64,000 nt of DNA from Paramesorhizobium deserti (GTDB taxonomy: Bacteria; Pseudomonadota; Alphaproteobacteria; Rhizobiales; Rhizobiaceae): NCBI RefSeq assembly GCF_001558695.1, contig NZ_LNTU01000038.1, positions 248,001 through 312,000 of the forward strand. Direction: 5' to 3'. Of the stretch, positions 1 through 64,000 are shown piece by piece. Each line of letters starts with the position of its first letter. Positions within the stretch are counted from its first letter, which is position 1. The position numbers and the translations under genes are program-made. The notes beneath the pieces are model-generated. The model worked only from the letters and a program-made list of their open reading frames with translations. It was not told where the DNA came from and did not search any database.

Positions 1-1473
1 ATTGCAGGCGGTCTTTATCCGGGCCAGGCAGCGCTGGCCGAACGGGCGGCACCTTCAGGTGGCGTGCTGTCGCTTCTCCCGCCGCCGCAGACAACAGACC
101 ATTCCGTCGCCCTTGCCGGACGCACGCTCAAGTATCAAGCCAAGGCCGGTACACTGTCGCTTTTGTCGGGCAAGGGCGATGTCACCGCGGAAATCTTCTA
201 CGTCTCCTATACGCTCTCCGGCGAGACCCCCGACGCCAATTCGAAGCGTCCGATCACCTTCGTCTTCAACGGTGGTCCGGGCGCGGCATCCGCCTATCTG
301 CATATCGGCGCCATTGGTCCGCGCATCATCGCGACCGCCGCCGATGGTGCGTTCCTCCCGCCGCCTCAGACGCTCGTGGATAATCCGGATAGCTGGCTCG
401 ACATGACGGACCTCGTCTTTGTCGATCCGGTCGGAACGGGTTACAGCCGCGAAGCGCCCGGCCAGGAGACGCGCAATTTCTGGGGCGTCAACCAGGATGC
501 GACGTCCATGGGGGCATTCGTCCGGCTTTTTCTCACCCAGACCGGCCGCATGGGATCGCCGGTCTTCCTTGCCGGCGAAAGCTATGGCGGGTTCCGGGCG
601 GCTTTGCTCGCCAAGACGCTGCAGGAAGACGCAGGCGTCAATGTGAACGGTGTCGCGCTCATCTCACCGGCGCTCGAATTCATGCTGGTGCGGCCGGACG
701 AATTCGATACGCTGCACTGGGCGCTCGAACTTCCGTCGTTGGCCGCGGTGCGTCTGCAAAGCGAAGGTGTTGCCGGCGACGCGCTGCAAGCGCGATTGGC
801 CGAGGTCGAGCACTATGCGCTCGGCGATTATCTCGCCGCCCTGACCGGCGGGCTGGAACAGGGCGGCCAACACGCAAGCCAGCGTGTGGCGGAGATCACC
901 GGCCTGCCGCTCGATCTCGTCCAGCGGAACTTTGCGCGTATTTCGACGGGGCTTTTCGTCAAGGAGTTTGCGCGCAAAAAGGGCGATGTGCTGAGCGCCT
1001 ATGACGGCACGATCGCAACGGCGGATATCGCCCCCGACAGTTCAAGGAACAATGGTCCCGATCCGGTGCTCGACCGCAGCGTACCGGTGCTGACCTCGGC
1101 CTTTGTCGACTATGCGCGGAACGAGCTGAATTTCCACACCAATATCAGCTATCGGCTCCTGAACGGCGAGATCAGCCGTGCCTGGGACTATGGCATCGGC
1201 TCACGCCAGGGCTATGCCGGCGTCATGAACGATCTCCAGCGGGCGCGCTCGCTCAATCCCGCCCTCGGTGTGCTGATCATCAACGGCTATACCGATCTCG
1301 TGACGCCCTATATGACGTCGCGTTATCTCGTCAGCCAGATTCCTTCCCTTCCAGGCGCAAGGCGCATCCGCGTCGCGGCGGTGGAAGGGGGGCATATGAT
1401 GTATTTCAGGCCGGAAGGTCGACGCGCGCTGAAGGAACACGCCTCGGAACTCTATCGTGGGGTCACGGAATGA
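1..1473 (+). CDS. Peptidase S10 (serine carboxypeptidase)-like protein, 5' end outside window
   Basis: The frame is open to the first base, so the gene is 5'-truncated by the window; the GTG at 64 is only the first in-window start candidate. Residues before it (GLYPGQAALA) resemble the end of a signal peptide, so a periplasmic or secreted enzyme is likely. The S10 alpha/beta-hydrolase triad is visible: Ser in GESYGG (codon at 580), Asp in NGYTDLVTPY (codon 1294) and His in EGGHMMYF (codon 1393). NGGPGAAS near the N-terminus is the family oxyanion region. S10 enzymes remove C-terminal amino acids from peptides; the substrate here is unknown. The gene is complete at its 3' end and is followed by a 131 bp gap before a regulator on the same strand. 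Confidence 0.85.
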   Translation: MAGGLYPGQAALAERAAPSGGVLSLLPPPQTTDHSVALAGRTLKYQAKAGTLSLLSGKGDVTAEIFYVSYTLSGETPDANSKRPITFVFNGGPGAASAYLHIGAIGPRIIATAADGAFLPPPQTLVDNPDSWLDMTDLVFVDPVGTGYSREAPGQETRNFWGVNQDATSMGAFVRLFLTQTGRMGSPVFLAGESYGGFRAALLAKTLQEDAGVNVNGVALISPALEFMLVRPDEFDTLHWALELPSLAAVRLQSEGVAGDALQARLAEVEHYALGDYLAALTGGLEQGGQHASQRVAEITGLPLDLVQRNFARISTGLFVKEFARKKGDVLSAYDGTIATADIAPDSSRNNGPDPVLDRSVPVLTSAFVDYARNELNFHTNISYRLLNGEISRAWDYGIGSRQGYAGVMNDLQRARSLNPALGVLIINGYTDLVTPYMTSRYLVSQIPSLPGARRIRVAAVEGGHMMYFRPEGRRALKEHASELYRGVTE

Positions 1474-1604
1474 TCCGGAGTGCAATCGCGTTTGCGTGCT
1501 TGACGTGGTGGCCACCCCACGCTCATTCTGCATCTGCGATCGGCCGGAACGGGAGTAAACGGCAGGGCCGCATTTAGACATAGTTCAGGCCTCGGGAGGA
1601 GCGC

Positions 1605-2570
1605 ATGGACGAGCACCCATTCGATCGCCATGCAGATCGGATTCAGGCCGCGATTGCGTCGGACGCGACGGCCAGATCCGCGCTGATCGCCTCCTGGCGC
1701 CGCTCCTGCAACCTGCACCGGCTTGATCCCGCTTACCGCAAATCCCCCAAGCGCTTGTCTGACGCCCAGTTGAACGAGGCACGGCAGAGGATTGAACCGC
1801 TTGTCGTGGCGGCCAAATCCAGCCTGGACAGACTTTATCTCGCGGTGGGCGGGGCTGGATGCTGTGTTCTGCTGGCCGATCGCGATGGCGTGCCGGTCGA
1901 GCGGCGCGGAGCCATTGCCGATGACGATACGTTCCGCGAATGGGGCCTTTGGACGGGCGCGATATGGAGCGAGGACAGCGAAGGCACCAATGGCATCGGC
2001 ACCTGCCTGGTGGAGCAGCGGGCGCTCACCATCCACCGTGACCAGCATTTCCTGACGCGCAACACGGATTTGAGCTGTACGACGGCGCCCATCTATGATC
2101 ACGAGGGGAATTTGGCCGCGGCGCTCGATGTGTCGTCCTGCCGGGCCGATCTGACGGAAGGGTTCGTCAATCTCATTTCCATGGCGGTGATCGATGCGGC
2201 GCATCGGATCGAAATGGACAATTTCCGCATGGCTTTCCCCAAGGCGCGGATTTTGCTGGCGCCGGTCGCTGAGAAGAGCAGCAGGGCGCTCGTCGCGGTC
2301 GATGCGGATGATCTCGTGATCGGCGCGACCCGCGCTGCCCGTCTGGCGCTGGGGATCACGCCCGGTTGCCTGAAGAAGCCGCTGCCGGTGAGTAGTCTCT
2401 TCGGCTCCACGATCGAAGCGGAGAATTTCGCCGATGCCGAACGCGGCGTTCTGCAACGGGCGCTGGCGCGTGCGGATGGCAATGTCTCGGCCGCGGCCCA
2501 ATCGCTCGGCGTTAGCCGCGCCACGCTGCACCGCAAGCTGAAACGCCTGGGTATTGAGCGCCCACATTGA
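1605..2570 (+). CDS. AcoR-like GAF/Fis-type transcriptional regulator lacking the AAA+ domain
   Basis: A 321-residue protein whose N-terminal two thirds (about 20-200) match the GAF-containing sensor part of AcoR-type activators (SWRRSCNLHRLDP; EGTNGIGTCL), and whose C-terminus (about 278-320, DGNVSAAAQSLGVSRATLH) is a Fis-type helix-turn-helix. Classical AcoR proteins are about 600 residues or more and carry a sigma54-contacting AAA+ domain between these parts. Here nothing resembling Walker A or GAFTGA is present, so activation must be sigma54-independent or the protein may repress. It lies upstream of an aldehyde dehydrogenase gene, and a perfect 10-bp inverted repeat stands between them. 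Start ATG 1605 follows GGGAGGAGC. Control of the dehydrogenase is inferred from position. Confidence 0.85.
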   Translation: MDEHPFDRHADRIQAAIASDATARSALIASWRRSCNLHRLDPAYRKSPKRLSDAQLNEARQRIEPLVVAAKSSLDRLYLAVGGAGCCVLLADRDGVPVERRGAIADDDTFREWGLWTGAIWSEDSEGTNGIGTCLVEQRALTIHRDQHFLTRNTDLSCTTAPIYDHEGNLAAALDVSSCRADLTEGFVNLISMAVIDAAHRIEMDNFRMAFPKARILLAPVAEKSSRALVAVDADDLVIGATRAARLALGITPGCLKKPLPVSSLFGSTIEAENFADAERGVLQRALARADGNVSAAAQSLGVSRATLHRKLKRLGIERPH

Positions 2571-2583
2571 TTTTGGCGTCGGC

Positions 2584-2607
2584 AAGTGTCGCAGGATTGC
2601 GACACTT
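2584..2607. promoter_or_regulatory. Perfect 10-bp inverted repeat, candidate operator for the AcoR-like regulator
   Basis: AAGTGTCGCA (2584-2593), a 4-nt spacer and TGCGACACTT (2598-2607) form a perfect dyad, 13 bp after the regulator stop and about 100 bp before the aldehyde dehydrogenase start. Fis-type regulators bind such dyads (known for the family). There is no following T-run, so an operator is more likely than a terminator. Confidence 0.55.
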
Positions 2608-2708
2608 CGCAGATCAATCGCCTTGGGTTGGGCTGACAGCAAAGGCTGCTGCGGCGATGCTTCCTTCGGAACGCCGCATCCAGCGGCGTCGCTTCTCGGG
2701 AGGAAGAC

Positions 2709-4226
2709 ATGAACAAGGTAGAATTTTCCCGCACGGTGAAAGTCCCCTTCGCCAAGCGGTATGACAATTTCATCGGCGGCCAATGGGTCGCGCCTAAGTC
2801 GGGACGCTATTTCGAGAACATCTCCCCGGTGACCGGCCGGCCGCTCGGCGAAATCGCCCGCTCGGATGCGGCTGATGTCGAGGCCGCACTCGACGCCGCC
2901 CATGCCGCCAGGGAGGCCTGGGGACGCACGAGCGCCGCCGAACGGGCGCTGATCCTCAACCGCATCGCTGATCGTATGGAAGAAAACCTCGATCTTCTGG
3001 CGCTTGCCGAAACCTGGGACAACGGCAAGCCGATCCGTGAAACGACAGCCGCCGACCTGCCGCTCGCCATCGACCATTTCCGTTATTTCGCCGGCGCTAT
3101 CCGTGCCCAGGAGGGTGGCATCTCCGAAATCGACCACGACACGGTCGCCTATCATTTTCATGAGCCGTTGGGCGTCGTCGGTCAGATCATCCCATGGAAT
3201 TTCCCGCTGCTGATGGCCTGCTGGAAGCTCGCCCCGGCGCTCGCCGCCGGCAATTGCGTCGTCATCAAGCCCGCCGAACAGACGCCCGCGACTATCATGC
3301 TGTGGGCCGATCTCATCGGCGACCTCCTGCCAGCCGGCGTGCTCAACATCGTCAATGGCTTCGGCCTCGAAGCGGGCAAGCCGCTGGCCTCATCCCCGCG
3401 CATTGCCAAGATCGCGTTTACCGGCGAAACGACGACCGGTCGGCTGATCATGCAATATGCCAGCCAGAACCTGATTCCCGTCACGCTGGAATTGGGCGGT
3501 AAGTCGCCCAATATCTTCTTCGGGGATGTGACCGCTGAAGATGATGATTTCTTCGATAAGGCGATCGAAGGCTTCGTCATGTTCGCGCTCAATCAGGGCG
3601 AGGTCTGCACTTGTCCGAGCCGGGCACTGATCCACGAAGACATCTACGATGAATTCATGGAGCGCGCGCTGAAACGCGTCGAGGCGATCGTTCAGGGTGA
3701 TCCGCTCGATCCCGCCACGATGATCGGCGCGCAGGCATCCTCCGAACAACTGGAGAAGATCCTCTCTTATATCGACATCGGCCGTCAGGAAGGTGCTGAG
3801 GTTTTGACCGGCGGCGAGCGCAATGAACTGCCGGGCGACCTTGCCGGCGGCTATTACGTCAAGCCGACTGTCTTCAAGGGCCACAACAAGATGCGCGTCT
3901 TCCAGGAGGAGATCTTCGGGCCGGTCGTCTCGGTCACGACCTTCAGGGATGACGACGAGGCCTTGTCGATCGCCAATGACACGCTCTACGGCCTCGGCGC
4001 GGGCATCTGGAGCCGCGATGCCAATCGCTGTTATCGCTTCGGCCGCGCCATCCAGGCGGGCCGCGTCTGGACGAATTGCTATCACGCTTATCCCGCCCAT
4101 GCGGCGTTTGGCGGCTATAAGCAGTCCGGCATCGGGCGCGAAACGCACAAGATGATGCTCGACCACTACCAGAATACGAAGAACATGCTGGTCAGTTACA
4201 GCCCGAAGAAGCTCGGCTTTTTTTAA
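2709..4226 (+). CDS. NAD-dependent aldehyde dehydrogenase (AldB/ExaC-type acetaldehyde dehydrogenase)
   Basis: This 505-residue cytoplasmic enzyme has the full aldehyde dehydrogenase fold. [20 protein letters not shown] is the cofactor-domain signature, Glu261 in LELGGKSP is the general base and Cys300 in [11 protein letters not shown] is the catalytic thiol. The GEVCTCPSR form is typical of the AldB/ExaC acetaldehyde dehydrogenase subgroup that oxidises short aldehydes to carboxylic acids with NAD(P). The ATG at 2709 is preceded by GGGAGGAAGAC. It is flanked by an AcoR-like regulator and a DUF779 gene, a conserved neighbourhood for ethanol/acetoin-type aldehyde oxidation. The exact substrate cannot be read from the sequence. 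Confidence 0.93.
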
Positions 4227-4243
4227 ACTTGGCAAGCCTCGGA

Positions 4244-4266
4244 GCGGCGCGGCCATGCCGCGCCGC
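4244..4266 (+). repeat. GC-rich 10-bp perfect hairpin between aldehyde dehydrogenase and DUF779 genes
   Basis: GCGGCGCGGC, loop CAT, GCCGCGCCGC: a perfect hairpin starting 18 nt after the dehydrogenase stop. It is not followed by a U-tract, so it is more likely an mRNA-stabilising or partial attenuating element than a complete intrinsic terminator. Confidence 0.5.
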
Positions 4267-4340
4267 CTGGTTACTTTGATGTCGCTTGATCTCACCTGGA
4301 AGTCTGCAGCTTCCTCGGGATCCTGCATCGGGAGGATCAT

Positions 4341-4676
4341 ATGACCGGTAAAGTTTCGGCCACAACCGCTGCGTTGCAGTTGCTTGAGGAGATCGTAGCG
4401 GATCACGGTCCCGTCCTCTTTCACCAGTCCGGCGGCTGTTGCGACGGTTCGTCGCCGATGTGTTATCCGCAGGACGATTTCATCGTCGGCGATAATGACG
4501 TGCTGCTTGGGTTTATAGGCGATGCCCCGTTCTATATCAGCGCCTCTCAATTCGAGGTGTGGAAGCATACCGATCTAATCATCGACGTGGTGCCCGGGCG
4601 CGGCGGCATGTTCTCGCTCGACAATGGGCGGGAAAAGCGGTTCCTGACGCGCTCGAAGGTCTGTGCCGTCAGATAG
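4341..4676 (+). CDS. DUF779 domain protein, partner of the aldehyde dehydrogenase
   Basis: The protein has 111 residues, about the whole length of the DUF779 family. It carries the cysteine-rich stretch SGGCCDGSSPMCYP near residues 30-43 and VDVVPGRGGMFSLD towards the C-terminus. Genes of this family commonly sit directly downstream of AldB/ExaC-type aldehyde dehydrogenases, as here, but the biochemical role is not established; the clustered cysteines suggest metal or redox chemistry. The start ATG 4341 has a clear GGGAGGATC ribosome binding site. It is probably cotranscribed with the dehydrogenase through the hairpin at 4244-4266. Confidence 0.85.
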   Translation: MTGKVSATTAALQLLEEIVADHGPVLFHQSGGCCDGSSPMCYPQDDFIVGDNDVLLGFIGDAPFYISASQFEVWKHTDLIIDVVPGRGGMFSLDNGREKRFLTRSKVCAVR

Positions 4677-4743
4677 AAAGCCGTCACGGACACTGGCGAT
4701 GCAGTCTGCCCCTCATCAATAATCATTCCAAATTAAGACCTTG

Positions 4744-4769
4744 GGAACCCAGGAGGCTTTTCTGGCGTT
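4744..4769 (+). promoter_or_regulatory. EcfG (RpoE2)-type general stress promoter
   Basis: GGAAC (4744-4748), 17 bp, CGTT (4766-4769). This matches the alphaproteobacterial EcfG consensus GGAAC-N16/17-CGTT exactly and lies 56 bp before the ATG of the DUF6766 gene. Confidence 0.7.
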
Positions 4770-4825
4770 TTCCAGCCTATCCAGGTTCAAAGCTGTTCCT
4801 GGACCTGTTCTGGAGAGACGACACA

Positions 4826-5230
4826 ATGGCCCGGAGATCCATCTGGCGCGGCTATGGCTACGCTTGGGTAACGCTCGCATTTTTTGTTCTGACCATTGTC
4901 GGACATTGGATGTTTGGCTGGTTTGCTTTCGTGAACGAACAGCGGAGCCACGGTGAAGCAGCTACCTTTGGTCCGTATGCCGTCGAGATGATGCGCGATA
5001 CGCTGGAGAACTGGCAGTCGGAATTCCTGCAACTCCTTTGGCAGGTCGGCGGACTGGCCTTCCTGCTCTTTCTGGGCTCCCCCCAATCGAAAGAGGGCAA
5101 TGACCGCCTGGAAGCGAAAGTGGACGAATTGCTCCGGCATCTCGATCAGGAGCGCGGTGAGGCGATCATCCACGAGATTGATGATCGTTATTCCGGCAGG
5201 CATACCGACGAGCCGCATGCCCATCTGTGA
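4826..5230 (+). CDS. DUF6766 family small membrane protein, probable general stress gene
   Basis: A 134-residue protein with one hydrophobic segment at about 9-27 (WVTLAFFVLTIVGHWMFGW) and a second at about 64-78 (WQVGGLAFLLFLGSPQ), separated by a short polar loop containing WQSEFLQ. The C-terminal tail is charged and His/Asp-rich. The layout matches the DUF6766 family of small inner-membrane proteins, whose function is unknown. The start at ATG 4826 is chosen because GGAGAG lies just upstream and because the longer open frame (from 4559) would run through the EcfG promoter. It ends 5 bp from the end of the convergent HWE kinase gene. Confidence 0.75.
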   Translation: MARRSIWRGYGYAWVTLAFFVLTIVGHWMFGWFAFVNEQRSHGEAATFGPYAVEMMRDTLENWQSEFLQLLWQVGGLAFLLFLGSPQSKEGNDRLEAKVDELLRHLDQERGEAIIHEIDDRYSGRHTDEPHAHL

Positions 5231-5235
5231 TGGCT

Positions 5236-7056
5236 TCACCGCGCGATGGCCTGATCGCGCGCTACGGAAAGCATGATCATGAGGCCTTCCGGACTCCAGT
5301 CCCGTGTGATCCGGCCGCCGAGCGGGCCGAGGGTGGCGCGCATCAGGAGTGTGCCGAAGCCTTCATCCGCGGGCTCGGATTCGACGGGTGGGCCGCCGCG
5401 CTCGCGCCATGTCAGGACGAACTGGCCGCCATCTTCACGGCAAGTGATGTCAACACACCCCCGCGCAGCGGAAAGGGCGCCATATTTGGCTGCGTTCGTT
5501 GCAAATTCATGCAGGAGCAGCGCGAAATTCGTCACCGCCGTACCGCTGAGCGGCAGGTCGGGGCCAGTGATGACGGCGCGGGGTTCGCCATTATCCCTGT
5601 CCTCCTCGAACGGCAGCAGGATCGACCGGATCAGGGCGTGAAGCGTCGTCTGTCCCTCACCACCGGCGGTGGCGTCCCACATCTGGGGAAGGGTCAGAGA
5701 GTGGGCCTGGGCCAGCGCGGCGAAACGCTCACGCACCCCGGAGATGAGTTCCTCGGTGGAGCCGGCCGACCGGGCGCTCAGCGTCACCAGGCTGCTGGAG
5801 AGGGTGAAGAGGTTCTTCACCCGATGGTTCATTTCCCGCAAGAGCAGGCGTTGCTGCTCTTGCGCCTGCTTGCGCTCGGTGATGTTGCGGGCGATTTTCG
5901 AGGCACCGACGATCCGTCCCTGGGCATTCCTGATGGGAGATACCGTCAGCGAAATATCGATCAGCGTGCCGTCCTTGTGCTGCCGAACGGTTTCATAATG
6001 GTCGATACGCTCGCCGCGACGGATACGCGCTAGGATTCGCGGTTCCTCATCCTGCCGATCCGATGGCATGAGTACGGTGACCGGTTGGCCGATCACCTCA
6101 TGGGCTTTGTAGCCGTAAAGGCGCTCCGCTCCGTTGTTCCAACTCGTGATGATGCCGTTGAGGTCCTTCGACAGGATGGCGTCGTCGGAGGACTCGACGA
6201 TAGCCGCAAGCCGCTGCGCCGTCTCGTCGGCGATCTTGCGTCCGGTGATGTCCACCAGCAGGTTGACCGCACCGGTCAGTTCGCCGGCTTCGTCAAAAAG
6301 CGGCGTCGGAAAGGCGAGGAAAGGCACGCGGTGACCATCCGGCCGCTCGGCGGCGGCCTCCATGCCAGCGATCGCCCGCTTCTCCTTAAGCGAGATGGCC
6401 ATCGGGCATTCGTCATGGGGCGGGGACGTGCCGTCGGGCCAATAGAGCTTCCACGATCCGCAAAACCGGTCTTTTCCAAGTTCGGGCCGAACGCCCCACA
6501 ACTCGGCGGCGGCTTCGTTATAGAAAGAGATGCGTCCTTCGGCGTCCGTGGTGTAGAGCGCCGCCTGCAGCGTCTGCAGGATTGTTTCGAATTCCTTCTT
6601 CCGCCGCATCAGGGCCCCGCGGGCCTTATGCTGTTCGGTGTGGTCGCGAAAAACGTTGATGGCACCGGCAACATTACCATCGGCATCTTTCAGCACCTCG
6701 ATCGAGAGCAGCACCACAATGCGGCTCTTGTCGGGCCGTTCTATCACGATTTCCCGGTCGTACACGCTGTTGCCGGTCGCAAGCGCCACGGCCATCGGCC
6801 ACTCCAGGTGGGGTATTTCGGCTCCTTCGACGTCAAGAAGGCGCCAGGAACCGCAGAAGCGCTGAGCGGGATCGCCGAGACGAGGAGAGCAGCCCCACAG
6901 TTCGGTCGCCGCCCGGTTGTAGCGGATGATCAGGCCATCCCGATTGCAGACACAGACGCCGACCGGCAGAAGCTCGAACAGCGGATCATTTGCATTCACA
7001 TCGAGCGCACCATCCGCAAGCTGCAGCGCATTGGAAAGATCGGCGAAAGGGTTCAT
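5236..7056 (-). CDS. HWE-family sensor histidine kinase with three PAS domains
   Basis: A 606-residue protein without membrane segments: three PAS domains (about 25-135, 155-275, 280-400) followed by an HWE kinase module. The phospho-acceptor is His411 in REMNHRVKNLF; the HWE hallmarks HEFATNAAKYGALS and TWRERGGP follow in order. PAS1 and PAS2 share WGV/FCGSW and are probably a duplicated pair. HWE kinases in alphaproteobacteria often feed the PhyR-NepR-EcfG general stress switch or single-domain regulators (known for the family). No response regulator gene is adjacent, so the partner must lie elsewhere. The neighbour across the convergent junction carries an EcfG-type promoter, which fits a stress role but does not prove it. 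Confidence 0.92.
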   Translation of the reverse strand: MNPFADLSNALQLADGALDVNANDPLFELLPVGVCVCNRDGLIIRYNRAATELWGCSPRLGDPAQRFCGSWRLLDVEGAEIPHLEWPMAVALATGNSVYDREIVIERPDKSRIVVLLSIEVLKDADGNVAGAINVFRDHTEQHKARGALMRRKKEFETILQTLQAALYTTDAEGRISFYNEAAAELWGVRPELGKDRFCGSWKLYWPDGTSPPHDECPMAISLKEKRAIAGMEAAAERPDGHRVPFLAFPTPLFDEAGELTGAVNLLVDITGRKIADETAQRLAAIVESSDDAILSKDLNGIITSWNNGAERLYGYKAHEVIGQPVTVLMPSDRQDEEPRILARIRRGERIDHYETVRQHKDGTLIDISLTVSPIRNAQGRIVGASKIARNITERKQAQEQQRLLLREMNHRVKNLFTLSSSLVTLSARSAGSTEELISGVRERFAALAQAHSLTLPQMWDATAGGEGQTTLHALIRSILLPFEEDRDNGEPRAVITGPDLPLSGTAVTNFALLLHEFATNAAKYGALSAARGCVDITCREDGGQFVLTWRERGGPPVESEPADEGFGTLLMRATLGPLGGRITRDWSPEGLMIMLSVARDQAIAR

Positions 7057-7201
7057 CGCATGCTCCGGAACGTGGACACTGAAATCCGGGGGCCGAAGCC
7101 GCTCGGTTGAAGCCGCTGCACCAGCCGACTACCTTATTCAAGAATATCATGCGCAACGGCTTTTTCCAGTGGGCTCAAGACTTGCGGATATATCGGAGGG
7201 C

Positions 7202-7921
7202 TCAGCTGCCGTCCCTGTCCAGTTCCGGATAGTGGCGGAAGATGCCGAATTCATTGAAGGCGAGACGCCGTTCGGAGGTAAGGTATCGTTTGATGTTCGG
7301 CCTTTCCCTGACCGCATCGCGGAGGGCGGCCAGCGCCGGATATTTTTCTTCATAACGTTTCATGGCGCGGGGGAATGCATAGAGCAGTCCCTCGATCACC
7401 TGGAACAGCGAAAGATCAACATAGCTCAGGCTATCGCCGACGCTATGTCTGTCGCCATGCGGGTTCTGCCGCAGCACTCGTTCGAAATAGCCGAGATATT
7501 TCGGCAGCCGCTCATCGATAAAACTGGCGGCACGCGCCTTGGCGGGATCCTTCTGCTCTTCGTAATATTGCGAAACCGCGATCGGATGATGGGTGTCGTG
7601 GGCTTCGACCAGGAAATCGGTGATCGTCAGTTGCAGCCCGTTTGCGAAAAAGCGCAGCGTCTCATCCTGCGGGGCAAGCCCGAGCTTTGGCCCGAGATAG
7701 AAGAGGATATTCGCCACATGCGAGATGAGCACATTGCCATCCCTCAGGAACGGTGGGGCGAAGGGAATATGCTGTTCCGTGCGGCTCGCCATGATCTTCA
7801 TCATCGCCGCGGTGTCCTTGCGGGCCACGTCCACATAGTCGGCGCCGGCTTCCTCCAGCGCCAGCCGGACGAATTCGCCCCGGCCCGGAATGCCATCCCA
7901 ATAGTAAAGCTCATAGGCCAT
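7202..7921 (-). CDS. Glutathione S-transferase family protein
   Basis: The 239-residue protein has an N-terminal thioredoxin-like domain (about 1-85, starting MAYELYYWDGIPGRGEFVRL) and a helical C-terminal domain (about 95-220). The Tyr residues at positions 6-7 and the early RGE segment resemble the alpha/mu/pi/sigma-like classes, where a Tyr activates glutathione; PPFLRDGNVLISHVANILFY covers the usual cis-Pro and gamma-glutamyl-binding region. It is a cytoplasmic enzyme for conjugation or peroxide detoxification; the substrate is unknown. It lies 145 bp upstream of the HWE kinase on the same strand and 126 bp downstream of the SnoaL-like gene. Confidence 0.88.
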   Translation of the reverse strand: MAYELYYWDGIPGRGEFVRLALEEAGADYVDVARKDTAAMMKIMASRTEQHIPFAPPFLRDGNVLISHVANILFYLGPKLGLAPQDETLRFFANGLQLTITDFLVEAHDTHHPIAVSQYYEEQKDPAKARAASFIDERLPKYLGYFERVLRQNPHGDRHSVGDSLSYVDLSLFQVIEGLLYAFPRAMKRYEEKYPALAALRDAVRERPNIKRYLTSERRLAFNEFGIFRHYPELDRDGS

Positions 7922-8000
7922 GCGATCGTCTCCCGGTCTGCTTACGTGGAATTTCAGCTAGCATTTGCACCGCTGAGGCAAATGGACCGGAAGGAGAATA

Positions 8001-8025
8001 GGTTCCCAAACGGGAATTGGGAACC
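8001..8025 (-). terminator. Stem-loop, probable terminator of the SnoaL-like gene
   Basis: GGTTCCCAA (8001-8009), a 7-nt loop and TTGGGAACC (8017-8025) form a 9-bp perfect stem beginning 23 nt after the stop of the minus-strand SnoaL-like gene. On the minus strand it is followed by TATTCTCCTT, only moderately U-rich. It also contains a GGAAC box, but no good EcfG -10 follows. Confidence 0.5.
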
Positions 8026-8047
8026 GCTTCATGGCTTGCTGCTGGGC

Positions 8048-8479
8048 CTATGGCTTCAGATCGATCGCGGCCCTGAAGCTGCCGTCCATGTAGAAAGGAA
8101 CGGATGTGTGTACATGCGCGATCTTCCAGCTTCCCTGTACCTTCTTCAAACCGAGCGTCTGACGAAACCAGAGATCGACGTTCTCACCATCTGTCTTGGT
8201 TCCGGACATATGGATGAGCCCCGTTGAGAAGGCCGCCTGGTCGCCAACGGCGATCTCGACGTTGCGGGCTTCGCCGCCGATCGGACCACGCCAGGTAGAG
8301 AACCAGGCTTCAAGATCTTCGGCATCATCACCCCTGAACTCCAGTGGCGGGGCGAGTGTGAACTGCACGATATCGTTGGTCAGGTGTCTGCGTACGCCTT
8401 CCGCATCCTTGTTGCTGATCGCGTTCGACCAGGCGGCGATGACACCTTCCACCTCATGCTTTTCGCTGGCTAGAACCAT
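8048..8479 (-). CDS. SnoaL-like / ketosteroid isomerase-fold protein, probable ECF42 regulon member
   Basis: This 143-residue protein has the NTF2-like alpha+beta fold signature of the SnoaL/nuclear-transport-factor-2 group: an N-terminal helix with AWSNAISNKDAEGVRRHL, FRGDDAEDLEAWFSTWRGP in the middle and a C-terminal strand KVQGSWKIAHVHTSVPF. Such proteins are small isomerases, hydrolases or binding proteins; no function can be assigned. The ATG at 8479 has AGGAGGACAGC upstream. A promoter TGTCGG-N17-CGTC at 8516-8542, also found upstream of the adjacent sigma-factor operon, suggests it is a direct target of the ECF42 sigma factor encoded just upstream on the same strand. Confidence 0.85.
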   Translation of the reverse strand: MVLASEKHEVEGVIAAWSNAISNKDAEGVRRHLTNDIVQFTLAPPLEFRGDDAEDLEAWFSTWRGPIGGEARNVEIAVGDQAAFSTGLIHMSGTKTDGENVDLWFRQTLGLKKVQGSWKIAHVHTSVPFYMDGSFRAAIDLKP

Positions 8480-8515
8480 CTTTGCTGTCCTCCTGTCAGT
8501 TGGGTCTGTCCCAAG

Positions 8516-8542
8516 GACGAACGGACAGGCACCGATCCGACA
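8516..8542 (-). promoter_or_regulatory. ECF42-type promoter upstream of the SnoaL-like gene
   Basis: On the minus strand: TGTCGG (8542-8537), 17 bp, CGTC (8519-8516). The flanks TTCGTCCT are also shared with the copy at 10227-10253. ECF42 factors are reported to use TGTCGA at -35 and CGA/TC at -10, so this is a one-mismatch match. Confidence 0.65.
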
Positions 8543-8575
8543 GGGTCGAAGAAAATTCTGCTGGGGTGAAATAAT

Positions 8576-9829
8576 TCAGGCGGAAGCGCCGGTTTGCGCG
8601 AGCTGGTCGAGATGCATGCGGATATGGGCGGCTTCGGCCGCAGTATTGGCGAGGGAGATGGCGCGGTCGAAGGCGATGCGTGCCTCCTCGTTGCGGCCGA
8701 GCTTCATCAGCAGACCGCCCTTAACGCCGAAATAGTGGAAATAGCCGGAAAGCCTTTCCTCCAGCGGTTCGATGAGGGCGAGCGCATCGGCGGGCCCGCG
8801 CACCTTCTCGACCGCGACCGCGCGGTTGAGCGTGACGACAGGAGAGGGGGTGTGTGTCTCGAGCGCAGCATAAAGCAGTTCGATCTCCCTCCAGTCCGTA
8901 TCCTCGGGACGCGCCGCGCGGGCATGCAGCGCGGCGATCGCCGCCTGGATCTGGTAAGGACCAGGGCGTCTGTGCCGCATCGCCTTGTCGATGAGCGCCA
9001 AGCCCTCCGCGATCATCTGCCTGTTCCAGCGGCTGCGGTCCTGGCTTTCGAGCAGGATGATCGCGCCGTCGGCGTCGAAACGAGCGGCTGCGCGGGCATG
9101 CTGAAGGAGCAGCAGCGCCATCAGTCCCATGATCTCGGGTTCAGTGGGAAAGATGCGCAGGAGCAGCCGTGCCAATCTTATGGCTTCGTCACAAAGCGGA
9201 AACCGCGCCTTGGCCTCGCTCCCACCTGCCGAATAGCCCTCGTTGAAGATGAGATAGACCATGGCGCTGACGACCGCCAGCCGCTCCGCCCTTTCGATCG
9301 GGCCGGGCGTCTCGAAAGGCAGATCGCCCGCGCCGATGCGCGCCTTGGCCCGGGTAATGCGCTGCTCCATGGCGCTTTCGCTGACGAGGAAGGCGCGCGC
9401 GATCTGCCGTACCGGCAGGCCCGAAACGATCCTGAGCGCCAGTGCGATCTGCTGCGTGGCAGGGAGATCAGGGTGACAGCAGATGAAGAGCAGGCGCAGG
9501 ATGTCGTCGCGATAATCGGCGACGTCCATCTTCTCGGCGACGGCGGATTCGGTATCTCCGAGGTCGGACAGCTGCTCTTCGGGTGGCAGTGCCTGATGCT
9601 TCGCCTGGCGCCGCACCACGTCGATCGCGCTGTTGCGCCCGACGAAGATCAGCCATGCCGTTGGATCGCGCGGCGGGCCATTTTTCGCCCAGCTCTTGAG
9701 CGCCTTCAGGCAGGCCTCCTGGAATGCTTCCTCCGCCGTGTCGAGATCGCGGAAATAGCGAAGCAATGCGCCCACCGCCTGGGGGCGGGCGGCAGTCAGC
9801 GCGGTGTCGATCCAAAGGGTGTCGTTCAT
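8576..9829 (-). CDS. ECF42-type RNA polymerase sigma factor with long C-terminal TPR-like extension
   Basis: A 417-residue ECF sigma factor, twice the usual ECF length. Region 2 is at about 10-80 (LDTAEEAFQEACLKALKSW), region 4 at about 115-175 (LPVRQIARAFLVSESAMEQRI), then DUF6596 and a helical TPR-like tail to the C-terminus (ALIEPLEERLSGYFHYFGVKG). This architecture and the upstream DGPF gene define group ECF42, which has no classical anti-sigma factor; the C-terminal extension is known to be required for activity. The start codon overlaps the stop of the DGPF gene (ATGA, 9826-9829), so translation is coupled. Two matching promoters in this window are probable targets. The inducing signal is unknown. 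Confidence 0.93.
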   Translation of the reverse strand: MNDTLWIDTALTAARPQAVGALLRYFRDLDTAEEAFQEACLKALKSWAKNGPPRDPTAWLIFVGRNSAIDVVRRQAKHQALPPEEQLSDLGDTESAVAEKMDVADYRDDILRLLFICCHPDLPATQQIALALRIVSGLPVRQIARAFLVSESAMEQRITRAKARIGAGDLPFETPGPIERAERLAVVSAMVYLIFNEGYSAGGSEAKARFPLCDEAIRLARLLLRIFPTEPEIMGLMALLLLQHARAAARFDADGAIILLESQDRSRWNRQMIAEGLALIDKAMRHRRPGPYQIQAAIAALHARAARPEDTDWREIELLYAALETHTPSPVVTLNRAVAVEKVRGPADALALIEPLEERLSGYFHYFGVKGGLLMKLGRNEEARIAFDRAISLANTAAEAAHIRMHLDQLAQTGASA

Positions 9830-10200
9830 GTCTGGCCTGGTGCGGGATGATAAAGCATGATTGGTCGGATTTCATAGGAGCCGGTGCCTGGATTGGCGCG
9901 CGCGAGATCGCGTGCGGTATCGAGCGCAGCATCGAGCGATGCGGCCTCGATCACGTAGAAGCCCAGGAGCTGTTCCTTCGTTTCGGCAAACGGCCCGTCT
10001 ATGACGAGCGGCGCATCGCCGTTCTTGCGCAGGGTGGTCGCCGCCGTCGTCGGCAGGAGCCGGGCGACGGGACCGAGCCTTCCTTCCTTGGCAAGCCCCT
10101 CCTGCACGGCCATGAGTTTTCCCATGACCTCGTCTTCTTCCTCCTTGGACCAGGAGCCGACGACGTCTTCCGAATTATAGCAAAGGATCGCATAGAGCAT
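9826..10200 (-). CDS. DGPF/YCII-related protein, ECF42 sigma-factor partner
   Basis: A 124-residue YCII-like protein beginning MLYAILCYNSEDVV, with the eponymous DGPF motif in VIDGPFAETKEQLLGFYVIE. Members are encoded next to ECF42 sigma factors in many phyla; their function is unknown, though the YCII fold resembles ferredoxin-like enzymes. The ATG at 10200 was chosen over upstream in-frame ATGs (10254, 10215) because GAGGA stands 7 nt before it and because a longer start would overlap the ECF42-type promoter at 10227-10253. The gene overlaps the sigma gene by 4 nt. Confidence 0.88.
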   Translation of the reverse strand: MLYAILCYNSEDVVGSWSKEEEDEVMGKLMAVQEGLAKEGRLGPVARLLPTTAATTLRKNGDAPLVIDGPFAETKEQLLGFYVIEAASLDAALDTARDLARANPGTGSYEIRPIMLYHPAPGQT

Positions 10201-10226
10201 TGGCACATTCCTCATCTCGTTCTCAG

Positions 10227-10253
10227 GACGAATGAGTATGGCCTTTCCCGACA
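10227..10253 (-). promoter_or_regulatory. ECF42-type autoregulatory promoter upstream of DGPF-sigma operon
   Basis: On the minus strand: TGTCGG (10253-10248), 17 bp, CGTC (10230-10227), with the same spacing and the same TTCGTCCT -10 context as the copy before the SnoaL-like gene. It leaves a leader of about 20 nt before the ATG at 10200. Confidence 0.65.
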
Positions 10254-10288
10254 TCAGGTCGAGAATTTTTTGTTTCTGATGCGGTGGC

Positions 10289-11389
10289 TTATCGCATGGC
10301 CCTGCCGCCGCCGATGATCAGATTACTCCAGTCAGCGATGAAACGCTCGCGCTGCGCATGATCCTGGGCGGCGAGAAGCTCCGGGCCGATGCGGATCGGC
10401 CGCGCGATACCGGATTGGACGAGCGTCAGCGGGCCGTCGACATCCGGCGGCAGGGGACCTTTTTCGGAAAAGAAGAAGGCCTTCTCGCGGGCGACGGCCT
10501 GGCCCCGCGGCGATAGCAGATAATCGAGAAACCGGGCGCCGAGATCGCCGCGCGTCGCATTCTTCGGGATCATCGCGCCTCGGCTGAGAATCAGCGTGTA
10601 ATCGCGGGGTAGGACGATCTTCAACTGCGGATTCCGCTTGTGCTCGGCATAGGCGTAGGAGCCGAGAATATTGTAGCCGATGTAGAAATTGCCGCTCGCC
10701 ACCTGCTGCAGGACCTCGCTGTTACAACAGCGGACAGCGGCATCGGCACGGCTCATGCTCTCCAGAAGACGGCCATAGACGGTGGTCGTCTGCTTCGCGT
10801 CATAGAAGGCGAGCAGATAGCCGATGCCGGACTGGCGCAGATCATAGGTGCCGATCCGCCCGCGATAGAAATCGAGCTTGCGGCGAAGCAGATCGGCGAG
10901 CTCCACATGCGTCCGGGGTACGTCTCCGGCGGGCACCAGATTGCTGTTATAGACGAAGACGGACGGCTCGAAAGTGAAGCCGAAGACCTCGTCGCGCCAA
11001 TTGGCCCATGGGGCGACGCTTCCGGTCCGTGGCGAACGATGCGGTACGGCGCAGCCGTCATTGGCGAGTTTAACCAACTGGTCGACGGAGGACGACAGAT
11101 AGATGCTGCCAAGCGCGCTCCCATTGCCGCAGGCCTTGTCCGCATCATTGTAGAGATCGTTGGTGACATATTCGACATATTCGACGGCGATCTCGGGAGC
11201 CATCTTCTGGAAGTCGAGGATGAGCGGTTTCATCGCGTCGATGTCGGTGGCCGCATGGATGGAGAGCACGTCGCGTTCGACCTCTCCGGCCGCGAAGAAG
11301 TGGCGGCTGCCCTCCAGCGCATTTGCCGAACCGGCGAAGAAAATGACGGCCGCCGTGGCGGCGCAAAAGCGGATCAGAGCATTCTTCAT
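10289..11389 (-). CDS. Periplasmic binding protein coupled to the TctDE-like two-component system
   Basis: The start MKNALIRFCAATAAVIFFAG is a typical signal peptide, with cleavage probably after SANA (about residue 24). The mature part resembles Fe(III)/phosphoglycerate-type (PgtC-like, cluster D) binding proteins: VLSIHAATDIDAMKPLILDF at the N-terminus and FLDYLLSPRGQAVAREKAF near the C-terminus. No ABC permease or ATPase gene is adjacent. Instead its ATG overlaps the stop of the sensor kinase gene (ATGA, 11386-11389), so it is translated with the kinase. By analogy with PgtC-PgtB or TctC-TctE it may present a ligand to the kinase rather than feed a transporter; that role is inferred. Confidence 0.82.
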   Translation of the reverse strand: MKNALIRFCAATAAVIFFAGSANALEGSRHFFAAGEVERDVLSIHAATDIDAMKPLILDFQKMAPEIAVEYVEYVTNDLYNDADKACGNGSALGSIYLSSSVDQLVKLANDGCAVPHRSPRTGSVAPWANWRDEVFGFTFEPSVFVYNSNLVPAGDVPRTHVELADLLRRKLDFYRGRIGTYDLRQSGIGYLLAFYDAKQTTTVYGRLLESMSRADAAVRCCNSEVLQQVASGNFYIGYNILGSYAYAEHKRNPQLKIVLPRDYTLILSRGAMIPKNATRGDLGARFLDYLLSPRGQAVAREKAFFFSEKGPLPPDVDGPLTLVQSGIARPIRIGPELLAAQDHAQRERFIADWSNLIIGGGRAMR

Positions 11390-12789
11390 TTCTGTTTCCT
11401 TACTTCTGCTTCTCCGCTCGCCAGGGGAATTTCGAGATAGACGGTGAAGCCGCATTCTCCTTTTTCGCGGAAGCCGAGATTGCCGCCATGGGCGGTTGCA
11501 ACCTCTGACGCAATGGCGAAACCAAGGCCGCCGCTGCCCTCATGCGCCTTGGACGTGACGAAGCGCTGCGTCACCTTTTCCCATTCCTTGGGCGGAATGC
11601 CCGGCCCGTCGTCCTCGACTTCGACACGCGCATTGTCTTTGTCGCTGACGACCCGCACTTCGAGGCGCGATATCGTTCCATGCCTGAGCGAATTGTCGAT
11701 CACGTTGACAATCGCCTCGCGTAGGGAGACCGGATCGCCCAGCACCATGGGCGCTTCGTTGGGCGCCTCGAACGAGACCACGATATCTGGATCAATGGTG
11801 ATCGGGATGGCCGCGCGGAAGGCGCGCCTTGCAATATCCACCAGATTGACCGGCGCCAATTGCACCGATTCCGAACGGTGGATCACCATGGCGTGGCTCA
11901 AGAGCTGGTTCGTCAGCCGCGCCAGTTCATCGGCACGCTTCTTCACCCGGGCGAGATGCCGGCGGCCGGATTCGTCCATCTGGTCCTGGCCGAGCAGGTC
12001 CACCTGCGCTGAGAGCGCAGTCAATGGCGTCCTGATCTGATGGGCGGCATCGGCGATGAAACGCTGCAAAAGGTCCACCCGCTCGTTGAGCCGGCCCATG
12101 AAATGATTGATCGAGGCTAGGAAGGGCTGAAGTTCGCGCGGCGCCTCGACCTCGACCGGGGTCAGGTCCTGCGGATCGCGGCGGCGCATCGCGGCGCCCA
12201 GATGGGCGATCGGCTGCAGCGAGTAGCGGATGGCGAGCATGGTTCCCGCCAGGGCGAGGAGGCTCATCGCCGCAACGAGAATCGTAGCCCGATAGGTCAG
12301 CTCGCTGGCGAGCGCCCTGCGGGCCTCCGTCGTCTGCGCAACAATGACATGAGCGAAGCCCGAGAGGGTGGGATCCGAAAGCGCGCGGGCGACGATGGTG
12401 AGGCGAACCGGAACGCCGCGAAATTGCGTGGAAGCAAAGACCGGATCGGCGCGGACTGTATCGAGATCGATATCCGTCTGGAGATCATCATAGCCGGTCA
12501 ACGTCCGCCCGGCGGGGTCCACGACGCGGTAGAAGATACGGTCGCTCGCCGCCAGCCCAAGCAGTTCGAAAGCTGATGATGGCAGGTTAATGACGAGATG
12601 GCCCGCGTCGACGGTCAGGCTTTCCGCCATCTGGATCGCCGCGCCGAGCAGCAGCCGGTCATAGGCGTCGTCCGCCGCGGCCCTGGCGTAATACCAGGCG
12701 GCAGTGATCAGCAATGCCGCTCCCGTGCACAGGACGAGGGCAACCCTTAGCGCCAGACGCCAGAAAAGCGAGGGCTCACGCCGTGTCAT
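11386..12789 (-). CDS. TctE-like sensor histidine kinase
   Basis: A 467-residue inner-membrane kinase starting MTRREPSLFWRLALRVALVL. There are two membrane segments (about 10-32 and 160-182) with a periplasmic TctE N-terminal-type sensor domain between them, then HAMP, HisKA and HATPase_c. The phospho-acceptor is His250 in DAAHQIRTPLTAL; the N box is VNVIDNSLRHG, the G1 box DDGPGIP and the G2 box GSGGLGFAI. ATG 12789 was preferred to the longer frame because it overlaps the response regulator end by only 14 nt. The operon order is regulator, kinase, binding protein, divergent from tctCBA, which strongly suggests that it senses the substrate of that transporter. Confidence 0.9.
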   Translation of the reverse strand: MTRREPSLFWRLALRVALVLCTGAALLITAAWYYARAAADDAYDRLLLGAAIQMAESLTVDAGHLVINLPSSAFELLGLAASDRIFYRVVDPAGRTLTGYDDLQTDIDLDTVRADPVFASTQFRGVPVRLTIVARALSDPTLSGFAHVIVAQTTEARRALASELTYRATILVAAMSLLALAGTMLAIRYSLQPIAHLGAAMRRRDPQDLTPVEVEAPRELQPFLASINHFMGRLNERVDLLQRFIADAAHQIRTPLTALSAQVDLLGQDQMDESGRRHLARVKKRADELARLTNQLLSHAMVIHRSESVQLAPVNLVDIARRAFRAAIPITIDPDIVVSFEAPNEAPMVLGDPVSLREAIVNVIDNSLRHGTISRLEVRVVSDKDNARVEVEDDGPGIPPKEWEKVTQRFVTSKAHEGSGGLGFAIASEVATAHGGNLGFREKGECGFTVYLEIPLASGEAEVRKQK

Positions 12790-13453
12790 CGGAGACCAGC
12801 TGGTAGCCGAGGCCGCGGACGGTGACGATGCGGGCGCGCGAACCCTCAAGTTTCTTGCGCAGCCGGCCGACATAGAGCTCGATGGCGTTGTGATGGCCGG
12901 CCGGCTCCTCGAAGCCGAAGAGCTGGTCGAGCAGTTCGTCCTTGCTGAAGACGCGGCCCGGGCGCGTGGCGAGGATTTCCAAGAGCGTCATTTCCCGGCG
13001 CTTTAACTGCACCTCGCGCTTGCCGACCCGTACGCTGCGGCTCGATCGGTCGAGGACGATGTCGCCGCACTCGATCAGATTGGTCGCTTCCCCGGCATGG
13101 CGGCGCAGGAGAACGCGGGCGCGCGCCTCCAGTTCGCGGAAATCGAACGGCTTGACGAGATAGTCGTCGGCGCCGAGATCCAGCGCTCCCACACGATCCT
13201 CGATCTCGGAACGTGCCGTCAGCACCAGGACGGGGATGGACTTCCTGGCCTGGCGCAGGCGGCGCAGGATCTCGAATCCATCGAGGCTGGGGAGCATGAC
13301 GTCGAGAATGACCAAGTCGTAATCGGTGAAATCGAGGATGTCGGACGCGGCCTGGCCATCGGTTTCCCAATCGACCGTATGCCCGACCGTCTCGAACCGG
13401 TGGCTGATCGCCTCCCCCACGTCCTGGGTATCCTCGACAAGAAGAATGCGCAT
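12776..13453 (-). CDS. TctD-like OmpR-family response regulator
   Basis: A 225-residue regulator with a receiver domain (1-115: acidic pocket E7/D8, phospho-Asp51 in VILDVMLP, Lys in DDYLVKPFDF) and an OmpR-type winged helix (about 130-222: LKRREMTLLEILATRPGRVF, VYVGRLRKKLE-type recognition region, TVRGLGYQL). It is the first gene of the minus-strand operon and is divergent from tctC across a 313 bp gap; homologous TctD proteins activate tct transporter genes in the presence of citrate-like substrates. An 11-bp-periodic direct repeat in the gap is a candidate binding site. Confidence 0.92.
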   Translation of the reverse strand: MRILLVEDTQDVGEAISHRFETVGHTVDWETDGQAASDILDFTDYDLVILDVMLPSLDGFEILRRLRQARKSIPVLVLTARSEIEDRVGALDLGADDYLVKPFDFRELEARARVLLRRHAGEATNLIECGDIVLDRSSRSVRVGKREVQLKRREMTLLEILATRPGRVFSKDELLDQLFGFEEPAGHHNAIELYVGRLRKKLEGSRARIVTVRGLGYQLVSDDTA

Positions 13454-13766
13454 TTTGATGCATTTGCACGGAAAATGGCGGCAATCAAGAAGAAGCGCGT
13501 GGAAACGGCCACCGCTGGATTCTCCCGTGACAGCATGGTGACAGGTTTCCCTTCTATGAATGCAGCAGCCTGTCCGCGGGAGAAGGACCGGACAGCGGCG
13601 CGGAGGAAATCGCGAAACTCACCCGAATACGGAAGCCAGGAGCTTCCGCGGGGTTCTCTGCACAGGGCCGATGCATCGTGACTGCATGCGATGCGACGGC
13701 CTGCATGCCGTTGTGACGAGATCCGGCATCCGGCGTAGGCCGATATAATCAACGTGGGAGAGGATT
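13454..13766. promoter_or_regulatory. Divergent intergenic region tctD/tctC
   Basis: This 313 bp region without a gene separates the two-component operon from tctCBA. It contains the direct repeat at 13527-13544, a 7-bp inverted repeat CTGTCCG/CGGACAG at 13570-13595 with a 12-nt spacer, and a TATAAT at 13744-13749 that could be the tctC -10 box, though no good -35 lies 16-18 bp upstream, as expected for an activator-dependent promoter. Confidence 0.5.
13527..13544 (+). promoter_or_regulatory. GTGACAG direct repeat, candidate TctD-like binding site
   Basis: GTGACAG at 13527-13533 and again at 13538-13544, an 11-bp period. OmpR-family regulators usually bind head-to-tail half-sites with 10-11 bp spacing. 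The site is between the divergent tctD and tctC starts. Confidence 0.4.
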
Positions 13767-14738
13767 ATGATGAAATTGAAGACTGGAGCCCTCGTCGTCG
13801 GCATGCTGTTCGCGGCGCTGGCGGGAAACGCGATGGCGGAGCCGGCGAAGCCCGAATGTCTCGCCGGGGCAAAGCCCGGCGGCGGCTTCGACCTGACCTG
13901 CCGTCTGGCGGCCAATTCGCTGCTCGAAGCCAAGCTGATTAGCAAGCCCATGGCTGTCACTTATATGGAAGGCGGCGTCGGCGCGGTGGCCTATAACCAC
14001 GTGATCGGCAAGCGCGGCTCCGACGGCAATCTGATCACTGCTGCTTCTTCCGGCTCGGCGCTGCTGATCGCCCAAGGCAAGTTCGGCCAGTATGACGAGA
14101 ACGCCGTCCGCTGGCTCGGCGCGCTGGGCGCTGATTACGGCGTGCTGGTCGTCGCCGCGGATTCGCCGATCAAGAATCTTGGCGAACTGATCGAGGCCTA
14201 CAAGGCCAATCCTTCCGATTTCGCTATTGCCGGCGGCGGCGCCGTTGGGTCGCAGGACTGGATGAAGGGTGCGATCCTTGCAAAGGCCGCGGGCCAGGAT
14301 CCGAAGTCGATGCGCTACGTCGCGCTGGAGGGCGGTGGCGCCGTGCTGACGGCGCTGGAGGGCGGCCATGTCAAGGTCGGCTCCGGCGATGCCGCCGAGA
14401 TGGTGCAGCATCATACCGCCGGAAAAGTCCGCATCCTCGCTGTCATGTCGCCGGAACGCCTGCCGGGCGAACTGGCCGAAGTGCCGACCGCCAAGGAGCA
14501 GGGCGTCGATATCGAATGGCCGGTCTGGCGCGGCTATTACGTCGGCAAGGATGTTTCCGATGCCGATTACAACTGGTGGGTGGATACCCTCAACAAGCTG
14601 GCTGAGACGCCGGAGTTCAAGAAGGAGCGCGAGGCGCGCGGCCTTTATGAATTCACCCTCATCGGCAAGGATTTCGACGATCAGGTGAAGTCCGATGTCG
14701 CCCGCTTCAAGGTGCTTGCCAAGGAAGCAGGCATGTAA
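13767..14738 (+). CDS. tctC: Tripartite tricarboxylate transporter binding protein TctC
   Basis: A 323-residue periplasmic binding protein of the Bug/TctC family. The signal peptide MMKLKTGALVVGMLFAALAG ends after NAMA (about residue 24). Mature motifs include AKPGGGFDLTCRLAAN near the N-terminus and the conserved VMSPERLPGELAEVPT-type loop. It delivers a carboxylate, often citrate-like, to the TctAB membrane complex driven by an ion gradient. It is followed 69 bp later by tctB, with a stem-loop in between, and is divergent from the TctDE-like system. ATG 13767 follows GGGAGAGGATT; a second ATG directly after it is equally possible. The substrate cannot be read from the sequence. Confidence 0.93.
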   Translation: MMKLKTGALVVGMLFAALAGNAMAEPAKPECLAGAKPGGGFDLTCRLAANSLLEAKLISKPMAVTYMEGGVGAVAYNHVIGKRGSDGNLITAASSGSALLIAQGKFGQYDENAVRWLGALGADYGVLVVAADSPIKNLGELIEAYKANPSDFAIAGGGAVGSQDWMKGAILAKAAGQDPKSMRYVALEGGGAVLTALEGGHVKVGSGDAAEMVQHHTAGKVRILAVMSPERLPGELAEVPTAKEQGVDIEWPVWRGYYVGKDVSDADYNWWVDTLNKLAETPEFKKEREARGLYEFTLIGKDFDDQVKSDVARFKVLAKEAGM

Positions 14739-14747
14739 TGACGTGAA

Positions 14748-14774
14748 GCGGTTTGCCGGTATCCGGCAAGCCGC
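14748..14774 (+). repeat. Stem-loop between tctC and tctB
   Basis: GCGGTTTGCCGG, loop TAT, CCGGCAAGCCGC: a 12-bp stem with one G-U pair, 9 nt after the tctC stop, followed by CTTTCC. It could limit read-through into tctBA or protect the 3' end of tctC mRNA. Confidence 0.65.
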
Positions 14775-14807
14775 CTTTCCTCTTCGTGCAAACGACGGAG
14801 AAAATCG

Positions 14808-15266
14808 ATGTCGGACAAAACAAAAAGTACATCCCTTGCCGGAAGAGTAGGCGGCGTCTGTCTTCTCGCCCTGGCGGTCGCCTATGGTATCGGCGGCAGC
14901 CGGATCGAATATGCCTTTGCGTCCGATCCGCTCGGGCCGCGGGTGATGCCGGTCGCGCTGGCGATCGTGCTTGGCATCTTGTGCCTGTTCTACCTGCGAA
15001 AGCCGGGAATAGCCGAGGCTTTCCCGACCGGACCGCTTCTCGTCAAGACACTCGCCGTTCCAACACTCATCATCATTGCCGTACTTCTTCTGGAGCCGCT
15101 CGGCTTTGCTGCGTCGATCTTCATCCTGACGGCGGGAGTGGGCTGGGTCTTCGGTGCGCCGCTGCGCAAGGCGCTGATCGGCGCCGCCGGGCATGCTCTC
15201 CTGTGGTGGTTCGTCTTCTCCTGGCTGCTTGAGGTCTATCTGCCGAAGGGCACGCTTTTCGGCTAA
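14808..15266 (+). CDS. tctB: Tripartite tricarboxylate transporter small membrane subunit TctB
   Basis: A 152-residue integral membrane protein with four predicted hydrophobic segments (about 12-30, 40-62, 78-100, 118-140), the size and topology of TctB. It contains DPLGPRVMPVALAIVLG, typical of the family. It partners TctA in the inner membrane. ATG 14808 follows GGAGAAAATCG. It lies 34 bp upstream of tctA, with no stem-loop in that junction. Confidence 0.9.
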   Translation: MSDKTKSTSLAGRVGGVCLLALAVAYGIGGSRIEYAFASDPLGPRVMPVALAIVLGILCLFYLRKPGIAEAFPTGPLLVKTLAVPTLIIIAVLLLEPLGFAASIFILTAGVGWVFGAPLRKALIGAAGHALLWWFVFSWLLEVYLPKGTLFG

Positions 15267-15300
15267 GCCGGAAGCGGGGAACCTGACCGAGGATATTTCC

Positions 15301-16809
15301 ATGAATCTCGAATATCTCTGGGGCGGCTTTTCCGTTGCCCTCACACTGCAGAACCTGACAATCGGCTTCATCGGCTGTTTCATCGGCACGATGGTCGGCG
15401 CACTGCCGGCGATCGGCCCGATCAATGGCATCGCGCTGCTCTTGCCGATCGCCTATACGATGGGCCTGCCGCCGGAAAGCACGATGATCCTGCTTGCCTC
15501 GATCTATTGCGGCGCCGAATATGGCGGGCGGATTTCGTCCATCCTGCTCAACGTGCCGGGCGACGCCGGCGCAGTGATGAGCGCCATCGACGGCTATCCG
15601 CTGGCGCGCCAGGGCCGTGCCGGCGAGGCGCTGATGCTGAGCGGGCTTGCCTCCTTCGTCGGCGGCATGATCGGCGCGACCGGTCTGGCGCTGTTTGCAC
15701 CGCTGCTCGCCGGCCTCGCCACGGGCTTCGGTCCGGCTGAATATTTCGTGCTGATGGTCTTCGCCTTCGCCACGCTCGGCTCCATGGTCGGCAGCCAGCC
15801 GGTGAAGACGCTTATCGGCTGCACGCTCGGGCTGATGCTTGCGACGGTCGGCCTCGATGCGACGTCCGGCGCCTACCGCTTCACCTTCAACGAGCCGGAA
15901 CTTGGCGACGGCATCGAGTTCGTGGTGCTGGTGATCGGGCTTTTCTCGATTTCCGAAGCGCTTATCATCCTCGAAAACCAGGCTTCAGGCTTCACTGTCA
16001 TCAGGCAGCTTGGGCGGATGATCGCGCGGGCCGACGATATTCGCAAATCCGTCGGTACTGCGTTGCGCAGCGCCGTGATGGGCTTCGTCGTCGGCGTGCT
16101 GCCGGGCGCCGGGGCCTCGGTGTCGAGTGCGATCGCCTACACCACCGCCAAGCGCCTGTCGGACACCGAGGGTACTTTCGGCAAGGGCGATGTGCGTGGC
16201 CTGGCGGCTCCAGAGGCCGCCAACAACGCCACCGCCTGCGGCGCCTTCGTGCCGATGCTGACGCTGGGCGTGCCGGGCTCCGGCACCACCGCCGTCATGC
16301 TCGGCGCGCTGATGCTCTACAACATCCAGCCGGGTCCGATGCTGCTCACCGAGCGTCCGGAGATTGTTGGCGGCCTGGTCGCCTCGCTCTTCATCGGCAA
16401 TATCCTGCTGTTGATCCTCAACCTGCCGCTCGTCAACCTGTTTGCCCGTGTCTTGACGGTGCCGAACTGGCTGCTCGTGCCGGGCATCCTGGTCCTGTCG
16501 ATCGTCGGTGTCTATTCCACCCACGCGTCGAGCTTCTCGGTGCTCCTGATGCTCGGGATCGGCATGGTGGGCTGGCTGTTGCGCAAGCTGGGCTTCGATA
16601 TGGCGCCGATCATCCTCGGCTTCGTGCTCGGCCACGTCATGGAGATCAATCTGCGCAACGCGCTGGCGATCAGCGGCGGAGACATCTCCATTCTGTTCCA
16701 GAGCAAGATTTCGCTGGTGCTGTGGGTGCTTGCCGCTGCAATGGCCGCTCTTCCGGTTTTCCTGAGCCGGCGGGCGAAGAAGCGGCTGAAAGCCACCGCG
16801 CCGGCCTGA
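15301..16809 (+). CDS. tctA: Tripartite tricarboxylate transporter large permease TctA
   Basis: A 502-residue protein with about 12 membrane segments, the usual TctA length. Family motifs are visible: GALPAIGPINGIALLLPI near the N-terminus, ILLNVPGDAGAVMSAIDGYP, and GVLPGAGASVSSAIAYTTAK plus GVPGSGTTAVMLGAL in the second half, an internal repeat of the PG(A/S)G type. The start at ATG 15301 has AGGA upstream; longer in-frame starts overlap tctB and are unlikely. It forms the translocation pathway with TctB for the substrate delivered by TctC. It is convergent with a GntR regulator gene 24 bp away. Confidence 0.95.
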   Translation: MNLEYLWGGFSVALTLQNLTIGFIGCFIGTMVGALPAIGPINGIALLLPIAYTMGLPPESTMILLASIYCGAEYGGRISSILLNVPGDAGAVMSAIDGYPLARQGRAGEALMLSGLASFVGGMIGATGLALFAPLLAGLATGFGPAEYFVLMVFAFATLGSMVGSQPVKTLIGCTLGLMLATVGLDATSGAYRFTFNEPELGDGIEFVVLVIGLFSISEALIILENQASGFTVIRQLGRMIARADDIRKSVGTALRSAVMGFVVGVLPGAGASVSSAIAYTTAKRLSDTEGTFGKGDVRGLAAPEAANNATACGAFVPMLTLGVPGSGTTAVMLGALMLYNIQPGPMLLTERPEIVGGLVASLFIGNILLLILNLPLVNLFARVLTVPNWLLVPGILVLSIVGVYSTHASSFSVLLMLGIGMVGWLLRKLGFDMAPIILGFVLGHVMEINLRNALAISGGDISILFQSKISLVLWVLAAAMAALPVFLSRRAKKRLKATAPA

Positions 16810-16833
16810 CCGGCGCGGGTATCCGTCATTTTC

Positions 16834-17574
16834 TCAAGGGGTCGGCTTGTCCGGCCCCTTAACTGTTTCGGGCGCGGCGAAATATTGCGGATGCTGCTGG
16901 CGCAGCACGGCGATGATCGAGTTGATGCGTGACAGATGGTGACGCATTGCCGCTTCGGCGCGCGCCGCGTCGCGGTCGCGCAGCGCATCGATGATGGCGG
17001 CATGTTCCTTGATGACGACGGGCTCGTTGAAGGCGAGGCTGAGATAGCGCACCCGGTCCATCTGCGCCTTTTGCTCGTTGATTAGCGTCCAGACGAGGCC
17101 GCGGCCCGATCCTTCGGCGATAGAGCGATGAAAAGCATCGTCGAGATCGTGGAAGAGCTCGCGCTCATTGACGTCGACCGCCTTGCGCTGGCGCTCGACG
17201 ATATCCTCCAGGCAGTCGATCAGCATCTCGGAGCGATGCACGCAGGCATCCCTTATCACCGCCGCTTCCAGCGCCTCGCGGATGAAGCGGGCATTGAGAA
17301 CGGCGGCCTCGGAGATCTTGCACACCTCGGTCGCCCGCTTGGGCTGTATGCGGACGAATTCGATCTGCGCAAGCCGGATGAAGGCTTCGCGCACCGGCTG
17401 GCGCGAGACGCCCAGTTGCTTGGCGATCTCGGCTTCCGAGAACTTCGCGCCAGGTGGCATCTGCAGGGTGAGAATGGCCGAGTGCAGCGTCGCGAAGACA
17501 CGATCCGCGATGGTCGGATCCCCGATTTCCGGCTTTTCCGCCAGCTTTTCCTCCTTGGTCGAAAGTAGGTCCAT
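16834..17574 (-). CDS. GntR-family (FCD) transcriptional regulator, probable uronate-operon repressor
   Basis: A 246-residue protein with an N-terminal GntR winged helix at about 22-90 (SEAEIAKQLGVSRQPVREAFIRL) and a C-terminal all-helical FCD domain at about 100-225 that usually binds a metal and a carboxylate effector (DDAFHRSIAEGSG, EHAAIIDALRDRD, AMRHHLSRI). It is divergent from uxaC across about 127 bp, as UxuR/ExuR-like regulators commonly are next to hexuronate genes. Repression of the uxaC-TRAP-kdgF-kduI-kduD operon, relieved by a uronate or KDG-type effector, is inferred from position. ATG 17574 is the only start in the conserved region. Confidence 0.9.
   Translation of the reverse strand: MDLLSTKEEKLAEKPEIGDPTIADRVFATLHSAILTLQMPPGAKFSEAEIAKQLGVSRQPVREAFIRLAQIEFVRIQPKRATEVCKISEAAVLNARFIREALEAAVIRDACVHRSEMLIDCLEDIVERQRKAVDVNERELFHDLDDAFHRSIAEGSGRGLVWTLINEQKAQMDRVRYLSLAFNEPVVIKEHAAIIDALRDRDAARAEAAMRHHLSRINSIIAVLRQQHPQYFAAPETVKGPDKPTP
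16836..16860. repeat. Inverted repeat at the tctA/GntR convergent junction
   Basis: AAGGGGTCGG, 5-nt loop, CCGGCCCCTT: a 10-bp stem with one wobble overlapping the last codons of the GntR gene. Neither strand has a U-tract after it, so a bidirectional intrinsic terminator is possible but weakly supported. Confidence 0.4.
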
Positions 17575-17701
17575 TTCGAGCCGTTTTCCCTATTTACAAA
17601 TCTACCATACCAGTTTTTACTAAGAAGGCCAGCCGCCGCCAGGATCGAATTTCCGGTCCTTTCGTGGGTACTGATAAATGATTTTGGGAGGGAATGCCTG
17701 C

Positions 17702-19144
17702 ATGTCGATGGCGCAGCAGCGCGCGCGAGGGCGTGAAGAGACATTGTTGGACGTAGACCGGCTTTTCCCGGCCGACCCCGGCACGCGTTCCGTGGCGCGC
17801 GAACTTTACGCCCATATCCGTGATCTGCCCATCGTCAGTCCGCATGGCCACACCGATCCGCGCTGGTACGCTGAAAACGAGGCCTTTCCCGACCCGGCGC
17901 AGCTCTTTGTCGTGCCGGACCACTATGTCTTTCGCATGCTGTTTGGCCAAGGCGTGAAGCTCGAGGAACTGGGCGTTCCGACGCGCGACGGCACGGCTGT
18001 CGAGACCGACAGCCGTAAGATATGGCGTCGCTTTGCGGAGAATTATCATCTGTTCCGCGGCACGCCCACGCGTCTCTGGCTCGACCATTCCTTCTCCACG
18101 CTGTTCGATATCGATGTGGTGCTCTCGGCCAAGACGGCGGATTTCTACTATGACCGCATCGCTGAGCGGCTGGCCCAGCTGGACTATCGGCCGCGCGCGC
18201 TTTTCGAGCGTTTCAACATCGAGGTGATCGCCACCACGGAGAGCCCGCTTGACGATCTGCGCTGGCACCAGAAGATCGGCGAATCCGGCTGGACGGGCCG
18301 GGTGATCACCGCCTACCGGCCGGACGCGGTGGTCGACCCAGCGTTTCAGGGTTTCCGAGAGAATATCGAAATTTTTGGCGAAATCTCCGGCGAAAATGTT
18401 GGAAATTTTGCCGGTTATCTCGACGCACATCGTGCCCGCCGCCGCTTTTTCAAATCGCTCGGCGCGACTTCCACGGATCACGGCCATGCGACGGCGCGCA
18501 CGGAGAACCTTGACCGTGGCGAGGCCGAGCGGCTCTATCAGAAGGCGCTTAGGGGGGATATTTCAGCCGAGGAAGCGGATGCCTTTCGCGGCCATATGCT
18601 GACCGAGATGGCGCGCATGAGCCTTGATGACGGCCTGGTGATGCAGATCCATCCAGGCTCCTGGCGCAACCATTCGCAAGCGATCTTCAACCGTTTCGGC
18701 CGCGACAAGGGCTTCGATATCCCGACGCGAACGGATTATGTCAAGGCGTTGAAGCCGATGCTCGATGTGGTCGGCACCGAGCCCGGCCTTTCCGTCATCC
18801 TGTTCACGCTGGACGAGACCGCCTATTCGCGCGAGCTGGCGCCGCTAGCCGGCGTCTATCCCTGCCTGAAGCTCGGACCGGCCTGGTGGTTCTTTGACAG
18901 TGCCGAAGGCATGCGGCGCTTCCGTGAACTGACGACCGAGACGGCGGGTTTCTACAATACCGTCGGCTTCAACGACGACACGCGCGCCTTTTGTTCGATC
19001 CCGGCGCGCCACGACGTCGCGCGCCGGGTGGACTGCGCCTTTCTGGCGGAACTGGTGGTAACCGGCAGGCTTCGCGAGGACGAGGCCCATGAGGTGGCGC
19101 ACGATCTGACTTACCGGCTGGTGAAGGAGGCCTACAGGCTCTAG
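17702..19144 (+). CDS. uxaC: Glucuronate isomerase (uronate isomerase)
   Basis: A 480-residue enzyme of the UxaC family, an amidohydrolase-fold isomerase converting D-glucuronate to D-fructuronate and D-galacturonate to D-tagaturonate in the cytoplasm. Family motifs: [18 protein letters not shown] (metal-binding HxH near the N-terminus), [37 protein letters not shown] and [21 protein letters not shown] at the C-terminus. ATG 17702 is chosen because GGGAGGG lies 8-9 nt before it; an ATG at 17678 in the same frame has no ribosome binding site. It is the first gene of the uronate operon, divergent from the GntR gene. No fructuronate/tagaturonate reductase is in this operon. Confidence 0.95.
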
Positions 19145-19191
19145 CCAGCGATTTATCAACGGGGCAGGTGCCCAAATCGGGAGGAGAAGAC

Positions 19192-20178
19192 ATGAAATAT
19201 TTTGGAAAATTCAGCGCCGCACTGGCGCTTTCCGCATCGCTGCTGGCGTCGATCGCCGCCGCGGGTGCGCAGGAGCTGGTGCTGAAATCCGCCGACACCC
19301 ATCCGGACGGCTATCCGACTGTGGAAGCCGTCAAATATATGGGCGAACTTCTTAAGCAGAAGACCAATGGCCGCATCGGTATCGAGGTCTTCCATTCGCG
19401 CCAGCTCGGCGAGGAGAAGGAAACCATCGAGCAGACGCAGTTCGGCGTCATCGATCTCAACCGCGTCAACATGGCGCCGTTCAACGGCATCGTGCCGGAA
19501 ACCGTCGCGCCTTCGCTGCCCTATATCTTCCGTTCCAAGGAGCATATGCGCACCGTGATGGATGGTCCGATCGGCGACGACATCCTGAAGGCCTTCGAGG
19601 CGCAGCAATTGATCGGCCTTGCTTTTTATGATTCTGGCGCGCGTTCCTTCTATAATTCCAAGAAGCCGATCAAGACGATCGACGATCTGAAGGGCATGAA
19701 GTTCCGCGTCATCCAGTCGGATCTCTTCGTCGACATGGTCAACGCGCTTGGCGCCAACGCCACGCCGATGGCCTATGGCGAGGTCTATTCCGGCATCCAG
19801 ACGGGGCTTATCGACGGCGCGGAGAACAACTGGCCGAGCTATGAATCCTCCAAGCACTACGAGGTCGCCAAATATTATTCGCTCGACGAGCATTCCATGT
19901 CCCCGGAAGTGCTGGTGATGTCGAAGAAGAGCTGGGACAAGCTCTCGCCGGAGGATCAGCAGGCGGTGCGCGAAGCGGCGAAGGAATCCGTCGGCAAGAT
20001 GCGCGAACTCTGGGATGCCAAGGAAAAGGAATCGCAGAAGATTGTCGAGGAGGCTGGCGTCGAGGTCACACACCCTGACAAGCAGCCCTTCATCGACGCG
20101 ATGAAGCCGGTCTACGAGAAATTCGCCAATACCGATGTTCTGAAGGATCTGGTGAAGCGTATTCAGGAGACGCAGTAA
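19192..20178 (+). CDS. TRAP transporter substrate-binding protein (DctP family), uronate operon
   Basis: A 328-residue periplasmic protein with a signal peptide ([20 protein letters not shown], cleavage after GAQ or nearby, about residue 26). DctP hallmarks: [62 protein letters not shown] with the carboxylate-binding Arg, and [23 protein letters not shown] 19192 follows GGGAGGAGAAGAC. It sits between uxaC and kdgF/kduI/kduD, so the ligand is probably a hexuronate or an unsaturated (oligo)uronate. The gap of 221 bp to the small permease gene is filled by a RIME-like element. Confidence 0.93.
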
Positions 20179-20186
20179 ACACGGAA

Positions 20187-20360
20187 GCGAGAGGGCTTTT
20201 TCGGAAGTCCTCTCGCAAGTTCCTCGCAGGCACCGACTATTTGGCCTTCGGGCCGTCTTCTCCCCGGTGGGGAGACGGACGTCGAGGGGAATGTCAGTGC
20301 CTCTTCTCCCCGATGGGGAGAGGGTGGCTCGCAAAGCGAACAGGTGAGGGGACGCGAAAA
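20187..20360 (+). repeat. RIME-like palindromic element between dctP and dctQ-type genes
   Basis: Several stems in a row: GCGAGAGG...CCTCTCGC (20187-20216, extendable to 13 bp capped by TTCG), TCTCCCC-GGT-GGGGAGA (20259-20275) and TCTCCCC-GAT-GGGGAGA (20305-20321), then GGTGGCTCGCAAAGCGAACAG and GTGAGGGG. The repeated TCTCCCC/GGGGAGA blocks and the tail match the Rhizobium-specific intergenic mosaic element type; related copies are at 30209-30337 and 34601-34683. Confidence 0.75.
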
Positions 20361-20399
20361 GCGTCGTTCACTATTCAGAAATACATCAAGGATCGTGTC

Positions 20400-20921
20400 A
20401 TGCAGACCGCCATGCGGCAAAGCGCTGCCGTTCTATCCCGCATCTCGACGCTTGCCCTATGGGCAGCCGGCATCGGTCTCGTCCTGATGACGGCCTTCAC
20501 CGGATGGCAAGTGTGGGCGCGCTATGTCCTCAACGCTTCGCCAAGCTGGACCGAGCCGCTTTCCGTTCTTTTGATGAATTGGTTCATCTTCCTGGGCGCC
20601 GCCGTCGGTGTGCGTGAGGGCTATCATCTCGGCTTCGACGTGCTTTTGTTCCTGCTGCCGGAGAAGGGCAAGGCGGTGCTGCGCACGATCAGCGATATGG
20701 CGGTCCTCTTTTTCGGCGTAGGCATGGTCTGGTACGGCTTTGATCTGGCGCGCGGCACCTGGTCGGCGGTGATGCCGTCGCTGCGCCTACCGGTCGGCGT
20801 CGATTACCTGCCCATCCTCGGCGGCGGCGTTCTCATCGTTCTTTTCACACTTGAGCGTCTCGCACGCCGCTTTTCCGGCCAGGAAAAGCTGGACGTCGAG
20901 ATGATCGACGCGACGGCCTGA
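20400..20921 (+). CDS. TRAP transporter small permease (DctQ family)
   Basis: A 173-residue protein with four membrane helices (about 15-37, 52-72, 92-112, 135-155), the standard DctQ layout. WQVWARYVLNASPSWTEPLS is the family signature around helices 1-2. The ATG at 20400 has AAGGATCGTGTC upstream; a longer open frame starting at 20241 would translate the repeat element and is rejected. It is 9 bp upstream of the large permease gene. Confidence 0.9.
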   Translation: MQTAMRQSAAVLSRISTLALWAAGIGLVLMTAFTGWQVWARYVLNASPSWTEPLSVLLMNWFIFLGAAVGVREGYHLGFDVLLFLLPEKGKAVLRTISDMAVLFFGVGMVWYGFDLARGTWSAVMPSLRLPVGVDYLPILGGGVLIVLFTLERLARRFSGQEKLDVEMIDATA

Positions 20922-20930
20922 GGCAGATCA

Positions 20931-22211
20931 ATGGCACTCACAGTTCTTTTCGGCACTTTCGTCCTGCTTCTCCTGATTGGGACGCCGATCGCGTTCTGCC
21001 TGGGGATCGCATCCTTCGCCACGGTTCTTTATCTCGGCATTCCGCCGGTGGTGGTTTTCCAGCGCATGAATGCCGGCGTCAGCACCTTCGCGCTGATGGC
21101 GATCCCGTTCTTCATCTATGCTGGCGACCTCATGGTGCGCGGAGGCATAGCGCAGCGGCTGGTCGCTTTCGCGGGTTCCCTGTTCGGCCATCTGCGCGGC
21201 GGGCTGGGGCAGGTGAATATCGCCGCCTCCACGCTTTTCGGCGGCATCTCCGGTTCCGCTGTGGCGGATGCCTCGGCGATCGGTGGGTTGATGATCCCGC
21301 AGATGAAGGCGCGTGGCTATGGCGTCGATTATGCCGTCAACGTCACCGTGACGAGCGCCATCATCGCGCTGATGATCCCGCCCTCGCATAATATGATCAT
21401 CTATTCGATCTCGGCGGGCGGCATGATCTCGATCGCCGATCTCTTCACCGCCGGCATCATTCCCGGGCTCCTGCTTGCGGTCGTCCTGATGGTTGCCGCC
21501 TGGGCCGTCGCCAAAAGACGTGGCTATCCGCTCGGACAGTTTCCGGGGTGGGTTGCGGTTGCGCAGCTGGCGGTGGCCGCCATCCCCGGCCTGATCCTGA
21601 TCGGCATCATTTTCGGCGGCGTGCGTTCAGGCGTTTTCACCGCGACGGAAAGCTCCTGCATCGCCATCCTCTACGCGGTCCTCATCACCATAACCGTCTA
21701 CCGTTCGATGTCGCTGAGCGACTTCGCCGAGGCAACGATGGGCGCGGTGCGCACCACGGCGATGGTGCTCCTCATCATCGGTGCCGCCGCCTCCTTCGGC
21801 TGGCTGCTCGCATTCCTGCGCGTGCCGGCAACGATGATCGCCTTCATGCAGTCGATATCGAGCGAGCCGCTTGTCATCTTCCTGCTGATCAATGTTCTGC
21901 TGCTCTTCCTGGGCACCTTCATGGACATGTCGCCGCTGATCATCATCACCACTCCGATCTTCCTGCCGGTCGTCCAGGCCTATGGCATGGATCCCGTGCA
22001 TTTCGGTGTGCTGCTCGTGCTCAATCTCGGTATCGGCCTGTGCACGCCGCCCGTGGGCGCGGTGCTTTTCGTTGGCTGCGCGGTGGGCAAGATCAGGATC
22101 TGGGAGGCGATGCGCACGATCTGGCCGTTCTATTGCGGCGCGCTCGCTGTGCTGATGCTGGTCACCTACATCCCGGCGCTGTCGTTGTGGCTGCCGAAAC
22201 TGTTTCATTAG
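20931..22211 (+). CDS. TRAP transporter large permease (DctM family)
   Basis: A 426-residue membrane protein with about 12 helices, typical DctM length. Motifs: IPFFIYAGDLMVRGGIAQRL, GGISGSAVADASAIGGLMIP, IPPSHNMIIYSISAG and FLGTFMDMSPLIIITTPIFL, with LNLGIGLCTPPVGAVLFVG near the C-terminus. It forms the ion-coupled uptake channel with the DctQ subunit for the substrate carried by the binding protein at 19192. ATG 20931 follows GAGGCAGATCA. Confidence 0.94.
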   Translation: MALTVLFGTFVLLLLIGTPIAFCLGIASFATVLYLGIPPVVVFQRMNAGVSTFALMAIPFFIYAGDLMVRGGIAQRLVAFAGSLFGHLRGGLGQVNIAASTLFGGISGSAVADASAIGGLMIPQMKARGYGVDYAVNVTVTSAIIALMIPPSHNMIIYSISAGGMISIADLFTAGIIPGLLLAVVLMVAAWAVAKRRGYPLGQFPGWVAVAQLAVAAIPGLILIGIIFGGVRSGVFTATESSCIAILYAVLITITVYRSMSLSDFAEATMGAVRTTAMVLLIIGAAASFGWLLAFLRVPATMIAFMQSISSEPLVIFLLINVLLLFLGTFMDMSPLIIITTPIFLPVVQAYGMDPVHFGVLLVLNLGIGLCTPPVGAVLFVGCAVGKIRIWEAMRTIWPFYCGALAVLMLVTYIPALSLWLPKLFH

Positions 22212-22212
22212 A

Positions 22213-22257
22213 GCATGATGCCGAAAAGTGCGTAGCAGTTTTCGGATGACATCATGC
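22213..22257 (+). repeat. Short palindromic repeat between the TRAP permease gene and kdgF
   Basis: GCATGATG CCGAAAA ... TTTTCGG ATGA CATCATGC: an imperfect palindrome whose outer arms (22213-22220 and 22250-22257) are perfect. This GCATGATG/CCGAAAA/TTTTCGG pattern is common in intergenic DNA of Rhizobiales. A degenerate relative is at 48141-48200. Confidence 0.7.
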
Positions 22258-22280
22258 GCCCACGCAATACGAGGTATGAA

Positions 22281-22601
22281 ATGACGGATCGACAAAATCC
22301 CCTTCCATGGGTCGAGACCGGGGGAGGGGTAAGCCGCCGCGTGCTTTCCCACACGCCGGAGGTGATGCTGGTGGAATTCCGCTTTGGGCCCGACGGGTTT
22401 GGCGCGCCGCACCATCACCCCCATATCCAGGCGACCTATGTACGCGAGGGCCGCTTCGAGTTTACCATCGATGGCGTTGCGCACATCGTCAGCGCAGGCG
22501 ACACGCTGATCGTGCCCTCCAATGCGGTGCACTCCTGCCGGGCGCTCGAGCCGGGAACATTGATCGACGTGTTCACCCCGCGTCGCGACGATTTCCTCTG
22601 A
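22281..22601 (+). CDS. kdgF: Cupin protein KdgF (unsaturated uronate linearisation)
   Basis: A 106-residue single-domain cupin. The metal motif APHHHPHIQATYV (about residues 40-52) with the His/His/Gln pattern of KdgF and a distal His in SNAVHSC fit that family, which converts 4,5-unsaturated galacturonate or guluronate to the linear ketone DKI in pectin and alginate catabolism. Position immediately before kduI and kduD supports the call. ATG 22281 follows GAGGTATGAA; an upstream in-frame ATG at 22254 lies within the palindromic repeat. Confidence 0.88.
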   Translation: MTDRQNPLPWVETGGGVSRRVLSHTPEVMLVEFRFGPDGFGAPHHHPHIQATYVREGRFEFTIDGVAHIVSAGDTLIVPSNAVHSCRALEPGTLIDVFTPRRDDFL

Positions 22602-22641
22602 TCATATCCATATCCCAATTCGAAAACACGAGGAGGCAGAG

Positions 22642-23469
22642 ATGCTGAAAACCGAAACGCGCCAGGCTATCGACCCGCGCCATGCAAAGACGCTGGACAC
22701 GGCGGCGCTTCGCAAGGAGTTCCTGATCGAGGACCTCTTCACCGAGGGCAGGATCAATCTCGTCTACAGTCATCTCGACCGCATGATCGTCGGCGGGGCG
22801 GCGCCAGGCGCGACCACGCTTGAGCTCAAGGAGACCAAGGAAACCGGCACGCCGGGCTTCCTCGACCGGCGTGAGGCCGTGATCGTCAATGTCGGCGGTG
22901 AGGGCACGGTCTCGGTCGGCGGCACGGATCATACGCTCGGCAATCGTGACATGCTCTATGTTGGCATGGGCGCCGGCGCGCTGACCTTTTCGGGCAAGGA
23001 TGCGCGCTTCTACATCCTTTCCGCGCCCGCCCATCGCGCGCTGCCGACAAGGCTGGTGCGGATCGCCGACGCCAAGCGTATCGATCTCGGCGACCGGGCG
23101 ACCTCCAACGAGCGCTCCATCTTCCAGTTCGTTCATCCCGACGTGATGGAATCCTGCCAGCTCGTCGTCGGCATGACCAAGCTCGCGGAAGGCTCCGTCT
23201 GGAACACGATGCCGGCCCATGTCCACGACCGGCGCTCTGAAGCCTATCTCTATTTCGACCTGCCGGAGGACCAGCGCGTCTTCCATTTCATGGGCGAGCC
23301 CTCCGAAACCCGCCATATGGTGGTGAAAAACGAACAGGCGATCCTTTCGCCGGGCTGGTCGGTGCATTGCGGCGCCGGCACCGCGTCCTATACCTTCATC
23401 TGGGCGATGGCGGGCGACAATGTCGATTACCGCGATGTCGATATGGTGAAGATGGAGGATCTGCGGTGA
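22642..23469 (+). CDS. kduI: 5-dehydro-4-deoxy-D-glucuronate isomerase
   Basis: A 275-residue KduI, an all-beta cupin-like zinc enzyme that isomerises DKI to 2,5-diketo-3-deoxygluconate (DKII). Motifs: LTFSGKDARFYILSAPAH in the centre and the metal site NTMPAHVHDRRSEAYLYF (about residues 190-208, two His and Glu), with a further His in GWSVHCGAGT. It acts after KdgF and before KduD. Its ATG 22642 follows GAGGAGGCAGAG-like purines, and its stop overlaps the GTG start of kduD. Confidence 0.96.
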   Translation: MLKTETRQAIDPRHAKTLDTAALRKEFLIEDLFTEGRINLVYSHLDRMIVGGAAPGATTLELKETKETGTPGFLDRREAVIVNVGGEGTVSVGGTDHTLGNRDMLYVGMGAGALTFSGKDARFYILSAPAHRALPTRLVRIADAKRIDLGDRATSNERSIFQFVHPDVMESCQLVVGMTKLAEGSVWNTMPAHVHDRRSEAYLYFDLPEDQRVFHFMGEPSETRHMVVKNEQAILSPGWSVHCGAGTASYTFIWAMAGDNVDYRDVDMVKMEDLR

Positions 23470-24224
23470 GCGGGCTCTTCGATCTCTCTGGCCGCCGCGC
23501 CTTCGTAACCGGTGCGAATACCGGTATCGGACAGGCGATCGCGCTCTCGCTTGGCAAGGCTGGTGCGCAAGTGATCTGCGCCGGCCGATCCTCGATGGCC
23601 GAGACGCTTGATCAACTCGAGGAAGCCGGCGCGACGGGGTTCGAGTGCCTGACCGATTTTGCCGACAAGGACGCCGCCGTCGCAGCTTTCGGGAAGGCGG
23701 CGGAGGACCACGGCTCCATCGATATTCTCGTCAACAATGCCGGCATCATCCGGCGTGCTGACGCGGTCGATTTCACGGAAGCCGACTGGGACGCGGTGAT
23801 GGACGTCAACCTGAAGTCCGTCTTCTTCCTGTGCCAGGCTTTCGCCCGCGATGTTTTCGCCCGACAGGCGGAGGGGACCATCATCAACATCGCCTCGATG
23901 CTGTCCTTCCAGGGCGGCATCCGTGTCGCGTCCTATACGGCTTCCAAGAGCGGCATTGCCGGTCTGACGAAGCTGCTCGCTTGCGAATGGGCTGGCAAGG
24001 GCATCAATGTCAACGCGATCGCGCCCGGCTATATCGCCACCAACAACACCGAGGCGCTGCGCGCCGACCGGCAGCGCAACGAGGATATCCTCAAGCGTAT
24101 TCCGGCTGGCCGCTGGGGTGAGGCGTCGGATATTGGCGGTGCCGCGGTGTTCCTGGCATCGAAGGTGGCGCGCTACGTCCATGGCGCGGTGATCCCAGTT
24201 GATGGCGGGTGGCTGGCGCGGTAA
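23466..24224 (+). CDS. kduD: 2-dehydro-3-deoxy-D-gluconate 5-dehydrogenase
   Basis: A 252-residue classical SDR reducing DKII to 2-keto-3-deoxygluconate. Nucleotide-binding TGANTGIGQAIA (about 15-26), NNAGIIRRADAVDF, catalytic Ser in NIASMLSFQGG and YTASKSG (Tyr-x-x-x-Lys), and NAIAPGYIATNNTEALR, all characteristic of KduD. The start GTG 23466 overlaps the kduI stop (GTGA), so translation is coupled. The product enters the KDG kinase/aldolase route, whose genes are not in this window. It is the last gene of the uronate operon. Confidence 0.95.
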   Translation: MSGLFDLSGRRAFVTGANTGIGQAIALSLGKAGAQVICAGRSSMAETLDQLEEAGATGFECLTDFADKDAAVAAFGKAAEDHGSIDILVNNAGIIRRADAVDFTEADWDAVMDVNLKSVFFLCQAFARDVFARQAEGTIINIASMLSFQGGIRVASYTASKSGIAGLTKLLACEWAGKGINVNAIAPGYIATNNTEALRADRQRNEDILKRIPAGRWGEASDIGGAAVFLASKVARYVHGAVIPVDGGWLAR

Positions 24225-24236
24225 GTCGTTAATCGG

Positions 24237-24747
24237 CTACCGGCCTTGGGGCCTGTGGGTCAGCCGCCCCTCATCGTCGATCAGTATGAGACGCGCGGGG
24301 CGGCATCTCCCCATTGCCAGAGCACGAGATTGAGATCCGTCTCCTCCGTGCCCGACGCATAACTCCGGACAAGCAATGCCTGGTAGCCTTTGGCAATCAG
24401 CCGCCGGGCAAAGGCTTGCGTCCGTGCCTTTCCAGTTGTCTTCATCTGATCGCGCCAGGTGCTATCGGCAAGGGTGGCGGCATCCATGCCTTCCGCTCTA
24501 AGGGCCGTGTCGTCTCGGCTGTCGAAGACGTGGTCGATCTCCGCTTCGTAGGAGACGAGGGTGGTAGGCTGAAGTTGCCGACCTGGTTTGCCTCCCTGAG
24601 CGCGGTCAGCGCCGATAGCGATGTGTAGAGCGCGGGCGTTCCCTTCGGATTGAAGCGTCCGCCATAGAGTGCGCCCCCACGTCCCGAGAGCGGTTCATGC
24701 GCATAGACCGGATTGGGGGCGCGAAAAAGCTGGCCGCAATAGGGCAT
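24237..24747 (-). pseudogene. RES-domain toxin (ParT/MbcT-like) with two frameshifts
   Basis: Three pieces in different frames together make a RES-domain protein. The first (from ATG 24747) reads MPYCGQLFRAPNPVYAHEPL and GGALYGGRFNPKGTPALYTS up to NQVGN. A one-base loss near 24572 moves the rest, QPTTLVSYEAEIDHVFDSRD to LVLWQWGDAAPRVSY, into another frame that stops at 24281. A further shift restores LIDDEGRLTHRPQGR to a stop at 24237. RES toxins attack NAD+ or nucleotide enzymes and are kept silent by the upstream Xre/ParS antitoxin. The toxin should be inactive as written; sequencing error cannot be excluded. Confidence 0.8.
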
Positions 24748-24755
24748 TGCCGATG

Positions 24756-25121
24756 TCAGGCGTGAACGCCGGCATCGACCGCGTCGATATAGTCGAGCAC
24801 CTCGTCGGCGCGTCCGCTGCGCACCAACTGCATGGCGGTCTCGCCGGAGAAGCCGGGCAGCGGCTCGGACCGATACCAGGCATAGGCCATCAGGGCGGAG
24901 CCGAAACGCGGCTCGACCTTGTTGAGGACCTCGACCATCTCACGCAACCGCTTCTGTGTCCTGTCGGAGCGGACACGGTCCTTGCGCTGCACCGCATCCC
25001 GACCGAGACCCGCGGTTCGCGCCACTTCCTCGCTGGTCGTGCGCAGCGCTTCGGCGATCTTGCGCGGAGCAAAAAAGCCATTGTCCGCATACTGAACCAG
25101 TCTTATTTCGCCTTCCTCGAG
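24756..25121 (-). pseudogene. Xre/MbcA/ParS-type antitoxin, no standard start codon
   Basis: The conserved frame reads from about 25121 (LEEGEIRLVQYADNGFFAP) through KVEPRFGSALMAYAWYRSEP and GRADEVLDYIDAVDAGVHA, the typical toxin-binding C-terminal domain of ParS/MbcA antitoxins paired with RES toxins. Upstream the frame stays open to a TGA inside the end of aglK, but contains no ATG, GTG or TTG before the GTG at 25025, which would remove the N-terminal DNA-binding half. Either the start was lost or a rare start is used. Given the frameshifted toxin 8 bp downstream, decay of the whole module is the likely explanation. Confidence 0.65.
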
Positions 25122-25192
25122 TAGTGCCGCATATACTGACGTAATATAGCGTCTAAATGTGCGGTATTCGAGGAATTGGAGCTGGAGCCGCC

Positions 25193-26278
25193 TTACCGCA
25201 GCGCTTTTCCATCCGCGTCAAAGAGGTGCAGCTTGGCCGGATCGGCGGTCAGGCGCGCCTTGTCTCCGCGCTCGAAGGGCTGGTTACCGGGAAGCTTGGC
25301 GATCAGCGGTTCCTCGCCGGACAGGCCCTCGACATAGAGAAGCGTGACCTCGCCCAGCGCTTCGATGATCGAGATCGTGCCCTCGATGATGAAATCCTCG
25401 CCAGTGGCGATCATCAGATCCTCCGGCCGCACACCGAAGCTCACCGCCGCGCCCTTTTGCGTTTCCGGCGTGGCGATATCGAGCGTGATCTGCCGGTTCT
25501 GCGGAAGGGCGACCGTGGTCTTCGCGCCGGTGTCGACGATCGTGGCGGGAATGATATTCATCGCCGGCGAACCGATGAATTTGGCGACGAAGAGATTGGC
25601 CGGGCGCTCATAGAGCTCCATCGGGGCGCCGACCTGTTCGATAACACCGCGTGACAAAACGACAATGCGATCGGCAAGCGTCATCGCTTCCACCTGATCG
25701 TGGGTGACATAGATCATGGTGGTGTCAGGCATTGCCTCGCTGAGCTTGGCGATCTCGATGCGGGTCGCCACGCGAAGTGCGGCGTCGAGGTTCGACAGGG
25801 GTTCGTCGAAGAGGAATACCTTCGGGTCGCGGCAGATCGCCCGTCCGATGGCTACGCGCTGGCGCTGGCCGCCGGAAAGTGCTTTCGGCAGGCGGTCGAG
25901 ATAATCGGTCAGTTGCAGGATATTCGCCGCCGAGCGCACGCGGCGATCGATCTCCTGCTTCGATTCCCGCGCGATGCGCATGCCGAAGGCCATGTTGTCA
26001 TAGACCGTCATGTGCGGGTAAAGCGCATATGACTGGAACACCATGGCGATGCCCCTTTTTGACGGCGGAACATCGTTGACCATCTCGCCGCCGATTTCCA
26101 GCGTGCCGCCGGAAATATCCTCGAGCCCGGCGATCATCCTGAGAAGGGTCGACTTGCCGCATCCGGAGGGGCCGACGAAGACGATGAATTCGCCTTCCTC
26201 GATTTCCAGGTCGATCCCGTGGATCACCTTGACGTTGCCATAGGACTTCTGGATGTCCTTCAAACGTACTGCCGTCAT
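25193..26278 (-). CDS. aglK: Alpha-glucoside ABC transporter ATP-binding protein
   Basis: A 361-residue MalK/UgpC-type ATPase. The nucleotide-binding domain occupies about 1-235: Walker A GPSGCGKST, Q-loop VFQSYALYPHMTV, signature LSGGQRQRVAIGRA, Walker B VFLFDEPLSNLD and switch VTHDQVEAM. The C-terminal TOBE/regulatory domain (about 240-361) carries VRPEDLMIATGEDFIIEG. It energises the AglFG membrane pair and is the last gene of the aglEFGAK order known from Sinorhizobium meliloti. ATG 26278 follows GGAGGGAGGGACACT, 17 bp after aglA. Confidence 0.94.
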   Translation of the reverse strand: MTAVRLKDIQKSYGNVKVIHGIDLEIEEGEFIVFVGPSGCGKSTLLRMIAGLEDISGGTLEIGGEMVNDVPPSKRGIAMVFQSYALYPHMTVYDNMAFGMRIARESKQEIDRRVRSAANILQLTDYLDRLPKALSGGQRQRVAIGRAICRDPKVFLFDEPLSNLDAALRVATRIEIAKLSEAMPDTTMIYVTHDQVEAMTLADRIVVLSRGVIEQVGAPMELYERPANLFVAKFIGSPAMNIIPATIVDTGAKTTVALPQNRQITLDIATPETQKGAAVSFGVRPEDLMIATGEDFIIEGTISIIEALGEVTLLYVEGLSGEEPLIAKLPGNQPFERGDKARLTADPAKLHLFDADGKALR

Positions 26279-26295
26279 AGTGTCCCTCCCTCCGG

Positions 26296-27975
<1,680 letters not shown>

Positions 27976-27996
27976 GAAGAATATGCCCGTATATGT

Positions 27997-29148
27997 TCAA
28001 CCGCCCTTGACCGATCCCGCCAGAAGGCCGCGGACCAGGAAGCGCTGGAGACTGAAGAAGACGATCAGCGGAACGATGATCGTGATGAAGGCGGAGGCAG
28101 TGAGGATTTCCCAATTGCCGCCGCGCGATCCCAGGAGATTGACGAGGCGCCCGGTCAGCACCAGCTGGTCGTCGCGCGAACCCAGGAAGACGAGGGCGAC
28201 GAGCAGATCGTTCCACGTCCACAGGAACTGGAAGATCGCGAAGGAGGCGAGCGCCGGGAAGGACAAGGGCAGCACGATCTTGACGAAGATGTCGAAATCG
28301 CTGGCGCCATCGACGCGCGCAGATTCCATGATTTCCCTGGGAAGACCCGCAATGTAGTTGCGAAGGAGATAGATGGCGAGCGGCAGGCCGAAGCCTGTAT
28401 GAGCGAGCCAGATGCCGAGATAGCCCTTGGGCGATACGCCGAACTGCGCCCCGATGTCGTTATAGAGCCGGAGGAGCGGAATGAGCGACATCTGCAGCGG
28501 TACGACGAGAAGGCCGACCACCAGCGCGATGAGAAGCGCCCGGCCGGGAAATTTCATCCAGGCGAGCGCATAAGCCGCGAAAGCCGCGATCAGGATCGGG
28601 ATGACGGTGGAGGGGATCGCCACCGTCAGCGAGTTGATGAAGGACTGGCCAAGGCCCTGGGCGCTCAGCACTTCGCGATAATTGTCGAGCGTGAACTGCG
28701 GCGGCACGGAGGTGGTGTAGAAGATACGCTCGCCGCGCCGTCCCTTCATCGGTTCGGCGGAGGAGATGGTGAAATCGCCGTTTTCCGCCACCGTCATGGT
28801 CACTCCGTCGGACAAGGTCGCGGTCTCTCCAGCCTCGAACTCATCAGGCGTTTGCACGGAATTGCCAAAGGCGGACACGGTGCCGGTGCCGCCGTCGAAG
28901 ACATTGCCGGTAATGACATAACGGCCGTTCTGCTCGACCTGGGTATCGGGCGCCGGCGCGCGGTAGACCGCGTTCTGCTTGGACGGCGCCAAGGCCGTCC
29001 ACCATCCGGAAACCGCGATCTGGTCCTTGTCGCGTAAGGAGGAGATCAGCAGGCCGGCCGTGGGCAGGGTCCAAAGGACGACGAGGAAGAGAACCGTGAG
29101 ATGGACCACGAAGGTGAGGGGCGAGCGGCGTGAGGAAGACCCGATCAT
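27997..29148 (-). CDS. aglG: Alpha-glucoside ABC transporter permease AglG
   Basis: A 383-residue MalG-type permease. Helix 1 is at about 10-35; the other five are at about 165-375, with the EAA loop NYIAGLPREIMESARVDGA that docks on AglK. Between helix 1 and helix 2 (about residues 40-155) lies a soluble, Gly/Thr-rich, probably beta-sheet segment (VEQNGRYVITGNVFDGGTG), which makes the protein about 100 residues longer than ordinary MalG-type subunits; this length is also seen in known AglG. The start lies 1 bp after the aglF stop. Confidence 0.93.
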   Translation of the reverse strand: MIGSSSRRSPLTFVVHLTVLFLVVLWTLPTAGLLISSLRDKDQIAVSGWWTALAPSKQNAVYRAPAPDTQVEQNGRYVITGNVFDGGTGTVSAFGNSVQTPDEFEAGETATLSDGVTMTVAENGDFTISSAEPMKGRRGERIFYTTSVPPQFTLDNYREVLSAQGLGQSFINSLTVAIPSTVIPILIAAFAAYALAWMKFPGRALLIALVVGLLVVPLQMSLIPLLRLYNDIGAQFGVSPKGYLGIWLAHTGFGLPLAIYLLRNYIAGLPREIMESARVDGASDFDIFVKIVLPLSFPALASFAIFQFLWTWNDLLVALVFLGSRDDQLVLTGRLVNLLGSRGGNWEILTASAFITIIVPLIVFFSLQRFLVRGLLAGSVKGG

Positions 29149-29149
29149 C

Positions 29150-30160
29150 TCAGCGTCCCTCCATCTCTTTGGCGGCGTTGCGGATATTCCAGACCATGAT
29201 CGGGATGACCAGGATCATGATAATCATGGCAATGGTGGCGCCGCGGCCGAAATCGCCGCCGCCGCGGAACATCCAGTTGAACATCAGATTGGCGAGCACC
29301 TGCGTGTTCCACTGGCCGTTGGTCATCGCCAGCACGATATCGAAGACCTTGAGAACCAAGATGGTGATGGTGGTCCAGACCACGGCGATCGTGGCCCAGA
29401 TCTGCGGCACCATGATCTTAAAGAAAATCTGGAGACCGCTGGCGCCGTCGATGACCGCCGCCTCGATGGTTTCCTCGGGGATTCCGCGCAGCGCCGCCGA
29501 CAGGATCACCATGGCGAAGCCGGTCTGGATCCAGATGAGGATGACCATGAGGAAGACGTTGTTCCAGAAAGGCAGGGTGATCCAGGCTTCCGGCGTGCCG
29601 CCGAAATAAGTGACGATGGCGTTGAGGATGCCGATCTGCTCGGTTCCTTGCGGGCGGTAATCATAGACGAATTTCCAGATCACCGACGCACCCACGAAGG
29701 AGATCGCCATCGGCATGAAGATCAGGGACTTGGCGATATTGCCCCACCATATCCGGTCGGTCAGCGCGGCGATGATCAGGCCGAAAAAGGTGGTCGCCGC
29801 CGGCACGATGAGGAGCCAGAGAAAATTGTTGAAAATCGATTGGCGGAACTCGCCGTCGCCAGCCATCCAGCGGTAATTGCCTAGACCGACGAACTGCTGT
29901 CCGTCCTTGCCATGGAAGCTGAGCCAGGCGGATTCGATGACGGGATAAACCAGATAGACGGTCAGTGCGAGGAGTGCGGGGGCGAGGAACAGCCATGGTC
30001 TGATCATGTTGCTTCTGCGCAGATTGCGTGAAGCGGCGGCGCCGCTGCGGCCCTTTGAAGGGAAAATCCAGTCCAGCGCCCAGTTGCTGGCGATGAAATA
30101 GATCGCACAGCCGGCGACCCCGATGATCATGGTGAACAGGGCAAAAAGAAGCTGCTGCAT
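29150..30160 (-). CDS. aglF: Alpha-glucoside ABC transporter permease AglF
   Basis: A 336-residue MalF-type permease with an extra N-terminal helix (about 3-25) followed by the usual six membrane segments. The EAA motif is in ALRGIPEETIEAAVIDGASG, the contact site for AglK. It pairs with AglG to form the channel. ATG 30160 follows GGGGGAGGAATCCG. The 188 bp separating it from aglE contain a RIME-like palindromic element, the only long gap inside the operon. Confidence 0.93.
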   Translation of the reverse strand: MQQLLFALFTMIIGVAGCAIYFIASNWALDWIFPSKGRSGAAASRNLRRSNMIRPWLFLAPALLALTVYLVYPVIESAWLSFHGKDGQQFVGLGNYRWMAGDGEFRQSIFNNFLWLLIVPAATTFFGLIIAALTDRIWWGNIAKSLIFMPMAISFVGASVIWKFVYDYRPQGTEQIGILNAIVTYFGGTPEAWITLPFWNNVFLMVILIWIQTGFAMVILSAALRGIPEETIEAAVIDGASGLQIFFKIMVPQIWATIAVVWTTITILVLKVFDIVLAMTNGQWNTQVLANLMFNWMFRGGGDFGRGATIAMIIMILVIPIMVWNIRNAAKEMEGR

Positions 30161-30208
30161 TCGGATTCCTCCCCCGGGTTGATTACGCTGGACGGCGGTC
30201 TTGAAAGC

Positions 30209-30337
30209 CTCTCACCGGTTCTTCGGGCGACCTCTCCCCCGCAAGCGAAGGTGAGGAGACGCAGCGGCAATGCTTGGCGCCTCTCTTCTCCCCCACGACG
30301 TGAGGGAGAAGTGGCGAGTGTAGCGGGCCGGTGAGAG
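30209..30337 (-). repeat. RIME-like palindromic element between aglE and aglF
   Basis: Bounded by a perfect 10-bp inverted repeat, CTCTCACCGG (30209-30218) and CCGGTGAGAG (30328-30337). An internal hairpin CTTCTCCC...GGGAGAAG is at 30285-30311. It shares the TCTCCC/GGGAGA plus GTGGCGAG-type core with elements at 20187-20360 and 34601-34683. Confidence 0.75.
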
Positions 30338-30348
30338 CAGCTTGGCTC

Positions 30349-31707
30349 CTACTTGATGGCATCCCAGGCTGTCTGCGCTTCCTTGGCCGCATCCTCGGCG
30401 GACTTGCCGCCGACAAAGTCGACCATGGCAGTCCAGAAGGCGCCTGCGCCGATCTTGCCTGGCATCAGGTCCGAACCGTCAAAACGGAAGGTGGTGGCCT
30501 CCGCCAGGATCTGGCCCTGCTTTTTCAGGATATCATTGGCATAGGTATCAGGATTGACGGCCTTGTAGGGCGTGAGAAAGCCCGATTGCGCCATCCACAC
30601 CTCATGTGCGATCGGCGTCTTCAGGAACTCGATGAAGGCCTGCGCGGCGGGGCTGTCCTTGGTAATCATGGCGAGCGTGCCGGCGCCCAAGACCGGCTTG
30701 CCCAACTCCGGCTTGCTCGCATAGGGCGGGAAATAGAAGAAATCGGCATCCACGCCCAGTTCCGTCCCCTGCGGGAAGAAGGATGAGATGAACTGCGCCT
30801 GATGGTGCATGTAGCATTTCGGCGGCAGCGAGAAGAGACCGTCAGGGCTTTCTCGGAAATCGGTCGTCGCGACCGCGGCGGTGCCGCCGGCGACGAATTT
30901 CGGATTTTTGGCGAACCAGCCGAACTCATCGATGGCATTGACCACCGCAGGGTCGGTAAAGGGTATTTCGTTGGTTACCCATTTATCATAGGTCTCCGGC
31001 GACGCGGTGCGCAACATCAGATCCTCGACCCAATCGGTGGCGGGCCAGCCGGTGGCGCCGCCCGAGCCGAGACCGATACACCATGGCGTGCCGCCATCGG
31101 CGACGATCTTCTCTGTCAATGCCTTCAGATCCTCCATGGTCTGGGGGATCTCGTAGCCCGCGTCCTCGAAATTCTCCGGCGAATACCAGACGAGCGATTT
31201 CACGTCGGCCTTGTAGGGGAAGGCGTAGAAATGCTCTTCGCCATCCTTGCCCTTGTAATTGCCGAGCTGCACCCAGGAATCGCCGGCTGCATAGTTATCA
31301 AGGACGAACTTCTTCGTGTCTTCGCCGAGCGGAGTGAGCAGCCCCTTGGACGCGAGATCGGCGATGAGGCCGGGCTGCGGCAGGATGGCGATATTGGGTG
31401 GACTGCCGGCCTGGGTGTCGATGACGATCTGCTGTTCGTAATTCTCCGAGGACGAATATTCGAGCTTGGCGCCGGTGGCGTCCTCGAAATAGGCGGCGAG
31501 GGACTTGAACAATGTTTCGTCCTCGCCGCGCCAGGGGCCGAACACCGTCAGGGTCTGGCCGCTCAGATCATGGCCGGCCTTGAAATCCTCATAGCTCTTC
31601 CAGTTGAAGCGCGCGTCCTCGCCCGGCTTGAACTTCAGATCCGCGGCCTGGGCAAAGGTGGCGCATAGCGCAGCCACCGCAACGCCCAAAAGAAATGTCC
31701 TTCGCAT
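30349..31707 (-). CDS. aglE: Alpha-glucoside ABC transporter substrate-binding protein
   Basis: A 452-residue periplasmic binding protein, first gene of the agl operon. Signal peptide MRRTFLLGVAVAALCATFAQ ends after AQA (about residue 21). Mature features are typical of CUT1 proteins: GQTLTVFGPWRGEDETLFKS, FPYKADVKSLVWYSPENF and the C-terminal AAKEAQTAWDAIK. It captures alpha-glucosides such as sucrose, maltose or trehalose for AglFGK (known for the family). ATG 31707 is chosen for the CAGGGAGGATATTCG ribosome binding site; the longer frame from 31794 crosses an operator. Confidence 0.93.
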   Translation of the reverse strand: MRRTFLLGVAVAALCATFAQAADLKFKPGEDARFNWKSYEDFKAGHDLSGQTLTVFGPWRGEDETLFKSLAAYFEDATGAKLEYSSSENYEQQIVIDTQAGSPPNIAILPQPGLIADLASKGLLTPLGEDTKKFVLDNYAAGDSWVQLGNYKGKDGEEHFYAFPYKADVKSLVWYSPENFEDAGYEIPQTMEDLKALTEKIVADGGTPWCIGLGSGGATGWPATDWVEDLMLRTASPETYDKWVTNEIPFTDPAVVNAIDEFGWFAKNPKFVAGGTAAVATTDFRESPDGLFSLPPKCYMHHQAQFISSFFPQGTELGVDADFFYFPPYASKPELGKPVLGAGTLAMITKDSPAAQAFIEFLKTPIAHEVWMAQSGFLTPYKAVNPDTYANDILKKQGQILAEATTFRFDGSDLMPGKIGAGAFWTAMVDFVGGKSAEDAAKEAQTAWDAIK

Positions 31708-31791
31708 CGAATATCCTCCCTGCCTCGATCGAACACGGTCAGCACTACTGGAACGGTCTTCAAGCAGACACGGCGAACCAGCCATGTCACT

Positions 31792-31803
31792 CAAAGCGCT
31801 TTG
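31792..31803. promoter_or_regulatory. AglR operator 1
   Basis: CAAAGCGCTTTG, a perfect 12-bp palindrome with the central CG typical of LacI-family operators, 85 bp upstream of the aglE start. An identical copy is at 31999-32010. Confidence 0.75.
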
Positions 31804-31998
31804 GTCGAACTGAGGACATATCGCCTGCAGCCAAGAGTCAAGGAAAAACTGATGGTTATGAGAAAGAACATCTCATTTGCTGCGCTGCAGCACAAATTTT
31901 GGGAACAAGTTTCTGCATTTTCCGCTTTCATTTGAAATGGGGCTGTAGTTTTATAAACGGAGGAGAGGGCTGAAAACCCATAAGAATGGACGCTTTTC

Positions 31999-32010
31999 CA
32001 AAGCGCTTTG
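31999..32010. promoter_or_regulatory. AglR operator 2
   Basis: A second exact CAAAGCGCTTTG, 17 bp before the aglR start codon, placed for autoregulation and for looping with operator 1. Confidence 0.75.
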
Positions 32011-32026
32011 AATCGGGGTAACCATC

Positions 32027-33091
32027 TTGAACCTCAAGGAACTGGCAAGGCTGCTCGATCTCTCGCAGACAACGGTGAGCCGTGCCCTCAACGGCTATCC
32101 CGAGGTAAACGAGGCGACGAGGCAGCGTGTGCTTGCCGCGGTGAAAACCACGGGCTATCGCCCTAACCGGGCGGCACAGCGCCTGGCGACGGGCAAGGCC
32201 GGATCGATCGGTCTTGTCATGCCGACGGGAACCGGAGATGGTACGGATCTGCATTTTGCCGAATTCCTCTCCGGCCTTGGTGAAAGTGCCGAGATACGGG
32301 ACGTGCAGCTTGTCATCGACCCGAGCCGCGTTGGAAATGAGGTTGCTGCATTCCAGCGGCTTGCGGCGAGCGGCACGGTCGACGCCTTGTCTCTTTCTTA
32401 TGTGCGCTCCAGCGATCCCCGGATCGAGGTGCTTAAATCGCTGAAACTGCCGTTCCTCGTCCATGGGCGGCATGTTGGTTCCGAGCCCGATTATCCCTTC
32501 ATGGATATCGACAACAAGGGTGCTTTTCGCGATGCGGCGCGCCTTCTCATGCAACTGGGCCATAGGTATATCGCACTGCTCAATGGTCCGGCCGAACTGA
32601 GCTTCGCCGTCTGTCGTCGCGAGGGCGCGTTCGAAGCGCTTGCCGATCACGGCGTCGCGCTGGAGGAAAGGCTCTGCCAGCACAGTGCGATGACGGAGGA
32701 GAACGGCTATCGCGGCATGATGCGGTTTCTCGACATGCAGGAGCCGCCGACCGCCGTTCTGTGCTCGAGCATCGTGCTGGCGCTTGGCGCGACGAGGGCG
32801 ATCCATCAGAGCGGACTGCAGATAGGTCGTGACATCTCGATCATCGCCCACGACGATGTCTTTCCCTATTTGAAGCCGGAGAATTTTTCGACGCCGCTGA
32901 CGACGACGACGTCATCGATCCGCGCGGCCGGCGCCCGCATAGCGGAGCGTCTTATCGATGAAGTCGCGGGGCGCAAGGGTATGCCACAACAGGAGATCTG
33001 GAAGGCCGATCTCATCGTGCGGGCCTCGACCGGCCCGGTTCCTGCCCGCAGGCGCCGGGGAACAAAACGACACATCGAAGCTGCTGAGTAG
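32027..33091 (+). CDS. aglR: LacI-family repressor of the agl operon
   Basis: A 354-residue LacI-type regulator. The DNA-binding headpiece is at 1-50 (NLKELARLLDLSQTTVSRALNGYPEVN) with the hinge GYRPNRAAQRLATGKAGSIG, followed by a periplasmic-binding-protein-like effector domain to about residue 335. It begins at TTG 32027; no ATG is available in the conserved N-terminus and GGGG stands upstream. It is divergent from aglE, with two identical CAAAGCGCTTTG operators between them. Repression relieved by an alpha-glucoside is known for S. meliloti AglR and inferred here. Confidence 0.92.
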   Translation: MNLKELARLLDLSQTTVSRALNGYPEVNEATRQRVLAAVKTTGYRPNRAAQRLATGKAGSIGLVMPTGTGDGTDLHFAEFLSGLGESAEIRDVQLVIDPSRVGNEVAAFQRLAASGTVDALSLSYVRSSDPRIEVLKSLKLPFLVHGRHVGSEPDYPFMDIDNKGAFRDAARLLMQLGHRYIALLNGPAELSFAVCRREGAFEALADHGVALEERLCQHSAMTEENGYRGMMRFLDMQEPPTAVLCSSIVLALGATRAIHQSGLQIGRDISIIAHDDVFPYLKPENFSTPLTTTTSSIRAAGARIAERLIDEVAGRKGMPQQEIWKADLIVRASTGPVPARRRRGTKRHIEAAE

Positions 33092-33135
33092 ATTCCACGG
33101 AGTCGGGCGGCGGCGCGAGGTCATTTGTCTTTTGG

Positions 33136-33155
33136 ATCTGTAACGTTTCAGATTG
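33136..33155. promoter_or_regulatory. LacI-type operator, distal copy (beta-mannoside operon)
   Basis: ATCTGTAACGTTTCAGATTG. Its first 18 bases form a dyad (ATCTG/CAGAT, central AACGTT) with one mismatched pair. An exact 20-bp copy lies at 33302-33321. Confidence 0.7.
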
Positions 33156-33301
33156 ATCTCTAGCCAGGGTCCGGCAGTCAACGGTCACATCGCCTGTGGA
33201 TGCAAATCTCAATATATTCAATCGGTTGATTTGAAATTGAATCTCAATCATTTCTTTCCGCGGAATAGGGGCTTGCATAAGAAATCATTTTCAATACGAT
33301 C

Positions 33302-33321
33302 ATCTGTAACGTTTCAGATTG
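33302..33321. promoter_or_regulatory. LacI-type operator, proximal copy (beta-mannoside operon)
   Basis: The second exact ATCTGTAACGTTTCAGATTG, ending 12 bp before the start codon at 33334 and abutting the ribosome binding site GGGAGG. The 166-bp centre spacing is about 16 helical turns, suitable for DNA looping. The most likely binder is the LacI protein at 43768-44790, but this is inference. Confidence 0.7.
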
Positions 33322-33333
33322 GGAGGATATCAG

Positions 33334-34575
33334 ATGCGTTATGGTTTGATTGCGGCTCTGTCCGCCTCGGTTGCCTTTGCGGGTGTTTCGCTTGCTGGAG
33401 CGGCCGATCTCGAGGTCACCCATTGGTGGACGTCGGGCGGGGAGGCAGCGGCGGCGAAGGTGCTTGCCGAGGAGTTCGACAAGCTGGGCGGTGACAAATG
33501 GGTGGACGGCGCGATTGCCGGCAGCGGCAGCACGGCGCGTCCGATCATCGTCAGCCGCATTCTGGGCGGCAACCCAATGGGCGCCACCCAGCTCAACCAT
33601 GGCCGTCAGGCGGAGGAGCTGGTGCAGGCGGGCCTGATGACCGACCTCACGGAGCTTGCGGAAAAAGAGGGTTGGGCGAATTTCATTCGTCCCAAGAGCC
33701 TGCTGGATTCCTGCACCTTCGAGGACAAGATCTATTGCGCTCCTGTCAATATCCACTCCTGGGAGTGGATGTGGACCAATCCCGATGCCTTCAAGGAGGC
33801 GGGTGTGGAGCCGCCTAAGAACTGGGAAGAGTTTGTCGCCGCCGCTCCCAAGCTCAAGGAAAAGGGCATAACGCCGCTGGCGACCGGCGATGGCTGGCAG
33901 GTGAACGGTATCTTTACCGTCCTGACGGCCGCCCTTGGCGGCAAGGACCTTTATCTCAAGGTCAATAAGGACAAGGACGGCGAAGCCGCGCGAGGGCCGG
34001 AGATGAAGAAGGTCATCCAGGCATTGGCCGATGCGCGCTCGATGGCCGATCCCGGCTATGTCGGCCGCTCCTGGAACGAAGCCACCAACATGGTGATGAC
34101 GGGCAAGGCTGGCGGTCAGATCATGGGCGACTGGGCGCAGGGTGAATTCAGCACCGCCGGCAAGGTCGCTGGTAAGGATTATGACTGTCTCCCTGGGCTG
34201 GGCGACCATGCTCTGCTTGATACCGGTGGCGATGCTTTCTATTTCCCCAAGAACAGCAATCCCGAGGTCACCAAGGCGCAGATGAAGCTCGCCAGCATGC
34301 TGGTTTCGAAGCAGACGCAGGTTGCCTTCAATCTCGCAAAAGGATCGCTGCCGGTCCGCGGCGATATCGATATGGCGAGTGCCAATGCCTGCATGAAGAA
34401 AGGCATCGAGATTCTCAACAATCCCGAAAACATCATTCCTTCCACTGATCAGCTGCGCGCCCCGGACACGCAGGGACAGATTGAAGGGTTGGCGGCCGAG
34501 TTCTTCTCCAACCCTGACATGAGCGTGGAGGATATGCAGGAGCGCTTCGCCGAGATCGTTGAGTCTGCGTATTGA
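33334..34575 (+). CDS. CUT1 ABC transporter sugar-binding protein (probable beta-mannoside uptake)
   Basis: A 413-residue periplasmic binding protein: signal peptide MRYGLIAALSASVAFAGVSL (cleavage about residue 23, after AGA or GAA), then LEVTHWWTSGGEAAAAKVLA, typical of glucose/mannose-type group 1 sugar binders, and APVNIHSWEWMWTNPDAF. It is the first gene of an operon with two permeases, an ATPase and a GH2 beta-mannosidase, so a beta-mannoside or manno-oligosaccharide is the expected ligand. The start ATG 33334 follows GGGAGGATATCAG. A RIME-like element separates it from the first permease gene. Confidence 0.92.
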   Translation: MRYGLIAALSASVAFAGVSLAGAADLEVTHWWTSGGEAAAAKVLAEEFDKLGGDKWVDGAIAGSGSTARPIIVSRILGGNPMGATQLNHGRQAEELVQAGLMTDLTELAEKEGWANFIRPKSLLDSCTFEDKIYCAPVNIHSWEWMWTNPDAFKEAGVEPPKNWEEFVAAAPKLKEKGITPLATGDGWQVNGIFTVLTAALGGKDLYLKVNKDKDGEAARGPEMKKVIQALADARSMADPGYVGRSWNEATNMVMTGKAGGQIMGDWAQGEFSTAGKVAGKDYDCLPGLGDHALLDTGGDAFYFPKNSNPEVTKAQMKLASMLVSKQTQVAFNLAKGSLPVRGDIDMASANACMKKGIEILNNPENIIPSTDQLRAPDTQGQIEGLAAEFFSNPDMSVEDMQERFAEIVESAY

Positions 34576-34600
34576 GGACAGGCTGTAGGCGCCCATGTTC

Positions 34601-34683
34601 CACCCCTTATCCGGCCACTTCGCTGCTACCTTCTCCTCCAAGGGGAGAAGGTGGCGGAGCAAAGCGAGGTCGGATGAGGGGTG
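34601..34683 (+). repeat. RIME-like palindromic element between binding-protein and permease genes
   Basis: Outer stem CACCCCTTATCCG / CGGATGAGGGGTG (34601-34613 and 34671-34683, one wobble). An inner hairpin ACCTTCTCC...GGAGAAGGT forms an 11-bp stem when extended, and ACTTCGCT/AGCGAGGT makes a third pairing. This is the cleanest RIME-type structure in the window. Confidence 0.85.
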
Positions 34684-34738
34684 CTGAGCGACGTGGCCGG
34701 GCGAGGGGATGCCTGCGCTTTTTAAGGAGAGGCCATTG

Positions 34739-35635
34739 ATGGCTGGTGACAGAAAACCGCTCGGACTTTTCCGCAATCTCAACGCCAAGATTGCCGCGCT
34801 TCCGATGATCGCGACCGTGCTCGTCGTCTTCATCGGCTGCACGCTGTGGACGGTCGTTTATTCCTTCACCTCGTCGCGTTCGCTGCCGATGCTGAACTTC
34901 GTCGGCATCGACCAGTATACACGGCTATTCAAGTCATCGCGCTGGATGGTTTCGGTCGAGAACATCGCGATCTACGGCTGTCTGTCGCTGGTCTTTTCCA
35001 TCGTTGTCGGCTTCATCCTTGCCGTCTTCATGGACCAGAAGATCCGCTTTGAGAACACGTTCCGCACAATCTTTCTCTATCCCTTCGCGCTGTCCTTCAT
35101 CGTCACCGGTCTCGTCTGGCAGTGGATCCTTAATCCGCTCGGCATCGAGAAGGTGGTGCGCGATCTGGGCTTCGAGAGCTTCAACCTTCCCCTGCTGACC
35201 GATCGCAGCCTCGTCATCTACGCCATCGTTATCGCCGGGCTCTGGCAGGGGACAGGCCTCGTCATGGCGCTGATGCTGGCTGGTCTGCGCAATATCGACG
35301 AGGAAATCTGGAAGGCGGCGCGTGTCGACGGCATTCCAACCTGGAAAACCTATGTCTTCGTCATCATCCCGATGATGCGCCCGGTCTTCGTCACCACGCT
35401 GGTGCTGATCGCGACCGGCATCGTCAAGCTCTATGACCTCGTTGTCGCCATGACCAATGGCGGCCCGGGCATCTCCTCGGAAGTACCGGCGAAATATGTC
35501 TACGACTTCATGTTCGCTTGGGCCAATCTCGGCCAGGGTCTCGCCGCGTCCACCGTCATGCTCACCACCGTGCTGATCATCCTCATTCCCTGGGCGATGC
35601 TCGAGTTCGGCGGCCGGAAAGGAAGGGCTGGATAA
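34739..35635 (+). CDS. CUT1 ABC transporter permease (MalF-type)
   Basis: A 298-residue inner-membrane permease with six hydrophobic segments and the EAA loop LRNIDEEIWKAARVDGIPTW. MIATVLVVFIGCTLWTVVYS is helix 1. ATG 34739 has AAGGAGAGGCCATTG upstream; an in-frame ATG at 34709 has no ribosome binding site. It partners the permease at 35637, 1 bp downstream. Confidence 0.92.
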   Translation: MAGDRKPLGLFRNLNAKIAALPMIATVLVVFIGCTLWTVVYSFTSSRSLPMLNFVGIDQYTRLFKSSRWMVSVENIAIYGCLSLVFSIVVGFILAVFMDQKIRFENTFRTIFLYPFALSFIVTGLVWQWILNPLGIEKVVRDLGFESFNLPLLTDRSLVIYAIVIAGLWQGTGLVMALMLAGLRNIDEEIWKAARVDGIPTWKTYVFVIIPMMRPVFVTTLVLIATGIVKLYDLVVAMTNGGPGISSEVPAKYVYDFMFAWANLGQGLAASTVMLTTVLIILIPWAMLEFGGRKGRAG

Positions 35636-35636
35636 G

Positions 35637-36557
35637 ATGGCGGAAGCAACGGCAATCCAGACACGTTCCCACGCCCATACGGAGCCTTGGGGCGCCAAGC
35701 CCAAACGCATGTTCGCGCCCTCGACCATCATGGTCTATGGCGTGCTGATCGTGGCGGCGCTTTATTACCTCCTGCCGCTTTACGTGATGGTCATGACATC
35801 GCTTAAAGGCATGCCCGAAATCCGTCTCGGCAACATCTTCGCACCGCCTGTTGAAGTCACCTTCGAACCCTGGGTAAAGGCGTGGAGCCAGGCCTGCACC
35901 GGGCTTTATTGCGAAGGCATCAGGACCGGCTTCTGGAATTCGGTGAAGATCACCTTCCCCAGCGTCATCGCCTCGATCCTGATCGCGTCGGTCAACGGTT
36001 ATGCGCTCTCCAACTGGAAATTCAGGGGCTCGGAAGTCTTCTTCACGATCCTGCTTTTCGGGGCGTTCATACCCTATCAGGTGATGCTCTACCCGCTTGT
36101 CATCATCACCCGAGAGCTCGGCATCTTCGGCACGCTCACCGGCGTCGTCGTCATCCATACGATCTTCGGCATGCCGATCCTCACCTTGCTTTTCCGTAAT
36201 TACTTCGCTTCGCTGCCGCCCGAGCTCTTCAAGGCCGCGCGGGTGGATGGCGCGGGTTTCTGGCGTATTTTCTTTCAGATCATGCTGCCCATGTCCCTGC
36301 CGATCTTCGTCGTCGCCATCATCCTCCAGGTAACCGGCATCTGGAACGACTTCCTGTTTGGCGTGATCTTCGCAGGCACACCGAATTTTCCGATGACGGT
36401 ACAGCTCAACAACATCGTGAACTCGGTTCAGGGCGTCAAGGAATACAACGTCAACATGGCCGCGACGATCCTCACGGGCGCGGTGCCGCTCCTCATCTAT
36501 TTTCTCTCGGGCCGCTATTTCGTTCGGGGTATCGCAGCCGGGGCGGTGAAGGGATAA
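35637..36557 (+). CDS. CUT1 ABC transporter permease (MalG-type)
   Basis: A 306-residue permease with six membrane segments, starting with a short cytoplasmic N-terminus and helix 1 at about 30-52 (MVYGVLIVAALYYLLPLYVM). The EAA loop is NYFASLPPELFKAARVDGAG; the C-terminal YFVRGIAAGAVKG is typical of MalG-like subunits. It overlaps the downstream ATPase start by one base (TAATG), so the two are translationally coupled. Confidence 0.93.
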   Translation: MAEATAIQTRSHAHTEPWGAKPKRMFAPSTIMVYGVLIVAALYYLLPLYVMVMTSLKGMPEIRLGNIFAPPVEVTFEPWVKAWSQACTGLYCEGIRTGFWNSVKITFPSVIASILIASVNGYALSNWKFRGSEVFFTILLFGAFIPYQVMLYPLVIITRELGIFGTLTGVVVIHTIFGMPILTLLFRNYFASLPPELFKAARVDGAGFWRIFFQIMLPMSLPIFVVAIILQVTGIWNDFLFGVIFAGTPNFPMTVQLNNIVNSVQGVKEYNVNMAATILTGAVPLLIYFLSGRYFVRGIAAGAVKG

Positions 36558-37663
36558 TGCTTATGAAGATGGACACCAATGTCGGTACAAGCGTCTCGAT
36601 CCGGGACCTGTCGCTCAGCTTCGGCTCGGTCAACGTTCTGCGCAAGCTCGATCTCGAAATAAGGGACGGGGAGTTCCTCGTGCTTCTGGGGCCGTCCGGC
36701 TGCGGCAAGTCAACGCTTCTCAACTGCATCGCCGGCCTCCTCGATGTCTCCGAGGGGCAGATCATCATCAAGGGCAGGAACGTCACCTGGGAGGAGCCGA
36801 AAGACCGCGGCATCGGTATGGTATTCCAGTCCTATGCGCTTTATCCGCAGATGACGGTGGAGAAGAATCTGTCATTCGGACTGCGTGTCGCCGGCGTGCC
36901 GAAAGAGGAAATCAAGAAACGCATCGCGCGCGCCGCCGAGATATTGCAGATCGAACCGCTTCTGCAGCGCAAGCCCTCCGCGCTTTCCGGTGGCCAGCGG
37001 CAGCGTGTGGCGATCGGCCGGGCGCTGGTGCGCGACGTCGATGTCTTTCTCTTTGACGAGCCGCTTTCCAATCTCGATGCGAAGCTGCGCTCGGAGCTGC
37101 GTGTCGAGATCAAGCGTCTGCACCAGAAGCTCGGCAACACCATGATCTATGTCACGCACGACCAGATCGAGGCGCTGACGCTCGCCGACCGCATCGCCGT
37201 GATGAAGGGCGGCGTGGTACAGCAGCTCGACGATCCCATGACTATCTACAACAAGCCGCGCAACCGTTTCGTCGCCGGCTTCATCGGCTCGCCCTCAATG
37301 AACTTCATCTCCGGTACGCTTGCTGAGAAAGCGGGGAAACCGGTTTTCCGTGCGGATGATCTCGAGGTCGCGCTCCACGGCTATGAGGCCGACGAGGCGC
37401 TGGCGCCCGGGCGCGAAGTTGTGCTGGGCCTCAGGCCCGAGCATATCCGCATTGGCGGGGAGGGGAGCGACGGGCATGAGGCCATCGTCGATCTCGATGA
37501 GCCGATGGGCGCCGACAGCCTCGTCTGGCTGAAAGTGGCTGGCAAGCCGCTTTCGGTCCGCGTCGAATCCGGCAAGCGCTATCGTCCGGGCGAGAAGGTC
37601 AAGGTGCATTTCAATGCGCCCATGGCTTCGGTGTTTGATGCGAAGAGTGAAGAGCGGGTTTAG
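36557..37663 (+). CDS. CUT1 ABC transporter ATP-binding protein (UgpC/MsmK-type)
   Basis: A 368-residue ATPase: Walker A GPSGCGKST, Q-loop VFQSYALYPQMTV, signature LSGGQRQRVAIGRA, Walker B VFLFDEPLSNLD, switch VTHDQIEAL, then a C-terminal TOBE domain with VVLGLRPEHIRIGGEG. It energises the permease pair upstream. The start may be ATG 36557 (overlapping the permease stop) or 36563; the first is used here because of the TAATG coupling. Confidence 0.93.
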   Translation: MLMKMDTNVGTSVSIRDLSLSFGSVNVLRKLDLEIRDGEFLVLLGPSGCGKSTLLNCIAGLLDVSEGQIIIKGRNVTWEEPKDRGIGMVFQSYALYPQMTVEKNLSFGLRVAGVPKEEIKKRIARAAEILQIEPLLQRKPSALSGGQRQRVAIGRALVRDVDVFLFDEPLSNLDAKLRSELRVEIKRLHQKLGNTMIYVTHDQIEALTLADRIAVMKGGVVQQLDDPMTIYNKPRNRFVAGFIGSPSMNFISGTLAEKAGKPVFRADDLEVALHGYEADEALAPGREVVLGLRPEHIRIGGEGSDGHEAIVDLDEPMGADSLVWLKVAGKPLSVRVESGKRYRPGEKVKVHFNAPMASVFDAKSEERV

Positions 37664-37748
37664 AGCGGATTTTTATTTTGATGGAATCGCTAGGCACCCC
37701 CTCTGTCCCGCAGGTATCTCCATTCGAAAAGAACCCAACATCGTGAAC

Positions 37749-40220
37749 ATGCCCGCGTATCCAAAGACCAACTCCACCATCGACCTCGCGGGCGAATGGC
37801 GGCTGCGCGATGTCGGTGACCGCCATGATGTGCCGATGCCGATCCCCGGCGATGCCATATCCGCGCTCCATGCGGCCGGGGCGATTCCCAATCCCTATTT
37901 CGGCCGCAATGAGTACGAGCTGCGCTGGATCGCGGAGGAGGACTGGCTGGCAAGCCGCACCTTCACGATCCCGGCGGATGCGCCGCTCGAAGGCTGGCAT
38001 CTCGATGTCGATTGTCTCGATACGGTTGCGGAGGTCCGGATCAACGGCAGAACCGTGCTGGAAGCCGCCAACAGCTTTCGCCGGTTTCGCGTGGATGTCT
38101 CGTATGCGCTTAAAGCCGGCGAGAACCGCATCGAGATCCTGTTCCGGTCGAACGTCAGAGCCGCGCAGGCGTTGCAGGAAGCACAGCCATTCTACGTGCC
38201 TTATCATGCGGGCAATTCGCCGATTCCTCACGGCAACATGCTGCGCAAGGCCCAATGCCATTTCGGCTGGGACTGGAATATCGCCATCGCGCCCTTCGGC
38301 CTTTACGGACGCATCGCGCTCGAACGCGTCGACAATATCCAGATCGGGCAGGTGCTGGTGCATCAGGCGCATGCGAATGGTTCCGTCCGCCTGACGGTCG
38401 AATTCGAGGTGGACGCAAGGCACGGCGACAGCCTCAGCTATGCGCTTGAGTTCGACGGACTGGTTATATCAGGACATGCTGATATTTCCGCCGGCGCCAA
38501 CTGGCTGACGGAAAGCTTTGACATCGACAAGCCGAAGCTCTGGTGGCCGGCGGGCAGCGGTGAGCAACATCTCTATCAGCTCGACATCCGCATTGGTGCG
38601 CTCACCGAAACCCGCCGGATCGGCCTGCGCCGCATCGAACTGGTGACGGAGGCGGACGAGGGCGGCAACCGCTTCCTCTTCCGCGTCAATGGGCGGGACA
38701 TCTTCTGCCGCGGCGCCAACTGGATTCCGCAGGATGCGCTTCCCTCCCGCATCAACAGGCAAGCGACTGGGCAACTGCTGCAATCCGCCATCGATGCCAA
38801 CATGAACATGATCCGTGTCTGGGGTGGCGGCTTCTATGAGCCGGACTGGTTCTACGATCTCTGCGACGAATTGGGGCTGATGGCCTGGCAGGATTTCATG
38901 TTCGCCTGCAATCTCTATCCCTCGACGCCGGAATTCCTTGCGGAAATCGATGAGGAAGCCCGCTATCAGGTATCGCGCCTTTCGCACCACGCCTGTATCG
39001 CCCTCTGGTGCGGTGACAACGAGCTGATCGGCGCGCTCAACTGGTTCGAGGAATCGCGCAAAAACCGCGACCGCTATCTCGTCAGCTACGACCGGCTCAA
39101 CCGCACCATCGAAACGGCTCTCAAGGAAACGCTGCCCGAGGCTAATTGGTGGCCGTCGAGTCCATCGCCGGGGCCGATGAGCTTCGGCGATGCCTGGCAC
39201 GACGATTCCTCCGGCGACATGCATTTCTGGAGCGTTTGGCATGAGGGGAAGTCGTTTCACGAGTATCGGAACGTCAATCCGCGTTTCTGCTCGGAATTCG
39301 GCTTTCAATCCTTCCCCTCCGTGTCCGTCATCCGAACATTCGCCGGGGCTGAGGATATGAACATCGCCTCGCCGGTGATGGAAGCACACCAGAAGAATGC
39401 CGGCGGCAACGCGCGCATCGCCGAGACGATGTTCCGCTATTTCCGCTTTCCGGAAGGGTTCGAGAATTTCGTCTATCTGAGCCAGATCCAGCAGGGGCTG
39501 GCGATTCGCACCGCGGTCGAATATTGGCGCTCGCTGAAGCCCCATTGCATGGGCACGCTCTATTGGCAGCTCAACGACACCTGGCCGGTGGCCTCCTGGT
39601 CGAGCCTCGATTACGGCGGCGGTTGGAAGGCGCTGCACTATATGGCGCGGCGCTTCTTCGCGCCGGTGACCGTCGGCGCGATCCCCGACAAGGACGGACA
39701 GGAAGTGAGTTTCCATGCCGTCAATGATACTCCGCACCCGGTTGTCCTCGATCTCGAAATTTTAGCGATCGACATGTCGGGCGATGCGGTGGCGCTGCAG
39801 CAGGTCAGAGAGACCGTGGCGACCGACCGTGCCGTTCCGATCGTCTCCATTGCGCTCGATGAAATCCCTGAAGCGTCGATCCTGCTCTATCGCTGGTCGG
39901 CCTCGGACGGGAGCGCAGGCCGCGATCATTTCGCGCCGCAACCCTACAAGGCGCTGGCGCTGCGGGACGCCCGCATCGGGATGGTGGTGACGACCACCGC
40001 CGAGGGGCTTTCCATCACGCTCGAAGCCTCGGCGCTGGCGCTCTTCGTGACGCTCGAATGCGAGGCGCGAGGGCGCTTCTCCGATAATGTGCTCACCCTT
40101 TTCCCTGGCGAACAGACGACCATCGCTTTCATCGCCACGGAACAGGAAGCGGCAAAGGCCGCGGCGACCCTGGTCATACGCGATCTCCATTCGAGCTCTC
40201 GCCCGCAATTCCAGTCATAA
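37749..40220 (+). CDS. GH2 beta-mannosidase
   Basis: An 823-residue glycoside hydrolase family 2 protein without a signal peptide, so a cytoplasmic exo-enzyme that removes beta-linked mannose from imported oligosaccharides. Domain order: jelly roll (about 1-170), immunoglobulin-like domain (about 180-280), TIM barrel (about 285-620) and C-terminal beta domains. Acid/base Glu425 is in WCGDNEL and the nucleophile Glu516 in RFCSEFGFQSFP; FGWDWNIAIAP and NMIRVWGGGFYEPDWFYDLC are beta-mannosidase-specific motifs. ATG 37749 (or GTG 37743) is the likely start. The open frame runs back to 37614 but overlaps the ATPase gene. Confidence 0.93.
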   Translation: MPAYPKTNSTIDLAGEWRLRDVGDRHDVPMPIPGDAISALHAAGAIPNPYFGRNEYELRWIAEEDWLASRTFTIPADAPLEGWHLDVDCLDTVAEVRINGRTVLEAANSFRRFRVDVSYALKAGENRIEILFRSNVRAAQALQEAQPFYVPYHAGNSPIPHGNMLRKAQCHFGWDWNIAIAPFGLYGRIALERVDNIQIGQVLVHQAHANGSVRLTVEFEVDARHGDSLSYALEFDGLVISGHADISAGANWLTESFDIDKPKLWWPAGSGEQHLYQLDIRIGALTETRRIGLRRIELVTEADEGGNRFLFRVNGRDIFCRGANWIPQDALPSRINRQATGQLLQSAIDANMNMIRVWGGGFYEPDWFYDLCDELGLMAWQDFMFACNLYPSTPEFLAEIDEEARYQVSRLSHHACIALWCGDNELIGALNWFEESRKNRDRYLVSYDRLNRTIETALKETLPEANWWPSSPSPGPMSFGDAWHDDSSGDMHFWSVWHEGKSFHEYRNVNPRFCSEFGFQSFPSVSVIRTFAGAEDMNIASPVMEAHQKNAGGNARIAETMFRYFRFPEGFENFVYLSQIQQGLAIRTAVEYWRSLKPHCMGTLYWQLNDTWPVASWSSLDYGGGWKALHYMARRFFAPVTVGAIPDKDGQEVSFHAVNDTPHPVVLDLEILAIDMSGDAVALQQVRETVATDRAVPIVSIALDEIPEASILLYRWSASDGSAGRDHFAPQPYKALALRDARIGMVVTTTAEGLSITLEASALALFVTLECEARGRFSDNVLTLFPGEQTTIAFIATEQEAAKAAATLVIRDLHSSSRPQFQS

Positions 40221-40233
40221 TGAGGAACGAGAA

Positions 40234-40995
40234 ATGACAGAATTCTCCTATCAGCTTTATAGCTCGCGCAATTTCCCGCCGCTCGACGATACTTTTGCCA
40301 TGCTGAAGCATGCCGGCTACAGGAATGTCGAAGGCTATGGCGGTGTCTATGGCGATCTGACTGCCCTCAAGAAGGGCCTGGACGACAACGGTCTTTCAAT
40401 GCCGACCGGCCATTTTGGCATCGACATGCTGGAGAGCGAGCAGGACCGCGTGTTGGAGATTGCGGAAACGCTTAGGATGAAGGCGATCTATTGCCCCTAT
40501 CTTCAGGAGGAACTTCGCCCGGTCGACGCCGCCGGCTGGAAGGCTTTCGGCGAGCGCCTGCGCAAGGCGGGCGAACCCTACCGCAAAGCGGGCTATATCT
40601 TCGGCTGGCACAATCATGATTTCGAGTTCCAGCCGCTCTCCGACGGCTCGGTCCCGCAGCAGCTGATCTTCGAGGCAGCGCCCGACCTTTCCTGGGAAGC
40701 GGACATTGCCTGGGTCATCCGCGGCGGCGGAAATGCTCTCGAATGGATCGCCGCCTATGGCGACCGGATCACCGCGGTACATGTCAAGGATATCGCGCCC
40801 GCCGGCCAGAACGTGGATGAGGATGGCTGGGCCGATGTCGGTCACGGCACTGTCGACTGGGCGGGTATCATGAAGGCGCTGCACAAGACGCAGGTGGAAT
40901 ATCTCATCATGGAACACGACAATCCGAGCGATGCCGAACGCTTCGCCGGTCGTTCGCTTGAGACGGCAAAGCGCCTCTGGGCCGCGGCTCACTGA
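40234..40995 (+). CDS. Sugar phosphate isomerase/epimerase (xylose isomerase-like TIM barrel)
   Basis: A 253-residue AP-endonuclease-2/xylose-isomerase-like TIM barrel. Metal-site features include IFGWHNHDFEFQPL (His, Glu-type), DIAWVIRGGGN and ITAVHVKDIAPAG. Members of this superfamily are isomerases, epimerases or, in recently described pathways, lyases acting on 3-keto-glycosides together with Gfo/Idh oxidoreductases. Here it lies between beta-mannosidase and such an oxidoreductase, so it probably modifies the released sugar or the intact glycoside. ATG 40234 has GAGGAACGAGAA upstream. The exact reaction is unknown. Confidence 0.85.
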   Translation: MTEFSYQLYSSRNFPPLDDTFAMLKHAGYRNVEGYGGVYGDLTALKKGLDDNGLSMPTGHFGIDMLESEQDRVLEIAETLRMKAIYCPYLQEELRPVDAAGWKAFGERLRKAGEPYRKAGYIFGWHNHDFEFQPLSDGSVPQQLIFEAAPDLSWEADIAWVIRGGGNALEWIAAYGDRITAVHVKDIAPAGQNVDEDGWADVGHGTVDWAGIMKALHKTQVEYLIMEHDNPSDAERFAGRSLETAKRLWAAAH

Positions 40996-41062
40996 AACAG
41001 AGACCCGAGCGGTCTACGGAAGGGAAGGCTGCTCTACAATTTATGAAAGTCTGGAGACCTAC

Positions 41063-42202
41063 ATGGCAAAAACGCTTGGTGTCGGCATTATCGGCTGCGG
41101 TAATATCTCGACCACCTATCTGAAACTGGCGCCGCTCTTCAAAGGTATAGAAATGCGCGCCTGTGCCGACGCCAACCCCGCGGCGGCCAAGCTCAGGGCG
41201 GGGGAATATGGCATTGTCGCGCAGAGCGTCGACGAGCTTCTGGCGAACGATGATATCGACATCGTCGTCAACCTGACGATACCGGATGCGCATTTCATGG
41301 TGACAAAGCGCATCCTGTCGGCCGGCAAGCACGCCTATTCGGAAAAGCCGCTGGTGCTTTCGCTGGGAGAAGGGCTCGAATTGAAGAAGCTCGCCGACGA
41401 GCGGGGGCTGAAGGTCGGCTGCGCGCCGGATACCTTCCTCGGCGGAGCACACCAGCTTGCCCGCAGGGCGATCGATGAGGGCAAGGTCGGCAAGATCACC
41501 TCCGGCACCTGCCATGTCATGAGCCACGGCATGGAGCACTGGCATCCCAATCCAGATTTCTTCTTCAAGCCCGGTGGCGGGCCGATCCTTGATCTCGGAC
41601 CCTATTACATCGCCGATCTCATCAATCTAATCGGCCCGGTGAAGCGCGTCGCGGCACTCATCTCGATGGCGACGCCGACCCGCACCATCACCTCCGAACT
41701 CCGCAAGGGCGAAGTCATTCCAGTGGAGACGCCGACCACCATTCAGGCATTGCTCGAATTCGCGGAGGGCGCCACCATCACGCTTTCGGCAAGCTGGGAC
41801 GTCTGGGCGCATCGGCACGACAATATGGAGCTCTACGGCACGGAAGGCTCGCTTTTCCTGCCCGATCCGAACTTCTTCGGCGGCGACGTGCTGATCGGTC
41901 TTCCGGGAAAGAAGAAGATCAAGCCGATGAAGGGCTGGAAGCATCCCTTCGGTGTGCCCAACCAGAAACATCCGCAAGGGGCGATGGCCAATTACCGCAC
42001 GGCGGGTCTCGCCGATATGGCCGCCGCGATCATTGAAGGCCGCGACATGCGCTGCTCCCTCGAGCGCGCCCTGCATGGAGTGGACGTGATGTTGTCCATC
42101 CTGCGCTCGGGTGAGGAAAAGCGTTTTGTCGACATTGAGACGACCTGCACGCGGCCCGAGGCGCTGGGCATAGCGGAGGCCAAAGCGCTATTGCGTAAAT
42201 GA
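41063..42202 (+). CDS. Gfo/Idh/MocA family oxidoreductase
   Basis: A 379-residue NAD(P)-dependent oxidoreductase with an N-terminal Rossmann domain (GVGIIGCGNISTTYLK, about 6-21), the family EKP motif in AYSEKPLVLSLGEG (about 95) and a C-terminal alpha/beta domain with GGGPILDLGPYYIADLI. Such enzymes oxidise or reduce sugar ring carbons. It is the last gene of the beta-mannoside operon and probably works with the TIM-barrel protein upstream. ATG 41063 follows CTGGAGACCTAC. It ends before an intrinsic-terminator-like hairpin. Confidence 0.9.
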   Translation: MAKTLGVGIIGCGNISTTYLKLAPLFKGIEMRACADANPAAAKLRAGEYGIVAQSVDELLANDDIDIVVNLTIPDAHFMVTKRILSAGKHAYSEKPLVLSLGEGLELKKLADERGLKVGCAPDTFLGGAHQLARRAIDEGKVGKITSGTCHVMSHGMEHWHPNPDFFFKPGGGPILDLGPYYIADLINLIGPVKRVAALISMATPTRTITSELRKGEVIPVETPTTIQALLEFAEGATITLSASWDVWAHRHDNMELYGTEGSLFLPDPNFFGGDVLIGLPGKKKIKPMKGWKHPFGVPNQKHPQGAMANYRTAGLADMAAAIIEGRDMRCSLERALHGVDVMLSILRSGEEKRFVDIETTCTRPEALGIAEAKALLRK

Positions 42203-42209
42203 AGTGGTG

Positions 42210-42240
42210 AGGGCGCACCGGAGCGATACGGTTGCGCCCT
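42210..42240 (+). terminator. Terminator of the beta-mannoside operon
   Basis: AGGGCGCA (42210-42217) pairs with TGCGCCCT (42233-42240), with an inner CCG/CGG pairing, then TTTCAGGATTTTCC. It begins 8 nt after the oxidoreductase stop and lies between convergent genes. Confidence 0.7.
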
Positions 42241-42254
42241 TTCAGGATTTTCCT

Positions 42255-42812
42255 TCAGTCCGGGGTCTGCTCTTCGCTTCGCTCCGTCTCATTCTCAATT
42301 CCGGTAATCAATTTGCGCAGAAGATCGGCAAGCGCCTCGCGCTCTTGTCGGTCCAGTACCTGCAGAAACCGGGATTCGTTGGCCATATCCATGCGGAATG
42401 CCTCCTCGGCACGCGCCACACCGGTCTCGGTCAAAGCCACCAGAACGCTACGCCCATCACTTGATGACTTTTCGCGCCGGACCAGCCCCGCCTTCTCCAG
42501 CCGGTCGAGCCGGTGCGTGAGCCCGCCTGAGGAAATCATCAGCGAGGAATATATTTCCGTCGGGGTCAGGCGGTAGGGCCGCCCGGCACGCCGGAGGGTC
42601 GCGATTACGTCGAATTCGCCACGGTCGAGACCGAAGCCGGCGAAAGTGGCCTCAATGCTGGGGCGCACGAGGTTGGACAGCCGAAAGGCCCGCCCAAGGA
42701 TCGCCATCGGCTCGGTGTCGAGATCGGGTAATTCCCGGGCCCACTGCCGGCGCCGCCGGTCGACATGGTCGCCCTTGGCGTCATCTTCGTTCTCATTGAT
42801 CCTCTTCGTCAT
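42255..42812 (-). CDS. MarR-family transcriptional regulator
   Basis: A 185-residue winged-helix regulator. The conserved core at about 40-165 includes LDRGEFDVIATLRRAGRPYRL, LTPTEIYSSLMISSGGLTHRLDRLEKAGLV (recognition helix) and the wing REKSSSDGRSVLVALTETG. The N-terminus MTKRINENEDDAKG is charged and disordered. ATG 42812 was chosen for the GAGGAAGCGA ribosome binding site; the longer frame would cover its own control region. It is divergent from a cupin gene, with several AAGATA-containing dyads between them, so autoregulation and repression of the cupin-VOC pair are likely. Confidence 0.9.
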   Translation of the reverse strand: MTKRINENEDDAKGDHVDRRRRQWARELPDLDTEPMAILGRAFRLSNLVRPSIEATFAGFGLDRGEFDVIATLRRAGRPYRLTPTEIYSSLMISSGGLTHRLDRLEKAGLVRREKSSSDGRSVLVALTETGVARAEEAFRMDMANESRFLQVLDRQEREALADLLRKLITGIENETERSEEQTPD

Positions 42813-42884
42813 TCGCTTCCTCGAATAATTCGCACGGACGAAACATACACATGGAGGCTCGGCCCGAAAAGATGTCTCGACAAG

Positions 42885-42939
42885 AAGATATATATCTTGA
42901 CAAGAAGATAGTTTTGGTAGATATCTTCTCGTGAAGATA
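42885..42939. promoter_or_regulatory. MarR operator cluster with embedded promoter
   Basis: Two dyads: AAGATATATATCTT (42885-42898, perfect) and TATCTTC-TCGT-GAAGATA (42922-42939, perfect 7-bp arms). A TTGACA at 42897-42902 followed 17 bp later by GATATC reads towards the cupin gene at 42969, so operator occupation would block the promoter. Confidence 0.7.
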
Positions 42940-42968
42940 ATATTGTCAACGCCAGAAGGAGAGGCAGC

Positions 42969-43304
42969 ATGTTCAGGATCCTTCGTCATCGGGAGCCCCA
43001 GCCCGGCCAAAGCCGAACCGTCCGCTTCGAAGGGCGCGATCTCGGTGGTCCGGTGTCATTTTTCCTTGTCGATGCCGAACCGGGCCAGGGATCGGCACTC
43101 CATGTCCATCCCTATCAGGAGACGTGGGTTGTGCGAAAAGGAGAGGCAGAATTCACGGTTGGCGAGGACCAGACGCGCGCTTATCCCGGTGATATCGTCG
43201 TTGCGGCGGCCAATATTCCGCATCGTTTCGAAAATGTCGGTGCGCGAAGGCTTGAACTGGTCTGTATTCATCCAAGTGACACGATCATGCAGAAAAATCT
43301 GTGA
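42969..43304 (+). CDS. Small cupin-domain protein
   Basis: A 111-residue single cupin: the metal motif GSALHVHPYQETWVVRKGEAEF (His, His, Glu pattern, shown here by residues about 37-58) and a second motif with PHRF at about 83-86. Such proteins may be dioxygenases, isomerases or small-molecule sensors; no substrate can be named. ATG 42969 follows AGGAGAGGCAGC. It is divergent from the MarR gene and is followed 39 bp later by a VOC-family gene, forming a two-gene unit. Confidence 0.82.
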   Translation: MFRILRHREPQPGQSRTVRFEGRDLGGPVSFFLVDAEPGQGSALHVHPYQETWVVRKGEAEFTVGEDQTRAYPGDIVVAAANIPHRFENVGARRLELVCIHPSDTIMQKNL

Positions 43305-43343
43305 AAACGAACTTATTCCGTGGGAACGCAAAGGAGAGCCGCA

Positions 43344-43760
43344 ATGCCCAAGATGATTTTCATAAACCTGCCGGTGAGGGATATCGCCGCTTCGACCCGC
43401 TTTTACGAGGCGATCGGATGCAAGAAGAACGAGCAGTTCAGCGACGACAAGGCATCCTCGCTGGTCTGGTCCGACACCATTACTTTCCAATTACTGACGC
43501 AGGATTATTTCGCGACATTCGCGACGAAGCCCATTGCCAACGCGCATGAAACCGTCGGCATGTTGATTGCCCTTTCCTGTGACAGCCGTGAGGACGTGGA
43601 CAGCATCACAAAGGCCGCCGCGGCCGCCGGCGGCAAGGCCGACATCCGCGAGCCTCAGGACATGGGTTTCATGTATCTTCGTACATTCGAAGATCCCGAT
43701 GGCCATGTCTTTGAGCCTGCCTGGACGGACATGGCCGCCGCCGCCTCCATGGGCGAATAA
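43344..43760 (+). CDS. VOC-family (glyoxalase/dioxygenase fold) protein
   Basis: A 138-residue protein with the paired beta-alpha-beta-beta-beta modules of the vicinal oxygen chelate superfamily: INLPVRDIAASTRFYEAIG at the N-terminus and YLRTFEDPDGHVFEPAWTDM at the C-terminus. It resembles bleomycin-resistance/extradiol-type proteins of lactoylglutathione-lyase-like annotation. A detoxification role is plausible given its neighbours (cupin, MarR) but unproven. ATG 43344 follows GGAGAGCCGCA. Confidence 0.88.
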   Translation: MPKMIFINLPVRDIAASTRFYEAIGCKKNEQFSDDKASSLVWSDTITFQLLTQDYFATFATKPIANAHETVGMLIALSCDSREDVDSITKAAAAAGGKADIREPQDMGFMYLRTFEDPDGHVFEPAWTDMAAAASMGE

Positions 43761-43767
43761 ATCAAAA

Positions 43768-44790
43768 TCACCCGATGCTCTGCAACGAACCGGGATCGGC
43801 GCCGCCGATCCTGGCGAGCACCGCCTGGGCCAGCTTGCGTCCGGCGAGCTTGAAGCTCTCGTCGACGACGATCAACTCGGGACGGAACCATGGCAGGATG
43901 TCGGAGGACTGTTTCGAAGCGACGTCGACATCCGATCCCAGGCGCAACCCTGCTGCTTCCAGGCCGGCCACGGTCGCGATCGCCGAGGCGCTCGAGCCGC
44001 AGACGATGCCATCGGGACGGTCGCTCCGCCGCATGATCGCCTCGGTGCGCTGGCGCAATATTTCGAGCGGCGCATCGATATCGATCCCCGGCAGGATGGT
44101 TCCGGTGCCGCCGCTTTCCCGTACGGCGTCGAAAAACCCGCTCACCATGTGCCCGTAATAGGTGAGATGCGCCGGCGGCGTCAGGATCGCCAGCCGCCGG
44201 CGTCCCCGTTCGACCAATCTCGCGACCACGTCGCGGGCGAAGCTGTAATTGTCGAAATCATGGAACGGATGCTCGATGCCCATGTCGGTGCGGCCATGGG
44301 TGGCGAATGGCACGTTGTGTTCCGTCAGGTAGCGCACGCGCGGATCGTCCGGTTCGGCGCGCGAGAAGATGATGCCATCGGCCGAGCCTGTCTCGACGAT
44401 ATAGCGGATCGGCTCCATCGGGTCCTTGGAGTGGGAATAGGGCGTGACGATCAGGTGGTACTGGGTATCGGCCAGGACTTCGGACACACCGTGGATGACA
44501 TGGGAGGTGAAACCCATGATCTCGTCCTGCGTGTTGAGGACAAGGGCAATGACATTGGTCTTGCCGGTGCGCAGGCGCACGCCGGCACGATTGGGTCTGT
44601 AGCCCACCTGTCTCGCGATCAGCTGAACGCGCTTCCTGGTCTCTATGCCAATCTCGGGCGCGTCCTTCAGCGCCCGGGAAACCGTGGTGACCCCAAGACC
44701 CGTCATGAAGGCAATCGTCTTCAAGGTGGGCCGATCGTTCTCCTGCGCTCCCTGACCTTCCTTCTTGCCGCTATCTGCTTCAGTCTTCAT
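43768..44790 (-). CDS. LacI-family transcriptional regulator (candidate for the beta-mannoside operon)
   Basis: A 340-residue LacI-type repressor with a charged N-terminal extension (about 1-20) before the headpiece PTLKTIAFMTGLGVTTVSRALKDAPEIG, hinge GYRPNRAGVRLRTGKTNVI, and an effector-binding domain to the C-terminus. It ends 7 bp from the VOC gene in convergent orientation. No divergent catabolic gene adjoins it, so its target is distant. The nearest unassigned LacI-type operators are the two copies before the beta-mannoside operon (33136 and 33302); that link is inference. Confidence 0.88.
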   Translation of the reverse strand: MKTEADSGKKEGQGAQENDRPTLKTIAFMTGLGVTTVSRALKDAPEIGIETRKRVQLIARQVGYRPNRAGVRLRTGKTNVIALVLNTQDEIMGFTSHVIHGVSEVLADTQYHLIVTPYSHSKDPMEPIRYIVETGSADGIIFSRAEPDDPRVRYLTEHNVPFATHGRTDMGIEHPFHDFDNYSFARDVVARLVERGRRRLAILTPPAHLTYYGHMVSGFFDAVRESGGTGTILPGIDIDAPLEILRQRTEAIMRRSDRPDGIVCGSSASAIATVAGLEAAGLRLGSDVDVASKQSSDILPWFRPELIVVDESFKLAGRKLAQAVLARIGGADPGSLQSIG

Positions 44791-44883
44791 TCACAATGGT
44801 CCGCCCGTCGCGCCGAAAGCTGTCCTTTCGCTTATACGACCGGGTGCCGAAAACGCAAAGGTTTCGGGCGGGCGAGTGTGGAT

Positions 44884-45327
44884 TTAAAGCCGGTTGGCTT
44901 CGTAGTCGCTGCAGGAATAGTCCAGGATAGACAATCCGTCGGCCAGATAGTCGGCAAGAAGCGGCGTGCCGAAGAGATAATCCGCCGTGTGCTCGTTATG
45001 CTCCCGCGCGGCATCACTGCGCACGTCCTCCCAGTCTTCGGTGGCATGATCATCACGTCCGAGCCACATCAGGGCGACGAGGTCGATCTGCTCGTCGACG
45101 GAAAGATTGGCGATGAGCGAGCGCAGCTCCTGCTCCACCGCATCGTTTTCATGATCCTCGAGGACCGCGGTGCCGCGGTCGTCTGACGGGTTGGAGCCAG
45201 GATCAGGTTCGGTGACGACGTCCTTCGCATAATATTCCCGTGCTTTCATGATGATGAAGCAGACCGTCTGAAGCGGAATGGTCAATTCCATGTCGCCGGT
45301 CTCGGTCTGAGTGGTTCGTCGCGTCAT
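44884..45327 (-). CDS. DUF3775 domain protein, probable general stress gene
   Basis: A 147-residue acidic protein: MELTIPLQTVCFIIMKAREYY-type N-terminus (about 13-33), DPGSNPSDDRG, and a C-terminal helical part SVDEQIDLVALMWLGR followed by ADYLADGLSILDYSC. This matches DUF3775, a small alphaproteobacterial family of unknown function. Of several in-frame ATGs, 45327 is best spaced from GGAGG; 45333 is possible. An EcfG-type promoter lies 33 bp upstream. The N-terminal extension in the longer open frame overlaps the divergent SDR gene and is rejected. Confidence 0.78.
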   Translation of the reverse strand: MTRRTTQTETGDMELTIPLQTVCFIIMKAREYYAKDVVTEPDPGSNPSDDRGTAVLEDHENDAVEQELRSLIANLSVDEQIDLVALMWLGRDDHATEDWEDVRSDAAREHNEHTADYLFGTPLLADYLADGLSILDYSCSDYEANRL

Positions 45328-45359
45328 TTCCATCATGCCTCCGTGCCGAATGGAGAAGT

Positions 45360-45384
45360 AACGCACGCCCCGACGCGCGGTTCC
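45360..45384 (-). promoter_or_regulatory. EcfG (RpoE2)-type promoter before the DUF3775 gene
   Basis: On the minus strand: GGAAC (45384-45380), 16 bp, CGTT (45363-45360). Both boxes match the consensus exactly, and the site would give a leader of about 20-26 nt. Confidence 0.7.
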
Positions 45385-45463
45385 TTGCTTGAAGGGGTTG
45401 GACATTCCGGTCGGGGTGGTCAATATCGTCACCGCAGTCATTCGATGCGGGAGGAACAAGCGC

Positions 45464-46210
45464 ATGAACAGAATAGATCTCGAGGGCCAGCACGCGATCG
45501 TGACCGGAGGGGCGCAGGGGCTGGGCTTTGCCATGGCCACGCGCTTCGTGCGATCCGGCGCGTCGGTGACCCTGTGGGACATGAATGCAGAACTGCTGGA
45601 GACGGCGAAAGAAGCGCTTGGGTCCGCCGCAAGGACGGTCGTCGTCGATATTGCGGATCATGAAGCGGTTGCCGCCGCGCATGCGAAGACCGAGGCCGAG
45701 GGCGGCCCCGTTTCGATCCTCGTCAATTCCGCCGGTATTGCTGGTCCCGCCGCATCGCTCGATACCTACGATATCGCCTGGTGGAATAAGATCATCGACA
45801 TCAATGTCAACGGCACCTTCTACGTCAATCGCGCCGTCGTGCCGGGGATGAAGGAGCGCAATTACGGGCGCATCGTCAACATCGCCTCGATTGCCGGCAA
45901 GGAGGGAAATCCCAATGCGTCGGCTTATTCGGCCTCGAAGGCGGCGGTGATCGGGCTCACCAAATCACTTGGCAAGGAGCTAGCCGGCTACGATGTCGCC
46001 GTTAACTGCATCACGCCGGCGACAGCGCAGACGCGCATCCTGGAACAGCTGACACCGGAATTCATCGAATATATGCGCTCGAAGATTCCACGCGGCCGGT
46101 TTCTCGAAGTGGAGGAGGCGGCTTCCATGGTCGCATGGCTGGTTTCGAAGGAAAACAGCTTCACGACCGGTTCGGTCTTCGATCTCTCAGGTGGTCGCGC
46201 GACCTACTGA
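45464..46210 (+). CDS. Short-chain dehydrogenase/reductase
   Basis: A 248-residue classical SDR of the FabG-like group: TGGAQGLGFAMA (about 15-26), NSAGIAGPAAS, catalytic Ser in NIASIAGKEGN and YSASKAA (Tyr-x-x-x-Lys), then a substrate-loop segment CITPATAQTRILEQLTPEF. ATG 45464 follows GGGAGGAACAAGCGC. It is convergent with otnC (3 bp gap) and divergent from the DUF3775 gene. The substrate is unknown; proximity to the tetronate block suggests a sugar acid or polyol. Confidence 0.9.
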   Translation: MNRIDLEGQHAIVTGGAQGLGFAMATRFVRSGASVTLWDMNAELLETAKEALGSAARTVVVDIADHEAVAAAHAKTEAEGGPVSILVNSAGIAGPAASLDTYDIAWWNKIIDINVNGTFYVNRAVVPGMKERNYGRIVNIASIAGKEGNPNASAYSASKAAVIGLTKSLGKELAGYDVAVNCITPATAQTRILEQLTPEFIEYMRSKIPRGRFLEVEEAASMVAWLVSKENSFTTGSVFDLSGGRATY

Positions 46211-46213
46211 CCT

Positions 46214-46849
46214 TCAGCGTAGCGCCCGGCGCTGCTCGGGCGTCAATGGTCTTATCCGGTGGCCATGCAGGAGGAGATAGAGCTTGGCCGTCTCCTCCAG
46301 CTCTTCCGTCGCGTATTGCGCGTCGAGCAACGTCTTGCCGGCGACCACCGGACCATGATTGGCGAGCAGGACCGCATGGCTCTTTTCGGCCCTTGTCGCC
46401 ACGGCCTCGGCGAGCGCCTTGTCGCCCGGCGGATAATAGGGGACGAGCGGCAGTGAGCCAACGCGCATGACATAATAGGCGGTCAAGGGCGGCAACACAT
46501 CCTCGGGGTCGATATTGGCGAGAATGCTCACCGCCACCGAATGAGTGGAATGGAGATGCACGACGGCGCCGCTCTCGCGCCGCTGGCAATACATGCACTG
46601 GTGCAGAAAAGCCTCCTTGGTCGGCTTGTCCCCGTCAATATGCACGCCCTCGGCGGAAAAGCGCGAAAGATGTTCGGGCTCGAGGCTGCCAAGCGAGGCA
46701 TTGGTCGGCGTCATCAGGATTTCGCCGTTCGACAGCCTGGCGCTGATATTGCCGGTGGAGCCGAAGGTCAGTCCGCGGTCAAAGAGCGATTTGCCGACGC
46801 TGACGATCTGATCGCGCAGTTTGGTCGCTTCCGAAAGAATGGCGCTCAT
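46214..46849 (-). CDS. otnC: 3-oxo-tetronate 4-phosphate decarboxylase (class II aldolase family)
   Basis: A 211-residue class II aldolase/adducin-fold protein. The zinc ligands are in VVHLHSTHS (HxH, about 91-96) and ANHGPVVAG (about 160); STGNISARL is the phosphate-binding loop. Next to OtnK this identifies OtnC, which decarboxylates 3-oxo-tetronate 4-phosphate to dihydroxyacetone phosphate in L-threonate and D-erythronate catabolism. ATG 46849 overlaps the otnK stop (ATGA, 46846-46849). Confidence 0.9.
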   Translation of the reverse strand: MSAILSEATKLRDQIVSVGKSLFDRGLTFGSTGNISARLSNGEILMTPTNASLGSLEPEHLSRFSAEGVHIDGDKPTKEAFLHQCMYCQRRESGAVVHLHSTHSVAVSILANIDPEDVLPPLTAYYVMRVGSLPLVPYYPPGDKALAEAVATRAEKSHAVLLANHGPVVAGKTLLDAQYATEELEETAKLYLLLHGHRIRPLTPEQRRALR

Positions 46850-48111
46850 TTCAGTTGGTCCCATGCCTTGAGGAAGAAATCGTCCGCGCCGAAATTGCCG
46901 GATTTGAGGGCGAGCGCGATTGGCGAGCCGCCGTCGAGGCTGCGCGTCCAGGGAACGCCGGGATCGATCTCGGGGCCGATCCGGAGCGCGGCGACGCCGA
47001 GCCCGTTGACGACCGCGCCCGACGTCTCGCCGCCGGCGACGATCAAGCGGCTGAAGCTGTTCTCGCGCAGCGTTATAGCGACTTCCGCCAGAAGATGCTC
47101 CACGAGTCCCCCGGCGCGGTCACGGCCGAGCTTCTCTTGCGCCGAGCGGACCTCATCAGGATCCGCGCTGGAATAGGCAAGCGGGTGGGGGTGGCCGGCG
47201 GAAGCGAGCCAGTCGGCAACACCTGCGGCGGTGGTGTTTCCCTCGGCGATGGCGATCGGATCGATTTTCAGGGCAGGGACACCCGCGGCGATCGCCGCGG
47301 CGATCTGCCGTCGCGTCGCCGCCGAACAGGAGCCAGCGAGGATGGCGGCCCGCCCGGCGGGCGCTGCGAAGGTCGTATCGGCCTTCCTGGTAGCCAGCTT
47401 GCCCGCCCGGCGGAAATTCTCCGGCAGGCCGATGGCGATGCCGGAGCCGCCGGTGATGAGCTTCATGTCGGCTGCGGCCCGTCCGATCGCCCGCAAATGA
47501 TCCTCGGTGACCGCGTCGACAATGACGAACCGGTCGCCCTTCGTTTCAGCCTCGGTGAAAGCGGCTGCGATCGCCTCGCCGCCCCGATCAACAACGGAGT
47601 AGGGAATGAGGCCGACTGGCAGTTTCGTCTGCTGCTGCAGCACACGAACGAGATTGGCGTCCGTCATCGGTGTCAGCGGATGGTCCTTCATAGGGCAGTC
47701 GGAAAGCAGCATCGAGCCGACGAACAGATGCCCTTGATAGACCGTTCGGCCATTGGCAGGAAAGGCCGGGCAGGCGAGCACCAGGGGCGCATCGAGAAGG
47801 CCGGCAAGCGCTTCCGCGACCGGGCCGATATTGCCTTCAGGCGTGGAATCGAAGGTCGAGCAATATTTGAAGATGATCTGTTCGGCCCCTGCACTGAGAA
47901 TCGCGCGGGCCGCATCGAGCGACAGGCTGACCGCTTCCGCCGCGGGAATCGTCCGCGACTTAAGCGCGACGACGACGGCCTCGGCATCGCCGAAGTCGAA
48001 ATCCGCCGGCGGTACGCCGACCACCTGCACCGCGCGCATTCCTTCGCGCGAAAGCGTCAGGGCAAGATCCGTCGCGCCGGTCAGATCATCAGCAACCGCA
48101 CCCAAAAGCAT
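46846..48111 (-). CDS. otnK: 3-oxo-tetronate kinase (DUF1537 family)
   Basis: A 421-residue four-carbon acid sugar kinase: N-terminal DUF1537 substrate domain (GAVADDLTGATDLALTLSREG, FKYCSTFDSTPEGNIGPV, DAVTEDHLRAIG) and C-terminal nucleotide-binding domain (VAGGETSGAVV, IGPEIDPGVPWTR). It phosphorylates 3-oxo-tetronate at O4. ATG 48111 follows GGGAGGAATAAGTAAT. It is the second gene of the minus-strand LacI-otnK-otnC unit; the enzymes that make its substrate are encoded divergently (ltnD, otnI). Confidence 0.92.
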   Translation of the reverse strand: MLLGAVADDLTGATDLALTLSREGMRAVQVVGVPPADFDFGDAEAVVVALKSRTIPAAEAVSLSLDAARAILSAGAEQIIFKYCSTFDSTPEGNIGPVAEALAGLLDAPLVLACPAFPANGRTVYQGHLFVGSMLLSDCPMKDHPLTPMTDANLVRVLQQQTKLPVGLIPYSVVDRGGEAIAAAFTEAETKGDRFVIVDAVTEDHLRAIGRAAADMKLITGGSGIAIGLPENFRRAGKLATRKADTTFAAPAGRAAILAGSCSAATRRQIAAAIAAGVPALKIDPIAIAEGNTTAAGVADWLASAGHPHPLAYSSADPDEVRSAQEKLGRDRAGGLVEHLLAEVAITLRENSFSRLIVAGGETSGAVVNGLGVAALRIGPEIDPGVPWTRSLDGGSPIALALKSGNFGADDFFLKAWDQLK

Positions 48112-48140
48112 ATTACTTATTCCTCCCTTTAGTTCGCCAC

Positions 48141-48200
48141 ATGATCTTGTCCGAAAAAGTCTGCAACCTTTTGCTGACGCTGACCTTCGGTTCGGGATCG
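48141..48200. repeat. Degenerate Rhizobiales palindromic repeat between lacI and otnK
   Basis: ATGATCTTGTCCGAAAA (from 48141) with TTCGGTTCGGGATCG (48186-48200) resembles the common ATGATCTTGTCCGAAAA/TTTTCGGGATCAT type of repeat, but the arms no longer pair well. It extends to the end of the regulator gene. Confidence 0.35.
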
Positions 48201-48202
48201 TT

Positions 48203-49204
48203 TTATGCCGTCGCCCCGGCGATGATTTCATAGCCGGTGTCGACGATCAGTTTTTCCTCCGGCCTCCGGCTGCTCTCCAGAAGCTTCTCGACCGCGATCC
48301 TGCCGATATCGAACCGGTGGGAACGGATGGTCGAAAGCGGCAGGGGAAGCACCTGGCCGATATCGAGGCCGTTGAAGCCGAACAGGCCGAGCTCCCTACC
48401 GACACTTATGTTCGCGCCGAGGCAATGGAAGAAGCCGCCGACGGCCATGTCGTCATTCGAAAATACCACGACATCGAGGTCTGGCTCCCACGACAGGAGC
48501 GCGGCAAGCGTCTTGCGGCCGGCCATGGTGGAGCTTGGACCGTCGAACCGCTCTTCGGCGGTCAGCCCCAGGTCGGCCTCGGCAAGCGCGGCGCGGACGC
48601 CTTCGTAGCGCAGGCGCGCGCGGTGATCGGCGTTCCAGTCATGGCCGACATAGCCGAAGCGCCGGTAGCCGCGTCCTATCAGGTGCCTGCCGGCGTCGAA
48701 ACCGGCCCGGCGCTGCGAAAGACCGACCGCGATATCGATCGGCTCGGCGTCGATATCCATCAATTCGGCGACGCGGACCCTGCTGTCGGCAAGCATCCGC
48801 CGGGTGGCATCGGTATGCTCGAAGCCCGTTGTGATGATGGCGGCGGGCTGCCATGCCAGGAGCGAGGAAAGAAGTTCCTGTTCTTTCACCGGATCGTAAT
48901 CGGTCACGCCGATCAGCGGCTGATAGCCGGTCGAGGCAAGCGCGGTATGAATGCCGCGCAATACCTCCGGAAAAACGATATTGGAAAGCGAGGGCAGCAG
49001 CACCCCGATCAACGGTGCGCCCGCCGAGGCAAGCGCGCCAGCAGCGCGGTTCGGGACATAGCCGAGTTTGACGATCGCCTCCTGCACTCGGACGCGCGTC
49101 GTCTCCGCAATCGATCCCTTGTTGCGGACAACGCGTGACACGGTGATCTCGCTGACCCCGGCCAGCCTTGCCACGTCAGTCAGCGTCGGCGCACTCCGCC
49201 GCAT
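48203..49204 (-). CDS. LacI-family regulator of the tetronate cluster
   Basis: A 333-residue LacI/GntR(IdnR)-like repressor: headpiece PTLTDVARLAGVSEITVSRVVRN (about 6-28), hinge LGYVPNRAAGALASAGAPLIG, and effector domain with IGRGYRRFGYVGHDWNADHR. It is the first gene of the minus-strand unit and is divergent from ltnD. Two similar dyads with an AGCGCT core lie between the two starts, so it probably represses both directions and responds to a tetronate. Effector identity is inferred from neighbours. Confidence 0.9.
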   Translation of the reverse strand: MRRSAPTLTDVARLAGVSEITVSRVVRNKGSIAETTRVRVQEAIVKLGYVPNRAAGALASAGAPLIGVLLPSLSNIVFPEVLRGIHTALASTGYQPLIGVTDYDPVKEQELLSSLLAWQPAAIITTGFEHTDATRRMLADSRVRVAELMDIDAEPIDIAVGLSQRRAGFDAGRHLIGRGYRRFGYVGHDWNADHRARLRYEGVRAALAEADLGLTAEERFDGPSSTMAGRKTLAALLSWEPDLDVVVFSNDDMAVGGFFHCLGANISVGRELGLFGFNGLDIGQVLPLPLSTIRSHRFDIGRIAVEKLLESSRRPEEKLIVDTGYEIIAGATA

Positions 49205-49245
49205 CTCTGTAAATCTCCTCCACCAGCGAACGCGTCCGAAATTTA

Positions 49246-49259
49246 TGACAGCGCTAGCA
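49246..49259. promoter_or_regulatory. LacI-type operator A, tetronate cluster
   Basis: TGACAGCGCTAGCA, a dyad centred on AGCGCT, 41 bp upstream of the lacI start. It is nearly the reverse complement of operator B. Confidence 0.7.
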
Positions 49260-49299
49260 TTTTACCTTGCACCATGCCGAAGCCTGTGTCTAGAATAAA

Positions 49300-49313
49300 T
49301 GGTAGCGCTGTCA
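49300..49313. promoter_or_regulatory. LacI-type operator B, tetronate cluster
   Basis: TGGTAGCGCTGTCA, 34 bp upstream of the ltnD start. With operator A it gives a consensus TGRYAGCGCTRNCA. The centres are 54 bp apart, about five helical turns. Confidence 0.7.
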
Positions 49314-49347
49314 TAAAGCGTGTTGCTGCATTGTCTGGGAGGAGATC

Positions 49348-50259
49348 GTGAAGCAGTCGAGCATTGCCGTTGTCGGCCTGGGCTCCATGGGGCTGGGCAT
49401 GGCCCGTTCGCTGCTGCGGACAGGGCTCGATGTGTCGGGCTGCGACATCAATCCCGCCGCGCTCGACGGGCTTAAGGCAAGTGGTGGGCATCCGTTCGCG
49501 ACACCTGCGCAGGCCTGCGAAAACGCCGATATCGCCGTTATCGTGGTGGTGAACGCGGCGCAGACCGAAAGCGTGCTCTTTGGCCCGGATGGCGCCGTCG
49601 CGGTCATGAAACCCGGCTCGCTCATCATCTCTTCGGCGACCATGTCGCCCGCCGATGCGAAGGCCCTGGCGGCGCGCGCGGCGGAGAAGGGCATCCATAT
49701 CCTCGATGCGCCGATCAGCGGTGGCGCGGCCAAGGCCGACGAGGGGAAACTGACGGTGATGGCTTCCGGCTCGGCCGAGGCATTCGCCAAGGCAAAGCCG
49801 GCCCTCGATGCCATGGCGGAGACGGTCTATGAGCTGGGCGATGCCGTTGGGATCGGATCGTCCTTCAAGATCGTCAATCAGTTGCTGGCGGGCGTGCACA
49901 TCGCGGCGGCCTGCGAGGCGATCACCTTCGCCAAGAGCCTCGACCTCGACATCACCAGGGTGTTCGAGGTTATCACGAAATCGGCCGGCAACAGCTGGAT
50001 GTTCGAAAATCGGGTGCCGCGCGTGCTTGCGGGTGATTACAACCCGCGCAGCGCGGTTTCGATTTTCACCAAGGATCTCGGCATTGTCTCCGACCTTGGC
50101 AGGAAGCAGAAATTTCCGCTGCCGATCGCCAGTGCCGCATTGCAGCTTTTCGTGATGACCGAGGCGGCCGGAATGGGCGGTGATGACGATGCATCGGTGG
50201 CAAGGCTTCTTGCCCGCATCGCCGGTGTCACACTGCCTGGCGTGAAGGAAGAGATCTGA
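49348..50259 (+). CDS. ltnD: L-threonate dehydrogenase
   Basis: A 303-residue beta-hydroxyacid dehydrogenase family enzyme: Rossmann motif VVGLGSMGLGMARSLL (about 8-23), substrate motif DAPISGGAAKADEGKL (about 117-132) and catalytic Lys174 in GSSFKIVNQLLAG. The organisation with otnI, otnK and otnC supports LtnD, which oxidises L-threonate to 2-oxo-tetronate. It starts at GTG 49348 with GGGAGGAGATC. It is the first gene of the plus-strand unit and is followed 1 bp later by otnI. Confidence 0.92.
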   Translation: MKQSSIAVVGLGSMGLGMARSLLRTGLDVSGCDINPAALDGLKASGGHPFATPAQACENADIAVIVVVNAAQTESVLFGPDGAVAVMKPGSLIISSATMSPADAKALAARAAEKGIHILDAPISGGAAKADEGKLTVMASGSAEAFAKAKPALDAMAETVYELGDAVGIGSSFKIVNQLLAGVHIAAACEAITFAKSLDLDITRVFEVITKSAGNSWMFENRVPRVLAGDYNPRSAVSIFTKDLGIVSDLGRKQKFPLPIASAALQLFVMTEAAGMGGDDDASVARLLARIAGVTLPGVKEEI

Positions 50260-50260
50260 C

Positions 50261-51028
50261 ATGCCGCGTTTCGCCGCCAATCTGACGATGATGTTTGGCG
50301 AGTATGCCTTCCCCGACCGGTTCGGGGCAGCGGCTGCCGCCGGTTTCACGGCAGTGGAGTATCTTTTCCCTTACGATTTTCCGGCCGAGTTCATTGCCGA
50401 AAAATTGTCGGAAGCCGGGCTGAAGCAGGCGCTCTTCAACCTGCCGCCGGGCGATTGGGCAAAGGGGGAAAGGGGGCTTGCCGCCTTGCCGGAGCGTGAA
50501 GACGAGTTCCGCCAATCGGTGAAGAAGGCGATCGACTATGGCCGCGTGATCGGAACGCCGCTGTTGCACATGATGGCGGGTATCGCATCACCGGACGATC
50601 CGGCGGCCCGGATTGCTTATCGCGATGCCGTTGCCTTTGCCGCCGATGCCGCGGGTGCGGAAGGGATCGGCCTGGTGATCGAGCCGATCAACGGGCGCGA
50701 CATGCCGGGCTATTTCCTCAATGATTTCGATCGGGCGGTGGAGATCATCAGCGATCTCGACCATCCCAATCTCAAGCTGCAGTTCGATATCTATCACCGC
50801 CAGGTGATGCGGGGAGACGTGCTGACGGCGTTGCAGGAGATGATGCCGCTCATCAGCCATGTGCAGATCGCGTCCGTGCCGAGGCGCAATGAGCCAGGAA
50901 CCGGCGAACTCGACGATTTCAGGGTTCTGCGGGAGCTGGATAGGCTGGGTTACCAGGGCTATGTCGGTTGTGAATATCGGCCGGGCGGGGAAACCGTTGC
51001 CGGGCTCGGCTGGCTGAAAGGGATATGA
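50261..51028 (+). CDS. otnI: 2-oxo-tetronate isomerase (hydroxypyruvate isomerase-like)
   Basis: A 255-residue TIM-barrel protein of the Hyi/OtnI group: ANLTMMFGEYAFPDRFGAAA at the N-terminus, the metal/base region GLVIEPINGRDMPGYFLNDF (Glu about 143) and LKLQFDIYHRQVMRGDV (Asp, His), then VGCEYRPGGETVAGLGWL at the C-terminus. OtnI converts 2-oxo-tetronate to 3-oxo-tetronate for OtnK. ATG 50261 is 1 bp after the ltnD stop. Confidence 0.92.
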   Translation: MPRFAANLTMMFGEYAFPDRFGAAAAAGFTAVEYLFPYDFPAEFIAEKLSEAGLKQALFNLPPGDWAKGERGLAALPEREDEFRQSVKKAIDYGRVIGTPLLHMMAGIASPDDPAARIAYRDAVAFAADAAGAEGIGLVIEPINGRDMPGYFLNDFDRAVEIISDLDHPNLKLQFDIYHRQVMRGDVLTALQEMMPLISHVQIASVPRRNEPGTGELDDFRVLRELDRLGYQGYVGCEYRPGGETVAGLGWLKGI

Positions 51029-51155
51029 GCTTGCAATGCGTGCCGCTTCCGGGATTACTACCGATGCACCGCAGCAACGGCGGGTGAGGACGAAGGGACG
51101 CAGACGACGCGATTGAATGCCCCTATGGGGAGCGGACAAGGGAGGATGACCGCGA

Positions 51156-52139
51156 ATGAATGTGCTGGTGATAGGCGCCGCCGGAATGGTGGGCCGCAAG
51201 CTGGTCGAGAGGATCGCCGCGGAGGATGGGGTCCTGGGCGGCTCCATCGATCATCTCTGGCTGGTCGATGTGGTCACCCCGCCGGTGCCGTCGGCGCTCG
51301 AAGGCGTTGCGACCGCGGCGGCAATGGATCTCTCGGCGCCCGACAGCGCGGCAAAGATAGCGGGCTTGCGCGCGGATCTGATCATCCATTTGGCGGCCAT
51401 CGTCTCAGGCGAGGCGGAGGCGGATTTCGAGAAGGGCTATCGCATCAATCTCGATGGCACGCGGGCGCTCTTCGAGGCGATCCGTCTGGAGGGGCAGAAG
51501 GAACCCTATTGCCCGCGTCTTGTCTTCGCCTCCTCGGTCGCGGTCTTTGGCGCTCCGTTCCCGGAACAGATCGGGGACGAATTCTTCACCACGCCGCTAA
51601 CCAGCTACGGCACGCAGAAGGCGATCTCCGAACTGCTCCTGTCCGATTATTCCCGGCGCGGCTTCTTCGAGGGGATCGGCATCCGGCTTCCGACGATCTG
51701 CATCCGCCCCGGCACGCCGAACAAGGCAGCGTCTGGCTTCTTCTCCAATATCCTGCGCGAGCCGCTCGCCGGCCAGGAAGCGGTGCTTCCCGTCGACGAG
51801 AATGTCCGCCACTGGTTTGCGAGCCCGCGTTCGGCGGTCGGGTTTTTCATTCATGCCGCGCAGCTCGATCTCTCCAATGTCGGGCCGAGGCGCAATCTGA
51901 CGATGCCCGGTCTGTCGGCCCTGATTGGCGAGGAGATCGAGGCTTTGCGGCGCGTGGCCGGGGAAAAGGCCGTCAAGCTGATCAGGCGCGAGCGCGATCC
52001 GGTGATCGCCGGGATCGTCGCGGGCTGGCCCACGAATTTCGATGCCGCGCGGGCCGCGGCTCTCGGATTCAAGGCTGAAACGAGTTTCGACGAAATCATC
52101 AGGATCCATATCGACGACGAACTTGGCGGAAAGGTTTGA
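51156..52139 (+). CDS. denD: D-erythronate dehydrogenase
   Basis: A 327-residue extended [13 protein letters not shown] (about 7-16), catalytic Tyr/Lys in [13 protein letters not shown] (about 148-158), then [20 protein letters not shown], characteristic of DenD-type enzymes. DenD oxidises D-erythronate to 2-oxo-tetronate, giving this cluster a second entry point beside LtnD. A start at ATG 51156 is used, with GGGAGGATGACCGCGA upstream. The 127 bp between otnI and denD hold no clear feature. Confidence 0.9.
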
Positions 52140-52140
52140 C

Positions 52141-52917
52141 ATGGCGTCAGCGGGAAAATCGGGAGAGGGGAAGATCGCGCTGGTGACCGGCGGCGGCACG
52201 GGCGTCGGCCGTGGCATCGCGGAAGCGCTGAGCGCGGAGGGCTATACCGTCGTCATCAGTGGCCGGCGGGCCGATGTCCTCGACGCGGCTGCGCGCGAGA
52301 TGGCGGCGAAGACGGGAGGCTCGGTCAAGCCGATCGCTGCCGATGTCGGCGATCCCAAGGCCGTCAAAGCCCTTTTCGACGAGATCGAAAATACCTTCGG
52401 CCGTCTTGATCTTCTCATCAACAATGCCGGCATCAATGTTCCGGCGGTTCCGATGGAGGAGATCACCTTCGAGCAGTGGAACGCCATTGTGGCCGCGAAC
52501 CTCACCGGAGCATTCCTCTGCACGCAGCAGGCGATGCGGCTGATGAAGGCCCAGAAGCCGCGCGGCGGGCGCATCATCAACAATGGTTCAATTTCCGCGA
52601 CGACGCCGCGACCGTATTCCGCACCCTATACGGCGACCAAGCACGCCATAACCGGGCTGACGAAATCGACCGCGCTCGACGGGCGGGCTTTCGATATCGC
52701 CTGCGGCCAGATCGATATCGGCAATGCATCCACCGATATGACGTCGAAAATGAGCAGCGGCGTCCTGCAGGCCAGTGGCGAGACCGCGAGCGAACCGACG
52801 ATCCCGGTCGCGCATATCGCCAATGCGATCATCTACATGGCGAGCCTGCCGCTCGATGCGAATGTGCTGACACTGACGGTGATGGCGACCAAGATGCCGC
52901 TGGTCGGACGAGGATAG
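52141..52917 (+). CDS. Short-chain dehydrogenase/reductase in the tetronate cluster
   Basis: A 258-residue classical [18 protein letters not shown] (about 17-31), [14 protein letters not shown], catalytic Ser in [12 protein letters not shown] and YTATKHA (Tyr-x-x-x-Lys), and a C-terminus [15 protein letters not shown]-like that lacks the usual VDGG turn, ending [11 protein letters not shown]. It starts 1 bp after the denD stop and is probably cotranscribed. It may oxidise a further tetronate or sugar alcohol precursor; the substrate is not readable. Confidence 0.88.
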
Positions 52918-52932
52918 CAAACAACGCCATAT

Positions 52933-52960
52933 CGGCAGAAAACGGGGAGCATTTCTGCCG
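52933..52960 (+). repeat. Stem-loop between the tetronate SDR and the ABC ATPase gene
   Basis: CGGCAGAAA (52933-52941), 10-nt loop, TTTCTGCCG (52952-52960): a perfect 9-bp stem, with no U-tract. It may mark the boundary between the tetronate unit and the following transporter genes. Confidence 0.5.
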
Positions 52961-53005
52961 CGGCGTATCGGAAAGAGAAATATCTGCACTCTGGGAGGAG
53001 CGGAA

Positions 53006-54073
<1,068 letters not shown>

Positions 54074-54211
54074 TCATCAGCGGGCGATCGGGAAGGACGA
54101 GGAGGAGATGTCGTCCTGAAAGCCTGCGGGCAAAACCCCTGCCGCGGCAATCACCATTCGGGACGGTGGGTGCCGGAGAAATCGGGTCCCGTTATTGTGA
54201 GGAGGAGTAGC

Positions 54212-55525
54212 ATGACCATCAAGAGACGTGATTTCATCGCCGGTTCCGCGGGCCTTGCCGGGCTCGCCGGGCTCAATTCACTGGGCATCCGCCCGTCATT
54301 CGCGCAGAGCGAGCCGACCTACAAGCCCGAGGAAGGTGCAAGCCTCAGGCTCCTGCGCTGGACGCCTTTCGTCCAGGGCGACGAGGATGCCTGGCTCGCC
54401 AATACGAAGAAGTTCACCGAGGCGACGGGCGTTCAGGTGCGCATCGACAAGGAAAGCTGGGAGGACATCCGCCCTAAGGCGGCCGTTGCCGCCAATGTCG
54501 GCTCGGGCCCGGATATGGTGATGTGCTGGTTCGACGATGCCCATCAGTATCCCGACAAGCTCATCGACATGACCGAACTCGCCAACTATCTCGGCGACAA
54601 GTATGGCGGCTGGTATGACGGCGTTCGCGGCTATGCCGTACGTGACGACAAATTCATCGCCATGCCGCTGACGGCGATAGGCAACGCCGTCTGTTATCGC
54701 GACAGCCATATGAAGGCGGCGGGCTTCAGCGAGTTTCCGAACGACACCGCGGGCTTCCTGGAACTCTGCAAGGCCTTGAAGGCCAAGGGCACGCCGGCCG
54801 GCTTTCCGCATGGCAAGGCCGTCGGCGACGGCAACAACTATGCCCATTGGCTCCTGTGGAGCCATGGCGGCAAGATGGTCGACGAGGAAGGCAAGGTCAC
54901 CATCAACAGCCCGGAGACGATCGCGGCCATCAACTATGCCAAGGAGCTCTACGCCACCTTCATTCCGGGCACCGAAAGCTGGCTCGACATCAACAACAAC
55001 CGCGCCTTCCTGGCCGGGCAGATTTCGCTGACGGCCAATGGCGTGTCTCTCTATTATGCCGCGAAGAAGGATCCGGCGCTCGCCGAGATCGCGGAGGACC
55101 TGCGCGCCACGAACTTCCCCGTCGGTCCTGTCGGCAAGAGCGTCGAGCTTCACCAGACGAGCTCGATCCTGCTCTTCAACCACTCGAAATATCCGGAAGC
55201 TGCCAAGGCCTACATCAAGTTCATGATGGAAGCCGACCAGATGAATGCATGGCTCGAGGGTTCCAGCGCCTATTGCTGCCAACCGCTCAAGGCCTTCGCC
55301 GACAATCCGGTCTGGAAATCCGATCCGATCCACGCGCCCTATGCCCGCGCGTCGGAGACCCTGCGGCCGAACGGCTATGCGGGCCCGCTTGGCTATGCCT
55401 CCGCGGGAACAATGGCAGACTACGTGCTTGTCGACATGTTCGCCACGGCGGTTACCGGCCAGATGTCGCCGGAAGATGCCGCGGCCGACGCGGAAAAACG
55501 CGCCAACCGCTATTATCGCGTCTGA
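54212..55525 (+). CDS. CUT1 ABC transporter sugar-binding protein with Tat-type signal
   Basis: A 437-residue binding protein. The N-terminus MTIKRRDFIAGSAGLAGLAG has the twin-arginine pattern R-R-D-F-I, so it is probably exported folded by the Tat pathway, unlike the other CUT1 binding proteins here, which have ordinary Sec signals. Mature motifs: LRLLRWTPFVQGDEDAWLAN, MVMCWFDDAHQYPDKLIDMT and GNAVCYRDSHMKAAGF. ATG 54212 follows GAGGAGGAGTAGC. It is followed 124 bp later, after a stem-loop, by two permease genes. The substrate is unknown. Confidence 0.9.
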   Translation: MTIKRRDFIAGSAGLAGLAGLNSLGIRPSFAQSEPTYKPEEGASLRLLRWTPFVQGDEDAWLANTKKFTEATGVQVRIDKESWEDIRPKAAVAANVGSGPDMVMCWFDDAHQYPDKLIDMTELANYLGDKYGGWYDGVRGYAVRDDKFIAMPLTAIGNAVCYRDSHMKAAGFSEFPNDTAGFLELCKALKAKGTPAGFPHGKAVGDGNNYAHWLLWSHGGKMVDEEGKVTINSPETIAAINYAKELYATFIPGTESWLDINNNRAFLAGQISLTANGVSLYYAAKKDPALAEIAEDLRATNFPVGPVGKSVELHQTSSILLFNHSKYPEAAKAYIKFMMEADQMNAWLEGSSAYCCQPLKAFADNPVWKSDPIHAPYARASETLRPNGYAGPLGYASAGTMADYVLVDMFATAVTGQMSPEDAAADAEKRANRYYRV

Positions 55526-55543
55526 CGCGCTTTTCGCGGGATC

Positions 55544-55574
55544 GCGGACGGCTTCTCCCGGAGAGGCCGTCCGC
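55544..55574 (+). repeat. Stem-loop between binding-protein and permease genes
   Basis: GCGGACGGC (55544-55552) pairs with GCCGTCCGC (55566-55574), and an inner TCTC/GAGA extends it after one mismatch, with loop CCG. It lies 18 nt after the binding-protein stop; no U-tract follows. Confidence 0.65.
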
Positions 55575-55649
55575 CATGCCGAACGATGTCTCCCAGAGCC
55601 TGGTGTAAGCAGCTGGCGGACGGGAGCAGGAATTCACCGGAGATGTCCG

Positions 55650-56585
55650 ATGTCGATCACCCTACCGTCCGAGAAGACCGGCTTTTCATTTTCCGCTCTC
55701 ATGCAGAACGGAAAAATGCTTGCCTTTCTGTTCATGTTGCCGGCGGCTGTCTTTCTCGTCTGCTTTCTGACCTACCCGCTGGGGCTCGGCGTCTGGCTCG
55801 GCTTCACCGACACCCGCATCGGGCGTCCCGGAATATTCATCGGGCTGGAGAATTACGAATACTTGGCAAGGGATTCCGTCTTCTGGCTGGCCGTGTTCAA
55901 CACGATGCTCTATACGATCGTCGCCTCCATCCTGAAATTCGCCTTGGGCCTCTGGCTGGCACTGCTTCTCAACGAGAAGCTGCCTTTCAAATCCTTCTTC
56001 CGCGCGATCGTGCTCTTGCCCTGGGTGGTGCCGACGGTCCTTTCGGCGCTGGCCTTCTGGTGGATCTATGATGCCCAGTTCTCCATCGTCTCATGGTCGC
56101 TGATGGAGCTTGGCATCATCGACCGGCCCATCAATTTCCTCGGTGATCCCAACAACGCACGTGCATCGGTGATCGCGGCCAATGTCTGGCGCGGCATTCC
56201 CTTCGTCGCCATATCGCTGCTCGCCGGGCTGCAGACGATCCCGCAGTCGCTGCAGGAAGCGGCCTCGCTCGACGGGGCGACGAGTTGGCAGCGCTTCCGC
56301 TATGTGACGCTGCCGATGCTGACGCCGATTATCGCCGTCGTCATGACCTTTTCGGTGTTGTTCACCTTCACGGATTTCCAGTTGATCTACGTGCTGACCA
56401 AGGGCGGACCGGTCAATGCGACCCATCTGATGGCGACGCTTTCCTTCCAGCGCGGTATTCCCGGTGGACAATTGGGTGAGGGTGCGGCGATCGCGGTGGC
56501 GATGATACCCTTCCTGCTCGCCGCCATCATGTTCAGCTTCTTCGGTCTGCAACGCCGCAAATGGCAGCAGGGCGGCCAGGATTGA
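55650..56585 (+). CDS. CUT1 ABC transporter permease (MalF-type)
   Basis: A 311-residue permease with six membrane helices; KMLAFLFMLPAAVFLVCFLT is helix 1. The EAA loop is AGLQTIPQSLQEAASLDGAT. ATG 55650 has GGAGATGTCCG upstream; the very long open frame from 55245 overlaps the binding-protein gene and is rejected. It pairs with the permease 11 bp downstream. Confidence 0.92.
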   Translation: MSITLPSEKTGFSFSALMQNGKMLAFLFMLPAAVFLVCFLTYPLGLGVWLGFTDTRIGRPGIFIGLENYEYLARDSVFWLAVFNTMLYTIVASILKFALGLWLALLLNEKLPFKSFFRAIVLLPWVVPTVLSALAFWWIYDAQFSIVSWSLMELGIIDRPINFLGDPNNARASVIAANVWRGIPFVAISLLAGLQTIPQSLQEAASLDGATSWQRFRYVTLPMLTPIIAVVMTFSVLFTFTDFQLIYVLTKGGPVNATHLMATLSFQRGIPGGQLGEGAAIAVAMIPFLLAAIMFSFFGLQRRKWQQGGQD

Positions 56586-56596
56586 GAGGTGATCGA

Positions 56597-57496
56597 ATGA
56601 CCACGCAACCCAATACCGCACCAGCCGTCCTGCACGATGACGCGGAAGGCATGAGCTATCTGAACCGGCTGCCGCGGCGGATCGTCGTCTTGTACCTGCC
56701 GCTTGCCGTCTTCGTCTTCGTGCTCTTGTTCCCGTTCTACTGGATGGCGATCACGGCGGTAAAGCCGAATGCGCAGTTGACGGACTATAACAATTACAGC
56801 CCGTTCTGGGTTGTCCAGCCGACGCTTCAGCACATCAAATATCTGCTTTTCGAAACCTCCTATCCGGGATGGCTGGTCAATACCATGGTGGTGGCGGCCT
56901 GCGCGACGGTTCTGTCGCTCGCCGCGTCGGTCTTTGCGGCCTACGCGATCGAGCGCATCCGCTTCACCGGCGCACGGACGACCGGGCTCCTGATCTTTCT
57001 CGCTTATCTCGTGCCGCCGTCGATCCTGTTCATCCCGCTGGCCGTCATCGTCTTCAAATTCGGCATCTATGATTCCAAGCTGGCGCTGATCTTCACCTAT
57101 CCGACCTTCCTCATTCCGTTCTGCACCTGGCTCCTGATGGGCTATTTCCGCTCGATCCCCTTCGAGCTTGAGGAAAGCGCGCTGGTCGACGGTGCATCGC
57201 GCTGGCAGATCCTGGTGAAGATCATTTTGCCGCTGGCCGTGCCGGGGCTGATTTCCGCCGGCATTTTCGCCTTCACGCTTTCGTGGAACGAATTCATCTA
57301 TGCGCTGACATTCATCCAGTCGTCGGAGAACAAGACCGTTCCCGTCGGTGTTCTCACCGAGTTGGTGCGAGGCGACGTCTTCGAATGGGGCTCGCTGATG
57401 GCCGGTGCGCTCTTCGGGTCGCTCCCGGTGGTGCTGCTCTATTCCTTCTTCGTCGACTATTACGTGTCTTCGATGACCGGAGCGGTGAAGGAATAA
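56597..57496 (+). CDS. CUT1 ABC transporter permease (MalG-type)
   Basis: A 299-residue permease with an N-terminal cytoplasmic tail, helix 1 at about 28-50 (IVVLYLPLAVFVFVLLFPFY) and five further helices. The EAA loop is GYFRSIPFELEESALVDGAS; the C-terminus VDYYVSSMTGAVKE is typical of MalG-like proteins. ATG 56597 follows GAGAGGTGATCGA. It completes the ABC transporter that starts at 53006. Confidence 0.93.
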   Translation: MTTQPNTAPAVLHDDAEGMSYLNRLPRRIVVLYLPLAVFVFVLLFPFYWMAITAVKPNAQLTDYNNYSPFWVVQPTLQHIKYLLFETSYPGWLVNTMVVAACATVLSLAASVFAAYAIERIRFTGARTTGLLIFLAYLVPPSILFIPLAVIVFKFGIYDSKLALIFTYPTFLIPFCTWLLMGYFRSIPFELEESALVDGASRWQILVKIILPLAVPGLISAGIFAFTLSWNEFIYALTFIQSSENKTVPVGVLTELVRGDVFEWGSLMAGALFGSLPVVLLYSFFVDYYVSSMTGAVKE

Positions 57497-57517
57497 CGCC
57501 GATCCCATCTGCTTTCA

Positions 57518-57546
57518 TTCCGGCCGAACAAGGCGCTCGGCCGGAA
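57518..57546 (+). terminator. Stem-loop after the third ABC transporter
   Basis: TTCCGGCCGA (57518-57527), 9-nt loop, TCGGCCGGAA (57537-57546), a perfect 10-bp stem that can be extended with one bulge. It starts 21 nt after the last permease stop; the U-tract is missing, so termination may be partial. Confidence 0.5.
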
Positions 57547-57570
57547 ATGCTGTCTGCAACAGTCGTTTTT

Positions 57571-57581
57571 GTGATAATCAC
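57571..57581. promoter_or_regulatory. Candidate GntR operator
   Basis: GTGATAATCAC, a perfect odd palindrome of the short form bound by FCD-type GntR proteins, 41 bp before the start of the tandem-domain GntR regulator. Confidence 0.45.
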
Positions 57582-57622
57582 TACGGTAACGATGCCGCAG
57601 ACGGGAAGGATCACAGCCGCAA

Positions 57623-58624
57623 ATGGTTTTGCAGGGCTTTGAGAAAAGCGAAACCGGGCATGGCCCGCGAAAGCGCAGCCTCTATGAAGAGCTCTACGAG
57701 CGGCTGAAAGAGAATATTGAAGCGGGCCGGATCGCCCCCGGAACCGTCCTCCTCGAAGGCCCGTTGGCCGAACTGCTCGGCTCAAGCCGTGCACCGGTTC
57801 GCCAGGCGCTGAAGCTGCTTGCCGGTGAAAGCCATATCAGCCGCTTCGAAGGGCGTGGCTTCGTCGTCGGCCCCCAGGGCACGCCCGCGAAACGCGTCGA
57901 TCTCGTCGAAAGTCTTGGCGATCTCGTCAATTCCGAGCGTCCGTTATTTGCCTGGCAGACACTTTATGAGGAAGTGGAGCGGCGGATCGTCACTCGCTCC
58001 TTCTTTGGGCGCGCCCGCATCAACGAGATCGAGCTGGCGCGTCGTTACGGCGTCGGGCGGGCGGTGGCCCGCGATGTGCTTTTGAAGCTCGAAACGCTGG
58101 GCATCACCGGCAAGGATGAGCATTTCCGCTGGACCATCGTTCCCCTGGACGACCGGCGCATCACCGAGCTTTACGAGGTGCGCGAGCGGATCGAGCCATT
58201 CGCCATCGCGCAGGCCATGGATGCCGTCCCGGACAGCGAGATCGACCGGATGTTAGGCCGGCTGACCGAGGCCGCCAAAGCCTATCCGCAGGTCCCGGTC
58301 GATCTCCTCTATGATCTGGAGTTCGATCTTCACATCCGCTCCATGCAGGCCTGCCCGAACCGGGAGATGATCAGCATCCTGCAGCGCACCCATTGCGTCA
58401 TCACACTCTCCAAGCATGTGCTATGGCATCAGTCACGCATGCCGGAGAACGATCCCTTCATCGCCGAGCATATCGCGATTTTCGAGATGATGCGCCGGCG
58501 GAACGAACGGGACCTGATGCGAGCGATGCGCGATCACATCGCCAGTTCACGGCCCAAGGTGATCGAGCGGGCCAAGGAGGTGCGCAATTCCGTGGAGCCG
58601 GAGGATTGCAGTTTCATCGTCTAA
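57623..58624 (+). CDS. GntR-family regulator with two tandem winged-helix domains and FCD domain
   Basis: A 333-residue protein. The first winged helix is at about 18-85 (SLYEELYERLKENIEAGRIA, LLGSSRAPVRQALKLLAGES) and a second, related one at about 110-175 (TLYEEVERRIVTRSFFGRAR, LARRYGVGRAVARDVLLKLE). An FCD-type helical domain (VRERIEPFAIAQAMD, AEHIAIFEMMRRRNERDLMR) fills the C-terminus. Ordinary FCD regulators are about 220-250 residues with one winged helix. It lies between an ABC transporter and a dehydratase gene on the opposite strand and probably controls one or both. The start at ATG 57623 fits the conserved N-terminus. Confidence 0.88.
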   Translation: MVLQGFEKSETGHGPRKRSLYEELYERLKENIEAGRIAPGTVLLEGPLAELLGSSRAPVRQALKLLAGESHISRFEGRGFVVGPQGTPAKRVDLVESLGDLVNSERPLFAWQTLYEEVERRIVTRSFFGRARINEIELARRYGVGRAVARDVLLKLETLGITGKDEHFRWTIVPLDDRRITELYEVRERIEPFAIAQAMDAVPDSEIDRMLGRLTEAAKAYPQVPVDLLYDLEFDLHIRSMQACPNREMISILQRTHCVITLSKHVLWHQSRMPENDPFIAEHIAIFEMMRRRNERDLMRAMRDHIASSRPKVIERAKEVRNSVEPEDCSFIV

Positions 58625-58643
58625 ACGAAACTGCTCCAATAGA

Positions 58644-60176
58644 TCAGGTGACGGCGCCGATCTGCCAAGGGACGAATTCGTTGTCGCCATAGTCGTAGGT
58701 TTCGCTCAGCGTGCGCTCGCCCGAGGCGACGGCGATGATCCTTTCGAAAATCCGCTCGCCCGCTTTCTCGATCGTGTCCTCGCCGGTGACGATGCCGCCG
58801 CAATTGATGTCCATGTCTTCCTGCATGTGCGCATACATCGTGTTGTTGGTGGCGATCTTGATGCAGGGCGCGGGCTTGAAGCCGGAGACAGAGCCACGCC
58901 CCGTAGTGAAGCAGATCACGTTACAGCCGCCCGCCACCTGGCCGGTGACCGCAGCCGGGTCGTAGCCCGGCGTATCCATGAAGACGAAGCCCGGCTCATC
59001 CACCTGCTCGGCATATTCATAGACGGCCCTGAGCGGCATGGTGCCGCCCTTGGCGACAGCGCCCAGCGATTTCTCCAGGATGGTCGTCAACCCGCCTGCC
59101 TTGTTGCCATGGGAGGGGTTGTTGTTGAGTTCCGCGCCGTTTTTTTCCGTATATTCGCGCCACCACTCAATGCGGTCGAGAAGCTTCTTCGCCACATCCG
59201 GCGTGACGGCCCGGCGGGTGAAAAGATGTTCCGCCCCATAGATCTCCGGCGTTTCGGCCAGCACCGACGTGCCGCCCTGGCGCACGAGGAGATCGGAGGC
59301 GTAACCGAGCGCCGGATTGGCCGAGATGCCGGAATAGCCGTCGGACCCGCCGCATTCCAACGCAAGCTTGATGCCGGAGAGCGGCTGCGCCGTGCGTTTG
59401 GCCGCGTTGATCTCGGGCAACATTTCCCGGATCACCGCGCAGGCCGCTTCGATCGTCTTGCGCGTGCCGCCGACTTCCTGGATTGTCATGGTGCGCAGCC
59501 GGTTGCCTTCCTCCAGCTTGTAATAATCGAGAATCGGCTTGATCTGGTTGGTCTCGCAGCCGAGCCCGATGATCAGGATGCCGCCGAAATTCGGATGCCG
59601 AGCATAGCCCTGGATGGTGCGGGCGAGATAACGGTAGCCGACGCTGTTGGTGTTCATGGCGCATCCGCCGCCATGGGTCAGCGCGACGACGCCATCGACA
59701 TTATCGAAACCGTCGAGCCCGCCGCTGCGATTGAAATGGTCGGCGACATATTTCGAGACGGTGGCGGAGCAATTCACCGTCGAGATGACGCCGATATAAT
59801 TACGCGTGCCGATGCCGCCCAGGCCCCTGTCGAAGCCCATGAAAGTACGGCGCTGGCCTTCCGGCACCATTCCGGTTTCCTTAATGTCGACGCTGAACTG
59901 ATGGTCGTGCTCGGAGGCGATCATCGCCAGGTTCTGCAAATGGACATGTTGTCCCGGTGCGATGGCCTGTGTCGCGATGCCGATCACCTGCCCGAATTTG
60001 CGCACTTCTTCTCCCGGCGCGATCGCCTTGATGGCGATCTTGTGGCCACGGGTTATGGTCTCTTGCGCGGTGAGATCCTTGAAGCCCGTGGAACTCCCGG
60101 CGGGAATGGCCTCGCGCGCCACGGCCACATTGTCGAGCGGGTTAAGAAGGATGACGGGCGCGGCTGAATTCGACAT
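58644..60176 (-). CDS. Altronate/galactarate dehydratase family protein (UxaA/GarD)
   Basis: A 510-residue iron-dependent sugar acid dehydratase. It has an N-terminal SAF domain (about 10-100: VAVAREAIPAGSS, TRGHKIAIKAIAPGEEV) and the GD_AH catalytic domain (about 110-500: GTRNYIGVISTVNCSATVSK, ALTHGGGCAMNTNSVGYRYL, LALECGGSDGYSGISANPAL, CIKIATNNTMYAHMQEDMDI). UxaA acts on D-altronate in galacturonate breakdown and GarD on galactarate; sequence alone does not decide. Given uxaC in the same window, altronate is attractive but the gene is about 40 kb away. ATG 60176 begins the conserved N-terminus. It is convergent with the tandem GntR gene. Confidence 0.9.
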   Translation of the reverse strand: MSNSAAPVILLNPLDNVAVAREAIPAGSSTGFKDLTAQETITRGHKIAIKAIAPGEEVRKFGQVIGIATQAIAPGQHVHLQNLAMIASEHDHQFSVDIKETGMVPEGQRRTFMGFDRGLGGIGTRNYIGVISTVNCSATVSKYVADHFNRSGGLDGFDNVDGVVALTHGGGCAMNTNSVGYRYLARTIQGYARHPNFGGILIIGLGCETNQIKPILDYYKLEEGNRLRTMTIQEVGGTRKTIEAACAVIREMLPEINAAKRTAQPLSGIKLALECGGSDGYSGISANPALGYASDLLVRQGGTSVLAETPEIYGAEHLFTRRAVTPDVAKKLLDRIEWWREYTEKNGAELNNNPSHGNKAGGLTTILEKSLGAVAKGGTMPLRAVYEYAEQVDEPGFVFMDTPGYDPAAVTGQVAGGCNVICFTTGRGSVSGFKPAPCIKIATNNTMYAHMQEDMDINCGGIVTGEDTIEKAGERIFERIIAVASGERTLSETYDYGDNEFVPWQIGAVT

Positions 60177-60200
60177 GGTGATCTGTTTTCCAAAAATGAC

Positions 60201-60214
60201 TATTGCGGGCAATA
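60201..60214. promoter_or_regulatory. Candidate operator upstream of the dehydratase gene
   Basis: TATTGC-GG-GCAATA, 6-bp arms, 25 bp before the dehydratase start codon in the divergent gap (60177-60381) shared with the TAXI-TRAP operon. The binder is unknown; the local GntR protein is one candidate. Confidence 0.35.
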
Positions 60215-60381
60215 AACAATCAGTCAGGCGCGCGGTCGTCAAGTCTCATCGCGGGCAAAGGCGCCGTTCTCGCACCCTTCAATACGGCATCATACACGTT
60301 TTAGTATTGCGCCGGTTGACAAGTTGCACCGGCTTTTCCATCCTCCCGCCTCAAATTAAGATTCCGTAAAGGGGAATGGAG

Positions 60382-61371
60382 ATGAATTTCAGCAAGATCC
60401 TGCGCCGGTTTTCGATAGGCGCCATCCTCGGTTCTCTGGTATTGGGAGCCACTTTCGCGGTCGCACAGGCTCCGACGTTTTTCCGTATCGGCACCGGCGG
60501 CACCGCCGGAACCTACTATCCCATCGGCGGGCTGATCGCCAACGCGATCTCCGGTCAGGGGGACAAGGGCGTTCCGGGCCTTGTCGCTACCGCTGTATCC
60601 TCGAATGGGTCGGTCGCCAACATCAACGCCATTCAGGGCGGTTCGCTGGAATCCGGCTTCAGCCAGTCCGACGTTGCCTACTGGGCCTATACGGGCACGG
60701 GCCTTTACGAAGGCAAGGGCAAGGTCGAGGACCTACGCCTGATCGCGACGCTCTATCCCGAGACGATCCATCTCGTCGCCCGCAAGGATGCGGGGATCAA
60801 ATCCGTGGCGGATCTCAAGGGCAAGCGCGTCTCGATCGATGAGCCGGGTTCAGGCACCATCGTCGATGCCCGCATCGTGCTGGCCGCCTACGGCCTTACG
60901 GAAAACGACATCAAGGCGGAACATCTGAAGCCTGGTCCGGCGGGCGAGCGCCTGCGCGACGGCGCGCTGGACGCCTATTTCTTCGTCGGTGGTTATCCGA
61001 CCGGTGCTATTTCAGAGCTTGCGACCTCGACCGGCATCTCGCTGGTGCCGATCTCAGGCCCGAAAGCCGATAAGCTCCTCGAAGAGTACAGCTTCTTTTC
61101 CAAGGATACCGTTCCGGCGGATACTTATAAGGGTGTAGAGGAAACGCCGACCATCGCCGTTGCCGCCCAGTGGGTGACGAGCGCCAAGCAGCCGGACGAT
61201 CTCGTCTACAACATCACCAAGGTGATGTGGAACGATGCGACCCGCGCCGCGCTCGATGCGGGTCATGCGAAGGGCAAGCTGATCACGCTCCAGAATGCGG
61301 TCACCAGCCTCGGCATTCCACTGCATCCGGGCGCGGAACGCTTCTACAAGGAAGCCGGCGTCCTGAAATAG
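60382..61371 (+). CDS. TAXI-family TRAP transporter solute-binding protein
   Basis: A 329-residue periplasmic protein: signal peptide MNFSKILRRFSIGAILGSLV with cleavage after AVAQA (about residue 29). The TAXI signature is FFRIGTGGTAGTYYPIGGLI, followed by LKGKRVSIDEPGSGTIVDAR and TPTIAVAAQWVTSAKQPDDL. TAXI proteins are structurally distinct from DctP and often bind dicarboxylates or amino acids such as glutamate. ATG 60382 is better spaced from AAAGGGG than the in-frame ATG at 60376. A strong stem-loop with a U-tract separates it from the permease gene. Confidence 0.93.
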   Translation: MNFSKILRRFSIGAILGSLVLGATFAVAQAPTFFRIGTGGTAGTYYPIGGLIANAISGQGDKGVPGLVATAVSSNGSVANINAIQGGSLESGFSQSDVAYWAYTGTGLYEGKGKVEDLRLIATLYPETIHLVARKDAGIKSVADLKGKRVSIDEPGSGTIVDARIVLAAYGLTENDIKAEHLKPGPAGERLRDGALDAYFFVGGYPTGAISELATSTGISLVPISGPKADKLLEEYSFFSKDTVPADTYKGVEETPTIAVAAQWVTSAKQPDDLVYNITKVMWNDATRAALDAGHAKGKLITLQNAVTSLGIPLHPGAERFYKEAGVLK

Positions 61372-61393
61372 GCGCGTTCAAGCTAAGATCGAC

Positions 61394-61429
61394 AGACGGC
61401 GGTCGCGGAAAATTCCGGGGCCGCCGTCT
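61394..61429 (+). repeat. Attenuator-like stem-loop between TAXI binding-protein and permease genes
   Basis: AGACGGCGGTC (61394-61404) pairs with GGCCGCCGTCT (61419-61429), 11 bp with one wobble, and an inner CGGA/TCCG pairing, followed by TTTTC. It has the form of an intrinsic terminator inside an operon. Confidence 0.7.
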
Positions 61430-61472
61430 TTTCAATGATAAGATTGTAAAGGCGTAACGGAGCGATATCGGC

Positions 61473-63527
61473 ATGGCGGCAGACGAGAAATCTTCGCTAT
61501 CTCCCATGGAACTGGACGAAGCCAAGGCGCGGGAGTTGGAGGAACAATTCGATTCCGAGATACGGTTCCGTCCGCTGGCCCCGCTTGCGAGCCGTCTGGT
61601 CGGCACGCTTCTGGTCGCCCTGTCGATCTTCCACTATTACACCGCGGGCTTCGGGCTTCTGCCGGAGATGATCCATCGCGGCATCCACCTCTCCTTCGTG
61701 CTGGGGCTCGTCTTCCTGGTCTTTCCCTTCACTCGCAGGGGCTATGACCAGCCGGCGACTTCCAGCCTGCTCAGACCACTCGGCATCTCCATCATCGACT
61801 GGTTCCTGGCGATCGGCGCGGTGGTGGCGGTGCTGCATGTGCCGCTGATCCCGCTGGACGATCTCGCATTCCGGGTCGGCAATCCGACGACCACGGATGT
61901 CGTTCTCGGCGGTCTGCTGATCGTCGTGCTGTTGGAGGCGACACGGCGTTCCGTCGGCTGGCCGCTGCCGATCATTGCGCTGATCTTCATGGCCTATGCG
62001 ATCTACGGTCCCTCCATGCCGGGCATCCTGGTCCATCCCGGCGCCAGCATTTCGCAACTGGTGGATCATCTCTATCTGACTACCCAGGGCATTTATGGCA
62101 TCGCGCTCGGTGTTGTCGCCACCTACGTCTTTCATTTCGTGTTGTTCGGTGTCTTCGCCACACGGATCGGACTTGGGCAGCTCTTTCTCGACTGCGCCGC
62201 CTGGGTCGCCGGCCGTTTTGCCGGTGGCCCGGCCAAGGTCTCGATCTTCGGATCGGCATTGTTCGGTATGATTTCCGGTTCCTCGGTCGCCAATACCGTC
62301 ACGGTCGGCTCGCTGACGATCCCGGCCATGAAACGGCTCGGCTACAAGCCGCATTTCGCGGCAGCTGTCGAAGCGGCTTCCTCGACTGGCGGGCAGATCA
62401 TGCCGCCGATCATGGGCGCCGCCGCCTTCCTGATGATCGAATTCCTCAACCTGCCTTACACGACCATCATCCTCGCGGCGATCGTGCCGGCCTTCATGCA
62501 TTTCTTCGGGGTGCTGATCCAGGTGCATTTCGAGGCCAAGCGCACGGGCCTCAGGGGCATGACGCCCGAGGAAATGCCGGATCTAAAAGCGGCCTTCAAG
62601 CGCGACTGGCCGGCCGTTATTCCGCTGGTGGCGCTGCTTGTGGTTCTTCTGTCGGGTTATACGCCCTATCTGGCTGCGTTCTGGGGCATCACGCTTTGTG
62701 TTCTCGTTGGCCTTCTCAACCCGCGCAAGCGCATGTCGATCGCCGAAGTCTTCGAAAGTCTGCGCGACGGCGCCAAATATGCGCTGGCCGTAGGCGCGGC
62801 CGCAGCTACCGTCGGCATCATCGTCGGCGTGGTGACGCTGACGGGCGTCGGCTTCAAGATCTCCTATATCGTCACATCCACGGCGGCGCAGCTCGCAGGC
62901 TGGTTTGAGGCATTTATCCCCGCCGCGCTGGTCGGCCCGCAGGCGCTGACGCTTCTGTTCACGCTGATCATGACCGGCATCGTCTGCATTCTGATGGGCT
63001 GCGGCATTCCGACGACGGCCAACTACATCATCATGGCGACGATCGCAGCTCCCACACTCGGGCTGCTCGGTGTCGAGCAGATCGTGGCGCATTTCTTCGT
63101 CTTCTATTACGGGGTGCTTGCCGACATCACGCCACCGGTGGCGCTTGCAGCCTACGCCGCCGCCGGCATGGCCGGCTCGGATCCGTTCAGGGCGGGCAAT
63201 ACCGCATTTCGCCTCGGTCTCGGTAAGGTTCTGGTGCCGTTCGTGTTCGTGTTCTCTCCGTCGCTCTTGCTGGTGACGTCGAATTTCACGTGGTCGGCAT
63301 TCGCTATCGCCTTCATCGGCTGCGTGGTCGGCATCACGTGTCTCGGCGCCGCGCTCTCGGGCTTCTTGCTGGTGCGGACGAAATTCTGGGAGAATATCCT
63401 GCTGATATTCGCCGCCATCCTCTTCGTCGTGCCCGAGGTCTATTCCTCGCTATTGGGTGCCGCGCTTATCGTCCCGGTGCTCATCAGGCATGTTCTGGGC
63501 ATGAGGCGGGCACCGGTGCCGGGCTGA
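61473..63527 (+). CDS. Fused TRAP transporter permease (DctQM, 4TM/12TM type)
   Basis: A 684-residue membrane protein, a fusion of the small (DctQ-like, about 30-200) and large (DctM-like, about 210-680) TRAP subunits typical of TAXI systems. Motifs: GISGSSVANTVTVGSLTIPAM-like region at about 262-285 (MISGSSVANTVTVGSLTIP), AASSTGGQIMPPIMGAAAFL, and MGCGIPTTANYIIMATIAAP in the second half. A 30-residue charged cytoplasmic extension precedes helix 1. ATG 61473 lies 101 bp after the binding-protein gene. It mediates ion-coupled uptake of the TAXI ligand. Confidence 0.94.
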   Translation: MAADEKSSLSPMELDEAKARELEEQFDSEIRFRPLAPLASRLVGTLLVALSIFHYYTAGFGLLPEMIHRGIHLSFVLGLVFLVFPFTRRGYDQPATSSLLRPLGISIIDWFLAIGAVVAVLHVPLIPLDDLAFRVGNPTTTDVVLGGLLIVVLLEATRRSVGWPLPIIALIFMAYAIYGPSMPGILVHPGASISQLVDHLYLTTQGIYGIALGVVATYVFHFVLFGVFATRIGLGQLFLDCAAWVAGRFAGGPAKVSIFGSALFGMISGSSVANTVTVGSLTIPAMKRLGYKPHFAAAVEAASSTGGQIMPPIMGAAAFLMIEFLNLPYTTIILAAIVPAFMHFFGVLIQVHFEAKRTGLRGMTPEEMPDLKAAFKRDWPAVIPLVALLVVLLSGYTPYLAAFWGITLCVLVGLLNPRKRMSIAEVFESLRDGAKYALAVGAAAATVGIIVGVVTLTGVGFKISYIVTSTAAQLAGWFEAFIPAALVGPQALTLLFTLIMTGIVCILMGCGIPTTANYIIMATIAAPTLGLLGVEQIVAHFFVFYYGVLADITPPVALAAYAAAGMAGSDPFRAGNTAFRLGLGKVLVPFVFVFSPSLLLVTSNFTWSAFAIAFIGCVVGITCLGAALSGFLLVRTKFWENILLIFAAILFVVPEVYSSLLGAALIVPVLIRHVLGMRRAPVPG

Positions 63528-63541
63528 GGTGCAATGCACGA

Positions 63542-63793
63542 TCATCGCGGGAGGCCATGTTCATCATAGTCCATGATCTCGTCGGCAGACTGTTGCGTGA
63601 TGGCGGGTATCGTATTCCAGCGGTGCCGAATCGCGGCAAGTTCTTCGAGAAGAACAGCCTTGCGGAAGGGAGCGGCAACACGGCGTAGCCGTTCCTCCAG
63701 CGCATGCCGCACCGCCGTGTCGATATCCTCCCTCGTCTGCCGCGCAAGGGTACGGGCAAGCTGTTCCGTCAGCGGATCCTCGATTTTCAACAT
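63542..63793 (-). CDS. Orphan VapB-type antitoxin
   Basis: An 83-residue protein of the Rv0623/VapB antitoxin type: KIEDPLTEQLARTLARQTRE with the following HALEERLRR (DNA-binding region) and a C-terminal toxin-binding tail ending SADEIMDYDEHGLPR, which in vapBC operons is followed directly by the PIN-domain VapC gene. Here the next gene on this strand is absent: the TRAP permease ends 14 bp downstream in convergent orientation. So VapC is missing at this locus. ATG 63793 is the natural start. Confidence 0.82.
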   Translation of the reverse strand: MLKIEDPLTEQLARTLARQTREDIDTAVRHALEERLRRVAAPFRKAVLLEELAAIRHRWNTIPAITQQSADEIMDYDEHGLPR

Positions 63794-64000
63794 CGTCGCG
63801 GCTTTTTTTGCGCTTGGCTTTGCCTGATCTTATCCAAAAAACTGCAAATGCACTGAATTATTGGTCCGTTCAGCGCCAAAGTTCCGATGCGAATATGCAT
63901 TGTGGAGTGGATGGATGTCCCTTGAATACCCGCATCGGTAGAATTAATGTGCCTCGCGCGCCATTTCAGTTGACAAATGAATCGTTTTAAAAAATCATAT
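63794..64000. other. Terminal intergenic stretch without a recognisable gene
   Basis: This 207 bp region becomes AT-rich towards the window edge. It contains a 60-codon open frame (63808-63990) without a recognisable ribosome binding site or family match. No promoter or repeat could be called. Confidence 0.4.

What the first reader, a model, noticed from the sequence alone, without database searches (positions are those of the whole stretch)
14739..61472. Every binding-protein/permease junction in six unrelated transport operons carries a stem-loop or palindromic element
Seen directly: the gaps after the binding-protein gene are 69 (tct), 221 (TRAP), 188 (agl), 163 (beta-mannoside), 124 (third ABC) and 101 nt (TAXI), and each holds a strong hairpin (14748-14774, 55544-55574, 61394-61429) or a RIME-like palindromic element (20187-20360, 30209-30337, 34601-34683). 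The other junctions within these transporters' membrane and ATPase genes are 34 nt or shorter and hairpin-free. Established: in E. coli, REP elements between malE and malF stabilise malE mRNA so that the binding protein is made in excess. Inference: this organism has repeatedly solved the same stoichiometry problem with different elements in TTT, TRAP, TAXI and ABC systems, including domesticated mobile repeats.
Basis: partly seen in the sequence, partly recalled or inferred. Interest (0 to 1): 0.75.

Follow-up and report, generated by a model that had tools for sequence, protein, structure and literature searches.

The report
RNA hairpins ending binding-protein genes
In this rhizobial bacterium, and in S. 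meliloti and other relatives, the gene for a nutrient-binding protein is usually followed at once by an RNA hairpin before the membrane-pump genes, probably so that more binding protein than pump is made; the hairpin persists while its sequence is swapped, sometimes for a mobile repeat.

Summary
All six binding-protein (SBP)/permease gaps exist, and in each the best local hairpin in the first 90 nt beats at least 198 of 200 shuffles. In the sampled source genome, 52 of 78 testable SBP>permease gaps carry such a hairpin, against 49 of 337 codirectional gaps after non-SBP genes (p 2e-19). Half of Sinorhizobium meliloti pSymB repeats it: 15 of 20 against 31 of 191. "Every" is too strong genome-wide: 11 of 89 junctions have under 25 nt and 26 of 78 show no significant hairpin. 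The hairpin belongs to the 3' end of SBP genes, because SBP genes followed by something else have it too (29 of 39). In other genomes, 88 of 105 homologous junctions keep one. Within one genus, the agl, beta-mannoside and TRAP junctions differ in element (plain hairpin, RIME-like repeat, other repeat), while the tct and TAXI hairpins show compensatory pair changes. The principle (stem-loop after the SBP gene, SBP excess) is published for E. coli and Clostridia ABC importers. What is added is the breadth (TRAP, TTT, TAXI, Rhizobiales) and the turnover and recruitment of repeats. Differential expression itself is inferred, not shown.

The parts
13767..14738 (+). tctC, binding protein of a TTT transporter
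   Evidence: Pfam TctC
14748..14774 (+). tctC 3' hairpin, 12 bp stem, loop UAU
   Evidence: rank 0/200; fold z -4.8 for the gap; three pairs with two-sided changes in the genus
14808..15266 (+). tctB, small permease (followed by tctA 15301-16809, gap 34 nt)
   Evidence: Pfam TctB
19192..20178 (+). dctP, binding protein of a TRAP transporter
   Evidence: Pfam DctP
20183..20223 (+). plain hairpin just after dctP (GCGAGAGG...CCTCTCGC)
   Evidence: rank 2/200; same stem in two same-genus relatives, L243 and L244
20234..20353 (-). RIME-like palindromic repeat
   Evidence: model R1, E 6.8e-21 (a seed of that model)
20400..20921 (+). dctQ (followed by dctM 20931-22211, gap 9 nt)
   Evidence: Pfam DctQ; DctM
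30349..31689 (-). aglE-type binding protein
   Evidence: Pfam SBP_bac_1
30208..30340 (-). RIME-like palindromic repeat between the SBP and first permease gene; best short hairpin rank 0/200
   Evidence: a model seed; fold of 30208-30338, z -3.7
29150..30160 (-). first permease of the agl-type operon (then 27997-29148 permease, 26296-27975 alpha-glucosidase-like, 25193-26278 ATPase-like)
   Evidence: Pfam BPD_transp_1
   Evidence: Pfam SBP_bac_1/8
34601..34683 (+). RIME-like near-perfect palindrome, shorter form of the repeat
   Evidence: fold -60.2 kcal/mol, z -9.6, 0/200 shuffles; model R1 places it at 34604-34710 (a model seed)
34739..35635 (+). first permease of that operon
   Evidence: PF00528 hit
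54212..55525 (+). binding protein of the third ABC operon
   Evidence: Pfam SBP_bac_8/1
55544..55574 (+). 14-bp-stem hairpin after that gene
   Evidence: rank 0/200; fold; one pair with two-sided change in the genus, not beyond shuffles
55650..56585 (+). first permease of the third ABC operon
   Evidence: PF00528 hit
60376..61371 (+). TAXI-type binding protein
   Evidence: Pfam NMT1_3
61394..61429 (+). hairpin followed by a U run, terminator-like
   Evidence: rank 0/200; U-tract test; three pairs with two-sided changes in the genus
61473..63527 (+). fused TAXI permease, DctM type (my caller starts it at 61506)
   Evidence: Pfam DctM

Best explanation
Each element is an RNA hairpin formed at the 3' end of the SBP message inside the transporter operon. 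Most likely sequence of events: the whole operon is transcribed; RNase E-type cleavage destroys the permease part; the degrading 3'-5' exonucleases stop at the hairpin; a stable SBP-only message remains, so SBP is made in excess over the membrane subunits. A minority (the TAXI case in the window, up to about three in ten elsewhere) have a U tract and probably act as leaky terminators with the same outcome. Selection is on having a hairpin, not on its sequence, so plain hairpins drift by compensatory change and can be replaced by palindromic repeats that insert there. Shown: the hairpins, their specificity for SBP genes, their persistence in relatives, the differing elements at one junction, and the repeats. 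Inferred: cotranscription, processing or termination, SBP excess, and replacement as the history behind the differing elements.
For: Own genome: 52/78 SBP>permease and 29/39 SBP>other gaps have a significant hairpin, against 49/337 after other genes, 7/79 upstream of SBP genes (part of the 337) and 62/194 at convergent ends of non-SBP genes. Median gap 75 nt for SBP>permease (89) against -1 for permease>permease (102) and 1 for permease>ATPase (48). Replicated on S. meliloti pSymB 1-800,000 with automatic classes: 15/20 against 31/191. Homologous junctions: 95/112 in all, 88/105 outside the source genome, 63/72 of those with SBP identity of 60% or more. Two-sided changes: 3 pairs each in tct and TAXI. 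Differing elements within the genus with significant hairpins in 29/33 rows, the six window ones included. Most significant hairpins have no U tract: 15/52 have 4 or more U in 6 nt at the edge. Precedents: malEFG and four other E. coli ABC systems, the stabilised gene being the SBP (PMC5927463, passages); Clostridia (PMC9045158, abstract and passages); an alphaproteobacterial precedent for segmental mRNA stability, puf (PMC6238624, passages).
Against: No expression data were available. 11/89 SBP>permease gaps have no room and 26/78 no significant hairpin, so SBP excess does not require it. On pSymB gaps upstream of SBP genes are not hairpin-poor (6/19), unlike the source genome. The malE-malF control passes only on the whole gap (8/200), not on the first 90 nt (42/200). 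Terminator-like sites are also enriched (15/78 against 2.0 expected), so the barrier may not be the main mechanism; and the share of U-tract hairpins after SBP genes (15/52) is not lower than after other genes (9/49). Compensatory counts are small (4 to 5 sequences each): for the third ABC they do not beat shuffles (409/500), and for TAXI one slid control also gives 3 pairs.
Confidence: 0.7

Rival explanations
1. Leaky intrinsic terminators: RNA polymerase stops at a fraction of these hairpins, giving SBP-only transcripts, as in cellulolytic Clostridia.
For: 15/78 SBP>permease gaps have a hairpin with a U tract against 2.0 expected from shuffles; 10/237 in the gaps classed 'other'. The TAXI hairpin is followed by a U run, and so are four of its five same-genus relatives. 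All 16 stem-loops predicted in R. cellulolyticum terminated transcription, with lower U content than canonical terminators (PMC9045158, abstract and passages).
Against: 37 of 52 significant hairpins lack 4 or more U in 6 nt at the edge; I see no U run right after the agl, beta-mannoside and third-ABC elements; tct has only a short one (CUUUCC).
Confidence: 0.3
2. Simple tolerance: SBP genes tend to have long gaps behind them, and repeats and palindromes accumulate there without function.
For: The longer SBP>permease gaps are mostly repeat-bearing (10/15 gaps of 160-280 nt resemble DNA elsewhere in the sampled intergenic set); RIME-like repeats sit also behind unrelated genes, two of which I read as glyA and guaB.
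Against: Gaps without a recognised repeat are just as hairpin-rich (44/65); hairpins start at a median of 10.5 nt after the stop (13 nt after other genes); in the source genome gaps upstream of SBP genes are hairpin-poor (7/79; but 6/19 on pSymB); stems are kept by some two-sided changes.
Confidence: 0.12
3. The hairpins mainly make 3'-UTR-derived small RNAs or bind a regulator, and do not set stoichiometry.
For: Bacterial 3'-UTR-derived sRNAs are well enough known to be reviewed (two review titles in the listing).
Against: Sequence differences inside one genus are hard to reconcile with base-pairing targets or a sequence-reading protein.
Confidence: 0.08

Closest known systems
malE-malF REP element, E. 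coli (differential mRNA decay)
   Same: Protective structure between SBP and first permease gene; SBP part of the message more stable (PMC5927463 passages); short malF-malG gap.
   Different: Here many different sequences, mostly single hairpins, also in TRAP, TTT and TAXI systems; no decay data.
Stem-loops downstream of 5' SBP genes in ABC importer clusters of cellulolytic Clostridia (PMC9045158)
   Same: Same position and gene class; 87.3% of intergenic regions over 50 bp in 5' SBP clusters held stem-loops (passages).
   Different: Those act as internal terminators with U-rich tracts; here most hairpins lack a clear one. That survey covered ABC importers; the same paper reports at least 15 such stem-loops in E. 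coli.
RIME / REP-type palindromic repeats
   Same: Intergenic, palindromic, found in Rhizobiales; one further family at these junctions fits, by my reading, the CGTC-tagged REP pattern of PMC3733652 (passages).
   Different: Here a low-copy repeat with at least 22 places in the genome, 7 of the 20 whose surroundings I looked at lying directly behind SBP genes; identity with published RIME1 was not tested.
puf operon intercistronic hairpin, Rhodobacter
   Same: Alphaproteobacterial operon in which segmental mRNA stability contributes to protein ratios (PMC6238624 passages).
   Different: Photosynthesis genes, not transport.

Membership tests
SBP-gene 3' stem-loop controlling transporter stoichiometry | Hairpin directly downstream of the SBP gene, between it and the permease gene, beyond chance | tested here: met
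   6/6 in the window, 52/78 in the sampled genome, 15/20 on pSymB 1-800,000
SBP-gene 3' stem-loop controlling transporter stoichiometry | SBP transcript or protein exceeds permease | not testable with these tools
   no expression data held
Internal intrinsic terminator (Clostridia type) | U-rich tract after the stem | tested here: inconclusive
   15/52 significant hairpins at the 3' edge; of the window six only TAXI met the test
REP-like exonuclease barrier (malE-malF type) | Stable hairpin without a U tract, upstream gene stabilised | tested here: inconclusive
   first half met for 37 of 52 significant hairpins; stabilisation not testable
RIME (Rhizobium-specific intergenic mosaic element) | Homology to published RIME1/RIME2 sequence | not tested
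RIME (Rhizobium-specific intergenic mosaic element) | Repeated, palindromic, mostly intergenic, Rhizobiales-restricted | tested here: met
   six related copies; 22 places (a lower bound; 2 of 13 examined fall inside predicted genes); one copy as query hits 36 plasmid records, all from Rhizobium, Shinella, Neorhizobium, Phyllobacterium or Pararhizobium (plasmid collection only)

The most novel reading that the evidence does not exclude
In Rhizobiales there is gene-class-specific selection for 'a hairpin, any hairpin' right after SBP genes of all SBP-dependent transporter classes. It is strong enough that within one genus the hairpin is rebuilt or replaced repeatedly, and interspersed palindromic repeats (RIME-like, CGTC-type REP and a terminal-inverted-repeat element) are retained there preferentially, so these junctions act as a sink that turns mobile repeats into expression-ratio devices.
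Probability: 0.5. Interest if true: 0.7.

Novelty: new variant of a known kind. Interest (0 to 1): 0.55.

Why it matters
It turns an anecdotal rule (malE-malF) into a measurable property of one gene class in a group of Rhizobiales, including three non-ABC transporter types. It gives a natural series of interchangeable hairpins at the same junction, with and without repeats, for measuring how hairpin form sets protein ratios. It also suggests a concrete reason why some short palindromic repeats persist.

Tried and rejected
A first hairpin measure (span 70, whole gap) gave weaker but same-direction results (38/78 against 48/337 at rank 5 of 100 or better); it is dominated by long imperfect folds, so I added the span-45, first-90-nt measure. 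Both are reported; the second was chosen after seeing the first, and pSymB is the independent test of it.

Rfam found nothing in the window at gathering thresholds and ARAGORN no tRNA.

Blast-based repeat enrichment over all gaps of 60-400 nt was only borderline (14/65 against 31/245, p 0.058); it is strong only for gaps of 160-280 nt (10/15 against 10/61, p 0.0003). Motif-based counts with the RIME core taken from the window are partly circular; without the three window junctions p is 0.018.

Homologue loci were first mis-oriented in part; redone with tblastn. Two tct homologues (L193, L194) got a zero gap from a start mis-call; corrected, both with significant hairpins; they count as untested. 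The start of dctQ in L244 was corrected likewise.

The TAXI covariation alignment leaves out one of the six genus rows (L269), which has a different hairpin; tct and third ABC use all rows available (5 and 4).

Model R1 was run over 73 of the 124 homologue loci (agl, beta-mannoside, TRAP sets); the other three sets were not searched. The surroundings of 2 of the 22 RIME-like places (C1:104170, C3:47398) were not looked at.

One merged region (C23:1-6548, a partial DctM hit at a contig end) was not fetched for the survey, and three region edges were trimmed.

An attempt to use an annotated plasmid failed: the pSymB stretches show no annotated features, so genes there were called by my own caller.

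Literature searches whose listings brought nothing on Rhizobiales SBP/permease hairpins: (open-access library only).
Full report
WHAT WAS CHECKED. The window lies in a 5.48-Mb genome of 41 contigs (window = G000:C38:248001-312000); plasmid matches to part of it are mostly Rhizobium, Sinorhizobium and Agrobacterium. The TAXI gap is 101 nt to the ATG at 61473, or 134 nt to my predicted start at 61506. Pfam confirms the six binding proteins: TctC, DctP, three SBP_bac_1/8 and NMT1_3.

THE SIX HAIRPINS. In the first 90 nt after each stop codon, the best single hairpin (span up to 45 nt) ranks 0, 2, 0, 0, 0 and 0 of 200 dinucleotide shuffles for tct, TRAP, agl, beta-mannoside, third ABC and TAXI. 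Independent folds agree: tct gap z -4.8, beta-mannoside palindrome z -9.6, agl element z -3.7, TAXI gap z -3.3, third ABC gap z -2.1. The RIME-like part of the TRAP gap folded alone is not striking (z -1.7, 10 of 200 shuffles as good), but the hairpin in front of it is (z -3.0). The four other within-transporter gaps that I folded have no structure beyond shuffles.

GENOME-WIDE SURVEY. I located permeases and SBPs by Pfam (PF01547 40 hits, PF00528 150, PF06808 31, PF02653 57) and took 119 stretches, giving with the window 1.48 Mb in 112 segments and 1302 genes; one small region was left out. Of 146 genes classed as SBP, 72 came from Pfam or phmmer and 74 from their N-termini, by eye, before any folding in scripts. 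For 88 of the 89 genes upstream of a permease, a Pfam scan matched mostly SBP families: SBP_bac_1 24, SBP_bac_8 20, DctP 19, SBP_bac_3 12, SBP_bac_5 11, with overlaps. That output does not list every member, so a few misassignments remain possible.

RESULT OF THE SURVEY. There are 89 SBP>permease junctions with a median gap of 75 nt, against -1 for 102 permease>permease and 1 for 48 permease>ATPase junctions. Eleven of the 89 have gaps under 25 nt and were not tested. Of the other 78, 52 have a significant hairpin (10 or fewer of 200 shuffles as good). Among gaps after non-SBP genes, 337 of 770 were testable (399 under 25 nt and 34 over 400 nt set aside) and 49 are significant. That gives p 2e-19, or 1e-16 without the window six. 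When something other than a permease follows the SBP gene, the rate is as high (29 of 39 testable, 50 in all). Upstream of SBP genes it is 7/79, and at convergent ends of non-SBP genes 62/194 (46/72 against 62/194 gives p 3e-6). So the hairpin is a feature of the SBP gene's 3' end, more common there than at convergent gene ends. By type, significant of testable: TRAP/TTT/TAXI and other non-BPD 13 of 21, BPD1 with PF01547 SBPs 17 of 23, BPD1 with other SBPs 17 of 29, BPD2 5 of 5.

REPLICATION. On S. meliloti 1021 pSymB 1-800,000, with gene classes assigned automatically by blastp to the first set, 15 of 20 testable SBP>permease gaps (21 in all) carry a significant hairpin against 31 of 191 others, p 1e-7. 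SBP>other is 8 of 10. Gaps upstream of SBP genes are 6 of 19 there, so the contrast with upstream gaps is weaker than in the source genome.

HOMOLOGOUS JUNCTIONS. Six searches over the source genome and 60 relatives gave 124 loci; these are best matches, down to about 40% SBP identity, so not all are orthologues. In 116 the permease follows, 112 were testable and 95 carry a significant hairpin. Outside the source genome it is 88 of 105, and 63 of 72 with SBP identity of 60% or more.

TURNOVER WITHIN THE GENUS. SBP coding DNA there is 81-92% identical to the window's, apart from two distant TRAP homologues at 73-75%. At agl and beta-mannoside the gap DNA is only 31-62% identical over its length; most pairs keep some similarity above shuffles, one (L215) none. 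At TRAP, two relatives share the plain hairpin and one close relative (95% SBP identity) has a different one. By eye and by model R1, the element is a plain hairpin, a RIME-like palindrome or a terminal-inverted-repeat element, depending on the species; R1 hits outside the source genome are L216, L159, L160, L170, L251 and L217, with E from 2e-7 to 0.009, so some are weak. Significant hairpins remain in 29 of 33 genus rows, the six window rows included. Two of the four exceptions (L159, L160) hold RIME-like palindromes wider than the test's span.

COMPENSATORY CHANGE. At tct, TAXI and the third ABC the same hairpin is alignable and shows 3, 3 and 1 pairs with two-sided changes. Paired cells exceed nearly all shuffles for tct and TAXI (5 and 3 of 500 reach them) but not for the third ABC (164 of 500). 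Pairs with two-sided changes are reached by 17, 30 and 409 of 500 shuffles, and one slid control of TAXI also gives 3. These alignments have only 4 to 5 sequences.

REPEATS. The three RIME-like elements of the window are related to each other and to three more copies in the sampled DNA. A covariance model of these six finds 22 places in the whole genome (a lower bound, since 150 of 3151 candidates were scored). Of the 20 whose surroundings I looked at, seven lie directly behind an SBP gene: the three window elements plus C39:277179, C39:33109, C12:324364 and C39:234915. Four of these seven (the window three and C39:277179) are model seeds. One copy used as query hits 36 plasmid records, all from rhizobial genera. 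A CGTC-tagged REP-like palindrome and a terminal-inverted-repeat element also occur at these junctions. Counting all three families by motif, 13 of 65 SBP>permease gaps of 60-600 nt hold one against 17 of 261 gaps after non-SBP genes (p 0.002); without the window three, 10/62, p 0.018, and per base 1.29 against 0.36 per kb, p 0.003. Gaps without any recognised repeat are equally hairpin-rich (44/65; with repeat 8/13), so repeats are a minority solution.

MECHANISM. Most hairpins lack a U tract: 15 of 52 significant ones have 4 or more U in 6 nt at the 3' edge, against 9 of 49 after non-SBP genes. Terminator-like sites are nevertheless enriched (15/78 against 2.0 expected; 10/237 in gaps classed 'other'; 17/166 at convergent ends). 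I therefore commit to a mixed picture: mainly a 3' barrier that stabilises the SBP message after cleavage downstream, with a minority of leaky terminators, both giving SBP excess. The outcome is inferred from precedent: E. coli, where the stabilised gene in five ABC operons was invariably the SBP (PMC5927463, passages); Clostridia, where stem-loops lie in 87.3% of the intergenic regions over 50 bp of 5' SBP clusters and terminate transcription (PMC9045158, abstract and passages); puf in Rhodobacter (PMC6238624, passages). The E. coli malE-malF gap passes my test only as a whole (8 of 200) and not in its first 90 nt (42 of 200), so the test can miss known cases.

VERDICT. A real, strong and specific pattern that extends a known principle to TRAP, TTT and TAXI systems and to Rhizobiales, with sequence turnover and repeat recruitment as the new part. 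I found no report of that part in the listings of searches of an open-access library, which is weak evidence of absence.

Noticed in passing
G000 C1:668792, C12:352187, C23:475728, C39:33292 junctions; L217, L251: A roughly 170-nt repeat with terminal inverted repeats (CCCCTCTGCCCTGCCGG type) and two inner palindromes, at several SBP/permease gaps and in sister-species homologues; it looks like a small non-autonomous mobile element.
   Followed up: partly
G000 C23:238676, C34:348528, C38:85655, C12:324481 junctions: CGTC-tagged REP-like palindromes (CGTCATCCTCGGG...CCCGAGGAT) in SBP/permease gaps.
   Followed up: partly
L143, L144: RIME-like copies also sit behind genes that I read as glyA and guaB, i.e. 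behind probably highly expressed genes.
   Followed up: no
whole genome G000: Transport-rich: 150 BPD_transp_1 (150 of 170 candidates scored), 57 BPD_transp_2 and 31 DctM matches.
   Followed up: no
G000:C41:57176-58369: A DctM-family permease reading frame with one internal TAG stop, possibly a pseudogene; only described.
   Followed up: no
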